Source: Paralimibaculum aggregatum
GTDB lineage: Bacteria > Pseudomonadota > Alphaproteobacteria > Rhodobacterales > Rhodobacteraceae
NCBI RefSeq assembly: GCF_030270585.1
Contig: NZ_BSYI01000036.1
Coordinates: 1 to 55,162, forward strand
Reading direction: 5' to 3'
Length of the DNA: 55,162 bases
Made by a program: the position numbers and the translations under genes
The notes under the pieces: generated by a model
The model's input: the letters and a program-made list of their open reading frames with translations, nothing else
Database searches by the model: none
What the model was told of the DNA's origin: nothing
Part shown: positions 1-55,162 of the stretch, piece after piece
How the letters are laid out: the number at the start of each line of letters is the position of its first letter
Position numbering within the stretch: position 1 is the first letter of the stretch

Positions 1-423
1 AGCACGAATAGCATGAATAGCATGATTGGCACCCTGATCGGAGCCGGTTGGAGGCATTGCACAGGCTCTGCGTGAACGGGTGCAATCGGGGGGGACCGGA
101 ACTGGGCTTCTACCGCCGATCCTCGAAGGAACGGTTTCGAACGAGGCAAAGCGCCCTATCCGCGCCGCGAAGCCGAGTGAATCTTTTGCCCTGCCTTGAG
201 GCATGAGCAGCGGCGCATGTTGAAGAATGCTGAGGCCCCGCGCGAACGCCGCTTCACCTGACCGGATCGCCCGGGAGCCCCGCGCGCCGTTCACACTACC
301 GCCGATCCAATACAGTCCGAAAGGATCCATCACGAGCGATGTTTGAATTGTGGAATGAGACGTGGAACAGAATCAATTATTCAATTTTTTTTCAATTTTT
401 TTCAACATGATCGCCAAAATTGA
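1..423. other. Intergenic region left of tRNA-Ser, no gene seen
   Basis: I find no convincing coding region here; open frames are short, lack a ribosome site and show no recognisable domain. The stretch carries a short tandem repeat at its left edge (GAATAGCAT twice near 6-25). The 13-mer CTACCGCCGATCC occurs twice, at 110-122 and 296-308. A T-rich run at about 380-404 contains TTCAATTTTT in tandem, next to the 3' end of the tRNA gene. The lower GC content beside a tRNA 3' end is the kind of place where integrative elements end, but no integrase or attachment duplication is visible. Confidence 0.5.
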
Positions 424-514
424 TGGCGGAGTGGATGGGATTCGAACCCACGAGACCCTTTTGGGGCCTACTCCCTTAGCAGGGGAGCGCCTTCGACCAC
501 TCGGCCACCACTCC
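424..514 (-). tRNA. tRNA-Ser(GCU)
   Basis: A 91-nt serine tRNA read on the minus strand. The acceptor arm pairs GGAGTGG (5' end at 514) with CCACTCC, followed by discriminator G and an encoded CCA ending at 424. The anticodon stem CTCCC/GGGAG holds the 7-nt loop CTGCTAA, so the anticodon is GCU (plus-strand bases 478-480), reading AGC/AGU. The long variable arm typical of class II tRNAs (GGCCCC/AAAAGGGTC region) and the T-loop TTCGAATCC are present. A promoter-like pair lies just upstream. Confidence 0.97.
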
Positions 515-521
515 GCCGCCG

Positions 522-550
522 GGGATAGCAATCCCGGGGGCGGGGAACAA
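522..550 (-). promoter_or_regulatory. Probable tRNA-Ser promoter
   Basis: On the minus strand a TTGTTC (-35, plus 545-550) is followed after 17 nt by TATCCC (-10, plus 522-527). The predicted start falls within a few bases of the tRNA 5' end at 514. The match to the -10 consensus is only 3 of 6, as is common in GC-rich alphaproteobacteria. Confidence 0.5.
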
Positions 551-562
551 GGGCCGCGGCGC

Positions 563-600
563 AAAAAAGGCCGCCCCGCATGCACTGGCGCGAGGCGGCC
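563..600 (-). terminator. Rho-independent terminator of the rhodanese gene
   Basis: On the minus strand GGCCGCC (plus 594-600) pairs with GGCGGCC (plus 569-575) and is followed directly by six T residues (plus 563-568). It lies 32 nt past the stop codon of the upstream rhodanese gene and a few bases before the tRNA-Ser -35 box, so it insulates the two transcription units. Confidence 0.75.
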
Positions 601-631
601 CCGGTCGAGCGGCCCGCGGGCCGGCGCCGGT

Positions 632-1537
632 TCACTCGCCGGCGGTGACCGCGCCGCCGGAATTCACCCAGCCGACCATGCTCTCGGGATAGAGCTTGAC
701 GCCCTCGACCCCGGCCAGCTCGCTCATCGCGAACCAGCCGGTGGCGGCCCAGTGGCCGGTGTTGCAGAAGCTGACCACCTCGCCCCCGGCCTCGCCGATG
801 CCGGCCGCCCCGGCCAGCGCCGCGACACGCTCGGCGGCGGCGATCTCATGCGCCCCGCCGTCGAACCAGCCGGACTGCGGCAGGTTGCGCGCGCCTTCCA
901 GCGTGCCGGCCTTGGCCGCGGCGGGGTGCTTGCGCTTGGCCTCGAAGAAGGCCGGCGGGCGGGCATCCACCAACACCGCCTGGCGCTCGCCCTTCACCGC
1001 CGCCGCCACGTCGGCGCGGTCGGCCATCCAGGCATCCGAGAGCGCGAAGCTGGCGGTGGAGGGCTCGCGCACCACCGGCTCGACGCCGAGGCCGAGGCCC
1101 GCGGCGACCCAGCCGCGCACGCCGCCGTTCAGGATCGCGATGCGGGTGAGACCGGCGGATTTCAGCGTCCAGTAGACCCGCGCCGCGGCGCCGAAATCGC
1201 TCTGGTCGGTGCCGGCATAGGCCACCGCCACCGGGGTCTCGGCGGTGAGGCCGAGGCCGCGCAGCAGCTCGGTCAGCGCCGCGTCGGTCAGCGGCTTGCC
1301 GGGATTGTCCTCCGGCCCGCGCCAGAGCGGATAGGGCGCGTTCACCGCGCCGGGGATATGCGCGGTGAGATATTCCTTGTCGCTGCGGATGTCGATCACC
1401 ACCAGCTCGTCGATGCGCTCGGCGAGCTCGGCCGGGGCGAGCAGCTTCTTCCAGCCGTCCTCGGCCGCCGCCAGGGCGGGTGCGGCGACGGCCAGCAGCG
1501 CGGCGCAGAGTGCCGCGGTTGCGGTGCGCAGGGGCAT
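632..1537 (-). CDS. Exported two-domain rhodanese (sulfurtransferase)
   Basis: A 301-residue protein with a Sec-type signal peptide (residues 1 to about 24, ending APALAAAED), so the product is periplasmic. Two rhodanese domains follow. The second carries the active-site loop CNTGHWA with its cysteine at about residue 258. The first has A-Y-A-G-T at the equivalent place and no cysteine, the usual inactive/active arrangement of thiosulfate and mercaptopyruvate sulfurtransferases. The loop differs from the CGSGVTA loop of SseA-like enzymes, so the sulfur donor cannot be named. The start at 1537 is chosen because GGAGGA sits 8 nt upstream and the signal peptide begins there; an upstream in-frame ATG at 1639 would spoil the signal. 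A strong terminator follows the gene. Confidence 0.85.
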   Translation of the reverse strand: MPLRTATAALCAALLAVAAPALAAAEDGWKKLLAPAELAERIDELVVIDIRSDKEYLTAHIPGAVNAPYPLWRGPEDNPGKPLTDAALTELLRGLGLTAETPVAVAYAGTDQSDFGAAARVYWTLKSAGLTRIAILNGGVRGWVAAGLGLGVEPVVREPSTASFALSDAWMADRADVAAAVKGERQAVLVDARPPAFFEAKRKHPAAAKAGTLEGARNLPQSGWFDGGAHEIAAAERVAALAGAAGIGEAGGEVVSFCNTGHWAATGWFAMSELAGVEGVKLYPESMVGWVNSGGAVTAGE

Positions 1538-1794
1538 TGTCGTCCTCCATTCGGCATGTCCGCACGGACCGGAGACCGCCCCCGGGCCGGGGATCGCATT
1601 ATTCCACGGAAAAGATACGTGCAGCGCGTATAATTGCAACCGGACAATGGAAAACCATGCGGGCGCCCTGCCCCCGCCGCGCCTTCCGGCCCGGCATGGC
1701 GCTCGTGCGGCCCGAACTGCCGCATCCGTTTTGCCAGCCCGCCCCGCAAGCGCCTACATCTGGCGGGTGCCGAACCAGGGGAGCCAGCCGAACC

Positions 1795-3828
1795 ATGTCC
1801 GACGAGCAGACCGACACCCATCTCGTGATCTTCACGCCCTCCGGCAAACGCGGGCGGGTGGCCAGCGGCACGCCGGTGCTGCAGGCGGCGCGCCAGCTCG
1901 GCGTCGATCTCGACAGCGTCTGCGGCGGCCGCGGGATCTGCTCGAAATGCCAGGTGAGCCCGGGCGTCGGGTCGTTCCCCAAGCACGGGGTCACGGTGGC
2001 GGCGGATGCGCTCTCGCCCTTCAACAAGGTCGAGGCGCGCTATGACGAGAAGCGCGGGCTCGCCCCCGGCCGGCGCCTCGGCTGCCAGGCGCAGATCCAG
2101 GGCGACGTGGTGATCGACGTGCCGCCGGAGAGCCAGGTGCACCGCCAGGTGGTGCGCAAGCGCGCCGAGGCCCGCGACATCGTGCTCGACCCGGCGACGC
2201 GGATGCTCTTCGTCGAGGTCGCCGAGCCCGACATGCACAGGCCCGAGGGCGATTTCGAGCGGCTTGCCGCGGCGCTCGCGGCGCAGTGGCAGATCGAGCA
2301 GGTCAGCGTCGGCCTGCCGGTGCTGGCCCGGCTGCAGGCCACGCTGCGCGCCGGCAAGTGGCAGGTGACGGTGGCGCTGCAGCGGCGCACCGATGGCTGG
2401 AAGGTCGTGGAGATCTGGCCGGGCTATCACGAGACCCGGATCTGCGGGCTGGCGGTGGATATCGGCTCCACCACCATCGCGGCGCATCTCTGCGATCTCT
2501 CCACCGGCGAGGTGCTGGCCTCGCAGGGGCTGATGAACCCGCAGATCCGCTTCGGCGAGGACCTGATGAGCCGCGTCTCCTATGCCCAGCTCAACCCGGG
2601 CGGGGCCGGCGAGATGACCCATGCGGTGCGCGAGGCGCTCGACAAGCTGATCGGCGCGCTGGCCGAGGAGGCCGGGGTCGCGCGCGAGGACATCTTCGAG
2701 GGGGTCTTCGTCGGCAACCCGGTGATGCATCACCTGTTCCTCGGGATCGACCCGGTGGAGCTCGGCTGGGCGCCCTTCGCGCTCGCCACCTCGGGGCCGC
2801 AGCGGGTGCCGGCGAGCGAGCTCGGGCTGCACATGCACCCCGAGGCGCGGGCCGCCATCCTGCCCTGCATCGCCGGCCATGTCGGCGCCGATGCCGCGGC
2901 GGTGGCGCTCTCCGAGGCGCCCGAGGCGCAGGAAGAGCTGACGCTTATCATCGATGTCGGCACCAATGCGGAGATCTTCCTCGGCAACCGGGACAAGGTG
3001 CTGGCCTGCTCCTCGCCCACCGGGCCGGCCTTCGAGGGGGCGCAGGTCTCCAGCGGCCAGCGCGCCGCGCCCGGGGCCATCGAGCGGGTGCGGATCGACC
3101 CGGAGACGAGGCGCGCGAAGGTCCGGGTGATCGGCTGCGAGCTCTGGTCCGACGAGCCGGGCTTCGCGGAGGCGGTCGGCGCCGGCGGGGTCACCGGCAT
3201 CTGCGGCTCCGGCATCATCGAGGCGCTGGCGGAGATGCGCCTCGCCGGGGTGATGGACAAGCGCGGCATCATCGGCTCGGCCGAGGTGCTCGGCGACGTG
3301 GTCTTCGCGGAGGGTCGGACCTGGTCCTATCGCCTGCACGTCTCCGGCGAGCGGGTCATCGCGGTGACGCAGAACGACGTGCAGCAGATCCTCTTCGCCA
3401 AGGCCGCGCTCTATGCCGGGGCGCGGCTGCTGATGGACCAGCTCGGCGTCGATCACGTCGAGCGGGTGGTGCTGGCCGGGGCCTTCGGCGCCCATATCTC
3501 GCCGCTGCACGCCATGGTGCTCGGCATGATCCCGGACTGCCCGCTGGAGAAGGTGAGCTCGGCCGGCAATGCCGCCGGCACCGGCGCGCGGATCGCGCTG
3601 CTGAACCTCTCCGAGCGGCGGCGCATCGCCGAGGTGGTGCGCAAGGTCGAGAAGGTGGAGACGGCGGTGGAGCCGCGCTTCCAGGAGCATTTCGTCGACG
3701 CCATGCGGGTGCCGCACGAGAACGCGCCCTATCCCAACCTCGCGGCCCATGCGGTGCTGCCGGACATCCGTTTCGAGACGGCAGGCGGCGGCGAGGATGG
3801 CGGGCGGCGGCGGCGGCGGCGCGGCTGA
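1795..3828 (+). CDS. ASKHA-domain/2Fe-2S protein, RACo-like corrinoid activator
   Basis: A 677-residue cytoplasmic protein. The N-terminus is a plant-type 2Fe-2S ferredoxin domain with Cys43, Cys49, Cys52 and Cys97 (C-x5-C-x2-C spacing). The rest is the DUF4445/ASKHA actin-like ATPase fold, with phosphate-binding stretches at about 217 (VDIGSTTIA) and 385 (IIDVGTNAEI). This is the layout of RACo, which uses ATP and a reduced Fe-S cluster to return oxidised corrinoid methyltransferase proteins to Co(I). In Rhodobacterales such proteins usually accompany methylamine or betaine corrinoid methyltransferases, but none lies in this window, so the partner must be elsewhere. The start at 1795 follows AGGGGAG; upstream in-frame sequence looks non-coding. 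Confidence 0.85.
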   Translation: MSDEQTDTHLVIFTPSGKRGRVASGTPVLQAARQLGVDLDSVCGGRGICSKCQVSPGVGSFPKHGVTVAADALSPFNKVEARYDEKRGLAPGRRLGCQAQIQGDVVIDVPPESQVHRQVVRKRAEARDIVLDPATRMLFVEVAEPDMHRPEGDFERLAAALAAQWQIEQVSVGLPVLARLQATLRAGKWQVTVALQRRTDGWKVVEIWPGYHETRICGLAVDIGSTTIAAHLCDLSTGEVLASQGLMNPQIRFGEDLMSRVSYAQLNPGGAGEMTHAVREALDKLIGALAEEAGVAREDIFEGVFVGNPVMHHLFLGIDPVELGWAPFALATSGPQRVPASELGLHMHPEARAAILPCIAGHVGADAAAVALSEAPEAQEELTLIIDVGTNAEIFLGNRDKVLACSSPTGPAFEGAQVSSGQRAAPGAIERVRIDPETRRAKVRVIGCELWSDEPGFAEAVGAGGVTGICGSGIIEALAEMRLAGVMDKRGIIGSAEVLGDVVFAEGRTWSYRLHVSGERVIAVTQNDVQQILFAKAALYAGARLLMDQLGVDHVERVVLAGAFGAHISPLHAMVLGMIPDCPLEKVSSAGNAAGTGARIALLNLSERRRIAEVVRKVEKVETAVEPRFQEHFVDAMRVPHENAPYPNLAAHAVLPDIRFETAGGGEDGGRRRRRRG

Positions 3829-3835
3829 GGCCCGC

Positions 3836-3945
3836 CCCGGCGGCGGCGCACCGCGGCCCGAGGCCCCACCCGCCCGGAGAGGACGGCGCCGGCGGTACCG
3901 GCGGGGAAGCCCCCCAGCCTCGGGCCGCGGTGCGCCGCCGCCGGG
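3836..3945 (-). repeat. Hairpin element copy 1: 29-bp arms, 52-nt G-rich core
   Basis: Perfect 29-bp inverted arms (3836-3864 and 3917-3945) enclose exactly 52 nt. Read on the minus strand, the core begins TGGGGGGC and ends GGGCGGGTGGG directly before the arm. It aligns without gaps to copy 2, with roughly 80 percent identity by eye over all 52 positions, and the inner arm bases GCGGCCCGAGGC are shared as well. Strand given is the one carrying the G-runs. Confidence 0.85.
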
Positions 3946-4088
3946 TGGCCGGGTTATGCGGCTCCGGTAGGTGGGCGGGGGGACAACCGTCGGCAGCATC
4001 CGGCTGCGGGCGATCCGGGACCGGAGGGATGCCTGCGCAGGGCATTGCCCGCACAGGCATCGGGAGGCAGTCCGGCGGCCTTGCCTTG

Positions 4089-4123
4089 CCCTCCTTGCGT
4101 CCCGTTTCGGGACACAAGGAGGG
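4089..4123. terminator. Bidirectional hairpin between convergent genes
   Basis: CCCTCCTTG pairs with CAAGGAGGG (9 bp); after one mismatch, GTCCCG pairs with CGGGAC (6 bp) around a TTT loop. It sits 22 bp past the metY stop and could end transcription from either side. No strong T-run follows, so termination is inferred from position and stability. Confidence 0.6.
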
Positions 4124-4145
4124 GGGCGATACGGCGCCGGCGGTG

Positions 4146-5459
4146 TCAGGCTGCGGCAGTGCCGGCGGTGGCCTTGGCGAGCGCCTGGTCGAGATCGGCG
4201 ATCAGGTCCGCCGGGTCCTCGAGCCCGATCGAGAGGCGCACCACCTCCGGCCCGGCGCCGGCGGCCACGCGCTGCTCGTCGGTGAGCTGGCGATGGGTCG
4301 TCGAGGCCGAGTGGATGATCAGCGACCGGGCATCGCCGAGATTGGCGAGGTGGCTGAACAGCGTGACGCTGTCCACCATCCGGACGCAGGCGTCATAGCC
4401 GCCCTTGACGCCGAAGGTGAAGATCGAGGAGGCGCCTTTCGGGCAGTATTTCGCCTTGCGTGCCGCCCAGGGGCTGCTGGCGAGCCCGGCATAGGTGACA
4501 TACTCCACCGCCGGATGCGATTCGAGGAACTCTGCTACCTTCAGCGCGTTGGAGCAGTGCCGCTCCATCCGCAGCGACAGCGTCTCGATGCCGAGCAGGG
4601 TCTGGAAGGCGTTGACCGGCGCCTGGCACATGCCGAGATCGCGCAGCGTGATGGCGATGGAGTAGAAGGTGTAGGCCATCCCCCCCAGCGCCTCGTGGAA
4701 GTTCAGCCCGTGATAGCTCTCGCAGGGCGTGGTGAGCGCCGGGTAGTTGCCGCTGGCCGACCAGTCGAAGCGGCCGGAATCCACCACCATGCCGCCCATC
4801 GAGGTGGCGTTGCCGCAGAGATACTTGGTGGTCGAGTGGAGCACGATGTCGGCGCCGTGCTCGAAGGGCCGGCAGAGATAGGGGGTGGCGGTGGTGTTGT
4901 CGACGATCAGCGGCACGCCCGCGTCATGGGCGATCGCGGCCAGCGCCTCGATATCGGTGATGTAGCCGCCCGGATTGGCGATCGACTCGCAGAACACGGC
5001 GCGGGTGTTGCCGTCGATCGCGGCTTTCACCGCGGCCTCGTCCTCGGTGTCGACGAAGCGGACCTCCCAGCCGAAATGCTTGAAGGCATGGTTGAACTGG
5101 TTGACCGAGCCGCCATAGAGCCTGGTCGAGGCGACGAAGTTGTCCCCCGGTTTCATCAGCGGGAACAGCGCCATCACCTGCGCCGCGTGGCCCGAGGCGC
5201 AGGCCACCGCGCCGGCGCCGCCCTCGAGCGCGCAGACCCGGTCCTGCAGTACCTGCACGGTGGGGTTGCCGATGCGGGTGTAGATGTAGCCGAGCTCCTG
5301 CAGGTTGAAGAGCTTGGCGGCATGGTCGGCATCGCGGAAGACATAGGAGGTGGTCTGGTAGATCGGCGTCTGCCGGGCGCCGGTGGCCGGGTCGGGCTGG
5401 CTGCCGGCATGGATCTGCAGGGTGTCGAAGCCGTGCTTGGGCTCGCTGGTCTCGCTCAT
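4146..5459 (-). CDS. metY: O-acetylhomoserine sulfhydrylase (MetY-type, PLP)
   Basis: A 437-residue Cys/Met-metabolism PLP enzyme of fold type I. The PLP lysine is K212 in the stretch STTKYLCGNATS, and D187 (VDNTT) should bind the pyridine nitrogen; the N-terminal IYQTTSYVF and GYIYTRIGNPT motifs are typical. Family members make homocysteine from O-acetylhomoserine and sulfide, or use methanethiol. The length matches MetY better than cystathionine gamma-synthase (about 380-400). The start at 5459 has GAGGAA 6 nt upstream; an ATG 12 nt further out lacks a ribosome site. I looked for a SAM-II-like leader between 5460 and 5585 and did not recognise one. The gene is monocistronic. Confidence 0.88.
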   Translation of the reverse strand: MSETSEPKHGFDTLQIHAGSQPDPATGARQTPIYQTTSYVFRDADHAAKLFNLQELGYIYTRIGNPTVQVLQDRVCALEGGAGAVACASGHAAQVMALFPLMKPGDNFVASTRLYGGSVNQFNHAFKHFGWEVRFVDTEDEAAVKAAIDGNTRAVFCESIANPGGYITDIEALAAIAHDAGVPLIVDNTTATPYLCRPFEHGADIVLHSTTKYLCGNATSMGGMVVDSGRFDWSASGNYPALTTPCESYHGLNFHEALGGMAYTFYSIAITLRDLGMCQAPVNAFQTLLGIETLSLRMERHCSNALKVAEFLESHPAVEYVTYAGLASSPWAARKAKYCPKGASSIFTFGVKGGYDACVRMVDSVTLFSHLANLGDARSLIIHSASTTHRQLTDEQRVAAGAGPEVVRLSIGLEDPADLIADLDQALAKATAGTAAA

Positions 5460-5585
5460 GGCGTTCCTCATTCCTTGTCGGGGCCGCGTGTGGCGGCGGC
5501 TCTCGGGCGTGCGGCCGCCGGTGTCGCGGCTCGCGCCGAGACTATCGCGGTTTTCGGGAATTGACAGGGGGGATGCGCACCCGGA

Positions 5586-6695
5586 TCAGATCAACACGAA
5601 ATCCACGTAGTCCGTGCTGGTTTCGAAGAACAGCGCCAGTGCCGCCTCGGGGTCTGCCACGCGCCAGCCCTCGGCCGCCGTGCCGACCGGCTCGCCGGCG
5701 ACCGGGGTGCCGCTGTCCTGCAGCAGCTCCACCGCGGCCCAGACCGGGAGCTGGCCGCCGAGCTCCGCCTCCGCCGCCTCCTGCAGCCGGGCGATGGCGG
5801 CGGAGACATAGGGCGCCGAGAAGCTCGTGCCGGAGACATCCGCCACCAGCCCGTTGACGGTGTAGATCGGGATGTCGACGCCCGGGGCCGCGATGTCGGT
5901 GAGCGCCGGGTCGCGCTGCGAGAAATCCGCGAAAGCGCCGTCGTCATCGGTGGCCGAGACACCGATCACGTTGGGATCGGCAGCGATCACGCTCACGCCC
6001 TCCGGATAGCTGGCGCCATCATTGCCGGCGGCGGCGACCACCGAGACGCCCATCTCCGTGAGCGCCGCGATCTCGTCGGAGATCTGCGTCATCTCGATCA
6101 CGGTGGTGTTGCCGTAGCCGAGGCTGAGATTGACCGCGGCGACGGCGATCTCCGCCGCGAGGTCGATGGCGGCGGCGAGCGCCTGCTCGATATCGGAGAG
6201 ATAGGCCGAGCCGCCCTCGTCCGGGAAGACCTTGAAATGCACGATGTCAAGCTCCGGCGCGACGCGCAGCGCGGTCTGCGCCACCCAGGAGCCGTGGCTC
6301 TGCAATGTCTCCACCGAGGCATCCGGGTCGTCGGCAAAGCCGTAATAGTCGTATTCGTAGACGGTGGCGTCCTGGTCGAAGAAGGGCGAATAGCCGTCGT
6401 CGATCACGATCAGGGTCTGCCCGGCACCGAGATAGTCGTCCGGGTCGCCGGAGGGGGTGGTGGCCGGCTGCGGCTCCATCTGCGGCAGGCGGCCCGTGTC
6501 GCCGGGCAGGATCGCGGCGCCCTCCCCGGCACCGGCCTCGAGCCCCGCGACGAGATCGTCGAGCAGCAGGGCAGCGGCGGCGGAAAGGCTCTCGCCGGGG
6601 CCGATCTCGGCAGCCGCCTCGGCAGGGGCACCGGCCGCGGAACCGGCCGTGTAACCGGCGGTGCGCTCCAGAAGGGCGTCCAGCGCGTCTGTCAT
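5586..6695 (-). CDS. S8 subtilisin-like serine protease, no signal peptide
   Basis: A 369-residue acidic protein with the full subtilase triad: Asp99 in VIDDGY, His134 in SHGSWVA, Ser291 in SGTSFSAP, plus oxyanion Asn225 in AAAGNDG. There is no Sec signal; residues 1-90 form a low-complexity, Ala/Glu-rich pro-region. The protein ends in YVDFVLI, an acidic residue followed by hydrophobic residues, which resembles the extreme C-terminal signal of type I secreted proteases; no RTX repeats and no nearby type I transporter are seen, so export is inferred. The start at 6695 has GGGAG upstream, and the promoter at 6741-6769 is well placed for it. Confidence 0.88.
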   Translation of the reverse strand: MTDALDALLERTAGYTAGSAAGAPAEAAAEIGPGESLSAAAALLLDDLVAGLEAGAGEGAAILPGDTGRLPQMEPQPATTPSGDPDDYLGAGQTLIVIDDGYSPFFDQDATVYEYDYYGFADDPDASVETLQSHGSWVAQTALRVAPELDIVHFKVFPDEGGSAYLSDIEQALAAAIDLAAEIAVAAVNLSLGYGNTTVIEMTQISDEIAALTEMGVSVVAAAGNDGASYPEGVSVIAADPNVIGVSATDDDGAFADFSQRDPALTDIAAPGVDIPIYTVNGLVADVSGTSFSAPYVSAAIARLQEAAEAELGGQLPVWAAVELLQDSGTPVAGEPVGTAAEGWRVADPEAALALFFETSTDYVDFVLI

Positions 6696-6740
6696 GATCT
6701 GGTCTCCCGGCGAGGCTGCCGCGAAGCGTGCACCCTTCGG

Positions 6741-6769
6741 AGTATAGCCTGCTTCGCTCGGGGTTTCAT
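6741..6769 (-). promoter_or_regulatory. Promoter of the subtilase gene
   Basis: Minus strand: ATGAAA (-35, plus 6764-6769), a 17-nt spacer, then TATACT (-10, plus 6741-6746; 5 of 6 consensus bases). It lies about 45 nt upstream of the chosen start codon. Confidence 0.55.
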
Positions 6770-6858
6770 CCCTGCATGAACGAATGCACGCATCCCCGTG
6801 CGGCCCCTTGGTCGCGGGGCGCGCTGACATGGCAATGGCGGGGAGAGGTCAGAAAAAG

Positions 6859-6888
6859 GGCCGCCGGATCGGGGTGGATCCGGCGGCC
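6859..6888 (-). terminator. Rho-independent terminator, minus strand
   Basis: GGCCGCCGGATC pairs over 12 bp with GATCCGGCGGCC around a 6-nt loop. Read on the minus strand the hairpin is followed by C and five T residues. It terminates the transcript that carries the 42-aa membrane protein gene (7045-7173), leaving a 3' region of about 160 nt, and separates it from the subtilase promoter. Confidence 0.8.
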
Positions 6889-6898
6889 GAAGTGGCGC

Positions 6899-6967
6899 GC
6901 ATCGCGGGGCGTCGGCAGGGGGCAATCAGGGGTGACCCGCCCGGAGGGGGGAACCGCCCCGCAATGC
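6899..6967 (+). repeat. Possible degenerate hairpin element (copy 8)
   Basis: Arms GCATCGCGGGGCG (6899-6911) and CGCCCCGCAATGC (6955-6967) pair over 13 positions with one mismatch. The 43-nt interior contains GGGGGCAATC and GGGGTGACCC, resembling the GGGGGGCATC and GGGTGAC segments of copy 2. It is shorter than the 52-nt cores and lacks the GGG-N-GGG-N-GGGG end, so membership is tentative. Confidence 0.4.
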
Positions 6968-7044
6968 AGCGCTGGGCAACTGGGACAAGCTGTCGTCGGT
7001 GTGGCGGGCGCAGAGGTCCGGCGCGCGCCGAATGGGTCAGGGGC

Positions 7045-7173
7045 TCAGAGCAGGCCCGGCAGCAGGAAACCGGCGAAGATCAGCAGCGCCGCGGCGCCGA
7101 GGCCGAGGGTATCGAGCAGCGCCTCGCGGGGGGCGTGGCTCAGAAAGCTGCGGGCAGTGCGCAATGCGGCCAT
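7045..7173 (-). CDS. 42-aa single-pass membrane protein
   Basis: A very short gene supported by GAGGAG placed 7 nt before the ATG at 7173, an operator-like region upstream and a strong terminator downstream. The peptide begins MAALRTARSFLSHAPREALL, a basic amphipathic segment. A hydrophobic stretch from about residue 22 to the C-terminus (LGLGAAALLIFAGFLLPGLL) should form one membrane helix. I do not recognise the family. Small inner-membrane proteins induced by the SOS response and blocking division (such as Caulobacter SidA) have this general form, and the upstream GAAC repeats invite the comparison, but no sequence similarity to SidA is claimed. Confidence 0.65.
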   Translation of the reverse strand: MAALRTARSFLSHAPREALLDTLGLGAAALLIFAGFLLPGLL

Positions 7174-7307
7174 TGGTGTCTCCTCTGCGGCGGGTCTGAT
7201 CCGGGTTTGTTCTCTTCTGGGTCTGCGTCTTCCGGTCGTCGTCTGGATCTGCGTTGACGGAAGGGGCGATCTCCGTTCCGGCCCTCCCGATGCCTCATGT
7301 ACACCAT

Positions 7308-7353
7308 ATGTTCTCATAAAAATCAAGAACATTTTGAGGACAAATGAGAACAT
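7308..7353 (-). promoter_or_regulatory. AT-rich operator with GAAC/GTTC repeats, LexA-like
   Basis: This is the most AT-rich spot in the region, inside the long leader of the 42-aa gene. ATGTTCTCAT (7308-7317) and ATGAGAACAT (7344-7353) form a perfect 10-bp inverted repeat. Between them lies GAAC-N7-GGAC (7327-7341), one base from the GAAC-N7-GAAC (GTTC-N7-GTTC) LexA box of alphaproteobacteria. A further GAAC follows at 7348-7351, but with spacing N6. On the minus strand a weak -35/-10 pair (TTGTCC, TTTATG) overlaps these sites, so the region looks like a repressor-controlled promoter. Confidence 0.45.
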
Positions 7354-7405
7354 TCAGCGCGCAGGTCGGGAACGAAGTGGTGACAGACCCGCGGCGAAAG
7401 CCGCC

Positions 7406-9487
7406 TCAGCCGCTCTTCAGCAGCCGCACCGACTGGTCGCGCCCCATGAGATAGAGCAGGATCTTCAAGGCCTTGCCGCGCTCGCCGGCAAGCTCCGGAT
7501 CGGTGTGGAGCGCCAGCCGCGCCTCGTCGCGCGCCCGCGCCATCAACCCGGCATCGGCCTCGAGATCGGCCACCCGGAACTTCGGCAGGCCGGACTGGGC
7601 CAGACCGAGAACATCCCCCGCACCGCGCAGCCGCAGGTCCTCCTCGGCGATTCGGAAGCCGTCCTCGGTCTCGCGCATCACCTGGAGCCGCGCCGTCGCG
7701 GTCTCGCCGATACCCGGTGCATAGAGCAGCAGGCAGGAGGATTTCGCCGCGCCGCGCCCGACCCGCCCGCGCAGCTGGTGGAGCTGGGCAAGGCCGAACT
7801 GGTCCGCCTGCTCGACCACCATGATGCTCGCCGCCGGCACGTCGACGCCGACCTCGATCACCGTCGTCGCCACCAGCACGCGGGCACGGCCCTCCTGGAA
7901 GGCGGCCATGGCGGCGTCCTTTTCTTCCGGGGCCATCTGCCCGTGCACCAGCGCGACGCGCTCGGCCCCGAGCTCGCGGGCCAGCGCCTCGTGCCGGGCC
8001 TCGGCGGAGATCAGCGGCACCTCGTCGGAGTCCTCCACCGCCGGGCAGACCCAGAAGGCCTGGGCGCCGCGCTCCAGCGCCGCCGCGAGCCGCGCCACCA
8101 CCTCGCCATAGCGCTCCTGGGAGACCAGCCGCGTCTCCACCGGCTGGCGCCCCGGGGGCTTCTCGTCGAGCAGCGAGATGTCGAGATCGCCATAGCCGGC
8201 GAGCGCCAGGGTGCGCGGGATCGGGGTGGCCGACATGAAGAGCACGTCGCAGCCCGCCGGCGCCTTGTCGGTGAGCTCCATGCGCTGGCGCACGCCGAAA
8301 CGGTGCTGCTCGTCGATCACCACGAGGCGCAGATCGGCGAAGGCGACATCCGGCTGCAGCAGCGCATGGGTGCCGACGACGATCTGCGCCCGGCCCTGCG
8401 CCACCGCCTCGCGCACCTCGCGCCGCTCCGCCGCACGGTCGCGCCCGGTCATCAGGCTGAGATGCACGCCCGCCGCCTCGGCAAGCGGCGCCAGGCCATG
8501 GGCATGCTGGCGGGCAAGGATCTCGGTCGGCGCCATCAGCGCGCCCTGCCCGCCGGCCTCCACCGCGCGCAGCAGCGCCATCGCCGCCACCCAGGTCTTG
8601 CCGGAGCCGACATCGCCCTGCAGCAGCCGCAGCATGCGCTCGGGCGCGGCCATGTCGGCCAGGATCTCGTCGCGCGCCCGGGCCTGCGCCCCGGTGGGCG
8701 GATGGCCGAAGGCGGCCGCGGCACGGGCCAGCAGATGCCCCTCCCCGGTGCTCGCCCGGCCCCGGCCCCGGCGCATGCTGGCGCGGGCAAGCTGCAGCGC
8801 GAGCTGGTGCGAGAGCAGCTCGTCATAGGCGAGCCGGGCGCGCGGCGCCTCCGCCGCGCGGGGGCCGCCGGGGGCATGGATGCCGGCCAGCGCGGCGGCG
8901 AAATCGGGCCAGCCGCGCTCGGCCAGGAAGGCGGGGTCGAGCCATTCCGGCAGCGCCGGCAGGGCGGCGCGCGCGCCCTCCACCGCCTTCGCCACCATGC
9001 GCTGGGTCAGCCCCTGGGTGAGCGGATAGACCGGTTCGAAGGGCGGCAGCCCGGCCGCCTCCTCGGGGCTCAGCACATGCTCGGGATGCGGCATCTGCCA
9101 GCGCCCGTCGAAGAGCTCGACCCGGCCGGAGAGCACGAGCTCGGCGCCCTCCGGATAGAGCCGGCGCATCCATTCCGAATTGGTCTTGAAATGGACGATC
9201 TCGAGGCCGCCGCCGGGGCACGCCGCCACCACGCGGTAGGGCCGGTTGCGGGCGCGCGCCGGGCGGTGCTCGCCGATCGTCACGGCAATGGTCACCACCT
9301 CCTTCGGCTCGGCATCGGCGAGGCTCTCGCGCAGCCGCCGGTCTGTATAGCGCTCCGGCGCCAGCAGCAGCAGGTCGCGCAGCTGGGCCACGCCGATCTT
9401 CTCGAGGAGGCGCGCGGTCTTCGGCCCGACGCCGGACAGCGTCTCGACCGAGGCGAACAGCGGGAAGAGGATCTCGGGCCGGCTCAT
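7406..9487 (-). CDS. recG: ATP-dependent DNA helicase RecG
   Basis: 693 residues, the usual RecG length. The enzyme remodels stalled replication forks and branch-migrates Holliday junctions. The N-terminal wedge/OB region begins with a helix-hairpin-like GVGPKTARLLEKIG, and an OB-type stretch follows at about 50-150. Helicase motif I (GDVGSGKTW) lies near residue 290 and motif II is the RecG-typical DEQH near 389 (VVIDEQHRFGVRQ). The C-terminal helicase domain contains the QLRGRVGRG motif VI. The start at 9487 has AGGGGGC upstream. Two hairpin elements separate it from the upstream GNAT gene, so it may have its own promoter. Confidence 0.97.
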   Translation of the reverse strand: MSRPEILFPLFASVETLSGVGPKTARLLEKIGVAQLRDLLLLAPERYTDRRLRESLADAEPKEVVTIAVTIGEHRPARARNRPYRVVAACPGGGLEIVHFKTNSEWMRRLYPEGAELVLSGRVELFDGRWQMPHPEHVLSPEEAAGLPPFEPVYPLTQGLTQRMVAKAVEGARAALPALPEWLDPAFLAERGWPDFAAALAGIHAPGGPRAAEAPRARLAYDELLSHQLALQLARASMRRGRGRASTGEGHLLARAAAAFGHPPTGAQARARDEILADMAAPERMLRLLQGDVGSGKTWVAAMALLRAVEAGGQGALMAPTEILARQHAHGLAPLAEAAGVHLSLMTGRDRAAERREVREAVAQGRAQIVVGTHALLQPDVAFADLRLVVIDEQHRFGVRQRMELTDKAPAGCDVLFMSATPIPRTLALAGYGDLDISLLDEKPPGRQPVETRLVSQERYGEVVARLAAALERGAQAFWVCPAVEDSDEVPLISAEARHEALARELGAERVALVHGQMAPEEKDAAMAAFQEGRARVLVATTVIEVGVDVPAASIMVVEQADQFGLAQLHQLRGRVGRGAAKSSCLLLYAPGIGETATARLQVMRETEDGFRIAEEDLRLRGAGDVLGLAQSGLPKFRVADLEADAGLMARARDEARLALHTDPELAGERGKALKILLYLMGRDQSVRLLKSG

Positions 9488-9551
9488 GCCCCCTGATGGC
9501 GGCGCGGCGCGGTGCGGTCAACACCGCGCGGCGGCGCAAGGGGGCGAGGAT

Positions 9552-9639
9552 GGCGGCGCGGCCCGAGGCCCCACCCACCCGGCGAGGACGGCACCGGTGT
9601 CACCCGAGCGGATGCCCCCCAGCCTCGGGCCGCGCCGCC
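9552..9639 (-). repeat. Hairpin element copy 2: 18-bp arms, 52-nt core
   Basis: Perfect 18-bp arms (9552-9569, 9622-9639) around exactly 52 nt. On the minus strand the core starts TGGGGGGCATCC, has GGGTGACACC in the middle and ends GGGTGGGTGGG beside the arm. It is the closest relative of copy 1. It lies in the recG leader, with the G-rich strand in the same sense as recG. Confidence 0.85.
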
Positions 9640-9666
9640 GGCCCCGATGGCGCGCCGGTGGCCCTG

Positions 9667-9758
9667 GCGGGGCGCGGCCCGGCGCCGGTGGGGGAGCGTG
9701 ACCGACCGGCCAGACACTGCGGTTGCCGGGGTGGGTGGGGCGCCGGGCCGCGCCCCGC
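9667..9758 (+). repeat. Hairpin element copy 3: 20-bp arms, 52-nt core
   Basis: Perfect 20-bp arms (9667-9686, 9739-9758) with arm sequence unrelated to copy 2, again enclosing exactly 52 nt. The plus-strand core begins GGTGGGGGAGCGTGACC and ends CCGGGGTGGGTGG. It lies 28 bp from copy 2 in the opposite orientation and ends 1 bp before the GNAT stop codon, where it could also serve as that gene's terminator. Confidence 0.85.
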
Positions 9759-9759
9759 G

Positions 9760-13045
<3,286 letters not shown>

Positions 13046-13082
13046 GCTGCGCCTGGCCGGCGATCCGCCGGCGCAGCGGCGG

Positions 13083-13156
13083 CGCGCGGCGGCATGGTCG
13101 CGCGCCGCATCCCGTCACGCTCCCACCGGCCCCACCGCGGGCCCGGCCGCCGCGCG
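13083..13156 (-). repeat. Possible hairpin element copy 7
   Basis: Arms CGCGCGGCGGC and GCCGCCGCGCG (11 bp, 13083-13093 and 13146-13156) enclose 52 nt. On the minus strand the interior contains GCCGGTGGGAGCGTGACG, close to the GCCGGTGGGGGAGCGTGACC of copy 3, but at a different offset and without the GGG-N-GGG end. It lies between the cupin and the DUF1036-like gene. Related by content, but decayed or rearranged. Confidence 0.5.
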
Positions 13157-13314
13157 GCGATGATCGCGCAGGCCTGGAGAGTACTTGTTGAAAAACTTAT
13201 ACGGTTTCCACGCTGAACCGATGAGGCCCTGCGGCCGCTCCGGCACGCATAGGCCGGGCGCAGCCGGCCCGGCCCGATGCCTGACAGTCCGGGTCGCCGC
13301 GTCCGGGCGCCGCG

Positions 13315-13704
13315 TCACTCGCAGGTGAAGTCGACCTTGGTGCCGCCCTTGTAGCGGATCTTGTTGGCCTTGCGCATGTCGAACCAGGTGCCGTTGAACT
13401 GCACCGAGCTGTCTTCGCCCGCCCAGGTGAACTGCCCGTCGGTGCTCTCGGCATAGATGTAGAGCGAGTGATCGAGCAGATGGCACATCGGATCTTCGCC
13501 AACCAGCAGCCGCGAACGCTCGTTGGGCTCGAAGTCATACCACCCGACCGGCTCCCAGTTGCGGTAGCTCGGCGCGTGTTCGATCAAGATTCGCAAGGAC
13601 TTGTGGCATTTGTTCTCGACGTAGACATGCCGGCAGCTCTGAGCCTGCGCCGATCCCGCGGCAAGAACCGCGAACATCGCTGCAGCTGCAAGAAATCGAG
13701 ACAT
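13315..13704 (-). CDS. Small secreted DUF1036-like protein
   Basis: 129 residues with a clear signal peptide (residues 1-21, cut after AQA). The mature part has four cysteines (CRH, NKC, MCH and FTCE at the end), enough for two disulfides. The GWYDFEPNERSRLL and LYIYAEST segments recall DUF1036 proteins, in which a GWW..EPG turn and a YYYA strand recur; the similarity is modest. No function is known for that family. The start has AGGAGGGG upstream and a good promoter. The gene is noticeably richer in A and T than its neighbours, which may point to acquisition from elsewhere. Confidence 0.7.
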   Translation of the reverse strand: MSRFLAAAAMFAVLAAGSAQAQSCRHVYVENKCHKSLRILIEHAPSYRNWEPVGWYDFEPNERSRLLVGEDPMCHLLDHSLYIYAESTDGQFTWAGEDSSVQFNGTWFDMRKANKIRYKGGTKVDFTCE

Positions 13705-13747
13705 GGATACCCCTCCTGTACTTCGGGATTACTTCCTGCTTGGTACA

Positions 13748-13776
13748 ATACTAGCCGCAGGGCAAAAATCGGTCAA
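13748..13776 (-). promoter_or_regulatory. Promoter of the DUF1036-like gene
   Basis: Minus strand: TTGACC (-35, plus 13771-13776), 17-nt spacer, TAGTAT (-10, plus 13748-13753). The start codon at 13704 lies about 37 nt beyond the expected transcription start. This is among the best sigma-70 matches in the window. Confidence 0.7.
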
Positions 13777-13881
13777 CCAGATCGGTGCTTTTTGCGATTT
13801 TTGTAAGCGACCGATGCCGGGCCGCGGGCGGGCGGCACGGAGGGGTGCTTCGCCGGCCCGTCGGGGCTTCCGGGCCGCGGC

Positions 13882-15024
13882 TCAGAGCGCGGCGGCGTCG
13901 TCCTCGGCGGCGCTCTCGGCGCGGCTCTTGCCGGCGACGTCGAGCGCCAGCGCCGCGGCCATGAACTTGTCGAGCTTGCCGTCGAGCACGCCCTGCGTGT
14001 CGGAGGTCTCCTCCTGGGTGCGCAGGTCCTTCACCATCTGATAGGGCTGCAGCACATAGGAGCGGATCTGGTTGCCCCAGCCGATCTCGCCCTTGGCCTC
14101 GTGCGCGTCCTGGATCGCCTGGGTGCGCTTCTTCATCTCCAGCTCGTAGAGCTTGGAGCGCAGGGCCTGCATGGCGATGGCACGGTTCTGGTGCTGCGAC
14201 TTTTCCGAGGAGGTGACGACGATGTTGGTCGGCAGGTGGGTGATGCGCACCGCCGAGTCGGTGGTGTTCACGTGCTGCCCGCCGGCGCCGGAGGAACGGT
14301 AGGTGTCGATCCGGATGTCCTTGTCGGGGATGTCGATCTCGATGGTGTCGTCGATCACCGGATAGACCCAGGCGGCAGCGAAGGAGGTCTGCCGCCGGGC
14401 CTGGCTGTCGAAGGGCGAGATGCGCACGAGCCGGTGCACGCCGGTCTCGGTCTTGAGCCAGCCATAGGCGTTGGCGCCCCTGATCTGGTAGGTGACCGAG
14501 CGGATGCCGGCCTCCTCGCCCGGGCTCTCGTCCTGCAGCTCGACCTTGTAGCCGCGGCTCTCGGCCCAGCGGGTGTACATGCGCGCCAGCATCGCCGCCC
14601 AGTCGCAGGCCTCGACGCCGCCGGCGCCGGCATTGATCTCGAGGAAGGCGTCGTTGCCATCGACCTCGCCGGAGAGCAGCGCCTCGATCTCCTTCTCCGC
14701 GGCGGTCTCGCGGAGCCGGGCGAGGGCCGCCTCGGCCTCGGCCACCACCTCCTCGTCGCCCTCCTCCTCGCCGAGCTCGATCAGCTCGCGGTTGTCGGAG
14801 AGCGCGGTCTCGAGCGCGCGGTAGCCCTCGACGCTGTCGGCAAGACGCTGGCGCTCGCGCATCACCGCCTGGGCCTTGGCCGGGTCGGACCAGAGATCCG
14901 GGTCCTCGGCGCGGGCATTCATCTCCTCGAGCCGGTGCTCCGCAGTCTCCCAGCCGATGCGCTGGCGCAGGAGCGCGAGCGACTTCTCGATCTCGGCGAC
15001 AATGGCGGCGGTCTCGGCCTTCAT
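13882..15024 (-). CDS. prfB: Peptide chain release factor 2
   Basis: 380 residues; it releases the finished peptide at UGA and UAA codons. The GGQ catalytic loop is at about residue 248 ([13 protein letters not shown]) and the RF2-type recognition motif SPF at about 204 (RISPFDSQ), which separates it from RF1 (PxT). The reading frame is continuous, so the programmed frameshift used by E. coli prfB is absent. The start at 15024 has AGGAGAGG upstream. It is separated from the PBP1A gene by 188 bp containing a hairpin. Confidence 0.97.
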
Positions 15025-15114
15025 GGGGTCCTCTCCTTCGGGTATCAGCGCTAGATAGCGACGGCGGCGGGCGAGGTAAAGCCGCCCCCGCGGCGCGGCA
15101 GGCCCGGGCCGGGG

Positions 15115-15189
15115 CCCGCCGCCTCCCCCACCCCTGAGATGTCGCGGCGGCTTCGGCGGCAGCGCGGCCCACCCACGGGAGGCGGCGGG
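15115..15189 (-). repeat. Possible hairpin element copy 6
   Basis: Perfect 13-bp arms CCCGCCGCCTCCC (15115-15127) and GGGAGGCGGCGGG (15177-15189) enclose 49 nt. On the minus strand GTGGGTGGGC lies next to the first arm and GGGGTGG abuts the second. The middle differs from the 52-nt cores. It lies between the PBP1A stop and the prfB start, both on the minus strand, so it may simply be a terminator. Confidence 0.45.
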
Positions 15190-15212
15190 ACGGCGCGCGC
15201 GGCCGATGTCGG

Positions 15213-17834
15213 CTAGTAGAGCCCGCCGGTGCCGAGGCCGACATCCGAGGGCGGCTGCGGCCGGGGCGGGCGCGGCGCTCCGCCGGCCTGGCCCTGCGTG
15301 CCGGCCCCCTGCCCGACGCCGCCGCCGCCGCCGCGGGCGGCACGGGCGCTCGGCGAGGTCTCGTAGGGCAGCTCGGGATCGGCGCCGATCTCGTAGGGCA
15401 GCGGCTCGGCCAGCCCGCCGAACAGCGACTCGTCGTCGACCAGCGCCTGCACCGTGTCGAAGAGCTCGGGCTCGGCGCCGGTGCGGAAGGTCTGGGTGAT
15501 CACGTTCGGCCCCTCGGCATCGTCGGGCAGCCGCGCGCCGGTCTCGGCATCCAGTTTGACGGTGACGGTTTCGCCGAAATCCGGGCCCTCGAAGCGGCCC
15601 GGCGCACGCACCTCCGCCGCCTTGCGCATGAAGGCCTTGAAGACCGGCCCGCAGAGCGTGCCGCCATAGGCCCCGCGCCCCATCGGCCGGGGCTGGTCGT
15701 AGCCGATGTAGCAGCCGGCCACGAGATTGGGCGCGAAGCCGATGAACCAGGCATCCTTGGACTCGTTGGTGGTGCCGGTCTTGCCGGCAACAGGGAACCC
15801 GAGCCCGCCCACCGTGCGCGAGGCGGTGCCGCGCTCGACCACGCCGCGCATCATCTTGACTAGCTCGCTGGCGGTGTAGGGGTTCATGATCTGGTCGCGG
15901 GTGTCGAACAGTATCGGCTCCGCCTCCGGGCGGTAGCGCTCGACGCCGCAGCCCTGGCAGCTGCGCGGGTCGTGGCGGAACAGCGTGCTGCCGTTGCGGT
16001 TCTGGATGCGGTCGATCACCGTCGGGCGCACCCGCCGCCCGCCATTGGCGAACATGCCATAGGCCGCCACCATGTCGTAGAGCGTGGTCTCGCCGGCGCC
16101 GAGGGCATAGCTGAGATGGTGCGGCATGTCGTTGTAGACGCCGAAGCGCTCGGCATATTCCGCCACCCGGTCCATCCCCACCGACTGCGCGATGCGCACG
16201 GTCATCAGGTTGCGCGAATAGACGATGCCGTTGGCCAGCGGCGTCGGGCCGTAGAACCCGCCGGAGGAGTTCTTCGGCCGCCAGGTCCGCCCGCCGAGGC
16301 GCACCACCACCGGCGCGTCGAGCACGATGGTGGAGGGCGCGTAGCCGGCATCCAGCGCCGCGGCATAGACGAAGGGCTTGAAGGAGGAGCCCGGCTGCCG
16401 CTTGGCCTGGGTGGCCCGGTTGAACCGGCTGTACTCGTAGGAGAAGCCGCCCTGGATCGCCAGCACGCGGCCGGTATGCGGGTCCATCGCCATGAAGGCG
16501 CCCTGGATCTCGGGGATCTGGCGCAGCGCCCAGCCGTTCTCCTCGCGCGAGACATAGAGGATGTCGCCCGGTTTCCAGAGCGCATCCGCGCGGTCCGGCC
16601 GCGGCGCGCTGCTCTCTGCCCCGCGCGGGCCGACGCGGCGGATCCAGCGGTTGCCGGCCAGGGTGATCCGGCCCTCCACCGCGGTCTCGCCGGCGGCGAT
16701 GCCGAGCCGGGCGCCCTCCGCATCCGAGGCCAGCACCACCGCGGGATACCAGCCGGGGATGTCGCGTGCCACCTTCGCCCCGGCCAGCGCCGCCGCCCAG
16801 CCGTCGGTGGTGCCTTCGGCGACCGCCTCGACGCGGCCATTGGCGCCGCGCCAGACGCCGCGGTCGCGGTCGAACGCCTCCAGCGCCGCGCGCAGTGCCT
16901 CGGCGGCAAACTCCTGCAGCGCCGGGTCGATGGTGGCGCGGATCGTCAGCCCGCCCTCGTAGAGCGCGTCGCGGTCCATCTCGCGGATCACCTGCCGGCG
17001 CACCTCATGGGTGAAGTAGCTCGGCGCCTCGGGGGCCAGCGGATCGGGCACGTCCTCCTCGAGGATGGTCTCGAGCGGTGCGGCCTTGGCGGCCTCGGCC
17101 TCGGCGCGGCTCAGATGCCCGTTCTGCGCCATCTCCTCGAGCACGTAGTCGCGCCGCTCGATGGCGCGCTCGCGATCGCGCACCGGATGCAGCCGCGAGG
17201 GCGCCTTGGGCAGCGCCGCGAGATAGGCGACCTCCTCCGGCCGCAGCTCCTCCAGCGTCTTGCCGAAATAGATCCGCGCCGCCGAGGCGACGCCGTAGGC
17301 CCGCGCGCCGAAGAAGATCTCGTTGAGATAGAGTTCGAGGATGTGATCCTTGGAGAGCGCCCCGTCGAGCCGCACCGCGAGGATCATCTCCTTGATCTTG
17401 CGCTCGATCTCGCGGTCGCTGTCGAGCAGGAAGTTCTTCATCACCTGCTGCGTGATGGTCGAGGCGCCGGCGAGCCGCGCCGGCCGGCCGGCTGCCTTGG
17501 CAACGCCATAGCGCACCAGCGCCTTGGCGATGCCGACGGCATCGACGCCGGGATGCTCGTAGTAGTTCTTGTCCTCGGCCGAGATGAAGGCGTTGCGCAC
17601 CAGCGGCGGGATCTCCTCGATCGGCGCGAAGACCCGGCGCTCGGTGGCATATTCCGCGATCACCGCGCCCTCGCCGTTGTAGACGCGGCTCAGCATCGGC
17701 GGCTGGTAGTTCACCAGCTCGTCGTGGCGCGGCAGATCGGCGCCATACATCCGCACCACCGCCGCGGCGGCGACGAGCGCGAAGACCGCGGCAATGGCGG
17801 CATTGGAAAACAGGTTGGCGACGAGGCGGATCAT
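15213..17834 (-). CDS. mrcA: Class A penicillin-binding protein 1A
   Basis: 873 residues; a bifunctional peptidoglycan polymerase and cross-linker. A membrane anchor lies at residues 8-28. The GT51 glycosyltransferase domain shows the catalytic E87 in [12 protein letters not shown] and the second motif [12 protein letters not shown] at about 170. An OB-like PCB domain (about 340-445) precedes the transpeptidase domain with S483xxK486 (PGSSFKPF), SRN in place of SxN (VYSRNLM) and [12 protein letters not shown]. The C-terminal 60 residues are Gly/Pro/Arg-rich and likely disordered. The next upstream gene on the strand is the septal-type amidase, giving two wall enzymes in a row. Confidence 0.95.
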
Positions 17835-18004
17835 GTATGCCTTTCTCCCGGGCGGGGCCTGACAGGGTGGATATAGCGGAGCCCCCGGCGCGAGACCAGC
17901 GGCGACGCCCCGTCACCCCCGCCCCCGCCGCAGCAACGTCACCGCGCGGACACGGCGCCCCTGCCCCGCCCGCCGCAGCGCGCCCCGCCCGCCATGCCGG
18001 GTGC

Positions 18005-18061
18005 GCGCAGGGCCCGGGGAGCGCCGGGTGGGCGGGCGGGGGCGCTCCCCGGGCCCTGCGC
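18005..18061 (+). repeat. Hairpin element copy 4: 21-bp arms, 15-nt G-quadruplex loop
   Basis: Perfect 21-bp arms (18005-18025, 18041-18061) around only 15 nt: GGGTGGGCGGGCGGG on the plus strand. The loop keeps the G-rich end of the 52-nt cores and has four G3 tracts with single-base loops, the arrangement known to give very stable parallel quadruplexes. It lies 32 bp beyond the amidase stop codon and could act as its terminator. Confidence 0.75.
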
Positions 18062-18093
18062 CCCGCCGCGAGCGCGGGCCAGGCGCGCGCCGC

Positions 18094-19311
18094 TCAGCCG
18101 CGCGGCACCAGAAAGCCCGGCGAGGCGACATCGACCCAGTCCGCGATGCCCTCGGCGATGCCCTCGGCGAGCTGCGCCCGCCAGGCCGGATCGACCAGCC
18201 GCGCCCGGTCCACCGGGCTCGAGAGGAAGCCGAGCTCGACCAGCACCGAGGGCAGGTCCGGCGCCTTCAGCACGAAGAAGTTGCCGCGCCGGTGCGGCCG
18301 CGTCGGCAGCAGCGCCACCCTGCCCGAGAGCGCGCCGACGATGCTCTCGGCGAGCTTGATCGCCTCGGATTTCGACCCGCGCCGGGCGAGCTCGATCAGC
18401 AGCCGGGTGACGTCGTCCTCGCTGCCGGCGAGATTGACCCCGGCGAGCACGTCGGAGCGGTTCTCGCGTTCGGCGAAGGCCGCGGCCGCGCTGTCGGTGC
18501 CCTGCGCCGAGAGCGTGTAGATGCTGACCCCGTCGGCCTCGCCCGCCGCGAGGCTGTCGGCATGCAGCGAGACGAAGACATGCGCGCCGGCCTGCCGCGC
18601 CAGCTTCACCCGCTGGCGCAGCGGGATGTAGCGGTCGTCGACCCGGGTGAGGAAGGCGCTGAGCCCCGGCCGCCGCGCCACCGCCTGCGCCAGGCTCCGG
18701 CCGAAGGCCAGCGCCAGGTCCTTCTCCACCAGATCGCCGTGGGCGGTGCCGGGGTCGATCCCGCCATGGCCCGGATCGATCGCCACCAGCACCTCGCCGC
18801 TGCCCTCGATCGGCGTCGGCGCGCCGGCCTGCCAGCGCGCGTTCTCCGGCCATCCGGCGCTCGCCGCGAAGGCCTGCCGCGAGACCGGCGCGAGACCGAG
18901 CCGCAGCGCGAAGCCGCCGCGCACCGGCACGAGGCCGGCGCGCCGCACCGCCAGCGGCCGGTCGAGCTCGATCACCACGCGCCCGCTGTCATGCCGGAAC
19001 AGACCGTGCCGGATCGCCACGATGCCGGGCATAGCGCCGGGCGCCACCGGCGCCGCACGCCAGGCGAAGGGCGGCAGGTCGATCACCACCCGGTAGGGCT
19101 CGGTCAGGGTGAAGAGGCTGAACACCGCATCCCCCGAGAGCCCGAGCGTCAGCTCGGTGACGCCGCCGGCGCTTGTCTGCGAAACCGCTGTCACGGCCAG
19201 CGCCGGCTCCGCGGTTTCCGCCGCCGCGGCGCTGCCGCCGGCCGCGCCGAGCCACGGCGCCATGCCGAGGAATGCGCCCAGAAATGCTGCCGGAATTGCC
19301 CTTGCCCGCAT
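18094..19311 (-). CDS. Periplasmic N-acetylmuramoyl-L-alanine amidase (AmiC-like)
   Basis: 405 residues with a signal peptide (1 to about 30). An AMIN domain (about 38-140), which targets the septal wall, is followed by a linker and a zinc-dependent Amidase_3 domain from about 185. Zinc and catalytic residues are visible in IDPGHGGIDPG (His), DLVEKDLALAF (Glu), SLHADS (His) and VELGFLSS (catalytic Glu). Such enzymes cut the amide between MurNAc and L-Ala to separate daughter cells, usually needing an EnvC/NlpD-type LytM activator; none is adjacent, though an M23 protein lies at 42.9 kb. It is divergent from rne. Confidence 0.93.
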   Translation of the reverse strand: MRARAIPAAFLGAFLGMAPWLGAAGGSAAAAETAEPALAVTAVSQTSAGGVTELTLGLSGDAVFSLFTLTEPYRVVIDLPPFAWRAAPVAPGAMPGIVAIRHGLFRHDSGRVVIELDRPLAVRRAGLVPVRGGFALRLGLAPVSRQAFAASAGWPENARWQAGAPTPIEGSGEVLVAIDPGHGGIDPGTAHGDLVEKDLALAFGRSLAQAVARRPGLSAFLTRVDDRYIPLRQRVKLARQAGAHVFVSLHADSLAAGEADGVSIYTLSAQGTDSAAAAFAERENRSDVLAGVNLAGSEDDVTRLLIELARRGSKSEAIKLAESIVGALSGRVALLPTRPHRRGNFFVLKAPDLPSVLVELGFLSSPVDRARLVDPAWRAQLAEGIAEGIADWVDVASPGFLVPRG

Positions 19312-19821
19312 GCTCTCGCCCCGTGATGTCTCGTGCCTGCCTCGGTCTGTCCGGTTGCCGCCTGGGCGGTCCGGAGCTTGTGGCGCGAGCCTATCACGCA
19401 GCGCACACGCGAAAAATCGAATTGTGTTCGGCGCGCGTTCTTGCTAGGGCCTGACGGTCGGCCGACGATGGGAGAGGTGCGGATATCTGCGCCGTTGCGC
19501 AGCACGCCCGCCATCACCCACCGGATACGGCCGTTCTCGCCCCGGGACAGATCGCGAAGCGGGTCCTCCGGGCGCGGTCTGCCTGCGCGCCCCTGCGGCG
19601 CGCCGGGGGCCGGACGACAACCAGCCTGCTGTTCGCCAGCGGCACCGACAGGAACCGACCGATGACCGCCCGCCCCGCGATCACGCGCCTCCCTGCGACA
19701 GCGGCCCCTACCCGGCCCTGCGCGATCATGGCCCGTGCGCGCGGACGGACATCCACCGACAGATCGCGGATCCAGGCCACCGGCCCCCTCGCGGGCCGCG
19801 CCGATCCGCCACAGGACATCC
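19312..19821. other. Divergent region and long rne leader
   Basis: 510 bp between the amidase (-) and rne (+). No coding region is convincing; an in-frame extension of rne from 19735 lacks a ribosome site and conservation-like composition. The AT-rich part at about 19405-19445 should hold the two promoters. On the plus strand TTGTGT and TAGGGC are spaced 17 nt apart and end near 19446, which would give an rne leader of about 370 nt. Long structured leaders that let RNase E cut its own mRNA are known for rne; here that is inference. Confidence 0.5.
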
Positions 19822-22800
19822 ATGACCAAGAAAATGCTCATCGACGCCACCCATCCCGAGGAGACCCGGGTTGTGGTGGTGGACGGAACCAAGGTCGAAG
19901 ACTTTGACTTCGAATCGATCAACAAGCGCCAGCTGGCGGGGAACATCTACCTCGCCAAGGTAACCCGGGTCGAGCCGTCGCTGCAGGCGGCCTTCGTCGA
20001 ATACGGCGGCAACCGGCACGGCTTCCTGGCCTTCGCCGAGATCCATCCGGACTATTACCAGATCCCGGTGGCCGACCGCGAGGCACTGCTCGCCGAGGAG
20101 GAGCGCGACGCCCAGGCCGAGGCGGCATCCGAGGATGCCGAGGCCGACAAGGCGCAGAAGCGCGGCCGCAGCCGCCGCCGCACCAAGGACAGCAAGGCGA
20201 AGGACGAGGCTGCCGGCGACGAGACCGCCGAGGCCAAGCCGGCACGCCGCAGCCGCCGCAAGGCCGCCGAGCCCGCCGCCGCCGAGGGCGAGGCCGGGGC
20301 CGAGGGCGAGACCGGCGAGGCCACGCCCGCCGAGAAGAAGCCGCGCAGCCGCCGGCGCCCGAGCCGCGCGGCGAGCACCGCGGCGAGCGCTGCCGCCACC
20401 CCGGCCGCCGGGCTCGAGGTGATCGACCTCGAGGCGGCCGCGACCGAGGCCCCCGCCGAGAGCCCCGCCGCGACCGATGTGCCCAAGGGCCTCGAGATCG
20501 CCGATCCCGAGGCGGAGGCCGATCCCGAGAGCGCCTCGGTGATCGCGCACAGCTCCGGCGCCCGGCCGCGCGCCGAGGACCGGAGCGCTTCGGAGGATGC
20601 GCAGACGGAAGAAGGGGCCGTGTCGCCGGTCGAGACCGCCGCCGCCCCCGAGGCGGAAGCCGCGGGCGCCGAGACCGCCGGTGCGCCGGACGAGGGCGAC
20701 CCCGCCCCGCTCGACGCGGTGGTCGGCGGCGATGCCGGGGAGACCGCGGCGCCGGTGCTCGCCGAGGCGCTCGCCGCCGTGCCGGAGGATGCCTCCGACG
20801 CCGCCGGCCTGCCCGAGGCCCCGGCCGAGGTTCCCGCCGCCGCCATCGCCGAGCCGGCCGAGCCCGAGGCCATGACCGAAGTCGAGCCGACGCCGCTGCC
20901 CGAAGCGGCGGAGCCTGCCGCCCCCGCAGCCGAAGCGGGCGCGGATACGGCCGGCGACGCCCCCGCCGAGGCTGCCGCCGATGGCGAGGATAACGCCGGG
21001 AGCGACGAGGGCGACGACACCCCCGCCGGCCCGCGCAGCATCGCCGAGGACAGCGGCCTCGAGGACGAGACCCTGACCGAGGAGATCGCCCCCGCCGAGG
21101 CCGAGGGCGAGGGCGCCGCCGAGGCGCCCGCCAAGCCGAAGACCCGCACGCGCAGCACCCGCGGCACCCGCACCCGCAAGTCGAAGACCGCCGACAAGAC
21201 CGCGGAGAAGACCTCCGAGAAACCCGCCGACAAGGCCGAGCGTGCCGACCGCGCCGAGCGGGACGATGACGGCGACTCCGGCAGCGACCTCGAGATCGAG
21301 CAGGCCGGCGCCGAGGACCCGCGCGAGGAGATGATCCGCGAGCGCACCATCAAGCGCCGTCGCTACCGCATCCAGGACGTGATCAAGATGCGCCAGATCA
21401 TGCTGGTGCAGGTCGTCAAGGAGGAGCGCGGCAACAAGGGCGCGGCGCTGACCACCTATCTCTCGCTCGCGGGCCGCTACTGCGTGCTGATGCCCAACAC
21501 CGCGCGCGGCGGCGGCATCTCGCGCAAGATCACCAATGCGCCCGACCGCAAGCGCCTGCGCGAGGTGGTCGGCAGTTTCGAGGTGCCGAAGGGCATGGGG
21601 CTGATCGTGCGCACCGCCGGCGCCGAGCGCACCAAGCCCGAGATCAAGCGCGACTACGAGTTCCTGCTGCGCCAGTGGGAGCAGATCCGCGAGCTCACGC
21701 TGAAGTCGATCGCGCCCTGCCTGATCTACGAGGAGGGCAGCCTGATCAAGCGCTCGATCCGCGACATCTACTCGAAGGAGATCGAGGAGGTGCTCGTCGA
21801 GGGCGAGGCCGGCTATCGCGAAGCCAAGGACTACATGAAGATGCTGACGCCTTCGCATGCGAAGAACGTCAAGCAGTATACCGACACGGTGCCGCTGTTC
21901 ATCCGCTACCAGGTGGAGAGCTATCTCAACGGCATGTTCTCTCCGGTGGTGCAGCTGAAATCCGGCGGTTACATCGTGATCGGCATCACCGAGGCGCTGG
22001 TGGCGATCGACGTGAACTCCGGGCGCTCCACCAAGGAGGGCTCGGTGGAAGACACCGCGCTCAAGACCAATCTCGAGGCGGCGGAGGAGGTGGCGCGCCA
22101 GCTCCGGCTGCGCGATCTCGCCGGCCTGATCGTGATCGACTTCATCGACATGGACGAGCGGCGCAACAATGCCGCCGTCGAGAAGCGCATGAAGGACCGG
22201 CTGAAATCCGACCGCGCGCGCATCCAGATCGGGCGGATCTCGGGCTTCGGCCTGATGGAGATGTCGCGCCAGCGGCTGCGCCCGGGCATGCTCGAGGCCT
22301 CGACCCGGCCCTGCCCGGCCTGCCATGGCCAGGGGCTGATCCGCTCCGACGAGAGCCTCAGCCTCGCGATCCTGCGCGAGGTCGAGGAGCAGGGCGTGCG
22401 CGACCGCTTCCGCGAGGTGATCGTGACCTGCCCGGTCGACATCGCCAACTTCCTGATCAACACCAAGCGCCAGCACATCGCCCGGATCGAGGAGCGCCAC
22501 GGGCTCAAGGTCACGGTGCTCGGCGATCCGACGCTGGTGAGCCCCGAATACAAGCTCGACCGGATCAAGGGTGCGGCCCGCGAGCAGGGCGCGCCGAGCG
22601 GCGAGGTGATCACCGCCGCCTCGGTGCTCGCGCCCTCCGAGCCGGCCGCGGCCGCGCCGCAGCGGTCGGAGCCTGCACGGGCCCGCGATGGCGGCGAGCG
22701 CCGCGACCGCGGCGAACGGGACGATCGGGGCGACCGTGGTGATCGGAGCGACCGCGGCGACCGTGGTGAACGGGCCGACCGTGGTGATCGCGGCGAGCGC

Positions 22801-23538
22801 AGCGAGGAGCGTGGCGGCGAGGCGGCCGAGCGCGGCCGCGAGACCGATGCCGACGGCAAGCGCCGGCGGCGCGGCAAGCGCGGCGGCCGGCGGCGGCGCG
22901 GCCGCGGCGAGGACGGCGCCGAGATGCAGCACGAGGACGTGCAGCGCGGCGAAGCGGAGACCGACAGCGAGTCGCAGGCCGCCGCGGACAGCGGTGCGGG
23001 GGACAGCGGTGCGGGGGACAGCATCGCCGGGCAGAGCGATGCCGCGGATGCGCCGGAAGCGGTGACTGCGGCCGAGGCCACGGCTGCGGAGGCCATCTCC
23101 GAGGCTGTCGCCGCCGAGGCCCCGGCTGAGGCTGAGGCTGCGGAAGCGACGGAGACCAAGCCGAAATCCCGCTCCACCCGCGGCCAGCGCGGCCGCGGCC
23201 GCAAGAAGGCCGCCGAAACCGTCGCGGAGACCGCCGACGAGGCCCCGGCCGAGGCAACCGCTTCCGAGGCGCCGGTGGCGGAGGCAGAGGCTCCCGCGGA
23301 TGCGGCCGTGGCCGAAGGCGCAGACGAGGCGGAGGACAGCGCGCGGGCAGAGCCGGCGGAGGCTGAAGCCGTTGCCGCGCCAGAGACCCCTGCAGGAGCG
23401 GAAGCCGGGGCGACCGAGGTCGCGGCGGAAGCGGCCGAGGCCGGCACCGAGCCGCAGCCCGCGCCGGCCAGCGGCGAGGGCGCTGCCGCGGAGGACGACC
23501 GTCCGAAGAAACGCGGCTGGTGGAGCTTCGGCTTCTGA
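19822..23538 (+). CDS. rne: Ribonuclease E, large acidic insertion in S1 domain
   Basis: 1238 residues, the endonuclease core of the RNA degradosome. The S1 domain starts at about residue 35 (LAGNIYLAKVTRVEPSLQAAFVEYG), is interrupted at about 95-505 by a roughly 410-residue Ala/Glu/Pro-rich insertion with short Arg/Lys patches, and resumes at YRIQDVIKMRQ. The DNase I-like catalytic aspartates lie in VAIDVNSGRST and VIDFIDMDERRNN, and the Zn-link is CPAC in TRPCPACHGQG. The C-terminal third is unstructured: an Arg/Asp/Gly repeat run (DRGDRGDR type), acidic and basic blocks, and a terminal RGWWSFGF. Insertions here are known in alphaproteobacteria, but this one is very large. The start at 19822 follows AGGA. 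Confidence 0.95.
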   Translation: MTKKMLIDATHPEETRVVVVDGTKVEDFDFESINKRQLAGNIYLAKVTRVEPSLQAAFVEYGGNRHGFLAFAEIHPDYYQIPVADREALLAEEERDAQAEAASEDAEADKAQKRGRSRRRTKDSKAKDEAAGDETAEAKPARRSRRKAAEPAAAEGEAGAEGETGEATPAEKKPRSRRRPSRAASTAASAAATPAAGLEVIDLEAAATEAPAESPAATDVPKGLEIADPEAEADPESASVIAHSSGARPRAEDRSASEDAQTEEGAVSPVETAAAPEAEAAGAETAGAPDEGDPAPLDAVVGGDAGETAAPVLAEALAAVPEDASDAAGLPEAPAEVPAAAIAEPAEPEAMTEVEPTPLPEAAEPAAPAAEAGADTAGDAPAEAAADGEDNAGSDEGDDTPAGPRSIAEDSGLEDETLTEEIAPAEAEGEGAAEAPAKPKTRTRSTRGTRTRKSKTADKTAEKTSEKPADKAERADRAERDDDGDSGSDLEIEQAGAEDPREEMIRERTIKRRRYRIQDVIKMRQIMLVQVVKEERGNKGAALTTYLSLAGRYCVLMPNTARGGGISRKITNAPDRKRLREVVGSFEVPKGMGLIVRTAGAERTKPEIKRDYEFLLRQWEQIRELTLKSIAPCLIYEEGSLIKRSIRDIYSKEIEEVLVEGEAGYREAKDYMKMLTPSHAKNVKQYTDTVPLFIRYQVESYLNGMFSPVVQLKSGGYIVIGITEALVAIDVNSGRSTKEGSVEDTALKTNLEAAEEVARQLRLRDLAGLIVIDFIDMDERRNNAAVEKRMKDRLKSDRARIQIGRISGFGLMEMSRQRLRPGMLEASTRPCPACHGQGLIRSDESLSLAILREVEEQGVRDRFREVIVTCPVDIANFLINTKRQHIARIEERHGLKVTVLGDPTLVSPEYKLDRIKGAAREQGAPSGEVITAASVLAPSEPAAAAPQRSEPARARDGGERRDRGERDDRGDRGDRSDRGDRGERADRGDRGERSEERGGEAAERGRETDADGKRRRRGKRGGRRRRGRGEDGAEMQHEDVQRGEAETDSESQAAADSGAGDSGAGDSIAGQSDAADAPEAVTAAEATAAEAISEAVAAEAPAEAEAAEATETKPKSRSTRGQRGRGRKKAAETVAETADEAPAEATASEAPVAEAEAPADAAVAEGADEAEDSARAEPAEAEAVAAPETPAGAEAGATEVAAEAAEAGTEPQPAPASGEGAAAEDDRPKKRGWWSFGF

Positions 23539-23572
23539 TCCGGCAGGCACCCGCCACGCGGCATGAACGAGA

Positions 23573-23611
23573 CAGGGGGCGCGCCTTGCCGGGCGCGCCC
23601 CCTGCCCTTTT
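23573..23611 (+). terminator. Rho-independent terminator of rne
   Basis: A 13-bp perfect stem CAGGGGGCGCGCC/GGCGCGCCCCCTG with a 6-nt loop, followed by CCC and TTTT. It starts 35 bp after the rne stop codon, between convergent rne and the aminotransferase gene. Confidence 0.85.
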
Positions 23612-23668
23612 CGCACCGGCATCGACCGCGGGCCGCTCGGGCCCGGCGGCCGGCGCGGCGAAGCGGGC

Positions 23669-24832
23669 TCAGACCGGGCAGCCGGCCTCGACATAGGCGC
23701 GGATGCGCCGGATCCCCTCGGCGATGCGCTCGGGGCTCTGGGCGAAGGAGAGGCGCAGCGTGCCGGTTCCGCGCACCGGGTCGAAATCGAGCCCCGGCGT
23801 CGTCGCCACCCCTTCGTGGCGCAGCAGCCCGGCGCAGAAGACCCGGCTGTCGGCCGAGAGCCCGCCGAGCCCGGCATAGACGTAGAAGCCTCCGTCGCAG
23901 GGCGCGATGTCGGAGAAGCCGAGCGCCGGCAGCGCCGCCATCAGCGCCTGGCGGTTGGTCGCGTATTCCTGCATGTGGCTCGCCGCCTCGGCCTCGCCCT
24001 CGGGCTCCAGCGCGCCGATGCCGCCGATCTGGCTGGCATGGTTGGCAGAGATGTAGAGGTTCTGCGCAAGACGCTCCATCGGGCGGACCATGCGCTCGGG
24101 CACCACCATCCAGCCGATCCGCCAGCCGGTCATGGTAAAGTATTTCGAGAAGCTGTTGATCACCACCGCCTCGTCGGTGAACTCCAGCACCGAGGGCGCC
24201 GCCGGGCCATAGGTGAGCCCGTGATAGATCTCGTCGGCGATGATCGTGACGCCGGCGCCGGCGCAATGCTCCACCAGCGCGCCAAGCGCCGCGCGGTCGA
24301 GCACCGTTCCGGCCGGGTTGGCCGGGCTCGCGATCAGCAGCCCCTCGAGCGGGCCCGCCTCGGCCAGCAGCGCCGGGGTCGGCTGGTAGCGGCTCTCGAG
24401 CTCGGCCTCGATGCGCACGAGCCTGAGCCCGAGCACGCTCAGGATGTTGCGATAGGCCGGATAGCTCGGATCGGCGATGGCGACCCGCTGGCCGGCATCG
24501 AAGAGGCTGAGGAAGGCGAGCTGGAACCCGGCCGAGGAGCCGGTGGTGACGATGATCCGCCCCGGATCGATCACGAGCCCGTGGCGGCGCTGGTAGAGCC
24601 CCGCGATGGCCTCGCGCAGCGCCGGCAGGCCGAGCCCGGAGGTGTAGCCCAGGGTGCTGTCGCCGGCCAGCGCCTCGGCGATGCGGCGCCGGGCCGAGGC
24701 CGGGGCCCCGAAGGCCGGCTCGCCGACCTCCATGTGGATCACGTCGCGCCCCGCCGCCTCGGCCGCGAGCGCCTCCTTGAAGACGTCGAGGGCGTAGAAG
24801 GGCGGGATGTCGCTGCGTTTGGAGGGGGTCAT
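23669..24832 (-). CDS. PLP-dependent class I/II aminotransferase
   Basis: 387 residues, fold type I. The PLP lysine is K230 in NSFSKYFTMTGWRIGW; SPANPAG (about 169-175), IADEIYHGL (198-206) and the substrate-carboxylate arginine region (GTLRLSFAQS) are typical of the AspC/AlaT/DapL-like class. Which amino acid it uses cannot be read from sequence. The start at 24832 has GAGG upstream. It is divergent from the M48 protease and convergent with rne. Confidence 0.88.
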   Translation of the reverse strand: MTPSKRSDIPPFYALDVFKEALAAEAAGRDVIHMEVGEPAFGAPASARRRIAEALAGDSTLGYTSGLGLPALREAIAGLYQRRHGLVIDPGRIIVTTGSSAGFQLAFLSLFDAGQRVAIADPSYPAYRNILSVLGLRLVRIEAELESRYQPTPALLAEAGPLEGLLIASPANPAGTVLDRAALGALVEHCAGAGVTIIADEIYHGLTYGPAAPSVLEFTDEAVVINSFSKYFTMTGWRIGWMVVPERMVRPMERLAQNLYISANHASQIGGIGALEPEGEAEAASHMQEYATNRQALMAALPALGFSDIAPCDGGFYVYAGLGGLSADSRVFCAGLLRHEGVATTPGLDFDPVRGTGTLRLSFAQSPERIAEGIRRIRAYVEAGCPV

Positions 24833-24968
24833 CGCGGCCTCGATGCAATTTCCGGACTGTCTGCGCCGGCATAGCAGACCGACCGGGCGGCGGGCCAGAG
24901 CCGGCCGCAGCGCAGGGCCGGATCAGTAAGATTTGACCCCGCATCGGGCTCCTCGCTTGGCGAATGGG

Positions 24969-24996
24969 TTGAAAGCGCGGCAGAATGTTCCCTAAT
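24969..24996 (+). promoter_or_regulatory. Promoter of the M48 protease operon
   Basis: TTGAAA (24969-24974), a 16-nt spacer, CCTAAT (24991-24996). The expected transcription start is about 20 nt before the GTG start codon at 25027. Confidence 0.55.
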
Positions 24997-25026
24997 GCGT
25001 GGCATGAAACCGAAACGGAGGGGCGC

Positions 25027-26358
25027 GTGCGCAAGCTGAGCGCAAGACTGGCTGCGATGCTGATCGCGGGTCTCGTCGCCGCCCTGCCAGCCGCGGCCCC
25101 CGCGCTGTCGCTGATCCGCGATGCCGAGACCGAGCGAACGCTGCGCCAGATGGCGGCGCCGCTGGTCAAGGCCGCGGGGATGCGCGCCGGCAGCGTCGAT
25201 CTCTACATCGTGCGCAGCAGCCAGCTGAACGCCTTCGTCGCCGGCGGCGCCAACATGTTCCTCCATACCGGGCTGATCGACGAGCTCGAGGAGCCCGGGC
25301 AGCTGATGGGCGTGATGGCGCACGAGATCGGCCATATCGCCGGCGGGCACCAGGTGCGCCGGGCGATCAACATCCGCAACGCGCAGGGCCCGGCGCTGAT
25401 CGCGATGCTGGCCGGCATCGCCGCCGCCGCCGCCGGCGGCCCGCAGGCCGGGGCGGCTATCTCCGCCGGCGCGACCCAGGCGCTCGAACGCAGCTTCCTG
25501 AGCTACAACCGCGGCGAGGAGGCCTCGGCGGACCAGGCCGCGCTGGCCTATCTCGAGCGTGCCGGCATCGACCCGGCGGGCTTTCTCGAGGTGCTCGAGC
25601 GGTTCCGCGGCCAGGAGGTCTTCACCGTCGGCAACATCGACCCCTATGCCCTGACCCACCCGCTCTCGACCCAGCGCATGCAGCTGATCGAGCAGAAGGC
25701 GGCGGAGGCCAGGGGCCGCAGCTTCAGGGAAGACCCGGAGATCGCCTACTGGTACGGCCGCGCGCGGGCCAAGCTTGAGGGCTTCCTCGACAGCCCGCGC
25801 CGGGTGCTCAACCGCTACGAGGAGCGGGACGACGAGCTTGCGCTCTATGCCAAGACGGTGGCGCTGCACCGCCTGCCGGCGCCGCGCGAGGCGGTCGAAT
25901 CGGCCGACCGGCTGATCGCCATGCGCCCGGGAGACCCGTTCTATCTCGAGCTCAAGGGGCAGATCCTCCACGAATCGGGCCGCGCGCGGGAGGCCGTGCC
26001 GCTCTACCGCGCCGCCGTCGCCGCCGCCCCGGAGGAGCCGCTGCTGAAGGCCGGGCTCGGCCGCGCGCTGCTGGCGCTCGAGGAGCCGGCCGCCGATGCC
26101 GAGGCGCTGCGCGTGCTCAAGGAGGCGCGCGACCGCGACCGCGGCGACCCGGCGGCGCTGCGCGACCTCGCCGTCGCCTATTCCCGCGCCGGCGACACCG
26201 GCATGGCGACGCTGGCCACCGCCGAGCGCTTCGCCCTGTCGGGCCGCAGCAAGGACGCGGTGCTGCATGCCAGGCGCGCCAGCGCGCTCCTGCCCAACGG
26301 CTCGCCCGGCTGGCTGCGCGCACAGGACATTCTCGTGCTCGACAAGCGCGACGACTGA
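25027..26358 (+). CDS. BepA-like periplasmic M48 metalloprotease
   Basis: 443 residues. The signal peptide begins at the GTG (V/M-RKLSARLAAMLIAG) and ends near ALPAAAPALS. The zinc motif is H99-E100-x-x-H103 in MAHEIGHIAGGH, with the third ligand glutamate in GEEASADQAAL. The C-terminal half is helical and TPR-like. BepA-type proteins assist or degrade outer-membrane proteins such as LptD. GTG 25027 is preferred because GGAGG stands 5 nt before it; the ATG at 24985 has no ribosome site and lies inside the promoter. The next gene encodes a DsbA-like oxidoreductase 52 bp downstream, fitting a shared role in envelope protein quality. Confidence 0.88.
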   Translation: MRKLSARLAAMLIAGLVAALPAAAPALSLIRDAETERTLRQMAAPLVKAAGMRAGSVDLYIVRSSQLNAFVAGGANMFLHTGLIDELEEPGQLMGVMAHEIGHIAGGHQVRRAINIRNAQGPALIAMLAGIAAAAAGGPQAGAAISAGATQALERSFLSYNRGEEASADQAALAYLERAGIDPAGFLEVLERFRGQEVFTVGNIDPYALTHPLSTQRMQLIEQKAAEARGRSFREDPEIAYWYGRARAKLEGFLDSPRRVLNRYEERDDELALYAKTVALHRLPAPREAVESADRLIAMRPGDPFYLELKGQILHESGRAREAVPLYRAAVAAAPEEPLLKAGLGRALLALEEPAADAEALRVLKEARDRDRGDPAALRDLAVAYSRAGDTGMATLATAERFALSGRSKDAVLHARRASALLPNGSPGWLRAQDILVLDKRDD

Positions 26359-26410
26359 CGCCATCAGGAGGCGGACGGCCTGCCGCCGCCCAAATGAGAG
26401 GGAGACCCCG

Positions 26411-27175
26411 ATGTTCCGTTCGCCCATGGTCCGCATCGCCACGCTGGCAGCCCTGCTGCCGCTGGCGGCCCCCGCGCAGGAGGCCGGCTTCGCGGGCATG
26501 TCCGACGACGCCCGCGCCGCCTTCCGCGCCGAGGTCCGCGCCTATCTCATGGACAACCCGGAGGTGATCCTCGAGGCGATCCAGGTGCTCGAGGCGCGCC
26601 GCGCCGAGGCCACCGCCGCGGCCGACGACCAGCTCGTCGAGCAGCATGCCGAGGCGCTCTTCAACGACGGCTACTCCTATGTCGGCGGCAACCCCGAGGG
26701 CAGCATCACGCTGGTGGAGTTCACCGACTACCGCTGCCCCTACTGCAAGCGCGCGCATCCGATCGTGGCCGAGCTGATGGAGCGCACGCCGGAGCTGCGG
26801 CACGTCATCAAGGAATTCCCGATCCTCGGCGCCGATTCGGTGGTGGCGGGCCGCATGGCGATGGCCGCCAACGAGATCGACCCGGAGAGATACGCCGATC
26901 TCAACGATGCGCTGATGGGCTTCAAGGGCAATCTCTCGGAGGCCGCCGCCTACCGCATCGCCAACGAGGTCGGCTATGACATCGCCGCGCTGAAGACCCG
27001 CGCCGCCAGCCCCGAGATCGAGGCGCGCATCCAGAAGAACTACGAGCTGGCCCGCGCGCTCAACCTCGAGGGCACCCCGAGCTTCGTGATCGGCGGCACC
27101 ATCGTGCGCGGCTTCAAGCCGCTCGAGGAGATGCTCGCGCTCGTCGAGCAGGAGCAGCAGCGGCCCGCCAACTGA
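26411..27175 (+). CDS. DsbA-family thiol:disulfide oxidoreductase
   Basis: 254 residues with a signal peptide (1 to about 22). An N-terminal helical region (about 30-90) precedes the thioredoxin fold with active site C109-P-Y-C112 and the cis-proline segment GTPSFVIGG. The CPYC dipeptide and the N-terminal extension resemble the Com1/ScsC-like DsbA branch in alphaproteobacteria. Whether it oxidises or isomerises is not known. The start follows GAGGGAGA. It shares the M48 protease operon, and a hairpin follows its stop. Confidence 0.9.
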   Translation: MFRSPMVRIATLAALLPLAAPAQEAGFAGMSDDARAAFRAEVRAYLMDNPEVILEAIQVLEARRAEATAAADDQLVEQHAEALFNDGYSYVGGNPEGSITLVEFTDYRCPYCKRAHPIVAELMERTPELRHVIKEFPILGADSVVAGRMAMAANEIDPERYADLNDALMGFKGNLSEAAAYRIANEVGYDIAALKTRAASPEIEARIQKNYELARALNLEGTPSFVIGGTIVRGFKPLEEMLALVEQEQQRPAN

Positions 27176-27180
27176 CCCGC

Positions 27181-27219
27181 GCGGCGCGCATGGCGGTTTT
27201 TCCCGCCGCGGCGCGCCGC
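27181..27219 (+). terminator. Hairpin after the DsbA-like gene
   Basis: Nested pairing: outer GCGGCGCGC/GCGCGCCGC and inner GGCGG/CCGCC around TTTTTC. It starts 5 nt after the stop codon. The T-run is in the loop rather than after the stem, so termination efficiency is uncertain. Confidence 0.45.
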
Positions 27220-27236
27220 AAGCCGCCCGCCCGCCT

Positions 27237-27264
27237 TTGACGCAGGCGGCGCATCGCGTATAAC
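27237..27264 (+). promoter_or_regulatory. Promoter of accBC
   Basis: TTGACG (27237-27242), 16-nt spacer, TATAAC (27259-27264): five of six matches in each box, the best promoter in the window. The leader to the accB ATG at 27352 would be about 80 nt. Confidence 0.8.
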
Positions 27265-27351
27265 CCCGCCACGTCCAACTTCCGGATGTGCCACCGCGCC
27301 GGAGCCTCGCGCTCCGCCCCCGAAACGGATCCAGCGCGGTTGAGAGGTGCC

Positions 27352-27876
27352 ATGAGCAAAGACAAAGAGAACGAGAACGCCAAGCTCGTCGAGCGCGACA
27401 TTGCCTTCGTCCGGGCGCTGGCGGAGGTGCTGAGCGAGCACGATCTCACCGAGATCGAGATCTGCCGCGAATATGGCGATGACGACGAGATCGACATCCG
27501 CCTGGTGCGCGCGGCGCCGGAGGCGCCCGTGGTCTATGCGGCGCCGCCGGCTGCCGAGGCGCCGCGCCCCGCGCACGCTCCGGCAGCCCCGGGCCGCGGC
27601 GCCCACCGCGCCGAGGCCGAGGCCGACGACGCGCCCGACCTGACCAACGCGCTGACCTCGCCGATGGTCGGCACGGTCTATCTCGCCGGCGAGCCCGATG
27701 CGCCGCCCTTCGTCAGCGTCGGCGACAAGGTGGCCGAGGGCCAGACGGTGCTGATCATCGAGGCGATGAAGACCATGAACCAGATCCCGAGCCCCCGCGC
27801 CGGCACGGTGCAGAAGGTGCTGGTGGAGAATGCCGAGCCGGTCGAGTACGGCGCCCCCCTCATGATCATCGCCTGA
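27352..27876 (+). CDS. accB: Biotin carboxyl carrier protein of acetyl-CoA carboxylase
   Basis: 174 residues. It carries biotin between the carboxylase and transferase sites in the first step of fatty acid synthesis. The biotinylated lysine is K140 in EAMKTMNQI within the C-terminal lipoyl-like domain (about 97-174). A Pro/Ala-rich linker (55-90) joins it to an N-terminal helical region that binds AccC. The start at 27352 follows GAGGTGCC; a further upstream in-frame ATG is unlikely. accC follows after 9 bp. Confidence 0.96.
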   Translation: MSKDKENENAKLVERDIAFVRALAEVLSEHDLTEIEICREYGDDDEIDIRLVRAAPEAPVVYAAPPAAEAPRPAHAPAAPGRGAHRAEAEADDAPDLTNALTSPMVGTVYLAGEPDAPPFVSVGDKVAEGQTVLIIEAMKTMNQIPSPRAGTVQKVLVENAEPVEYGAPLMIIA

Positions 27877-27885
27877 GGGCCGGGG

Positions 27886-29238
27886 ATGTTCTCCAAGATC
27901 CTGATCGCCAACCGCGGCGAAATCGCCCTGAGGATTCACCGCGCGGCCAAGGAGATGGGCATCCAGACGGTGGCCGTCCATTCCACCGCCGATGCCTCCG
28001 CGATGCATGTGCGCCTGGCCGACGAGAGCGTCTGCGTCGGCCCGCCGCCGGCTTCCCAGAGCTATCTCAACCAGCCGGCCATCGTCTCGGCCTGCGAGAT
28101 CACCGGCGCCGAGGCGATCCATCCGGGCTATGGCTTCCTGTCGGAGAATGCCGGCTTCGCGCAGATCGTCGAGGAGCACGGCATCACCTTCATCGGGCCG
28201 AGCGCCGAGCACATCTCGCTGATGGGCGACAAGATCCGCGCCAAGGAGACCATGCGCGCCCTCGGCGTGCCCTGCGTGCCGGGCTCGGAAGGCGGCGTCG
28301 AGACCGACGAGGAGGCGGTGAAGATCGCCGACGAGATCGGCTATCCGGTGCTGGTCAAGGCGGCCTCCGGCGGCGGCGGCCGCGGCATGAAGGTGGCGCC
28401 CACGGCCGAGGCCCTGCCGCATGCGCTGCGCGAGGCCCGGGCCGAAGCGCTCGCGGCCTTCGGCGATGCCACGGTCTATCTCGAGAAATATCTCTCCCGC
28501 CCGCGCCATATCGAGGTGCAGGTGTTCGGCGACGGCCGCGGCCAGGCGGTGCATCTGGGCGAGCGCGACTGCTCGCTGCAGCGGCGCCACCAGAAGGTGC
28601 TGGAGGAGGCCCCCTCCCCGGTGATCGACACCGAGACCCGCGCCCGCATCGGCGGGGTCTGTGCGAAGGCGGTGGCCGAGATGGGCTATCGCGGCGCCGG
28701 CACCATCGAGTTCCTCTTCGAGGACGGCGAGTTCTACTTCATCGAGATGAACACCCGCCTGCAGGTCGAGCATCCGGTGACCGAGACGATCTTCTCGATC
28801 GATCTCGTGCGCGAGCAGATCCGGGTGGCGGCGGGGCTGCCGATGTCCTTCGCCCAGGCCGAGCTGAGCCCGCGCGGCCATGCCATCGAATGCCGCATCA
28901 ATGCCGAGCGGCTGCCGGATTTCGCGCCCTCGCCGGGGCGGGTCGCGGCCTATCACCCGCCGGGCGGGCTCGGCGTGCGGATGGACAGCGCGCTCTATGA
29001 CGGCTACGTGATCCCGCCCTATTACGACAGCCTGATCGGCAAGCTGATCGTCCACGGCGCCGACCGGGAGGACTGCATGATGCGCCTCCACCGGGCGCTG
29101 CACGAGCTGATCATCGACGGCGTCGACACCACCCAGGAGCTGTTCTTCCAGCTGCTCGAGAACCCCGAGATCCGCGCCGGGACCTATGACATCCACTGGC
29201 TCGAGCGCTGGATCGGAGAGCATTACGGCCAGCTCTGA
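27886..29238 (+). CDS. accC: Biotin carboxylase subunit of acetyl-CoA carboxylase
   Basis: 450 residues, the standard length. It starts with the conserved KILIANRGEIALRI, has the ATP-grasp glycine loop KAASGGGGRGMKV (about 157-169) and the catalytic EMNTRLQVEHPVTE region (about 286-299). It carboxylates the biotin on AccB using ATP and bicarbonate. It is co-transcribed with accB and followed by a GC-rich hairpin. Confidence 0.98.
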   Translation: MFSKILIANRGEIALRIHRAAKEMGIQTVAVHSTADASAMHVRLADESVCVGPPPASQSYLNQPAIVSACEITGAEAIHPGYGFLSENAGFAQIVEEHGITFIGPSAEHISLMGDKIRAKETMRALGVPCVPGSEGGVETDEEAVKIADEIGYPVLVKAASGGGGRGMKVAPTAEALPHALREARAEALAAFGDATVYLEKYLSRPRHIEVQVFGDGRGQAVHLGERDCSLQRRHQKVLEEAPSPVIDTETRARIGGVCAKAVAEMGYRGAGTIEFLFEDGEFYFIEMNTRLQVEHPVTETIFSIDLVREQIRVAAGLPMSFAQAELSPRGHAIECRINAERLPDFAPSPGRVAAYHPPGGLGVRMDSALYDGYVIPPYYDSLIGKLIVHGADREDCMMRLHRALHELIIDGVDTTQELFFQLLENPEIRAGTYDIHWLERWIGEHYGQL

Positions 29239-29265
29239 GCCCTCCGGCCCCGCCGGCGGCGGCGC

Positions 29266-29287
29266 GGCGCCCGGCCTTCCGGGCGCC
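29266..29287 (+). terminator. Hairpin after accC
   Basis: GGCGCCCGG-CCTT-CCGGGCGCC, a perfect 9-bp stem with a 4-nt loop 28 nt after the accC stop. No T-run follows. It probably ends or stabilises the accBC transcript. Confidence 0.5.
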
Positions 29288-29367
29288 CGGCCCCCGGGGC
29301 GCGCCCTGGTGCCGCAGGCCGCGACGGTCGAGTCAGTTGTCCGGCGCGCCGGCTTCCACAAAACTGC

Positions 29368-29373
29368 TATTGT
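29368..29373 (+). promoter_or_regulatory. Possible -10 box giving a near-leaderless aat mRNA
   Basis: TATTGT ends 6 nt before the A of the aat ATG at 29380, so transcription would start at or next to the start codon. No good -35 box stands 16-18 nt upstream, and no Shine-Dalgarno sequence precedes the ATG. Confidence 0.35.
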
Positions 29374-29379
29374 TCCGCC

Positions 29380-30045
29380 ATGAAGGATGCAGAATCAGAT
29401 CTCGCCCTGACCCCGGGCCTCGTGCTCCGCGCCTATGCGGCGGGGGTCTTTCCGATGGCCGACAGCGCCGATGCGGAAGAGGTCTTCTGGGTCGATCCGC
29501 GCCGCCGCGGCATCCTGCCGCTCGACGGCTTCCATCTGTCGCGCTCGCTGCGCAAGCGGCTGCTGCAGGGCGGCTACGAGGTGCGCGTCGACCAGGCCTT
29601 CGACGCGGTGATCGACGCCTGCGCCGACCGCGCCGAGACCTGGATCAACGACACCATCCGGGCGCTCTACACCGATCTCTTCCGCCTCGGCCATGCCCAT
29701 TCCGTCGAGGTCTGGGAGGGCGACCTGCTGATCGGCGGGCTCTATGGCGTGCGGCTGGAGAGCGCCTTCTTCGGCGAGAGCATGTTCTCCCGCGCGCGCG
29801 ACGGCTCGAAGATCGCCCTCGCGCATCTGGTGGCGCGGCTGCGCCATGGCGGCTTCACCCTGCTCGACACCCAGTTCACCACCGAGCATCTCGAGCGCAT
29901 GGGCGCGCGCAACATCCCGCGCAGCCGCTACCATGCGCTGCTCGAGCGGGCGCTGCAGCGCTCCGCCGATTTCCACGCGATGCCGGAGGACCTGCCCGCT
30001 CAGGACGTGGTGCAGCTGATTACCCAGACATCGAAACGCGGGTGA
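29380..30045 (+). CDS. aat: Leucyl/phenylalanyl-tRNA--protein transferase
   Basis: 221 residues. It adds Leu or Phe to proteins with basic N-termini, feeding them to ClpS/ClpAP. Conserved features are the N-terminal [10 protein letters not shown] and [13 protein letters not shown], the central TWINDTI and [28 protein letters not shown] and the [14 protein letters not shown] region. No ribosome site precedes the ATG. The 3' end overlaps the convergent DUF2155 gene by 46 bp. Confidence 0.95.
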
Positions 30046-30494
30046 TCGAGGGCCGAGAGCGCCGGGCTGTCGGCGAACATCCAGCCGGAGAAGACCGGCG
30101 CGCCGCTCTCCGGGCCGCCGGCGGTCTTGGCGTCGAACACCCGCAGGAAGGCGCGCGTGCCCTCGAGGCTGCCATCCGGCGGCGCCATGCAGGCCTCGAC
30201 CTGCACGGTGAGCCGGCCGAAGCCGGCCTGCCCGCCGGAGGCGATCTCCACGGTCTCGGTGGAGCCGGTCATCTTGTCGAGCTTGCGCACCACCGCGCCC
30301 GGGCGCCATTCGGTCTCGATCCGGCCGACCATCTCGGGGCGGCTGGGGCTCACGGTCTTGAACGGCGCCTTCTTGAAGGTGACGATCGGGTTCTCGACCT
30401 GGCGCCGGCCGGTATCGGTCAGCGGCTCGGCGCTCTGTGCGGCCGCGTCGCCCGCCGCGAGGCCCAGCGCCAGGGCAAGCAGGAGCGCCCTCAT
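30000..30494 (-). CDS. Periplasmic DUF2155 protein
   Basis: 164 residues with a signal peptide ([20 protein letters not shown]). The mature protein has the DUF2155 pattern: a central [13 protein letters not shown], a VQVEACM cysteine, [18 protein letters not shown] and a terminal DVWVISC. This alphaproteobacterial family lies beside aat and accBC in many genomes; its role is unknown. The start at 30494 overlaps the stop of the upstream methyltransferase by four bases (ATGA). Its last 15 codons lie antisense to the end of aat. Confidence 0.85.
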
Positions 30495-31273
30495 GCCGCG
30501 AGCCGCGCGCTGAGCCGCAGGCGCACGTAATCGGCCCACCAGACTCCCTCGGCGTCGCGGAGCGCCGGTGCCAGCAGCGCCGCCACCTCCTCCGCCGCCG
30601 GGCGGCGCTGCTGCGGGTCCAGCCGCGCCAGCACCGGCGCCGCGAGCGTCTCCAGCCAGGCCACGGCACCGGCATCGACCCGCGTCGGCCGCGGGATCAG
30701 CGCGATCTCGCCGACCGCGAAGCCCGCCGCCTTGAGCCGCCGGGAATGCTCCGCCACGCTCGGAAAATACCAGATCTCGGACAGGTCGGTCGCCGCGCCC
30801 CGCCCGGCCAGAACCGCGATCAGCGCGGTGCGGATTGCCGCCACGTTGCCATGGCCGCCGAACTCCGCCACCAGCCGGCCGCCGGGCCTGAGCGCCCGCG
30901 CGCAGCCGGCGAGCACCGCGTCCGGGTCGGTCATCCAGTGCATCGCGGCATTGGAGAAGACGGCGTCGAACTCGCCCTCGAAGCCCGGCGCCGCGGCATC
31001 GCCGAGCCGCGCGTCGATGCCACGCGCCCGGGCCGCCTCGACCATGCTGGCGGAGCTGTCGAGGCCCACCACTTCCGCCCCTGCCGCCGCGATCTCCGCG
31101 CTCAGCGCGCCGTCGCCGCAGCCGATATCGAGCACCCGCTCGCCCGGCTTCGGGGCCAGCAGCGCCAGCACCGGCGCGCCGAGATCGCTGACGAAACGCG
31201 CGCTCGCGGCATAGGCGTCGGCCGACCAGGCATCCCCCGCACCCGCGGGCGCCGCCTCACTCCCCGCTGCCAT
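30491..31273 (-). CDS. SAM-dependent methyltransferase (class I)
   Basis: 260 residues. Motif I is VLDIGCGDGALS at about 47-58, followed by VVGLDSSASMVEAAR and the post-II FDAVFSNAAMHWM, typical of the trans-aconitate 2-methyltransferase/Methyltransf_11 group. Trans-aconitate is only one option. The gene lies between mlaD-like and DUF2155 genes and overlaps both (17 bp at its start, 4 bp at its end), so all are in one transcript. Confidence 0.82.
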   Translation of the reverse strand: MAAGSEAAPAGAGDAWSADAYAASARFVSDLGAPVLALLAPKPGERVLDIGCGDGALSAEIAAAGAEVVGLDSSASMVEAARARGIDARLGDAAAPGFEGEFDAVFSNAAMHWMTDPDAVLAGCARALRPGGRLVAEFGGHGNVAAIRTALIAVLAGRGAATDLSEIWYFPSVAEHSRRLKAAGFAVGEIALIPRPTRVDAGAVAWLETLAAPVLARLDPQQRRPAAEEVAALLAPALRDAEGVWWADYVRLRLSARLAA

Positions 31274-31736
31274 CGGCCCCGCCGGTGTCGCCTGCCGTCC
31301 CGCCCGCGACCGCGCGCGCCGCGAGGTCGAGGATGTTGATCGAATCCTGCGTGTAGAGGATCTGATCGCCAGCCGCGAGCATGTACTCAGAGGCGCCGGG
31401 CACCAGCGCCACGAAATTGTCGCCGAGCAGCGAGGTGGCGGCGATCTTCGCCGCGGTGTCCTCGGGCACCTCGATGCCGGTGCGCAGGGTCAGCGTGATC
31501 ACCGCGCGATAGGTCGCCGGATCGAGCCGCATGTCGGAGACGGTGCCGACCTTGACGCCGGCGATGCGCACATCGCCGCCGGTGCTCAGCCCCTCGGCGC
31601 GGCGGAACTCGGCCTTGAGCTCGTAGCCGCCGGTCTCCGCGCCGATCTCGGCGGTGTTGGCGGCATAGACGAGGAAGCCCCCCGCCGCGGCCAGCACCAC
31701 CGCGCCGATCACCGTTTCAGCTGCGCTTCCGGCCAT
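31257..31736 (-). CDS. MlaD-like MCE-domain lipid transport protein
   Basis: 159 residues. One N-terminal transmembrane helix (about 6-27) anchors a single MCE domain (about 38-115; AEFRRAEGLSTGGDVRIAGVKVGTV is its hallmark start). MlaD hexamers in the inner membrane pass phospholipids between the MlaFE ATPase/permease and the periplasmic carrier. No mlaE or mlaF is adjacent; in Rhodobacterales a lone mlaD beside NDUFA12 and DUF2155 is common. The start has AGGAGG 6 nt upstream. The C-terminus is Gly/Asp-rich. Confidence 0.88.
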   Translation of the reverse strand: MAGSAAETVIGAVVLAAAGGFLVYAANTAEIGAETGGYELKAEFRRAEGLSTGGDVRIAGVKVGTVSDMRLDPATYRAVITLTLRTGIEVPEDTAAKIAATSLLGDNFVALVPGASEYMLAAGDQILYTQDSINILDLAARAVAGGTAGDTGGADGSGE

Positions 31737-31788
31737 CTCGGCCTCCTCTCACTCTGAAGGTCTGGCGATGCGCTCGGGCCGGGCCGGA

Positions 31789-32169
31789 TCACTCCGGGCT
31801 CCAGGCCTCGTAGTCGCTCGCGTTGCGCGGTCGGCTCGCCGGGGTGTGCACGCTGCCGGGCGGGCGATAGGCGAGATCGGTGCCGGTGAGGTTGGGCAGG
31901 TGGTCCTTCTCCCAGGCCTTGCGCGGCAGCGGCGCCTCGGTGGGCGGCGTGTCGAAGGTGCGGTGCAGCCAGCCGTGCCAGTCGGGCGAGACATGGCTCG
32001 CCTCGGACTCGCCGGCATAGATCACCCAGCGCCGGCGGTCGTCGGCGGTGCGGTAGAAGCGGTTGCCAGCCGCGTCCTCACCGACCAGCTCGCCATTGCG
32101 CGCGGTAAAGAGCCGGGTGCCGATGGTCTGCCCGTTCCACCAGGTGAAGATCTCCGCCAACAAACCCAT
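31789..32169 (-). CDS. NDUFA12-like complex I accessory subunit
   Basis: 126 residues. The sequence shows the family signature: TWWNGQTIGTRLFTARNGELVGED at the start, the NRFYR segment, RRRWVIYAGESEASHVSPDWHGWLHRT in the middle and the C-terminal PNLTGTDLAYRPPGS. In alphaproteobacteria and mitochondria this protein (B17.2/NDUFA12) is a supernumerary subunit on the matrix-side arm of NADH:ubiquinone oxidoreductase. The start at 32169 follows AGGAG. The gene heads the mlaD-methyltransferase-DUF2155 run. Confidence 0.93.
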   Translation of the reverse strand: MGLLAEIFTWWNGQTIGTRLFTARNGELVGEDAAGNRFYRTADDRRRWVIYAGESEASHVSPDWHGWLHRTFDTPPTEAPLPRKAWEKDHLPNLTGTDLAYRPPGSVHTPASRPRNASDYEAWSPE

Positions 32170-32294
32170 GCGATTCGCGCTCCTGTGCTGATCGGGGCGA
32201 ATATGGCCGGTTGCTCGGGGGGCGTCCAGCCTGCGGATCGGTTCAATCCGCCGCGGGAACGGTTTCTGCCGCCGGGAAATTCCCGCCCTGCCGA

Positions 32295-33425
32295 TCAGAG
32301 CGGGGCGATGTCGCCCGCGGCCCAGCGCGCCTGCGTCGCCTCGGCGAAGCCGGCAAGCCCGCCCGCGCCGATCGCCCGGCGGATGCCCGCCATCAGCTCC
32401 TGGTAGTAGTGCAGGTTGTGCCAGCTCAGCAGCATCGAGGAGACGATCTCCCCGGCCTTGAACACGTGATGCAGATAGGCGCGGGAATAGCCGGCGCAGG
32501 CCGGGCAGGTGCAGTCCGCGTCGAGCGGGCGCGGGTCGGCGGCATGGCGGGCGTTCTTGATGTTGACGACGCCGCGGCGGGTGAAGGCCTGCCCGGTGCG
32601 CCCGGAGCGGGTCGGCAGCACGCAGTCGAACATGTCGACCCCGCGCGCCACGGCGCCGAGCAGGTCGGCGGGCTTGCCCACCCCCATGAGGTAGCGCGGC
32701 CGGTCCTCCGGCAGCATATCGGGGGCGAAATCGAGCACCTCGAACATCACCGCCTGGCCCTCGCCCACCGCGAGCCCGCCGATGGCATAGCCGTCGAAGC
32801 CGATCTCGCGGAGCCGGTCGGCGCTCTCCTGGCGCAGCGCGGGATGGGTGCTGCCCTGCTGGATGCCGAACAGCGCCTGGCGCTCCGGCGCGCCGAAGGC
32901 TGCCTTCGAGCGCTCGGCCCAGCGCATCGAGAGCCGCATCGAGGCCGCCGCCTGCTCCCGGGTGCAGGGGAAGGGCGTGCATTCGTCGAAGGCCATCACG
33001 ATGTCGGAGCCGAGCAGGCGCTGGATCTCCATCGAGCGCTCCGGCGTCAGCCAGTGCTCCGAGCCGTCGATATGCGAGCGGAAGCGCACGCCGTCCTCGG
33101 TCATCTTGCGCAGGTCGGTCAGCGACATCACCTGGTAGCCGCCGCTGTCGGTGAGGATCGGCCCGCCCCAGTTCATGAACCTGTGCAGCCCGCCGAGCGC
33201 GGCGATCTGCTCGGCGCCGGGCCGCAGCATCAGGTGATAGGTGTTGCCGAGGAGGATGTCGGCCCCCGTCGCCGCGACGCTTTCGGGCAGCATCGCCTTC
33301 ACCGTCGCCGCGGTGCCCACCGGCATGAAGGCCGGCGTGCGGATCTCGCCGCGGGTGGTGGCGAGGCGGCCGCTGCGGGCGCGCCCGTCGCGCGCCTCGA
33401 GCGTGAAGCGGAAGGCCGGGTTCAT
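32295..33425 (-). CDS. tgt: tRNA-guanine transglycosylase
   Basis: 376 residues. It exchanges guanine 34 for the queuosine precursor preQ1 in tRNAs with GUN anticodons. The proton-acceptor aspartate lies in [13 protein letters not shown] (about 90), the nucleophile in [16 protein letters not shown] (about 265), and the zinc site in CTCPAC with the later LSWHN histidine. The start at 33425 ([11 protein letters not shown]) matches family starts; the upstream extension is unlikely to be translated. The neighbouring queA seen in some genomes is absent here. Confidence 0.96.
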
Positions 33426-33605
33426 GCCGCGCCCCCGGCCCGGCCGGCGGCGCCGGGCGTTCCGGCGCGACGATGAAGCATGGTTCCCCGCACGGGCATC
33501 CTCCCTGGAACACGGGCCCTGAACCCGGCCACGGGTATCCCCGCATCGCGGCGCCGATGCAAGCCGGCCGGCGCCCCTCCGCCCGCACGCATACCCGCCC
33601 GCCAC

Positions 33606-33634
33606 TGGACGGAACACCTGAGCTTTTCTATATG
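33606..33634 (+). promoter_or_regulatory. Promoter of the sufT-like/sufA-like genes
   Basis: TGGACG (33606-33611), 17-nt spacer, TATATG (33629-33634). The TATATG is flanked by TTC and GAA to give a small palindrome, possibly a regulator site, but no known Fur, RirA or IscR consensus is met. The leader would be about 20 nt. Confidence 0.5.
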
Positions 33635-33660
33635 GAATGATACCGATGAGGAGTGCAGAC

Positions 33661-34026
33661 ATGGATGCCCAGACCGACCCGCGCAGCGAAGGCGAGACCC
33701 TGATCGCGCCCTCGAGCACCGACCATCCGCTCTACGAGAGCGTGGTCGAGGCGATCCGCACGGTCTACGACCCCGAGATCCCGGTCAACATCTACGATCT
33801 CGGGCTGGTCTACCGCATCGACATCGACGACGAGAGCAACGTCGCCGTGGACATGACGCTGACCGCGCCGGGCTGCCCGGTGGCCGGCGAGATGCCGGGC
33901 TGGGTGGCCGATGCCATCGAGCCGCTGGCCGGGGTCAAGACCGTCGATGTCCAGCTCGTCTGGGAGCCGCCCTGGGGGCTCGACAAGCTTTCCGAGGAAG
34001 CGCGGCTCGAACTGGGGCTGATGTGA
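33661..34026 (+). CDS. SufT-like Fe-S assembly protein (DUF59/MIP18)
   Basis: 121 residues. The DUF59 signature [17 protein letters not shown] (about 43-59) and [12 protein letters not shown] with the conserved cysteine are present. SufT-type proteins help mature Fe-S proteins. The start at 33661 follows GAGGAG with 7-nt spacing; the in-frame ATG at 33637 has no ribosome site. The HesB/IscA-type gene follows 27 bp downstream, apart from any sufBCDS operon. Confidence 0.88.
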
Positions 34027-34053
34027 CCCGCCGAGACAACCGGAGCTGATGTG

Positions 34054-34407
34054 ATGTTCGCAATTCCCGGCAAGGACCCGGTGACCCTCACCCCCGCCGC
34101 CATCGCGCGGATCCGGGCGCTGATGGGCTCGGGCGAGGTGAAGGGGCTGAAGATCGGCGTCAAGAAGGGCGGCTGCGCCGGCATGGAATACACCATGGAG
34201 CACGCCACCGAGATCGGCGCCCATGACGCGGTGGTCGAGAAGGACGGCGCGCGGGTGCTGATCGCGCCGATGGCACAGATGTTCCTCTTCGGCACCGAGA
34301 TCGACTACCGGACCTCGCTGCTCGAGAGCGGCTTCGTGTTCAACAATCCCAACGTGGTGGAAAGCTGCGGCTGCGGCGAGTCGATCAAGTTCGCCGAGCA
34401 GGACTAG
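34054..34407 (+). CDS. A-type Fe-S carrier (HesB/IscA/SufA family)
   Basis: 117 residues. The three conserved cluster cysteines are seen as GGCAGMEY (about 41) and SCGCGES near the C-terminus. These proteins carry or deliver Fe-S clusters to apoproteins. ATG 34054 is preferred to the GTG immediately before it, with GGAG 9 nt upstream. It is in one transcript with the SufT-like gene, and the TfoX-N gene starts 6 bp after its stop. Confidence 0.92.
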   Translation: MFAIPGKDPVTLTPAAIARIRALMGSGEVKGLKIGVKKGGCAGMEYTMEHATEIGAHDAVVEKDGARVLIAPMAQMFLFGTEIDYRTSLLESGFVFNNPNVVESCGCGESIKFAEQD

Positions 34408-34413
34408 CGGCGC

Positions 34414-34806
34414 ATGGCCGCGAGCCCGGAGTTCGCCGCCTTCGTGCGGGACCTGCTCTCCGGCCTCGGCGATGTGCGCACGCGGCGGATGTTCGGCGGC
34501 GCCGGGGTGTATCTCGGCGATGCCATGCTCGGGCTGATCGCCGACGACACGCTCTATCTGCGCACCGATCCCGACCTGGCCGAGGCGATGGCCGCCGAGG
34601 GCGCGCATCCCTTCGTCTATGACGGGCGGGGCAAGGCGGTGGCGATGCCCTATTCCTCCCTGCCCGAGGCGGCGCTCGACGATCCGGAGGAGGCGCTTGC
34701 CTGGGCGCGGCGGGCGCTGGTCCCGGCCGAGGCGGCGGCGGCCGACAAGCGCGCCGCCAAGGCCCGCAAGGCAGCCCGGGCCGGCAAGGGCCGGGCCGGT
34801 GCGTGA
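34414..34806 (+). CDS. TfoX N-terminal domain protein
   Basis: 130 residues. The TfoX-N fold is recognised from VRTRRMFGGAGVYLGDAMLGLIADDTLYLRTD and the later PFVYDGRGKAVAMPYSSLP. TfoX/Sxy is a competence regulator in gammaproteobacteria; lone N-domain proteins in alphaproteobacteria have no proven role. The C-terminal 25 residues are Ala/Lys/Arg-rich. The next gene overlaps its stop by 8 bp. Confidence 0.85.
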   Translation: MAASPEFAAFVRDLLSGLGDVRTRRMFGGAGVYLGDAMLGLIADDTLYLRTDPDLAEAMAAEGAHPFVYDGRGKAVAMPYSSLPEAALDDPEEALAWARRALVPAEAAAADKRAAKARKAARAGKGRAGA

Positions 34807-35164
34807 GCTTCTGGTGCCGGCGGGCGAGCGCCGCGAGGTGCTGCGGATCCTCTCCTCCTCGCTCGTGGAGACCGTGCGCTTCTCCGCCGGGGCGCTCGAC
34901 GGCGCGCCGCCCGAGGGCATCGTCGAGATCCGCCAGACCGGCCTCGCCCTGCCCCGCTCGCAGATCCGCCCGCTCGCCACGGACAACGCCTTCACCAAGC
35001 CCGCCGGCGCCATCGACTACCGCATCGCCGTGACCCCCGCCCGCGACACCCGGATCGCCTTCGAGAGCCGCCATTTCCAGGCGCGCCACCTGCTCATGGT
35101 GCTCGGCGCGGTGGCGGCGATCGGCCTCGCGAGCGGCCTTGCCGCCTTTCTCGGGGGCGCGTAA
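34799..35164 (+). CDS. Unrecognised C-tail-anchored membrane protein
   Basis: 121 residues from a GTG that overlaps the tfoX-like stop. The soluble part ([29 protein letters not shown]) is mostly charged beta/alpha sequence. A single hydrophobic helix near residues 97-119 ([24 protein letters not shown]) ends the protein, so it should be tail-anchored in the inner membrane facing the cytoplasm. I do not recognise the family. The start is not certain: GTG at 34813 is another choice, with little effect on the product. Its place between the TfoX-N gene and tpiA suggests co-transcription. Confidence 0.65.
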
Positions 35165-35217
35165 CCCTGTGCCTCCCGGGCGCGCGCCGGCGCCCTGTCC
35201 GAGAGGGAGGATCTCCG

Positions 35218-35979
35218 ATGACCGCCAGCCTGATCGCCGGCAACTGGAAGATGAACGGCCACAAGGCCGATCTCGCCGAGCTCGACGCCCTGATCGAGGG
35301 GCTCGGCGGCGCCACGGCGCCGGAGGTGCTGCTCTGCCCGCCGGCCACGCTGGTTGCCGGTTTCGCCGGGCGCGCCGCCGGCAGCCCGGTGGCCATCGGC
35401 GGGCAGGACTGTCACTCCGAACCCGCGGGCGCGCACACCGGCGACATCTCCGCCGCTATGCTCGCCGATGCGGGGGCGACGGCGGTGATCCTCGGCCATT
35501 CCGAGCGCCGGGCCGATCATGGCGAGACGGATGTGCTGGTGGCCTGGAAGCTGGTCGCCGCCTGGGCGGCCGGGCTGCGCCCGATCCTCTGCGTCGGCGA
35601 GACGCTGGAGGATCGCGATGCCGGCCGCGCCGAGGCGGTGGTGGCAAGGCAGCTCGCCGCCTCGATCCCGGATACCGAGGAGACCCCGGCAGCAGACCTC
35701 GGCGCCCGTCTCGTGGTCGCCTATGAGCCGGTCTGGGCGATCGGCACCGGCCGCACCGCCGGCACGGCGGACATCGCCGCGATGCACGGCATGATCCGCG
35801 CACGGCTCGCGGAGCGGTTCGGCGAGGCCGGCGGCGCGGTGCCGCTGCTCTATGGTGGCTCGGTCAAGCCCGGCAATGCGGCGGAGATCTTCGCGCTCGC
35901 GGATGTCGACGGCGCGCTGGTCGGCGGCGCCAGCCTGAAGGCGGCGGATTTTCTCAAGATAATCGCCGCGGCCCGGTGA
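35218..35979 (+). CDS. tpiA: Triosephosphate isomerase
   Basis: 253 residues. It interconverts dihydroxyacetone phosphate and glyceraldehyde 3-phosphate. Catalytic residues are Lys11 (GNWKMNG), His94 (ILGHSERR) and Glu170 ([11 protein letters not shown]), with the phosphate loop [12 protein letters not shown] near the C-terminus. The start has GAGGAT 6 nt upstream. It lies 53 bp past the tail-anchored protein gene and ends before a GC-rich hairpin. Confidence 0.97.
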
Positions 35980-36012
35980 GCCGCGGCGCATGGTGGTCAT
36001 GAAGGTCTCGCT

Positions 36013-36032
36013 GGCCGCCCGGCAGGGCGGCC
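36013..36032. terminator. Bidirectional hairpin between tpiA and HhH gene
   Basis: GGCCGCCC-GGCA-GGGCGGCC, a perfect 8-bp stem in the 59-bp gap between convergent genes. No T-run on either side. Confidence 0.5.
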
Positions 36033-36038
36033 CGGAGT

Positions 36039-36821
36039 TCAGCCGATCAGCGACCTGGCCTGGCCGACCCAGTCGTCGCGGAAGCAGCGGCCCTTGAACG
36101 AGGTCAGCTGGTCGTCGACCCAGATCAGGTTCTCCTCGGAGAAGCCGGCGATCTGCTCGAAGCGGTAGATGCCCATGGCGTTGAGCTTGCTCTCGAGGCT
36201 CGGGCCGACGCCCTTCAGCTGCTTGAGATCGTCCACCACGGCGGGCGCGGCGTCATACAGCGTCTCGGGGCGGATCGCGGCGGAGGGGATCTCCGCGGGC
36301 TCCTCGACGGCTTCCGCGGTGTCCTCGACGGCTTCCGCAGCCGCCTCGACCACGGTTTCCACCGTCTCCTCGACCGGGGCGGGCTCGGGGGCCGCCTCGG
36401 GTGCCGCCTCGATCGGGGCGAACTCGACGATCTCCGCCATCTCGGTGGCCGCCCCGAGGGTGGTCTCGATGGTGGTCTCGGCAACCTCGGCCGCGGTCTC
36501 GACCGTCTCGAGCGCCGCATCGGTCACAGCTGCGCCGGCCTCGACGGCGGCCTCGGTGAACGCGGCCGCCTGCTCGACGCTCTCCTCGGCGGCCTTCACC
36601 ATGGTTGCCGCAGCGGCCTTCGCCGCCTCGGCCGCCTTCGGCGCATCGGCCTGGCCGGGCTTCATGTCGAAGGCCTGGGTGCCAAAGGCAGGGAAGCTGC
36701 CGGCGAAACGCCACTCGACGCCGAATAGCGGCGCGGTGGGAAAGAAGCTGATCCAAAGCTTGAACGCCTCGGAGGCCGGCCCGGCCCAAGGCGCCATCGG
36801 ATCCGTCTTGATCATGCTCAC
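36039..36821 (-). CDS. Phasin-like helical protein with C-terminal HhH tail
   Basis: 260 residues in three parts. Residues 1-50 contain an aromatic patch (AFKLWISFFPTAPLFGVEWRF). Residues about 55-185 are an Ala/Glu/Val-rich, heptad-like helical stretch. The C-terminal 65 residues form a helix-hairpin-helix module (DDLKQLKGVGPSLESKLNAMGIYRFEQIAGF...DDWVGQA). The same type of tail is known on NuoE and ribosomal L21 of Rhodobacterales. The middle resembles phasins or other granule and membrane-surface proteins, but that is composition only. GTG 36821 is chosen because AGGAGG lies 8 nt before it; ATG 36815 is the alternative. Confidence 0.6.
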   Translation of the reverse strand: MSMIKTDPMAPWAGPASEAFKLWISFFPTAPLFGVEWRFAGSFPAFGTQAFDMKPGQADAPKAAEAAKAAAATMVKAAEESVEQAAAFTEAAVEAGAAVTDAALETVETAAEVAETTIETTLGAATEMAEIVEFAPIEAAPEAAPEPAPVEETVETVVEAAAEAVEDTAEAVEEPAEIPSAAIRPETLYDAAPAVVDDLKQLKGVGPSLESKLNAMGIYRFEQIAGFSEENLIWVDDQLTSFKGRCFRDDWVGQARSLIG

Positions 36822-36900
36822 GGGGTTATCCTCCTGACGCGGTTTCCGCCTATGTAGCCGCTCTTATTGTGCATTGCAACATGAATCCCGCTGCGGCAAG

Positions 36901-37797
36901 ATGAATGGCCCGGAAACCGCGCGCTGGGAGGCGCCGCTGCACACCGAACGTTTCGCACCGAGCCCGACCGGGCGCCTGCATCTCGGCCATGCCTTCTCGG
37001 CGCTGACCGCCTTCGCGGCGGCGCGGGCGGCGGGCGGGCGCTTCCTGCTGCGCATCGAGGATCTCGACCGCGGCCGCGCGCGCGAGGCGTTCGTCGCGGG
37101 CATCTTCGAGGATCTCGCCTGGCTCGGGATCGACTGGGACGGCCCGGCGCTCCTCCAGTCCGACCGGCTGGAGGCCCATGCGGCGGCGCTGGCGGCGCTG
37201 GAGCGGCAGGGGCTCACCTATCGCTGCCGCTGCACCCGCCGCGACATCGCCGAGGCCGCCGCGGCGCCGCAGGAGGGGGCGGCGCCTGCCGCGGGGCCGG
37301 ACGGGCCGGTCTATCCCGGCACCTGCCGGGGGCTCGGGCTGGCGCCCGGCGAGGGGCTCGCGGTCCGGCTCGACATGGCCCGGGCGCTGGCGGCGCTGGA
37401 GGGCAGGCCGCTCGGCTTCGAGGAGACCGGCGCCGGCCCGGCGGGCGAGACCGGGCATATCCCGCTCGATCCGGCGGCTCTGCTCGCCGGCGTCGGCGAT
37501 GTGGTGCTGGCCCGGCGCGACGGCGCGCCGGCCTATCACCTGGCGGTGGTGGTGGACGACGCCTTCCAGCAGGTCACCCATGTCACCCGCGGCGCCGATC
37601 TCTTCCCGGCGACGCCGATCCACCGGCTGCTGCAGGCGCTGCTCGGGCTGCCGGTGCCGGTCTGGCACCATCACCGGCTGATCCGCGACGAGGCCGGCCG
37701 GCGCCTCGCCAAGCGCGACGATGCGCGCGCGCTCGCCAGCCTGCGTGCCGAGGGCGCGACCCCGGCCGATATCCGCGCCCGGCTGGGCCTCGCCTGA
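36901..37797 (+). CDS. gluQ: Glutamyl-Q tRNA(Asp) synthetase
   Basis: 298 residues, a truncated glutamyl-tRNA synthetase paralogue without the anticodon-binding domain. It activates glutamate and attaches it to queuosine 34 of tRNA(Asp). The HIGH-type motif is HLGHAFS within FAPSPTGRLHLGH; the KMSKS equivalent is KRDDA in GRRLAKRDDA. Zinc ligands are YRCRC and YPGTC. The start at 36901 gives the usual short N-terminus; a TTG at 36874 in frame is less likely. Together with tgt it places two queuosine-related enzymes within 5 kb. Confidence 0.92.
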   Translation: MNGPETARWEAPLHTERFAPSPTGRLHLGHAFSALTAFAAARAAGGRFLLRIEDLDRGRAREAFVAGIFEDLAWLGIDWDGPALLQSDRLEAHAAALAALERQGLTYRCRCTRRDIAEAAAAPQEGAAPAAGPDGPVYPGTCRGLGLAPGEGLAVRLDMARALAALEGRPLGFEETGAGPAGETGHIPLDPAALLAGVGDVVLARRDGAPAYHLAVVVDDAFQQVTHVTRGADLFPATPIHRLLQALLGLPVPVWHHHRLIRDEAGRRLAKRDDARALASLRAEGATPADIRARLGLA

Positions 37798-37810
37798 GAG
37801 CGCCGGGGCG

Positions 37811-40800
37811 CTACTCGGTCGGCCCGAGCTGGTCGAGGAAATCCTGCCGCGGCTTCGCTGCCTTGCGGCTGAACACCCCGCGCAGGATCCCCGGCATCAG
37901 CACCGAGAGCGGGTTGACCTCCACCGAGGGATCGTCGAGCGAGCCGAAGACCTGGAAGGTCATCGCCAGGATCCCCTCCCCCTCGCCGCCGCTCAGCAGC
38001 GTGCCGAGCACCGGGATCTCGTCGAGCACGCCGGTGAGCGCATAGGCCGGCGAGATCACCCCGTGCAGGTCGAGCCGGCCCTCGGCCTCCTGCACCTCGC
38101 CCTCCACCTTGAGCGCCAGCGCCGGCGAGCGCGCGATCGAGGGCTCGAGCGCGATCACCCCGTCGGTATAGCTGAAGGGGATGTTGATGGTGTCGAAGAC
38201 GAGGCCGCTCTCCACCGCCTCGGCCGCTTCCGCGGCACCGCCCTCCACCAGGATCTCGCCGAAGGTCGCCGCCCGCTGCACGCGCATGTTGCGGATCTCG
38301 GCCTCGCCGCGCAGGTCCATGTCCTCGGCCGGCTTGAACACCGCATCGAGGATCAGGCTGCCGCCGCTGCCGCCCTGGAAGAGCCCGAGCGCCGAGAGCA
38401 GCCCGCCGGTGTCGTCGCTGGTCATGCGCACGGTGCCGGGCTCGCCGGCGCGGCGGGCATAGCGGGCGTGGAAGCGGCTGCGCCCGGCCGCCTCGCCGGA
38501 GAGCTCGAGCACGATGCGCCCCGCCTCGGTCTGGCTCAGCACCACGGCTGCCGGCGCGACATAGAGCGTGGGCGTGAGGTCGAGCCGGCCGATCCGCGCA
38601 TCGAGGCGCAGCGCCACCTGGCCCGAGCTGTCGGTATCGGCAGGGTCGTCGATGAAGTCGGAGAGATCGAGCCGCGGCCCCTCCACCGTGATGTCGTAGA
38701 CCCCCTCCGGCGTGCGCGTGACCCGGCCCGCGATGTCGAAGCGCTCGCCCATCGCCAGCCGGTCGATCCGCGCCTCGGCGAGCCGGCCCGCGGGGCCGAG
38801 CCGCGCGCTCCCGGCGAGATCGAGCCCCGGCGCGCTCAGCACCACCCGCTCGATATCGGTGGCCGCGCCGAGGCGCCCGGCGATCTCCAGCCGCCCGGGC
38901 CGTCCGGCCGGCTTGCTCCAGCGCAGCGGCGCGATGTCGAGCGCCGCCGGGCCGAGATCCAGCGTCGCGGTCAGCCGCATCGCATCGCCGACGCCGCTCA
39001 GCACCACCTCGGCCGGCGCGTTGCCGCCGGTGAATCCCGGCACCGAGAGCCCGCGGGCGCGCAGCAGCTTCGGCGTGAGCGCGCCGGCGAGCTGCAGATC
39101 GCGGCCCGGTTCGGCACCGTAGCGCTCCGCCCAGGCGATGCGCAGCGGCACGCCGTCGGCGGTCACCTGCCCGGAGAGGTCGAGCCGGCTGTCGGAGGCG
39201 GTCAGCTCCAGCGCCTGTGCCGTCACGTCGAGCCCGCCGCCGCCGAGATCGAGCGCCAGCGCGAGGTCGGAGAGCCGCGCCTCGGAGGCCACCTTCACGT
39301 CCTCGACCTTCAGCGAGGAGAGCAGCGGCAGGCCGAGCCGCGCGGTCACCTCGGCCCGGCCGTCCGGATCGCCGAGATCGAGCCCTAGCTTGGCGATGAG
39401 GCCGAGCGGCGGCTCGTCGATCAGGTCGAGCACCGCCCCCACCGGCCCGTCCGCCACCACCCGGATATCCGCCGGCGGCGCATCTCCGAGGATGTCGGAG
39501 AAGGTCAGCTGCGAGCCGGCGATGTCGAGCGCCGCATGGCCCGGCATCCGCACCTCGCCCCGCTCCAGCGCGAGATCGAAGCGCGAGAGGCCGAGATGCC
39601 CGGTGCCCCAGGCGTCCTCGATCGGCTGCATCTCGCCGAGATAGCGGCTCGTCACCTCCTCGAAGCGGAAATCGAGCGCGAACTGCGGCGTCTCGCCCAG
39701 CATGTCGAACTGCGCCACCAGCTCCGGAACGCGGCCCGAGATGATGTTCTCCATCACCCAGATCCGGGCATTGCCGCCGGTGCCGATGGGCCAGAGGCGC
39801 TTGAGATCCGGCACGCTGACATTCTGCCCGGTGGCGCGCATCCGCAGATGCCAGTCCTCGCCCTCGAGCGCGGCGCGCCCGGCGGCCGCGAGGGTCAGGT
39901 CGCCATCGGTCAGGTGCAGGTTGGCGAGCTCGATCTGCAGCGGCTCGAGCTGCACCCGCGCCAGCGCCTGCCCGCCGTCGAAGGCGACCGGCTCGGGAAA
40001 CAGCCCCGGCAGGTCCGCCGCCAGCCGCTCGACATAGATCTGCGCCGCCACCGCCTCGGCCGAGAGCGGGTCCGGCCCCTGCACCAGCACCTCGCCGGTG
40101 AGCTTCGCCTGCAGCGCGTCGCCGTCGATCTCGATGCCGGTGAAGGCGAGGGTGCGGAAGCCCTTCTCGGCGCGGAAGCCGATCCGCGCGAGGCGGAAGG
40201 GCTGGGCGTGGCGCGGCACGCCGAGCAGCCGGCCGTTGCGCGCCGAGATGCTGCCCTCGGCCGGGCCGAGCGTGCCGTCCGGCTGGATCGAGAGCCGCAT
40301 GCGCCCGTCGAGCGGCGCCTCGATCAGCCCGGCCCAGCTCAGCGAGCTCGCCTGCACCGCCAAGTGATTGGGCTGGAGCCCGTCGAAGCCGATGGCGAAC
40401 TCGGTGAGCCCGGTGCCGGCCTTGCGCGTTGCGGTGACCCGCAGGCGGGTCGGCGCGTCGGTGCGTTCGGTGACCGCGGCGCGCATCTTGGCGCGCGCGC
40501 CATAGGCGGTCTGGAAGATCTCGAGATCCGAGCCGCTGGTGCGCCAGACCTTGCCGCTGAGCGCATCCTGATAGATCAGGTCCGCCTGCAGCACCGCCAC
40601 GTAGTTGAGCCGCGACAGGATCGGCACCGGCTCGATATCGCCGACGAAGCCGCGGATGATCCGCGCCACGGCATCGGCGCCCGCGGGCTCGGCGGCCAGC
40701 AGCTCCTCGATCGCCGCCTCGGGGCCGGTCTCGGCGGCCGCGCCGGCCACCGCGTCGTCGATCAGCACGCCGGGGCCGCTGCCGAGGCCGAAGCGGATGC

Positions 40801-41242
40801 GCCCGTCGCGGTCGCGCAGCACCCGGGCCCGGGCGCCCGAGAGCACCATGCGCGTCGGCTGCAGCTTGCCCTGCACCAGATCGGCCAGGTGGAACCCGGC
40901 CGCGAGCCGCGGCGCCGAGAGCAGCACCGTGCCGTCCGGCGCATGCACCCGGACGCCGCCGAACTCGATGCCGGAGGGCGCGCCGCGGCTGCCGAGCCGC
41001 AGCGAGGCGCCGCCGATCTCGATCCGCGCGGTGTCGATGCTGGCGTTCACATAGGCCGCGGTCAGATGCGCCACCGGGTCGATCGCCAGCGGCCCCTGCA
41101 TAAGCCGCAGATAGAGCGTGACGGTGGCGATCACCACCAGCGCCGCCAGCCCCGCCACCACCTTGAGGCAGAGCCGCACGCCCCTGCGACAGGCGCCATA
41201 GACGCCGCCCGTCCGGGATACAGTCTCTCCGCCAAAGCCCAT
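37811..41242 (-). CDS. Large DUF3971/AsmA-like envelope protein
   Basis: 1143 residues. A basic N-terminus is followed by one transmembrane helix (about 27-47, VVAGLAALVVIATVTLYLRL), then a very long, beta-rich periplasmic region. DUF3971 occupies the middle and an AsmA-like domain the C-terminal third (GDAEIRNMRVQRAATFGEILVEGG type strands). Such proteins form hydrophobic grooves bridging inner and outer membranes and are linked to phospholipid transport (YhdP/TamB/AsmA group). The start at 41242 follows GGGGAC; an in-frame ATG at 41338 would reach into the bcp promoter region. It is convergent with gluQ (13-bp gap) and divergent from bcp. Confidence 0.85.
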   Translation of the reverse strand: MGFGGETVSRTGGVYGACRRGVRLCLKVVAGLAALVVIATVTLYLRLMQGPLAIDPVAHLTAAYVNASIDTARIEIGGASLRLGSRGAPSGIEFGGVRVHAPDGTVLLSAPRLAAGFHLADLVQGKLQPTRMVLSGARARVLRDRDGRIRFGLGSGPGVLIDDAVAGAAAETGPEAAIEELLAAEPAGADAVARIIRGFVGDIEPVPILSRLNYVAVLQADLIYQDALSGKVWRTSGSDLEIFQTAYGARAKMRAAVTERTDAPTRLRVTATRKAGTGLTEFAIGFDGLQPNHLAVQASSLSWAGLIEAPLDGRMRLSIQPDGTLGPAEGSISARNGRLLGVPRHAQPFRLARIGFRAEKGFRTLAFTGIEIDGDALQAKLTGEVLVQGPDPLSAEAVAAQIYVERLAADLPGLFPEPVAFDGGQALARVQLEPLQIELANLHLTDGDLTLAAAGRAALEGEDWHLRMRATGQNVSVPDLKRLWPIGTGGNARIWVMENIISGRVPELVAQFDMLGETPQFALDFRFEEVTSRYLGEMQPIEDAWGTGHLGLSRFDLALERGEVRMPGHAALDIAGSQLTFSDILGDAPPADIRVVADGPVGAVLDLIDEPPLGLIAKLGLDLGDPDGRAEVTARLGLPLLSSLKVEDVKVASEARLSDLALALDLGGGGLDVTAQALELTASDSRLDLSGQVTADGVPLRIAWAERYGAEPGRDLQLAGALTPKLLRARGLSVPGFTGGNAPAEVVLSGVGDAMRLTATLDLGPAALDIAPLRWSKPAGRPGRLEIAGRLGAATDIERVVLSAPGLDLAGSARLGPAGRLAEARIDRLAMGERFDIAGRVTRTPEGVYDITVEGPRLDLSDFIDDPADTDSSGQVALRLDARIGRLDLTPTLYVAPAAVVLSQTEAGRIVLELSGEAAGRSRFHARYARRAGEPGTVRMTSDDTGGLLSALGLFQGGSGGSLILDAVFKPAEDMDLRGEAEIRNMRVQRAATFGEILVEGGAAEAAEAVESGLVFDTINIPFSYTDGVIALEPSIARSPALALKVEGEVQEAEGRLDLHGVISPAYALTGVLDEIPVLGTLLSGGEGEGILAMTFQVFGSLDDPSVEVNPLSVLMPGILRGVFSRKAAKPRQDFLDQLGPTE

Positions 41243-41406
41243 GCCGTCGTCCCCGCGTACCGGGCGCCGCGACACCGCGCGCCGGCCGGCCCATCTTGCC
41301 GCCGCAGAACCCAGCCATAGCTTCTGTTGGCGAAACACCGTAAGCCACCATACGGCAGAGACGGCGTTTCCGTCGACCGCAACGCAAACTGACGAGACCG
41401 AACTTC

Positions 41407-41886
41407 ATGGATGCACATTCCCTCCCCCAGGCGGGCCAGCCCGCCCCGGCATTCTCGCTGCCCGGCAATGGCGGCACGACGCACGCCCTCGCCGAGCTCG
41501 AGGGCAAGCTGGTGGTGCTGTACTTCTACCCCAAGGCCGACACCTCCGGCTGCACCAAGCAGGCGCTCGGCTTCACCGAGAAGCTCGATGAATTCGCCGC
41601 CGTGGGCGCCGTCGTGCTCGGCGTCTCGAAGGACCCGGTGAAGAAGCTCGACAAGTTCGTCGAGAAGCACGAACTCGGCGTGACGCTGCTGTCCGACGAT
41701 GCCGGCGACCTCTGCGAGCGCTATGGCGTCTGGGTCGAGAAGAGCATGTATGGCCGGAAATACATGGGCATCGAGCGCTCGACCTTCCTGATCGGGCGCG
41801 ACGGCACGCTGCTGCAGGAATGGCGCAAGGTGAAGGTGCCGGGCCATGTTGAGAAGGTGCTCGAGGCGGTGAAGGCGGCCGGGTGA
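41407..41886 (+). CDS. bcp: Bacterioferritin-comigratory thiol peroxidase
   Basis: 159 residues, peroxiredoxin of the BCP/PrxQ group. It reduces hydrogen peroxide and organic peroxides using thioredoxin. The peroxidatic cysteine is Cys49 in YPKADTSGCTKQALGF; the usual proline (TPGCT) is replaced by serine. The resolving cysteine five residues later is absent, as in many 1-Cys members. The later Cys in DLCERYG is not a usual resolver. The next gene overlaps its stop (GTGA). Confidence 0.93.
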   Translation: MDAHSLPQAGQPAPAFSLPGNGGTTHALAELEGKLVVLYFYPKADTSGCTKQALGFTEKLDEFAAVGAVVLGVSKDPVKKLDKFVEKHELGVTLLSDDAGDLCERYGVWVEKSMYGRKYMGIERSTFLIGRDGTLLQEWRKVKVPGHVEKVLEAVKAAG

Positions 41887-42716
41887 GCACCGCTCCCGAT
41901 CCGCTCGCGGGAGGGCTGGCGGCGGCGGCCGCGCGGGTGCTCGGCACCGCCGATCCCTGGGAGAAGACGGCGACGAGCCGGGCGGCCGCGGCCGCCTGGT
42001 TCGCCGCCCGCGAGGCCGGGGAGACGCCGGAGATCGGCCGTGCCGCGCCGCCCGATTTCCCCGCCCGCCCGGAGCGCCCCGCGCTGCTCGACCCGCGCGC
42101 GGTGCCGCGCCGGCGCACCGGCACCCGCGCCGGCCGCGCCGCGCTGCTGCATGCCATCGCTCATATCGAGCTGAACGCGGTGGACCTGCACTGGGACATC
42201 GTCGCGCGGTTCTCCGACACCCGCCTGCCGACCGGCTTCTTCGACGACTGGGTGCGCGCGGCGGACGAGGAGTCCAAGCATTTCGGCCTGCTCTCGGACC
42301 GGCTGGAGGCGCATGAGACGCCCTATGGCGCCCTGCCCGCCCATGCCGGCATGTGGCGCTCTGCCGCGGCCACGGCGGCGGACCTGATGGGGCGCCTCGC
42401 GGTGGTGCCGATGGTGCTCGAGGCACGCGGCCTCGACGTCACGCCCGACATGATCGCGATGTTCGAGCGGGCCGGCGATGCCGAGAGCGTGGCGGCGCTG
42501 AAGGTGATTTATGCCGAGGAGGTCGGCCATGTCGCCTATGGCTCGAAATGGTTCCATTTCCTCTGCGGGCGGCACGATCTCGACCCCAAGGAAACCTTCC
42601 ACGGGCTGGTGCGGCGCTATTTCGACGGCGCCCTCAGGCCCCCCTTCAACGACGAGAAGCGCGCCGAGGCCGGCCTGCCGCTCGATTTCTACTGGCCCCT
42701 CGCCGATGCGCGCTGA
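41883..42716 (+). CDS. DUF455 ferritin-like diiron protein
   Basis: 277 residues from a GTG that overlaps the bcp stop by four bases. The four-helix ferritin-like core shows carboxylate/histidine motifs in HAIAHIELNAVDLHWD, DEESKHFGLL, VLEARGLDV and YAEEVGHVAYG, sufficient for a di-iron site. DUF455 proteins have no proven activity in bacteria; related enzymes are tRNA-modifying MiaE-like oxygenases. Translational coupling to a peroxidase hints at a role in oxidative or iron metabolism, but that is inference. Confidence 0.85.
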   Translation: MSTAPDPLAGGLAAAAARVLGTADPWEKTATSRAAAAAWFAAREAGETPEIGRAAPPDFPARPERPALLDPRAVPRRRTGTRAGRAALLHAIAHIELNAVDLHWDIVARFSDTRLPTGFFDDWVRAADEESKHFGLLSDRLEAHETPYGALPAHAGMWRSAAATAADLMGRLAVVPMVLEARGLDVTPDMIAMFERAGDAESVAALKVIYAEEVGHVAYGSKWFHFLCGRHDLDPKETFHGLVRRYFDGALRPPFNDEKRAEAGLPLDFYWPLADAR

Positions 42717-42884
42717 CCGCGCCAGCCGGGCGCGACGGCCCGCCGCCGCCGGACCATCTCCGGAGAAAATCATTGCCAACCTCGGCAGCCATGTCCTACA
42801 ACGTTGCGCGAAACACGCACGCCATAAAAAACTAAACTGTTGCGTGGGCGTCACTGTACGAGGGGCTGCTGGGGGTTTTCCGGG

Positions 42885-44240
42885 ATGTCGACTGCGATAG
42901 CGCGTGCGCTGAACGCTGCGATCGGACGGGTCCTGCCCGAACGTCAGATCTTTATCCGGACCGAGGCGAACTCGCGGTATCTGCTGCTGACGCCGATGGC
43001 GCAGGCCAGCTCGATCCTCGCGATTGCCGTCGGTCTGGCCTGGGGCGGGTTCGCCACCGTCAAGACCTTCGAGACCACCATGGAGGCGGAGCGCACAGCG
43101 CTCACCCGCGCCGCGGTGGAGCGGGCATGGGCCGCCCGGCTCGACGCCATCGACGCCGAGCGCGCCGGTCTCGAGCGTGAGATCGCCGCCCTGCGCGCGG
43201 ACCGCCAGGCCGCCGCCCGGGCGCTCGGCGAGGCCCAGGGCCGGCTCGTCGAGGCAACCGCGGCGCTGCGCGCCGCCGATGTCGAGCGCCGCGCGCTGAA
43301 ACGCGCCGTCGAGCGCATCCAGCTCGAGCGCAGCGATGCCGCCGAGCGCGTCGCCCAGCTCGAGGCCACGCTGCGCGAGACCCGGCTCTCGATGCTGAAG
43401 CAGGCCACCGATCCGCAGCCCGAGGCCGTGCCGGAGGACCTGCTCTCCGGCAGCATGATCACCAGCGCCATGGGCACCGTGATCGCCGAGCGCGACGAGG
43501 CGCTGGCCGAGATCGCCTCGCTGGACACCCAGATCGCCGATCTCACCGGCCAGATCGAGCACTGGCGCGACCACCAGGACAGCGTGCTCACCAAGCTCGA
43601 GACCGCCGCCCGCACCAGCCTCGAGGGGCTGACCACGGTGCTCGAGCGCGCCGATCTCGACATCGAGCGCATCCTCGCCACCACCCGCAGCGAGTACAGC
43701 GGCTCGGGCGGGCCGTTCGAGCCGCTCACCGAGGACGAGGCCGCCCGCCTCGACGGCGGCGAGGAGGACACCCGCATCGCCGCCCTGATGGGCGATCTGG
43801 AGCGCGCCAACCTGCTGCGCATCGCGGTCGACCGGCTGCCCTTCGGCCTGCCGGTGCACGGCGCGCGCTTCACCAGCGGCTTCGGCAAGCGGCGCGACCC
43901 GTTCCGGCGGCGCTGGTCGATGCACAAGGGGGTCGACTATGCCGCACCGGTCGGCACCCCGATCAACACCACCGCGGCGGGTCTGGTAAGCTTTGCGGGC
44001 CGCATGCGCGGCTATGGCAATATCGTGATCATTAAGCATGCCTTCGGCTATGAAACCCGGTATGCTCACCTGAAGCGCGCGCTGGTGAAAGCCGGCGACC
44101 GTGTGACACGTGGCGACCGGATCGCGCTCATGGGGAGCACGGGCCGCTCGAGCGGCAGTCATCTCCACTACGAGATCCGGATCGACGAGGATCCGATCAA
44201 CCCGAAGAAATTTATCGAGGCAACGCGAGATGTTCTCTAA
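42885..44240 (+). CDS. Membrane-anchored M23 peptidase with coiled coil
   Basis: 451 residues. A short cytoplasmic N-terminus (about 1-40, with a conserved-looking ERQIFIRTEANSRYLLLTP segment) precedes one transmembrane helix (about 46-66). A long coiled coil (about 70-200), a linker, and a LytM/M23 domain follow, with ligands H347 and D351 (MHKGVDYAAP) and the HLHYE motif (H426, H428). All catalytic residues are kept, so it should be an active endopeptidase. The gene overlaps the bactofilin gene by 11 bp. Coupled M23/bactofilin pairs (LmdC-BacA) are known in alphaproteobacteria, where the cytoplasmic tail binds the bactofilin polymer. Confidence 0.9.
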   Translation: MSTAIARALNAAIGRVLPERQIFIRTEANSRYLLLTPMAQASSILAIAVGLAWGGFATVKTFETTMEAERTALTRAAVERAWAARLDAIDAERAGLEREIAALRADRQAAARALGEAQGRLVEATAALRAADVERRALKRAVERIQLERSDAAERVAQLEATLRETRLSMLKQATDPQPEAVPEDLLSGSMITSAMGTVIAERDEALAEIASLDTQIADLTGQIEHWRDHQDSVLTKLETAARTSLEGLTTVLERADLDIERILATTRSEYSGSGGPFEPLTEDEAARLDGGEEDTRIAALMGDLERANLLRIAVDRLPFGLPVHGARFTSGFGKRRDPFRRRWSMHKGVDYAAPVGTPINTTAAGLVSFAGRMRGYGNIVIIKHAFGYETRYAHLKRALVKAGDRVTRGDRIALMGSTGRSSGSHLHYEIRIDEDPINPKKFIEATRDVL

Positions 44241-44838
44241 GAACAAGATCAGCGACACCGACACGCCATCCTCCACCACCAAGAGCGCAGCCTCCGGCCC
44301 GAAACCGTCCGGCGGGCCGGGCGCCACCGGCTCCATGGTGCCGGGCAGCACGCCGCCGCCGGCCACCACCGGCAGCCCGAGCAGCGCCCCGGCCCCCTCG
44401 CTGCCGGCGAAATCGAAGCCCTCGCCCTCGCTGCTGTCGAGCGACCTCACCGTGAAGGGCAATGTCAGCACCTCTGGCGACATCCAGATCGAGGGGACCA
44501 TCGAGGGCGATGTCCGCGCGCATCTGCTCACCGTCGGGGAGAGCGCGACGATTCGCGGCGAGGTGGTGGCCGACGACGTGGTGGTGAACGGCCGCGTCGT
44601 GGGGCGCCTGCGCGGGCTGAAGGTGCGGCTGACCTCGACCTCCAAGGTCGAGGGCGACATCGTGCACAAGTCGATCGCGATCGAGTCCGGCGCGCATTTC
44701 GAGGGCTCGGTGCAGCGTTCGGAGGACCCGCTCGGCGACGGCGCCGCGGGCGGCCGTCCGGTGCCGACCACTGCGGCGGAGAGCATCTCGGCCGTGGCCG
44801 CCGCCGGCGCCGGCCCGCTGGCCAAGACCGACAACTGA
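44230..44838 (+). CDS. Bactofilin
   Basis: 202 residues. The polymerising bactofilin (DUF583) beta-helix core runs from about residue 75 to 165 (LTVKGNVSTSGDIQIEGTIEGDV...ATIRGEVVADDVVVNGRVVGRLRG). It is flanked by a Ser/Pro/Gly-rich N-terminal tail and a short disordered C-tail. Bactofilins form nucleotide-free filaments on the inner membrane that localise wall enzymes. Start ATG 44230 lies inside the end of the M23 gene with GCGAG upstream, so translation is coupled. A stable hairpin follows. Confidence 0.93.
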   Translation: MFSKNKISDTDTPSSTTKSAASGPKPSGGPGATGSMVPGSTPPPATTGSPSSAPAPSLPAKSKPSPSLLSSDLTVKGNVSTSGDIQIEGTIEGDVRAHLLTVGESATIRGEVVADDVVVNGRVVGRLRGLKVRLTSTSKVEGDIVHKSIAIESGAHFEGSVQRSEDPLGDGAAGGRPVPTTAAESISAVAAAGAGPLAKTDN

Positions 44839-45207
44839 ACCGCCATGCCACCGCCGATCCTCGTCGCGCCGGGAGCCTCGCCTCCCGGCGCGCTGCGTTC
44901 GGGGGCGGCGCCTCTCCGGGGCAGCCGGGCGCCAGGGGCGCGGCCGGGTTGGCTGTCGTCGCGGTGTTCCTCGGGAGAGCGGGTCCGGATCGCTCGGGGA
45001 GCAACCGTGATCCGCGGCTCGGCATCGGCCGGCACGTTTTCAGGAGAGCGGCTTCACCAGCGATGAGCGGGATGACGGGCGGCCCAGGGCGCCGGGAGGC
45101 ATCTGCGCTGCGTGATGTGCCGCCGGGATGCGCGGACAGGCGCAATGCGGGTCAGGGACGTTCTGTCCTCCGAACGGCGATGTCGGACCTGGCGGCTCGC
45201 TGCCGGC
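44839..45207. other. Convergent intergenic region between bactofilin and ctrA
   Basis: 369 bp with no convincing gene. It starts with the hairpin at 44865-44892 and is otherwise GC-rich with no element core of the hairpin family. I looked for a small gene on each strand and found none with a ribosome site. Confidence 0.6.
44865..44892 (+). terminator. Hairpin after bactofilin
   Basis: CGCGCCGGGAG pairs perfectly with CTCCCGGCGCG (11 bp) around CCTCGC, 26 nt after the bactofilin stop. No T-run follows. Confidence 0.55.
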
Positions 45208-45921
45208 TCAGCCGGCCCGGCCGGTCTCCGCCGCCATCGGTGCGGCCACCGGATCGCGCAGCACGTAGCCGCGGCCCCAGACGGTCTCGATGTAGTTCTG
45301 CCCGCCGGTGGCGGAGGTGAGCTTCTTGCGCAGCTTGCAGATGAAGACGTCGATGATCTTCACCTCCGGCTCGTCCATGCCGCCATAGAGGTGGTTGAGG
45401 AACATCTCCTTGGTCAGCGTCGAGCCCTTGCGCAGCGAGAGCAGCTCGAGCATCTGGTATTCCTTGCCGGTCAGATGCACCGGATGGCCGTCCACCTCCA
45501 CGGTCTTGGCATCGAGGTTCACCGCCAGCTTGCCGGTATGGATGACCGACTGCGCATGGCCCTTGGAGCGGCGGACGATGGCATGGATCCGCGCGATCAG
45601 CTCGTCGCGGTCGAACGGCTTGGTGAGGTAGTCGTCGGCGCCGCAGCCGAATCCCTTGATCTTGTCCTCCGCCGCGTCGTGGCCGGAGAGAATCAGCGTC
45701 GGCGTCTCGACCTTGCCCATGCGCAGCCGGCGCAGCACGTCGTATCCGTCGATGTCGGGGAGGCTTAGATCGAGGATGATCAGGTCGTAGTCGTACAGCT
45801 TGGCCAGCTCCACCCCCTCCTCGCCGCTATCGGTGACGTAAGGGTTCAGCTCAGCCTTGCGCAGCATCAGCTCGATGCTGTCCGCCATAGACTGATCATC
45901 CTCGATCAGCAAAATTCGCAT
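45208..45921 (-). CDS. ctrA: Cell-cycle response regulator CtrA
   Basis: 237 residues. The receiver domain has the phosphoacceptor D51 ([10 protein letters not shown]), acidic pocket E7-D8-D9 and K102-region ([10 protein letters not shown]). An OmpR-type winged helix follows ([27 protein letters not shown]...[15 protein letters not shown]). In Rhodobacterales CtrA is not essential and drives motility, gene transfer agents and recombination genes. A TTAACC half-site upstream suggests autoregulation. The start has CGGAG upstream. The sciP gene lies immediately upstream on the same strand. Confidence 0.97.
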
Positions 45922-45964
45922 TGTTCGCTCCGCAGCCCCATGAACTCTAACAGACGCACTGAAA

Positions 45965-45986
45965 GGTTAACACCGAGAAAGTAAAC
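45965..45986 (-). promoter_or_regulatory. TTAA-type CtrA half-site(s) in the ctrA promoter
   Basis: On the minus strand TTAACC (plus 45965-45970) stands 17 nt before TAGAGT, a plausible -10, so the TTAA overlaps the -35 position as in CtrA-dependent promoters. A second related GTTTAC lies at 45981-45986. The full TTAA-N7-TTAA consensus is not met. Confidence 0.45.
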
Positions 45987-46015
45987 GGGGGGTTACCGCG
46001 GGCGGGCAATCGGGG

Positions 46016-46294
46016 TCATTCTGATCTGGTGCGGCTCCGTCGGAGCTGGGTCACCCGCAGCCCGCGCATCCCGTAGGACGACAGCGCGGACCGCCAGCAG
46101 TCGAATTCTTCGTCGCTGATGGAATAGAGCCGGGCAGCTTCTTCCTGCGTGATCAGTCCGCCTTCTACGGCTGCCACCACCTTCGCCTTCCGGCGGGGGA
46201 CCCATCTTCGGGTCGTCGTTGGCGGCAGATCGGCCCTGGTCATCCGCTCCCCGTCGGGGCCGATGACGAATTGGACATCACACCTGTCTTCCAT
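46016..46294 (-). CDS. sciP: CtrA inhibitor SciP (DUF1153)
   Basis: 92 residues. DUF1153 is seen across VIGPDGERMTRADLPP, TTRRWVPRRKAKVVAAVEGGLITQEEAARLYSISDEEFDCW. In Caulobacter SciP is a helix-turn-helix protein that binds CtrA and blocks activation of its targets. The start ATG 46294 has AGGAG 4 nt upstream; the GTG one codon earlier is too close to the ribosome site. Same strand as ctrA with a 94-bp gap, and divergent from mnmA. Confidence 0.92.
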   Translation of the reverse strand: MEDRCDVQFVIGPDGERMTRADLPPTTTRRWVPRRKAKVVAAVEGGLITQEEAARLYSISDEEFDCWRSALSSYGMRGLRVTQLRRSRTRSE

Positions 46295-46389
46295 CACGCT
46301 CCTTCTCTGACTATGTCGTGGGCCTGAAGCTAGGCGCGCGACCTTAAGAGCCGATGAAAGCCGCCGCCCGATCGTGGAAAAACAGGACC

Positions 46390-47541
46390 ATGACGCAGAC
46401 GGAAACCATCGCGAGACCGCAGGCGGCGAACAGCCTCGGCCTGCCGAAACCGCCCGCGCAGACCCGCGTGGTGGTCGCGATGTCCGGCGGCGTGGACAGC
46501 TCGGTGGTGGCCGCCGAGCTCGCGGCCGAGGGCTATGACGTCGTCGGCATCACCCTGCAGCTCTACGACCACGGCGCCGCGCTCGCGAAGAAGGGCGCCT
46601 GCTGCGCCGGCCGCGACATCCACGATGCGCGCCGGGTCGCCGAGACCATGGGCTTCCCGCACTACGTGCTGGACTATGAAAGCCGGTTCCGCGAATCGGT
46701 GATCGAGGATTTCGCCGAGAGCTATCTCGCCGGCGCCACCCCGATCCCCTGCGTGCGCTGCAACCAGCGGGTCAAGTTCCGCGACCTTCTGGAGACCGCG
46801 CGCGAGCTCGAGGCGGACTGCCTCGCCACCGGCCATTACGTGCGCCGGCAGGACGGCCCGCAGGGGCCGGAGCTGCACCGGGCCGCCGATCCGGCGCGCG
46901 ACCAGAGCTATTTCCTCTTCGCCACCACGCCGGAGCAGCTCGGCTATCTGCGCTTCCCGCTCGGCGGGCTGGCCTCCAAGGCCGAGACCCGCGCGCTGGC
47001 GCAGAAGCACGGGCTGCCGGTGGCCGACAAGCCGGACAGCCAGGACATCTGCTTCGTGCCCGAGGGCGGCTATGCGGCGGTGATCGAGAAGCTGCGCCCG
47101 GGCGCCGCCGAGCCCGGCGAGATCGTCGATCGCGAGGGCCGCGCGCTCGGCCGCCACGAGGGCGTGATCCACTATACCATCGGCCAGCGCCGCGGGCTCG
47201 GGCTTGGCGGCGGCGAGCCGCTCTACGTGCTCAGGCTCGACCCGGAGCGGCGCCATGTGGTGGTCGGCCCGCGGTCGGCGCTGGCCACCCGCCGGGTGCC
47301 GGTGGCCGAGGTCAACTGGCTCGGCGACGGCGCCTTCGACGATGCCCCGGCGGGCGGCCACGAGGCGCTGGTCAGGATCCGCTCCACCCGGCCGCCGGCG
47401 CCGGCACGGATCCATCCCGCCGGGGACCGCGCCGAGGTCGAGCTGCTATCGCCGGAGGAAGGCGTCGCGCCCGGCCAGGCCTGCGTGTTCTACGCGCCGG
47501 AGGGCACCCGCGTGCTCGGCGGCGGCTGGATCACGCGGTGA
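46390..47541 (+). CDS. mnmA: tRNA 2-thiouridylase MnmA
   Basis: 383 residues. It thiolates U34 of tRNA Lys, Glu and Gln. The PP-loop SGGVDSS is at 32-38, the catalytic Cys121 in PIPCVRCN and the second active cysteine at about 221 in [11 protein letters not shown] 25-residue N-terminal extension precedes the PP-loop domain. The start at 46390 follows AGGACC. It overlaps exoD by four bases. Confidence 0.96.
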
Positions 47542-48146
47542 CCGGCGATCAGGGCCACGACGAGCCGCTGGAGCAGGCGATCGACGACATCGACGAGGCG
47601 GTCGGCGAGGACAGGCTGCGCGTCGGCACCCTGCTCGACGCCTTCGAGGACCGCTCGCTCGGCTTCATCCTCACGGTCTTCGGCCTCGTGGTCTCGCTGC
47701 CGGTGATCGGCGCGCTGCCGGGGCTGCCGAACGTGGCGGCCATCGTGATCCTGCTCACCGTGTTCAACACCTTCATCGGCGGGCAGAACCGGCTCTGGGC
47801 GCCGGAGATCCTGCGCCGGCAGGAGGTCTCGGCCGGCCCGGTGCACAGGGTGCTCGGCTGGGTGCGGCCGATCGGCGCGCGGGTCGACGCGCTGCTCGGC
47901 GAGCGCATGGCGGTGCTGGTGGCCGGCCGGCCGGCGCGGATCGCCATCGCGGCGGTCGCGGCGCTGCTGGCGATGGCGATGGTGGTGCTCTCGATCGTGC
48001 CCTTCCTCGCCCTGCCCGCCTCGCTCGGGATCATGGCCTTCGGGCTGGCGCTGATGGGCCGCGACGGGCTGGTGGCGCTGCTCGGCTATCTCTTCACCGG
48101 GGGCACGCTGGTGGCACTCGGCTACGCGCTCGACACCGCCTTCTGA
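47538..48146 (+). CDS. ExoD-family inner membrane protein
   Basis: 202 residues. The N-terminal 40 residues are acidic and cytoplasmic; four to five hydrophobic segments follow (about 43-57, 64-82, 133-155, 158-175, 180-198). The ExoD family signature is seen in [19 protein letters not shown] and [13 protein letters not shown]. ExoD was linked to exopolysaccharide production and alkali tolerance in rhizobia; its activity is unknown. GTG start overlaps the mnmA stop, so the two are translationally coupled. Confidence 0.88.
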
Positions 48147-48209
48147 GCCGCCGGCTTGCCAAGCCCCGCGCCGCGGGACTAGCCTCCGCGCAAACCGCGA
48201 GGAGGCCCC

Positions 48210-49610
48210 ATGCCCGACACACCCCTGCCCGATATCGCCGCCGTTCTCGACCGTCTCGACGCCGACCGCGAGGGCGCGCTCGAGCGGCTCTTCGCGCTGC
48301 TGCGCCTGAAATCGGTCTCCACCGATCCGGCCTATGCCGAGGAGTGCCGCCGCGCCGCCGACTGGCTGCTCGACGATCTCCGCGCCATCGGCTTCGACGC
48401 CCGGCTGGTGGAGACCGAGGGCCACCCGCTGGTGATCGGCCATGGCGGCCCCGAGGGCGGCCCGCATGTGCTGTTCTACGGCCATTACGACGTGCAGCCG
48501 GTGGACCCGCTCGAGCTCTGGGAGACCGATCCCTTCGAGCCCCGCATCGCCGGGCTGCCGGACGGGCGCCAGGCGATCACCGCCCGCGGCGCCTCCGACG
48601 ACAAGGGCCAGGTGATGACCTTCCTCGAGGCCTGCCGCGCCTGGAAGGCCGCCACCGGCAGCCTGCCCTGCCGCGTCACCGTGCTGCTCGAGGGCGAGGA
48701 GGAAAGCGGCGGCGAGTCGCTCACCGCCTATCTCGCCGGCCAGCCCGAGGAGCTGAAGGCCGCCGATGTCGCGCTGGTCTGCGACACCGGCATGTGGGAC
48801 CCCGAGACCCCGGCGATCACCACCCAGCTCCGCGGCAACGTCACCCAGCAGGTCACCGTCACCGGCCCGTCGCGGGACCTGCATTCCGGGCTCTACGGGG
48901 GCGCCGCGGCGAACCCGATCCACGAGCTGACCAGGGCGCTGGCGGCGCTGCGCGACGCCGCGGGGCGGATCACCCTGCCCGGCTTCTACGACGGCGTGCC
49001 GGAGCTGCCGGAGGAGCTGCGCGCGCAATGGGAGGGGCTCGGCTTCGAGCCCGGCGATTTCCTCGGGGCGGTGGGCCTCTCCAGCCCCGCCGGCGAACAG
49101 GGCCGCAGCGCGCTCGAGCAGCTCTGGTCGCGCCCGACGGCGGAGATCAACGGCATCTGGGGCGGCTATACCGGCGCCGGTTTCAAGACCGTGATCCCGG
49201 CCGAGGCCCATGCCAAGGTCAGCTTCCGCCTCGTCGGCGAGCAGGACCCGCAGGCCGTCCGCGCCGCCTTCCAGGCCCATATGCGCGCCGCGATCGACCC
49301 GCAATGCGGCGTCGCCTTCACCGATTTCGGGGCCGGCAAGCCGATCTCCATGCCGATCGAGGCGCCGGAATTCGCCAAGGCCCGCCAGGCGCTGACCGAT
49401 GAATGGGGCCGCGAGGCGGCCTTCATCGGCTCCGGCGGCTCGATCCCGGTGGTCGGCCAGTTCAAGCGCCAGCTCGGGCTCGACAGCCTGCTGATCGGCT
49501 TCGGCCAGGATGACGACCGCATCCACTCGCCCAACGAGAAATACGACCTCACCAGCTTCCACGGCGGCGCGCGCTCCTGGGCGCGGGTGCTCGCGGCGCT
49601 CGCGGGGTGA
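48210..49610 (+). CDS. M20-family metallopeptidase (dipeptidase)
   Basis: 466 residues. Two-zinc catalytic domain with ligands in FYGHYDVQP (His), GASDDKGQ (bridging Asp), EGEEESGG (catalytic Glu and ligand), CDTGMW (Asp) and HSPNEKYD (His). A dimerisation lid domain occupies about 210-380. It matches the group annotated as dipeptidases or cytosolic nonspecific peptidases; substrate not known. The start has GAGGAGGCC upstream. No signal peptide. Confidence 0.92.
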   Translation: MPDTPLPDIAAVLDRLDADREGALERLFALLRLKSVSTDPAYAEECRRAADWLLDDLRAIGFDARLVETEGHPLVIGHGGPEGGPHVLFYGHYDVQPVDPLELWETDPFEPRIAGLPDGRQAITARGASDDKGQVMTFLEACRAWKAATGSLPCRVTVLLEGEEESGGESLTAYLAGQPEELKAADVALVCDTGMWDPETPAITTQLRGNVTQQVTVTGPSRDLHSGLYGGAAANPIHELTRALAALRDAAGRITLPGFYDGVPELPEELRAQWEGLGFEPGDFLGAVGLSSPAGEQGRSALEQLWSRPTAEINGIWGGYTGAGFKTVIPAEAHAKVSFRLVGEQDPQAVRAAFQAHMRAAIDPQCGVAFTDFGAGKPISMPIEAPEFAKARQALTDEWGREAAFIGSGGSIPVVGQFKRQLGLDSLLIGFGQDDDRIHSPNEKYDLTSFHGGARSWARVLAALAG

Positions 49611-49681
49611 GACGCGATGGGCCCGGTGGCACCGCCGCCGGGTCGGTCATCGCTGACATGCCGGGCGGTCGGCCGGGCGGC

Positions 49682-49813
49682 TCAGGTCGCCGGATCGACC
49701 GCCTCCTCCTTCGGCTTCTCGGTCGTCTCCTGCGACGACCAGGGACAGGCCGCGGCCGGCATGGCGAAAGCGGCGAGGGCCAGCACGAGCACCGGCAGGG
49801 CGAGCGTCTTCAT
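49682..49813 (-). CDS. 43-aa exported peptide, possible lipoprotein
   Basis: A small gene with GGAG 8 nt before the ATG at 49813. MKTLALPVLVLALAAFAMPAAAC is a clear export signal. The lone Cys23 follows AAA, which is close to a lipobox but lacks the usual Leu at -3, so it may be either a lipoprotein or a SPase I product. The mature part is a 20-residue acidic tail (PWSSQETTEKPKEEAVDPAT). No function is recognised. It lies downstream of hairpin copy 5 and convergent with the M20 gene. Confidence 0.65.
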   Translation of the reverse strand: MKTLALPVLVLALAAFAMPAAACPWSSQETTEKPKEEAVDPAT

Positions 49814-49929
49814 GATGCTGTCTCCGTCCAGGGATGTTCCGGACCTCGAGATTAGGGCAGAGCCGCCCCGCCGCACAGGATTTTTGCACCCGACTGCCCC
49901 GGACGTCCGGGCCCGGCACCGCCCGATGG

Positions 49930-50051
49930 GCGCCCGGCGCGGGCCGGCGCGGCCTCCCGCAGGCGAAGGGGGGCGTGACACCCGCCGCCGGGTGCAGCAC
50001 CGGCAGGGTGGGCGGGGCCTGCGGGAGGCCGCGCCGGCCCGCGCCGGGCGC
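49930..50051 (+). repeat. Hairpin element copy 5: 35-bp arms, 52-nt core
   Basis: Perfect 35-bp arms (49930-49964, 50017-50051), the longest here, around exactly 52 nt. The plus-strand core begins GAAGGGGGGCGTGACACC and ends AGGGTGGGCGGG directly before the arm. The arm sequence is unrelated to the other copies. It lies 6 bp past the stop of the 91-aa gene (-). Confidence 0.88.
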
Positions 50052-50057
50052 TCCGCC

Positions 50058-50333
50058 TCAGTCGCCGCGGCGCCGGCGCCCGGTGCGCCCGCGCCGCACC
50101 GCGCCGCCGGCAGCCATGGCCTCGCGCAGCAGCTCGGTCATCGGATGATCGCCGGGCGGCGCGTGATGCGCCAGCAGCCGGCCCGCCGCCGCCCCGGCAT
50201 CCGTCCCCGCCGGCAGGCCGAGCGCCCAGTCGAAGAAGATCGAGCGGGCATCCTCCGCCGTCAGCCCCTCGATGCGGTAGGATTCGGCGATCAACGCCCG
50301 CGGGTCGTCGGGGTGTCCGTCCGGTCGGCTCAC
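50058..50333 (-). CDS. 91-aa conserved-looking hypothetical protein
   Basis: 91 residues from GTG 50333, chosen because GGAGG stands 7 nt upstream. The core (ALIAESYRIEGLTAEDARSIFFDWALGLPAG, then LLAHHAPPGDHPMTELLREAM) looks like a compact helical protein, with a basic Arg/Gly-rich tail (RRGRTGRRRRGD). I do not recognise a named family. It lies 26 bp downstream of the HpcH/HpaI aldolase gene on the same strand, so the two are probably one transcript. Confidence 0.7.
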   Translation of the reverse strand: MSRPDGHPDDPRALIAESYRIEGLTAEDARSIFFDWALGLPAGTDAGAAAGRLLAHHAPPGDHPMTELLREAMAAGGAVRRGRTGRRRRGD

Positions 50334-50359
50334 GGCCTGCCTCCCTGTGCAACGCCTCG

Positions 50360-51127
50360 TCAAGCGCCCCGGCTCTCCCCGAGCGCCGCCGCGAATCCCT
50401 GCCGCAGCGTGGCGATGTCCGAGGCCGCGGCAATCATATCCGCGCCGCTCGCCGCGAGGGTAGAGGTCGTCTGCCCGGGCCAGGGAAATACCCCCGCGAG
50501 CTTGCCTGCGGCCTTCGCCGCCGCCACGATCTCGGCGAACACCGCCTGCAGCGCCGCGCCGTCGGCATGCGGGTCGAGCCCGGCATCGGCGGCATAGTCG
50601 AAGGGCCCGAAGAACAGCATGTCCACGCCCTCGACCGCCGCGATCTCGGCCGCCGCGGCGAGCCCCGCCCGGCTCTCGATCTGCATGGCGAGGATGACGC
50701 GGGCGTTCCACTCCGCCTGGTAGTTCCGGTCGGTGCCGTAGCCGGTGGCGCCGATCACCGGGAGGGCGACGCCGCGCGTCCCCGCCGGGGGGTAGAGCGC
50801 CGTGCGCACCACCGCCGCCGCCTCCGCCGCGCTCTCCACCTGCGGCACGATCAGCCCGTCGGCCCCGGCATCGAGCGCCTGGGCCACGGCATGGCGGCCA
50901 TGGTCGGGGACCCGCACGAAGGCGCCGACCGCCTCGGCGCCCAGCGCGAAGACCATGGCGGCCGCGGTCTCGATCCCGATGGCACCGTGCTCGCGGTCGA
51001 CCACCGCCGCCTCGAATCCCGCCTCGGCCGCCAGCCGCGCCGCCACGGCATGCGGCAGGCCGAGCCAGGCCACATGCACCGGGCAGCGCCCGCAGAGCTC
51101 CTCGAGCTTGTTCCTTGCCGTTGCCAT
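50360..51127 (-). CDS. HpcH/HpaI-family class II aldolase
   Basis: 255 residues, TIM-barrel fold. Family members cleave or form 2-keto-3-deoxy or 4-hydroxy-2-oxo acids with a divalent metal. Visible motifs are VVDREHGAIG (substrate-binding Arg), LIVPQVESAAEA, a metal glutamate in MQIESRAG and an aspartate in FFGPFDYAAD, where most members have GPxDLS. Substrate unknown. The start at 51127 has GGAGGAGG upstream. It is divergent from the transporter gene (159-bp gap), which may import a matching acid. Confidence 0.87.
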   Translation of the reverse strand: MATARNKLEELCGRCPVHVAWLGLPHAVAARLAAEAGFEAAVVDREHGAIGIETAAAMVFALGAEAVGAFVRVPDHGRHAVAQALDAGADGLIVPQVESAAEAAAVVRTALYPPAGTRGVALPVIGATGYGTDRNYQAEWNARVILAMQIESRAGLAAAAEIAAVEGVDMLFFGPFDYAADAGLDPHADGAALQAVFAEIVAAAKAAGKLAGVFPWPGQTTSTLAASGADMIAAASDIATLRQGFAAALGESRGA

Positions 51128-51286
51128 CGCGTCACCTCCTCCGCGTCCCGAACATCCGGTTCCACCGACGGCGACAGGCTCGCCGATTGCATGGCATGCG
51201 CCGAGTCGGCAGACTGTCGCGCCGGGCCGGTCGCCCGACACCCGAGGACAGCCCGCCGGCCGGCCGCAGGAGATGCAGGACCCCCG

Positions 51287-53077
51287 ATGACGAGCGATCT
51301 CGTGAGCCTCTGGCCCGCCCTCGTGACCCTGGCAACGCTGGTCGCCATGTTCGCGCTGTTCCTGCGCGAGAGCCATCCGCCCGAGGTGGTGGCGCTCTCC
51401 GGCGCCGCGCTGATGCTGGGCATCGGCGTGCTCGACGTCGATACCGTGCTCGGCACGCTGGCCAACCCGGCGCCGCTGACGATCGCGGGGATGTTCATCC
51501 TTTCCGGCGCGCTGGTGCGCACCGGCGGGCTCGAGGCGCTCTCGCGCACCATCGCGCGCAACGCCGCGGATCGCCCGCGCACCGTGCTCGGCGCACTGGC
51601 CGGCTTCACGATGACCGCCTCGGCCTTCATGAACAACACCCCCGTGGTGGTGATGCTGATCCCGATGGTCGGCCGGCTCTCCAAGGCGCTCTCGGTGCCG
51701 ATCTCGAAGCTGCTGATCCCGCTCTCCTACACCGCGGTGCTGGGCGGCACCTGCACGCTGATCGGCACCTCCACCAACCTGCTGGTGGACGGCGTGGCAC
51801 AGGGCGCGGGGCTCGCGCCCTTCGGGCTCTTCGAGATCACCCCCGTGGCGCTGGTGATCGCGCTTGCCGGGCTCGGCTTCATCGCCGTGACCGCGCCCTG
51901 GGCGCTGCCGACGCGGGACGCGCTGGCCGGCATGCTGCCCGAGCGCAAGCGGCTGAAGTTCTTCACCGAGGTGGTGATCCCGGCCGGCTCCTCGCTGATC
52001 GGCGAGAAGGTGCTGGAGGTGCCGCATTTCTCCCGCGCCGGCATGATGGTGATCGACGTGGTGCGCGGCGATCTCTCGCTGCGCCGGCGGCTGCGCGAGG
52101 TGGAACTGGCGCAGGGCGACATCGTGGTGATCCGCACCGGGGTCAACGAGCTGCTGTCGCTGCGCGAGAACAAGCGCCTCGCCATGGCCGGCCAGATCGA
52201 CCCGCTCGGCGAGAAGTCCACGATCACGGTCGAGGCGCTGATCACGCCCGGTGCGCGGCTGGTCGGGCGGCTGCTCGGCGACCTGCGCCTGCGCCGGCGC
52301 TATGGCGTCTATCCGCTGGCGGTGCACCGGCGCGCGGCGCGGATCGGCACGCTGCTCGACGAGGTCCGGGTGCGGGTCGGCGACACGCTGCTGCTCGAGG
52401 GCGCGCCGGACGACATCGCGCGGCTCGCCGCCGAGCAGGGGCTGGTCGATCTCACCCGCCCCTCCGAGCGGCCCTATCGCCGCGAGAAGGCGCCGATCGT
52501 GCTCGGCGCGCTGGGGCTCGTGGTGCTGGGCGCGGCCGCCGGGATCATGCCGATCGCCGGGCTCGCGCTGATCGCCGTGGCGGTGGTGCTGCTGACCCAT
52601 TGCATCGACGCCGAGGAGGCCTTCGAGGCGGTCGAGCTGCGCCTGCTGGCGCTGATCGTCGGCATGCTCGCCATGGGCCAGGCGCTGGAGCGCTCCGGCG
52701 CGGTGGCGCTGCTGGTCGAGAGCGCCGCGCCCTGGCTCATCGGGCTGCCGCCGCAGATGGTGCTGTGGCTGGTGTTCCTGATGGCCTCGGTGCTGACCGA
52801 GCTGGTCTCCAACAACGCGGTGGCGGTGGTGGTGACCCCGGTCGCGATCTCGGTGGCCGAGGCGATGGGGCTCGACGCCCGGCCCTTCGTGGTGGCGGTG
52901 ATGCTGGCGGCCTCGGCGAGCTTCGCCACCCCGATCGGCTACCAGACCAACACCATGGTCTACGCCCCCGGCGGCTACCGCTTCACCGACTACATGCGCC
53001 TCGGCATCCCGCTCAATCTCGGCGTCGGCGTTCTGGCGGCGCTGCTGATCCCGCTCTGGTGGCCTCTGGTGCCCTGA
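51287..53077 (+). CDS. SLC13-family transporter with two RCK_C domains
   Basis: 596 residues. Two membrane bundles (about 8-185 and 400-595) flank a soluble centre with two TrkA-C/RCK_C domains (about 215-295 and 305-385). The repeated signature of the divalent anion/Na+ symporter family is seen in SAFMNNTPVVVML and ELVSNNAVAVVVTP. Family members move dicarboxylates, sulfate or other anions; the TrkA-C type is often annotated as a sulfate or anion permease. The start at 51287 follows AGGA. Confidence 0.88.
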   Translation: MTSDLVSLWPALVTLATLVAMFALFLRESHPPEVVALSGAALMLGIGVLDVDTVLGTLANPAPLTIAGMFILSGALVRTGGLEALSRTIARNAADRPRTVLGALAGFTMTASAFMNNTPVVVMLIPMVGRLSKALSVPISKLLIPLSYTAVLGGTCTLIGTSTNLLVDGVAQGAGLAPFGLFEITPVALVIALAGLGFIAVTAPWALPTRDALAGMLPERKRLKFFTEVVIPAGSSLIGEKVLEVPHFSRAGMMVIDVVRGDLSLRRRLREVELAQGDIVVIRTGVNELLSLRENKRLAMAGQIDPLGEKSTITVEALITPGARLVGRLLGDLRLRRRYGVYPLAVHRRAARIGTLLDEVRVRVGDTLLLEGAPDDIARLAAEQGLVDLTRPSERPYRREKAPIVLGALGLVVLGAAAGIMPIAGLALIAVAVVLLTHCIDAEEAFEAVELRLLALIVGMLAMGQALERSGAVALLVESAAPWLIGLPPQMVLWLVFLMASVLTELVSNNAVAVVVTPVAISVAEAMGLDARPFVVAVMLAASASFATPIGYQTNTMVYAPGGYRFTDYMRLGIPLNLGVGVLAALLIPLWWPLVP

Positions 53078-53084
53078 TCGGGAC

Positions 53085-53111
53085 GGCGCGCGCCTTCAGG
53101 CCCGGCGCGCC
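53085..53111. terminator. Hairpin between transporter and caspase genes
   Basis: GGCGCGC/GCGCGCC (7 bp) with a 13-nt loop in the 42-bp gap between convergent genes. No T-run; weak call. Confidence 0.35.
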
Positions 53112-53119
53112 GGCCCGCG

Positions 53120-55015
53120 CTACTTGCCGCCGCCGCCGCCCTCGCCACGGCCATCGACACTGCGGCCACCACGGAGCCGCTGATCGATCGCCGCGGCATC
53201 GTCCCGGCGCGGGGTCGGCGCGCTGCGCTGCACAGGCACCTGTACGGCCGGGCGCGGCGCCGCCGCGGCCGCAGCGGCGGGGCGGGGCCCGGGTGCCGCC
53301 ACGATCGCCTGCGTTCGCGAGGCGGGCGGCGCGGCGGTGGGCGCCGGCTCCGCCCGCTCCGGCCGCGGTGCCGAGGTCACCCGCCTCGGGGACAGGTAGC
53401 TACCATGGACAAAGGCCTCCCGCCCCTGCACGCGGACCGCGCGCCACACACCGTCCGCCGAGCGTCCGACCACGGTCACCCGCTGGTTGCGCTGCAGCGC
53501 GCCGATCACCGGATGCCCGGTGCCCGGCCCGGCGCGAAGATTGACGCCAGTGGTGGCAAAGAGCTCGGACGGGCCTGCCGGCGTGACCGGCGGCCCGGCT
53601 CCCGCTTCGGGCGGCGGGACGGGACCGGCGCCGCCCGGCGCCTCGGGGGCCGCCGGCTCTGCCTCCTGCGCTGTCTCGAGGCCCGCGAGATAGGCGGCGA
53701 GCTTGCGCGTCGCCAGCCGGTCGGCCTGCAGCGCGGCGAAGGTGACGCTGTCGAACTCCCCGCTCACCGCAAGCCGTTTCCGCTGCTGGAAGGCGGCGAT
53801 GGCCGCGCGCATCCGCGGGCCGATCACCCCGTCGGGCGGGCCGGCATCCAGGCCGAGGATGTTGAGCCGCGCCTGCGCCTCGCGGATCTGCGCGCGGTCC
53901 GGGCGAAAGGCCGTGTCCGGGCCGGATGCCGGCGTATCGGCAGCATCCTCCTCGGTCCCGCCGGGCATGGCGGCGGGCGCATCTGGCTGCACGGCCGCGA
54001 CGCGCTGCCCTCCGCCGCCGGGCACCGGCGCCGCGGGTTCGGGGTCGGAACCGGGCATGTCGGCGGCGAACCCTTCCAGCCGCCGCCGCGCCACCCCCGC
54101 GAAGAAGCCCTCCGGCCAGCGCGCGAGATATTCCTCATAGTCCCGCGGGTCCTCGCTCCCCGCGATCGCCGTGACATAGGCCGCCTCGAGCTGCGGACCC
54201 GCCGGCGGCGCGGCCGCAGGATCGGGCTCGGGCTCGGGCACCGGTGCAGCGGGCACGAAGTAGAACGCCGCCGCCGAAAGCGAGCCATAGACTGCTGGCT
54301 CCTGCCGTCCGCCGGTGGCGAGAACCACCTCGTCATAGACCTCGCGGAACAGCTGGTTGATCTCCAGCCCGGGCTCGCGAAGCTTTAGAGCCAGCGCCGC
54401 GGCATAGGGCGAGTTGCCGCCGGCCACACCGTCCTGCGCGATCGTGCCCTCCTTCGCGGCATAGGCGACCAGCTCGTTCTCGCCGGCCTCGTCGGCCCTG
54501 CCGAGGCCCCGCCCGATGCCGAGGCTGCGCGAGCCGGCAAGCTCTGCCATGCGCGCCACGAAGGGATTGTCGCGGCAGGCATCGAGGATCACCAGGCTGA
54601 GCCGCCGGGCCGGGCGCACCGCGCGGCGCAGCGTGTCGAGCCGCAGCCCGTGGAACACCAGATCCCCCGGCTCGCGCGGATCGGCATCCACCGGCAGCAG
54701 ATAGTTCGTGCGGTTCACCTCGAGCCCGTGGCCGGCGAAATAGATCACCGCCACCTCGGCCTCGGTGGCGGCGCGGCGGAACCCGGCCAGCGCCTGGCGC
54801 ATGGTGTCGAAATCCGCATCGCCGGCCCGGGTCACCGCGAAGCCGGCCGCCTCCAGCGCGGCGGCGATGGCGGCGGAATCGCGGGCCGGGTTGGAGAGCC
54901 GCGGCGTATGGGCATAGGCGGCGTTGCCGATCACCAGCGCGATGCGCTCGGCCGCGGCGAGCGGCGTGGCAAGGAGCGCACCGAGCAACGGCAGAAGCAA
55001 AATGGAAAAACGCAT
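53120..55015 (-). CDS. Exported caspase-family protein with PG-binding and SH3 domains
   Basis: 631 residues. A signal peptide (1-22) precedes a C14/metacaspase-like domain (about 23-255) with the His96/Cys147 dyad in YFAGHGLEV and ILDACRDNPF. A Pro/Ala-rich spacer, a PG_binding_1 domain (about 375-425, LNILGLDAGPPDGVIGPRMRAAI type), a bacterial SH3 domain (about 485-540, GVNLRAGPGTGHP) and a basic Pro/Ala tail follow. It ends DDAAAIDQRLRGG and a Gly-rich tip. Periplasmic caspase homologues like this are widespread in alphaproteobacteria; substrates are unknown. The partial gene upstream is a paralogue by its tail. Confidence 0.88.
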   Translation of the reverse strand: MRFSILLLPLLGALLATPLAAAERIALVIGNAAYAHTPRLSNPARDSAAIAAALEAAGFAVTRAGDADFDTMRQALAGFRRAATEAEVAVIYFAGHGLEVNRTNYLLPVDADPREPGDLVFHGLRLDTLRRAVRPARRLSLVILDACRDNPFVARMAELAGSRSLGIGRGLGRADEAGENELVAYAAKEGTIAQDGVAGGNSPYAAALALKLREPGLEINQLFREVYDEVVLATGGRQEPAVYGSLSAAAFYFVPAAPVPEPEPDPAAAPPAGPQLEAAYVTAIAGSEDPRDYEEYLARWPEGFFAGVARRRLEGFAADMPGSDPEPAAPVPGGGGQRVAAVQPDAPAAMPGGTEEDAADTPASGPDTAFRPDRAQIREAQARLNILGLDAGPPDGVIGPRMRAAIAAFQQRKRLAVSGEFDSVTFAALQADRLATRKLAAYLAGLETAQEAEPAAPEAPGGAGPVPPPEAGAGPPVTPAGPSELFATTGVNLRAGPGTGHPVIGALQRNQRVTVVGRSADGVWRAVRVQGREAFVHGSYLSPRRVTSAPRPERAEPAPTAAPPASRTQAIVAAPGPRPAAAAAAAPRPAVQVPVQRSAPTPRRDDAAAIDQRLRGGRSVDGRGEGGGGGK

Positions 55016-55066
55016 GACCTTTGCCTTTGATGATCGGCGCCGCCACGCGCCGGAGGATCCCGCCCG

Positions 55067-55162
55067 CTATCTGCCGCCGCCGCCGCCGCCATCGACCTCG
55101 CCGCCGCCGCGGAGCCGGTCCTCGATCGCCGCGGCATCGTCGCTGCGCCCGGAGGCGGGCGC
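55067..55162 (-). CDS. C-terminus of a second caspase-tail paralogue (partial)
   Basis: The last 31 codons of a gene that enters from beyond the window's right edge and stops with TAG at 55067. The peptide APASGRSDDAAAIEDRLRGG followed by GEVD and a Gly run repeats the tail of the neighbouring caspase protein (DDAAAIDQRLRGG, VDG, Gly run, basic last residue). This suggests tandem duplication. Only the tail is visible, so the domain content is unknown. It ends 51 bp upstream of the next gene's start. Confidence 0.7.
   Translation of the reverse strand, partial: APASGRSDDAAAIEDRLRGGGEVDGGGGGGR

Follow-up and report, generated by a model that had tools for sequence, protein, structure and literature searches.

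Dispersed gene-end hairpins with a quadruplex-motif loop in Paralimibaculum aggregatum and other Rhodobacteraceae

REP elements with GTAG or CGTC tags are palindromic, dispersed, located mostly behind genes and uneven among species; their family-specific stems have mostly 6-9 bp, their loops are mostly short, and CGTC REPs are reported without a dedicated transposase (PMC3733652). The main text of that paper contains neither the word quadruplex nor Rhodobacter. The hairpins of P. aggregatum described here are likewise dispersed palindromic repeats, mostly behind genes, with an uneven species distribution and no Y1 transposase match. They differ from REPs in their copy-specific stems of mostly 13-35 bp, in the loop being the conserved part, and in having no enriched tag.

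BoxC and intrastrand triplex repeats are also intergenic and capable of non-B structure, which involves a triplex third strand (PMC4666352) instead of loop G-tracts; neither GGGTGGG nor CCCACCC occurs in the running text of that source. Xanthomonas and Nostoc have quadruplex-forming repeats as well, enriched in particular bacteria; the opening of the abstract of PMC4692102 describes these as simple sequence repeats and mentions no hairpin. Quadruplex mapping in Rhodobacter was summarised as giving no enrichment at any region (PMC6486626), and PMC12563890 mentions neither Rhodobacter nor hairpins or inverted repeats. PMC13155455 describes, across bacteria, inverted repeats that follow stop codons, with hotspot spacers of primarily 4-5 bp. 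Among the matches listed in the open-licence literature, no title or abstract opening concerned quadruplex motifs as hairpin loops behind Rhodobacterales genes.

An intrinsic (rho-independent) terminator has a GC-rich hairpin near the stop codon, a loop of a few nucleotides and a U-tract behind the stem. The GC-rich hairpin just past a stop codon is shared, whereas the loop has 15 or about 52 nt here. Structural work has joined G-tracts to a duplex in quadruplex-duplex hybrids, and Kaplan reportedly described in 2016 an E. coli 'G-quadruplex-Hairpin-Duplex switch' with G-tracts and a hairpin within one short sequence. That combination recurs here; unlike in those systems, the motif itself makes up the loop, and there are dozens of copies, which have covarying stems and lie preferentially behind genes. 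The integron attC site, which has conserved ends and a variable middle, was rejected as a model: conservation here lies in the loop and inner stem, and the outer ends vary.

Hairpins in the window and their genome-wide family

The window is the whole stretch of 55,162 nucleotides that was analysed. A sequence-only reading had reported four long-loop hairpins in it. This observation is confirmed: all four have perfect arms (29, 18, 20 and 35 bp) and each encloses 52 nt. The hairpins and the genes ending at them are as follows.

1795..3828, plus strand: gene ending at copy 1, RACo-type ASKHA-domain protein (Pfam RACo_C_ter, Raco_middle, RACo_linker)
3836..3945, G-rich strand minus: long-loop copy 1, 29-bp perfect arms (3836-3864 / 3917-3945), 52-nt loop
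9552..9639, G-rich strand minus: long-loop copy 2, 18-bp perfect arms, 52-nt loop
9667..9758, G-rich strand plus: long-loop copy 3, 20-bp perfect arms, 52-nt loop
9760..10254, minus strand: gene ending at copy 3, GNAT acetyltransferase (Pfam Acetyltransf_1)
18005..18061, G-rich strand plus: short-loop copy, 21-bp perfect arms, 15-nt loop GGGTGGGCGGGCGGG
18094..19263, minus strand: gene ending at the short-loop copy, N-acetylmuramoyl-L-alanine amidase (Pfam Amidase_3)
49930..50051, G-rich strand plus: long-loop copy 4, 35-bp perfect arms, 52-nt loop
49968..50017, plus strand: G-tract layout of copy 4, GGGGGG (49968-49973) and GGGTGGGCGGGG (50006-50017) with 32 nt between
50058..50333, minus strand: ORF ending at copy 4, no Pfam match, low score of the home-made gene caller, coding status uncertain

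Gene positions come from a home-made codon-usage caller and not from annotation, so that starts are unsure and stops better. Copy 1 starts 7 nt past the stop of its gene, copy 3 lies 1 nt and copy 4 lies 6 nt off the stop of theirs, and the short-loop copy 32 nt. Copy 2 adjoins no stop codon; it lies 64 nt from the called start of a RecG-like gene (7406-9487) and forms the left half of a close minus/plus pair with copy 3. The short-loop copy, overlooked in the sequence-only reading, is the fifth family member in the window.

A scan for perfect hairpins (arms of at least 13 bp, loops of 3-199 nt) found 11 in the window, with the four original copies among the five longest-armed. Rfam 15 gave a tRNA elsewhere as the sole match in the whole window at the gathering threshold and no match in region 9500-9800 at E<=5. 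A tight sequence pattern run over the window had zero matches, and blastn of copies 2-3 against plasmids and phages gave no match.

Chance is far from explaining the four hairpins, which are members of a family spread over the whole genome. A covariance model placed 46 sites in this genome at E<=1. The proposed shared core (G5-6 at one end, a variable part with a CCGGGYGC-like piece, GGG-N-GGG-N-GGGG at the other end) holds when all copies are brought into one orientation (1 and 2 are on the minus strand). Long copies carry G4-6 at the 5' base of the loop and GGGNGGGNGGG at its 3' base. From fetched stretches, 39 were chosen by GGGNGGGNGGG at the 3' loop base with loops of about 44-65 nt sought; this number is a lower bound because the script discarded overlapping or weaker neighbours. 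Loops had 51-54 nt in 29 of them and 57-64 nt in the other 10. This clustering speaks against the refuting outcome named beforehand, that is, hairpins without enriched 52-nt loops or a shared core. The supposed invariance of the 52-nt core did not survive: 52 nt is only the mode (18/39), and the constant feature is the four G-tracts of the loop, a layout retained in 38/39 long copies. The median pairwise identity of long-copy cores is 70%.

The short form has a 15-nt loop of four G-tracts with three single-base linkers. The long form contains the same four tracts, with about 30 nt separating tract 1 from tract 2. Stems range from 8 to 35 bp and reach at least 13 bp in 39/39 long and 47/51 short copies. 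The GGGNGGGNGGGNGGG motif lies within a hairpin loop at 51 of its 53 sites in this genome (arm score of at least 8), in comparison to 39/4000 random sites (about 1%) and 40/3000 all-GC sites. At a score of at least 15, the numbers are 41/53, 4/4000 and 0/3000. Arms of 34/39 long copies are paired to the very end, with no leftover loop or mismatch; mismatches are present in 32/51 short copies. ViennaRNA, with RNA parameters only, predicted a quadruplex in the best structure of 51/51 short copies and, given the linker limit of the program, in only 13/39 long copies.

Stem pairing, gene ends and relatives

The stems of the long copies covary strongly. In an alignment of 40 long copies by a covariance model, which was supplied with the arm structure and is hence fitted to it, 98.9% of the stem cells are paired and 131 cells changed on both sides, in contrast to 38.7 for shuffled data and no more than 23 for slid controls. 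RNAalifold on a MAFFT alignment of 33 copies found only 6 pairs and zero compensatory changes, which is attributed to MAFFT having moved arms by one column. The orthologous site behind betB in G103 and G221 has a T-A stem pair in one genome, a C-G pair in the other and an identical loop. The covariation and this site support the suggestion of a constant loop with compensatory arm change.

Mismatches in the stems, read on the G strand, are biased: G.T 31, G.G 19 and G.A 8 versus A.C 2, C.C 3 and C.T 2, with G.T in 22 elements and A.C in 2. The bias partly reflects shared ancestry, and changes of the 3' arm toward G or T could serve the G-tracts instead of pairing. Where the G strand is antisense between tandem genes, and the known mRNA is thus the C-rich strand, G.T still occurs 10 times and A.C once. 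The mismatches leave the G-rich strand foldable regardless of the direction of transcription, which points to a hairpin that would act as DNA.

The hairpins are extragenic, dispersed palindromes concentrated behind genes and in this wide sense REP-like. A called stop codon lies within 60 nt of an arm in 66/90 hairpins, and none does in 24/90. Relative to the G strand, the stop lies 3' in 57 of the 90 hairpins and 5' in 18; the G-rich strand is mostly the template strand of the ending gene. Divergent gaps hold 4/90 hairpins, compared with 54/222 background gaps of the same stretches (hairpin gaps included, a few stretches fetched twice). A U-tract behind the stem (at least 4 T in the first 10 nt) was found in 0/57 and 0/18 stop-proximal cases.

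The short motif was found in 75/295 genomes of the taxonomic family. Hairpin arms flank it at 30/31 sites in G022, 28/30 in G065 and 8/9 in G008. With one site per genus across the family, arms are present at 21/30 motif sites and none such at the other 9, versus 54/3000 random positions in the same family loci. Outside the family, stems occurred at 0/10 motif sites, one of which is cut by a contig end. The short form is the basic form, present in many genera of the family.

The long version appears confined to this genome by pattern search of 394 family genomes, with 42 matches here and 0-1 in each of the 393 others. The ten single matches elsewhere in the family lack arms (top score 5, versus 17-26 for four copies of this genome). 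This search served as a check because the first look by a covariance model of the long form, which found nothing in 60 relatives, was coarse. A scan of a contig collection gave 8 matches with arms of only 4-6 bp, this genome not among them. In four congeners, the flanking genes are present, yet on separate contigs or far apart; as longer matches are also only 70-78% identical, the gaps could not be aligned to look for empty sites.

The element occurs behind betB at 9/92 usable ends, in identical orientation in all, or at 5/88 without four sites picked for having the motif; most betB ends have no such hairpin. It sits in the gap ahead of a same-strand GMC-oxidoreductase-like ORF. At the one locus viewed in full, this ORF was read by eye as betA. 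If betB and the next ORF form one operon, the element would be no complete stop there. The nine genomes with the betB copy have just 0-2 matches of the typed motif apiece, so this site recurs far above the expectation for random insertion. For occurrence behind betB, 11 rows, including the four picked for the motif, need 9 changes versus a shuffled mean of 10.5. Vertical inheritance of the betB copies is not supported beyond a single three-member clade.

Explanations and significance

The proposed explanation, held at even chances, is that these are REP-like, transposase-less gene-end hairpins with a quadruplex-motif loop as cap and stems under pairing constraint. The G-rich strand would extrude as a hairpin, from a cruciform or as a single strand, and the loop would fold into a three-tetrad quadruplex atop the stem. 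This cap, which would usually belong to the strand serving as template for the ending gene, may form a boundary at which RNA polymerase stalls or is released and which isolates neighbouring genes. A function as transcription roadblock or insulator is putative. Under this proposal, stems change by compensatory steps because pairing alone matters, and the loop is fixed because the quadruplex matters; the long copies would also have spread inside this genome. The 24 hairpins away from any called stop, the 18 with the opposite polarity, the mismatched short copies, the few quadruplexes predicted for long copies, and the motif sites and betB ends that lack the hairpin weigh against the proposal. 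A broader version is tentative. It takes the hairpins as Rhodobacterales-wide DNA signals at gene ends: quadruplex-capped and mostly in the template strand, they would replace U-tract terminators in ending or insulating transcription, with a free stem, a recognised quadruplex and spread without a RAYT.

A possible but doubtful alternative is a REP-like mobile repeat, perhaps moved single-stranded, that copies itself into gene-end palindromes and takes its arms from the target or remakes them on insertion. It resembles the initial idea of a mobile core inserting into terminator loops, in favour of which cores 88-98% alike occur at different places. One pair (C20/C21) has cores 98% alike behind different genes, with 20 inner arm bp in common and 8 further paired bp in C21 only. 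Among nine pairs with cores 88-92% alike, six share no more than 4 contiguous inner arm bases, no shift allowed. The confinement of the long form to this genome, the near-constant arms with a G.G mismatch near the loop in many of the 30 copies of G065, and the scattered occurrence behind betB also fit mobility.

Other results speak against mobility. The search for a RAYT or IS200-type transposase gave no Y1 match (PF01797) in this genome (G000) or in the motif-rich G022, G065, G008, G267, G098, G281 and G124, with a search that was positive in 5/14 control genomes and 5/32 queried genomes, including the motif-bearing G269 and G004. When either foot is searched up to 8 nt outward and 4 nt inward, the GTAG tag occurs at 0/90 hairpins (background 3.8%) and CGTC at 10/90, not above its background of 18.4%. 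The fully paired arms of 34/39 long copies retain no trace of an older loop, no fixed ends were seen, and target duplication was not noticed in the flanks viewed. The recurrence of the betB site in motif-poor genomes and its compensatory stem change also argue against a mobile repeat. The initial interpretation is partly supported.

An element at the RNA level is unlikely. In this explanation, the mRNA of the ending gene would form a stem whose loop is C-rich, and this structure would shield the 3' end or attract a binder of C-rich RNA such as Rho. The 57:18 polarity behind stop codons, by which the mRNA mostly holds the C-rich loop, and the gene-gap placement behind betB agree with it. Wobble pairs tolerated by the mRNA should be read as A.C mismatches on the G strand, and the antisense cases between tandem genes have the reverse preference; the lack of U-tracts in the stop-proximal cases also disagrees.

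Arms as a by-product of DNA synthesis are rather improbable. The polymerase would stall at the quadruplex, switch template and turn one flank into an inverted copy of the other (quasi-palindrome correction), and the stem itself would be under no selection. This would account for long copies paired to the arm end in spite of diverged cores, and for the 8 extra paired bp of C21 that are absent from C20. It would erase G.T and A.C alike and leaves their 31:2 bias unexplained, and mismatches are kept in more than half of the short copies. Coincidental GC-rich terminator hairpins, suggested by the very high G+C content (72%) and gene-end location, are refuted by the random and all-GC site controls, loop-length clustering, covariation and lack of U-tracts and deserve practically no credence.

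It is still debated whether G-quadruplexes have a specific role in bacterial DNA, chiefly since their motifs are dispersed and hard to separate from the effect of GC content. The 90 copies examined in this single genome come with built-in controls: the motif is almost never found outside a hairpin loop, the long stems covary, and place and polarity at stops are preferred. The quadruplex question is therefore directly testable by changes of stem and loop. The repeat family inverts the usual REP pattern, since its loop is fixed and its stem can vary, and the genome that carries it has no match to the transposase responsible for spreading REPs.

Hairpins of the window and their copies in the genome

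The four hairpins picked out by the sequence-only reading have the coordinates and the 52 nt between perfect arms that it gave them. A scan of the window for perfect hairpins (arms of at least 13 bp, loops of 3–199 nt) yielded 11, and the five with the longest arms include all four. The remaining member of these five, 18005–18061, is the key to the family.

3836–3945 (minus strand): long form, 29-bp arms, 52-nt loop
9552–9639 (minus strand): long form, 18-bp arms, 52-nt loop
9667–9758 (plus strand): long form, 20-bp arms, 52-nt loop
49930–50051 (plus strand): long form, 35-bp arms, 52-nt loop
18005–18061 (plus strand): short form, 21-bp arms, 15-nt loop GGGTGGGCGGGCGGG
427–514 (minus strand): tRNA gene (RF00005, 59.2 bits), the sole Rfam match at gathering threshold within the window

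Many further copies were found across the genome (5.5 Mb, 201 contigs) by blastn query, motif search and covariance model. The covariance-model search proposed earlier gave 46 places at E ≤ 1 with model R1, built from 15 copies. A script over 40 fetched stretches delimited 39 hairpins whose loops carry GGGNGGGNGGG at the 3′ base. It discarded overlapping neighbours and weak arms, and the 39 therefore omit some model matches (contig:position C55:5225, C58:13717, C41:16337, C7:164014, both C11 copies and C6:121935). The fixed 52-nt core of the sequence-only reading survives as the commonest loop length (18 of 39) and not as a constant: the remaining loops span 51–64 nt, with 51 (6), 53 (4), 54 (1), 57–59 (7) and 62–64 nt (3). 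Stems measure 13–35 bp and are mismatch-free up to the stem end in 34 of the 39. The first bases vary between core classes, but 38/39 combine at least four G close to the 5′ arm with GGGNGGGNGGG adjoining the 3′ arm. Two variants, L117 (C41:16337) and L119 (C7:164014), have GCAGGCGGGTGGG on the 5′ side and CAGGGGTGGGGCCTGC on the 3′ side, splitting the G-tracts two and two across the loop instead of the usual one and three. Close minus/plus pairs of copies are seen at 9552–9758 of the window, C2:52262/52410, C21:30330/30425, C40:34118/34231, C55:5128/5225 and C11:23426/23558, some flanked by convergent genes.

The short form and its distribution

Part of the motif matches outside long-loop hairpins proved to be hairpins with a 15-nt loop instead, made of nothing but four G-tracts separated by single bases. 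In this genome there are 53 GGGNGGGNGGGNGGG motifs versus 4, 10, 1 and 1 in four congeners, eight of the ten being one poly-G run. All 53 were examined in fetched stretches; 51 sit within the loop of a hairpin with an arm score of at least 8, against 39/4000 random positions and 40/3000 all-GC 15-mers in the same search. The loop is exactly 15 nt in 42 of these 51 copies, and the stem is perfect to its end in 19. ViennaRNA with the quadruplex option predicted a best structure containing a quadruplex for all 51 short-copy G-strand RNAs; it did so for 13 of the 39 long copies, in which the first linker is longer than the program allows. Folded as DNA without quadruplexes, the short copy of the window keeps its 15-nt loop open. 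The long form is best understood as the short-form cap with tract 1 set about 30 nt apart.

The long-form pattern has 42 matches in this genome (control 2) and no more than one in any of the 393 other genomes of the family. The ten single matches had no arms (best score 5 versus 17–26 for four copies of this genome). The short motif GGGTGGGYGGGYGGG occurs in 75 of 295 genomes of the family, this one included; the family belongs to Rhodobacterales. Arms were present at 30 of 31 sites read in genome G022 (36 matches in total), 28 of 30 read in G065 (of 122), 8 of 9 in G008 and 21 of 30 in a sample of one locus per genus, against 54/3000 random positions in the same loci. Congener G004 has one copy with 32-bp perfect arms. 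The 122 motifs of G065 are mostly GGGTGGGTGGGTGGG or have a T-C-T linker order, so the reversed-pattern control nearly equals the motif count (54 and 54). By eye, many G065 copies (L337–L356 and others) carry, immediately 5′ of the quadruplex hairpin, another hairpin whose arms are copy-specific and whose short apex reads, for example, CGCYYGCG; the arms of the quadruplex hairpin are nearly constant, which sets a constant stem beside a variable one. Outside the family, the motif was found in 8/380 genomes (from 385 of the class), once or twice each, and arms of score ≥ 8 at none of ten loci, one of them cut by a contig end.

Stems, genomic position and strand

In an alignment of 40 long copies to the covariance model, itself fitted to the structure, 98.9% of cells are paired and 11 of 12 pairs have both-sided changes, with 131 both-sided cells versus 38.7 in shuffles (0/500 as high) and at most 23 in slid controls. 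Nine copy pairs with 88–92% alike cores share, with no shift allowed, at most 4 contiguous inner arm bases in six cases and 6–16 in three. The closest core pair (98%) shares 20 on both sides; one copy has 8 extra paired bases, and the two adjoin different genes.

Gene positions for 90 hairpins came from a home-made gene caller. Counting stop codons up to 60 nt away, 57 hairpins have one on their 3′ side as read along the G strand (46 of them within 30 nt), 18 have one on the 5′ side, 66 have one on either side and 24 have none. In tandem gaps the G strand is antisense in 38 cases and sense in 17. Divergent gaps, 54 of the 222 in the same stretches, hold 4 of the 90. A T-rich tract behind the stem was found in none of the 57 and 18 stop-proximal copies.

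Several single copies sit downstream of betB, a name backed by annotation of similar plasmid genes. The sample of 94 sites (90 of 103 found, four reached through the motif itself) had 92 usable gene ends. A four-tract hairpin, always in identical orientation, follows 9/92, an unbiased count of 5/88 since the four added sites were selected for the motif; two further ends have degenerate loops. Stems at these sites are mostly unrelated. In the clade G221, G103 and G228 they resemble one another, one stem pair being T-A in one genome but C-G in a second. Mapping 11 labelled rows onto the betB tree takes 9 changes, against a mean of 10.5 after shuffling (36/500 shuffles as low); presence is thus scattered, through either repeated gain or extensive loss. 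Each of the nine genomes has just 0–2 matches of the typed motif. The betB gap (L401, L412, L252) shows the quadruplex hairpin in several scattered genera with few motifs per genome.

Arm mismatches were counted on the G-rich strand with equal penalty, excluding a single short copy whose stem is below 10 bp. G.T/T.G (31), G.G (19) and G.A (8) outnumber A.C (2), C.C (3) and C.T/T.C (2). G.T occurs in 22 elements versus 2 with A.C; true events are fewer than 22 because the elements have common ancestry. Short-loop hairpins of score ≥ 9 in other genomes have the same direction of bias (Table).

Table. Mismatches in other genomes
G065 (28/30 motifs): G.G 17, G.T 7, A.C 0
G022 (21/31): G.G 12, G.T 4, A.C 2
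G008 (5/9): G.G 1, G.T 1, A.C 0
One per genus (17/30): G.G 4, G.T 5, A.C 1

The mismatch pattern is read here as a constraint acting on the DNA strand rich in G. Alternatively, C-to-T/G changes may be tolerated since they leave the G-tracts unharmed. If the adjoining gene's mRNA were the molecule under selection, the bias should reverse in tandem gaps with G antisense, but G.T:A.C is 10:1 there, and the direction is the same in each larger gene context (convergent 11:0, G sense 8:1). At a distance of about 4–6 bp from the loop, G022 and G065 loci and short copies of this genome repeatedly have a mismatch, usually G.G or G.T (position 6: 15 in G065, 6 in G022 and 10 in this genome; positions 4 and 5: 4 and 8 in G022). 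Such a recurrence would suit a recognition bulge.

Spread and nature of the family

Within-genome copying of the long form has clearly occurred, whatever its mechanism. The suggested RAYT route is unsupported in this genome because PF01797, the Y1 transposase profile, has no match there; seven other motif-rich genomes had none either, and two motif-bearing genomes, G269 and G004, have one. The family comes closest to REP-like palindromic repeats, which are similar in dispersal and place but different in tag, stem and transposase.

The hairpin family was correctly recognised from the sequence and extends further than supposed: a conserved loop of four G-tracts on paired stems that vary freely, located mostly downstream of genes within a single bacterial family. 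The loop is inferred to fold as a quadruplex in vivo and to mark or insulate transcription ends.
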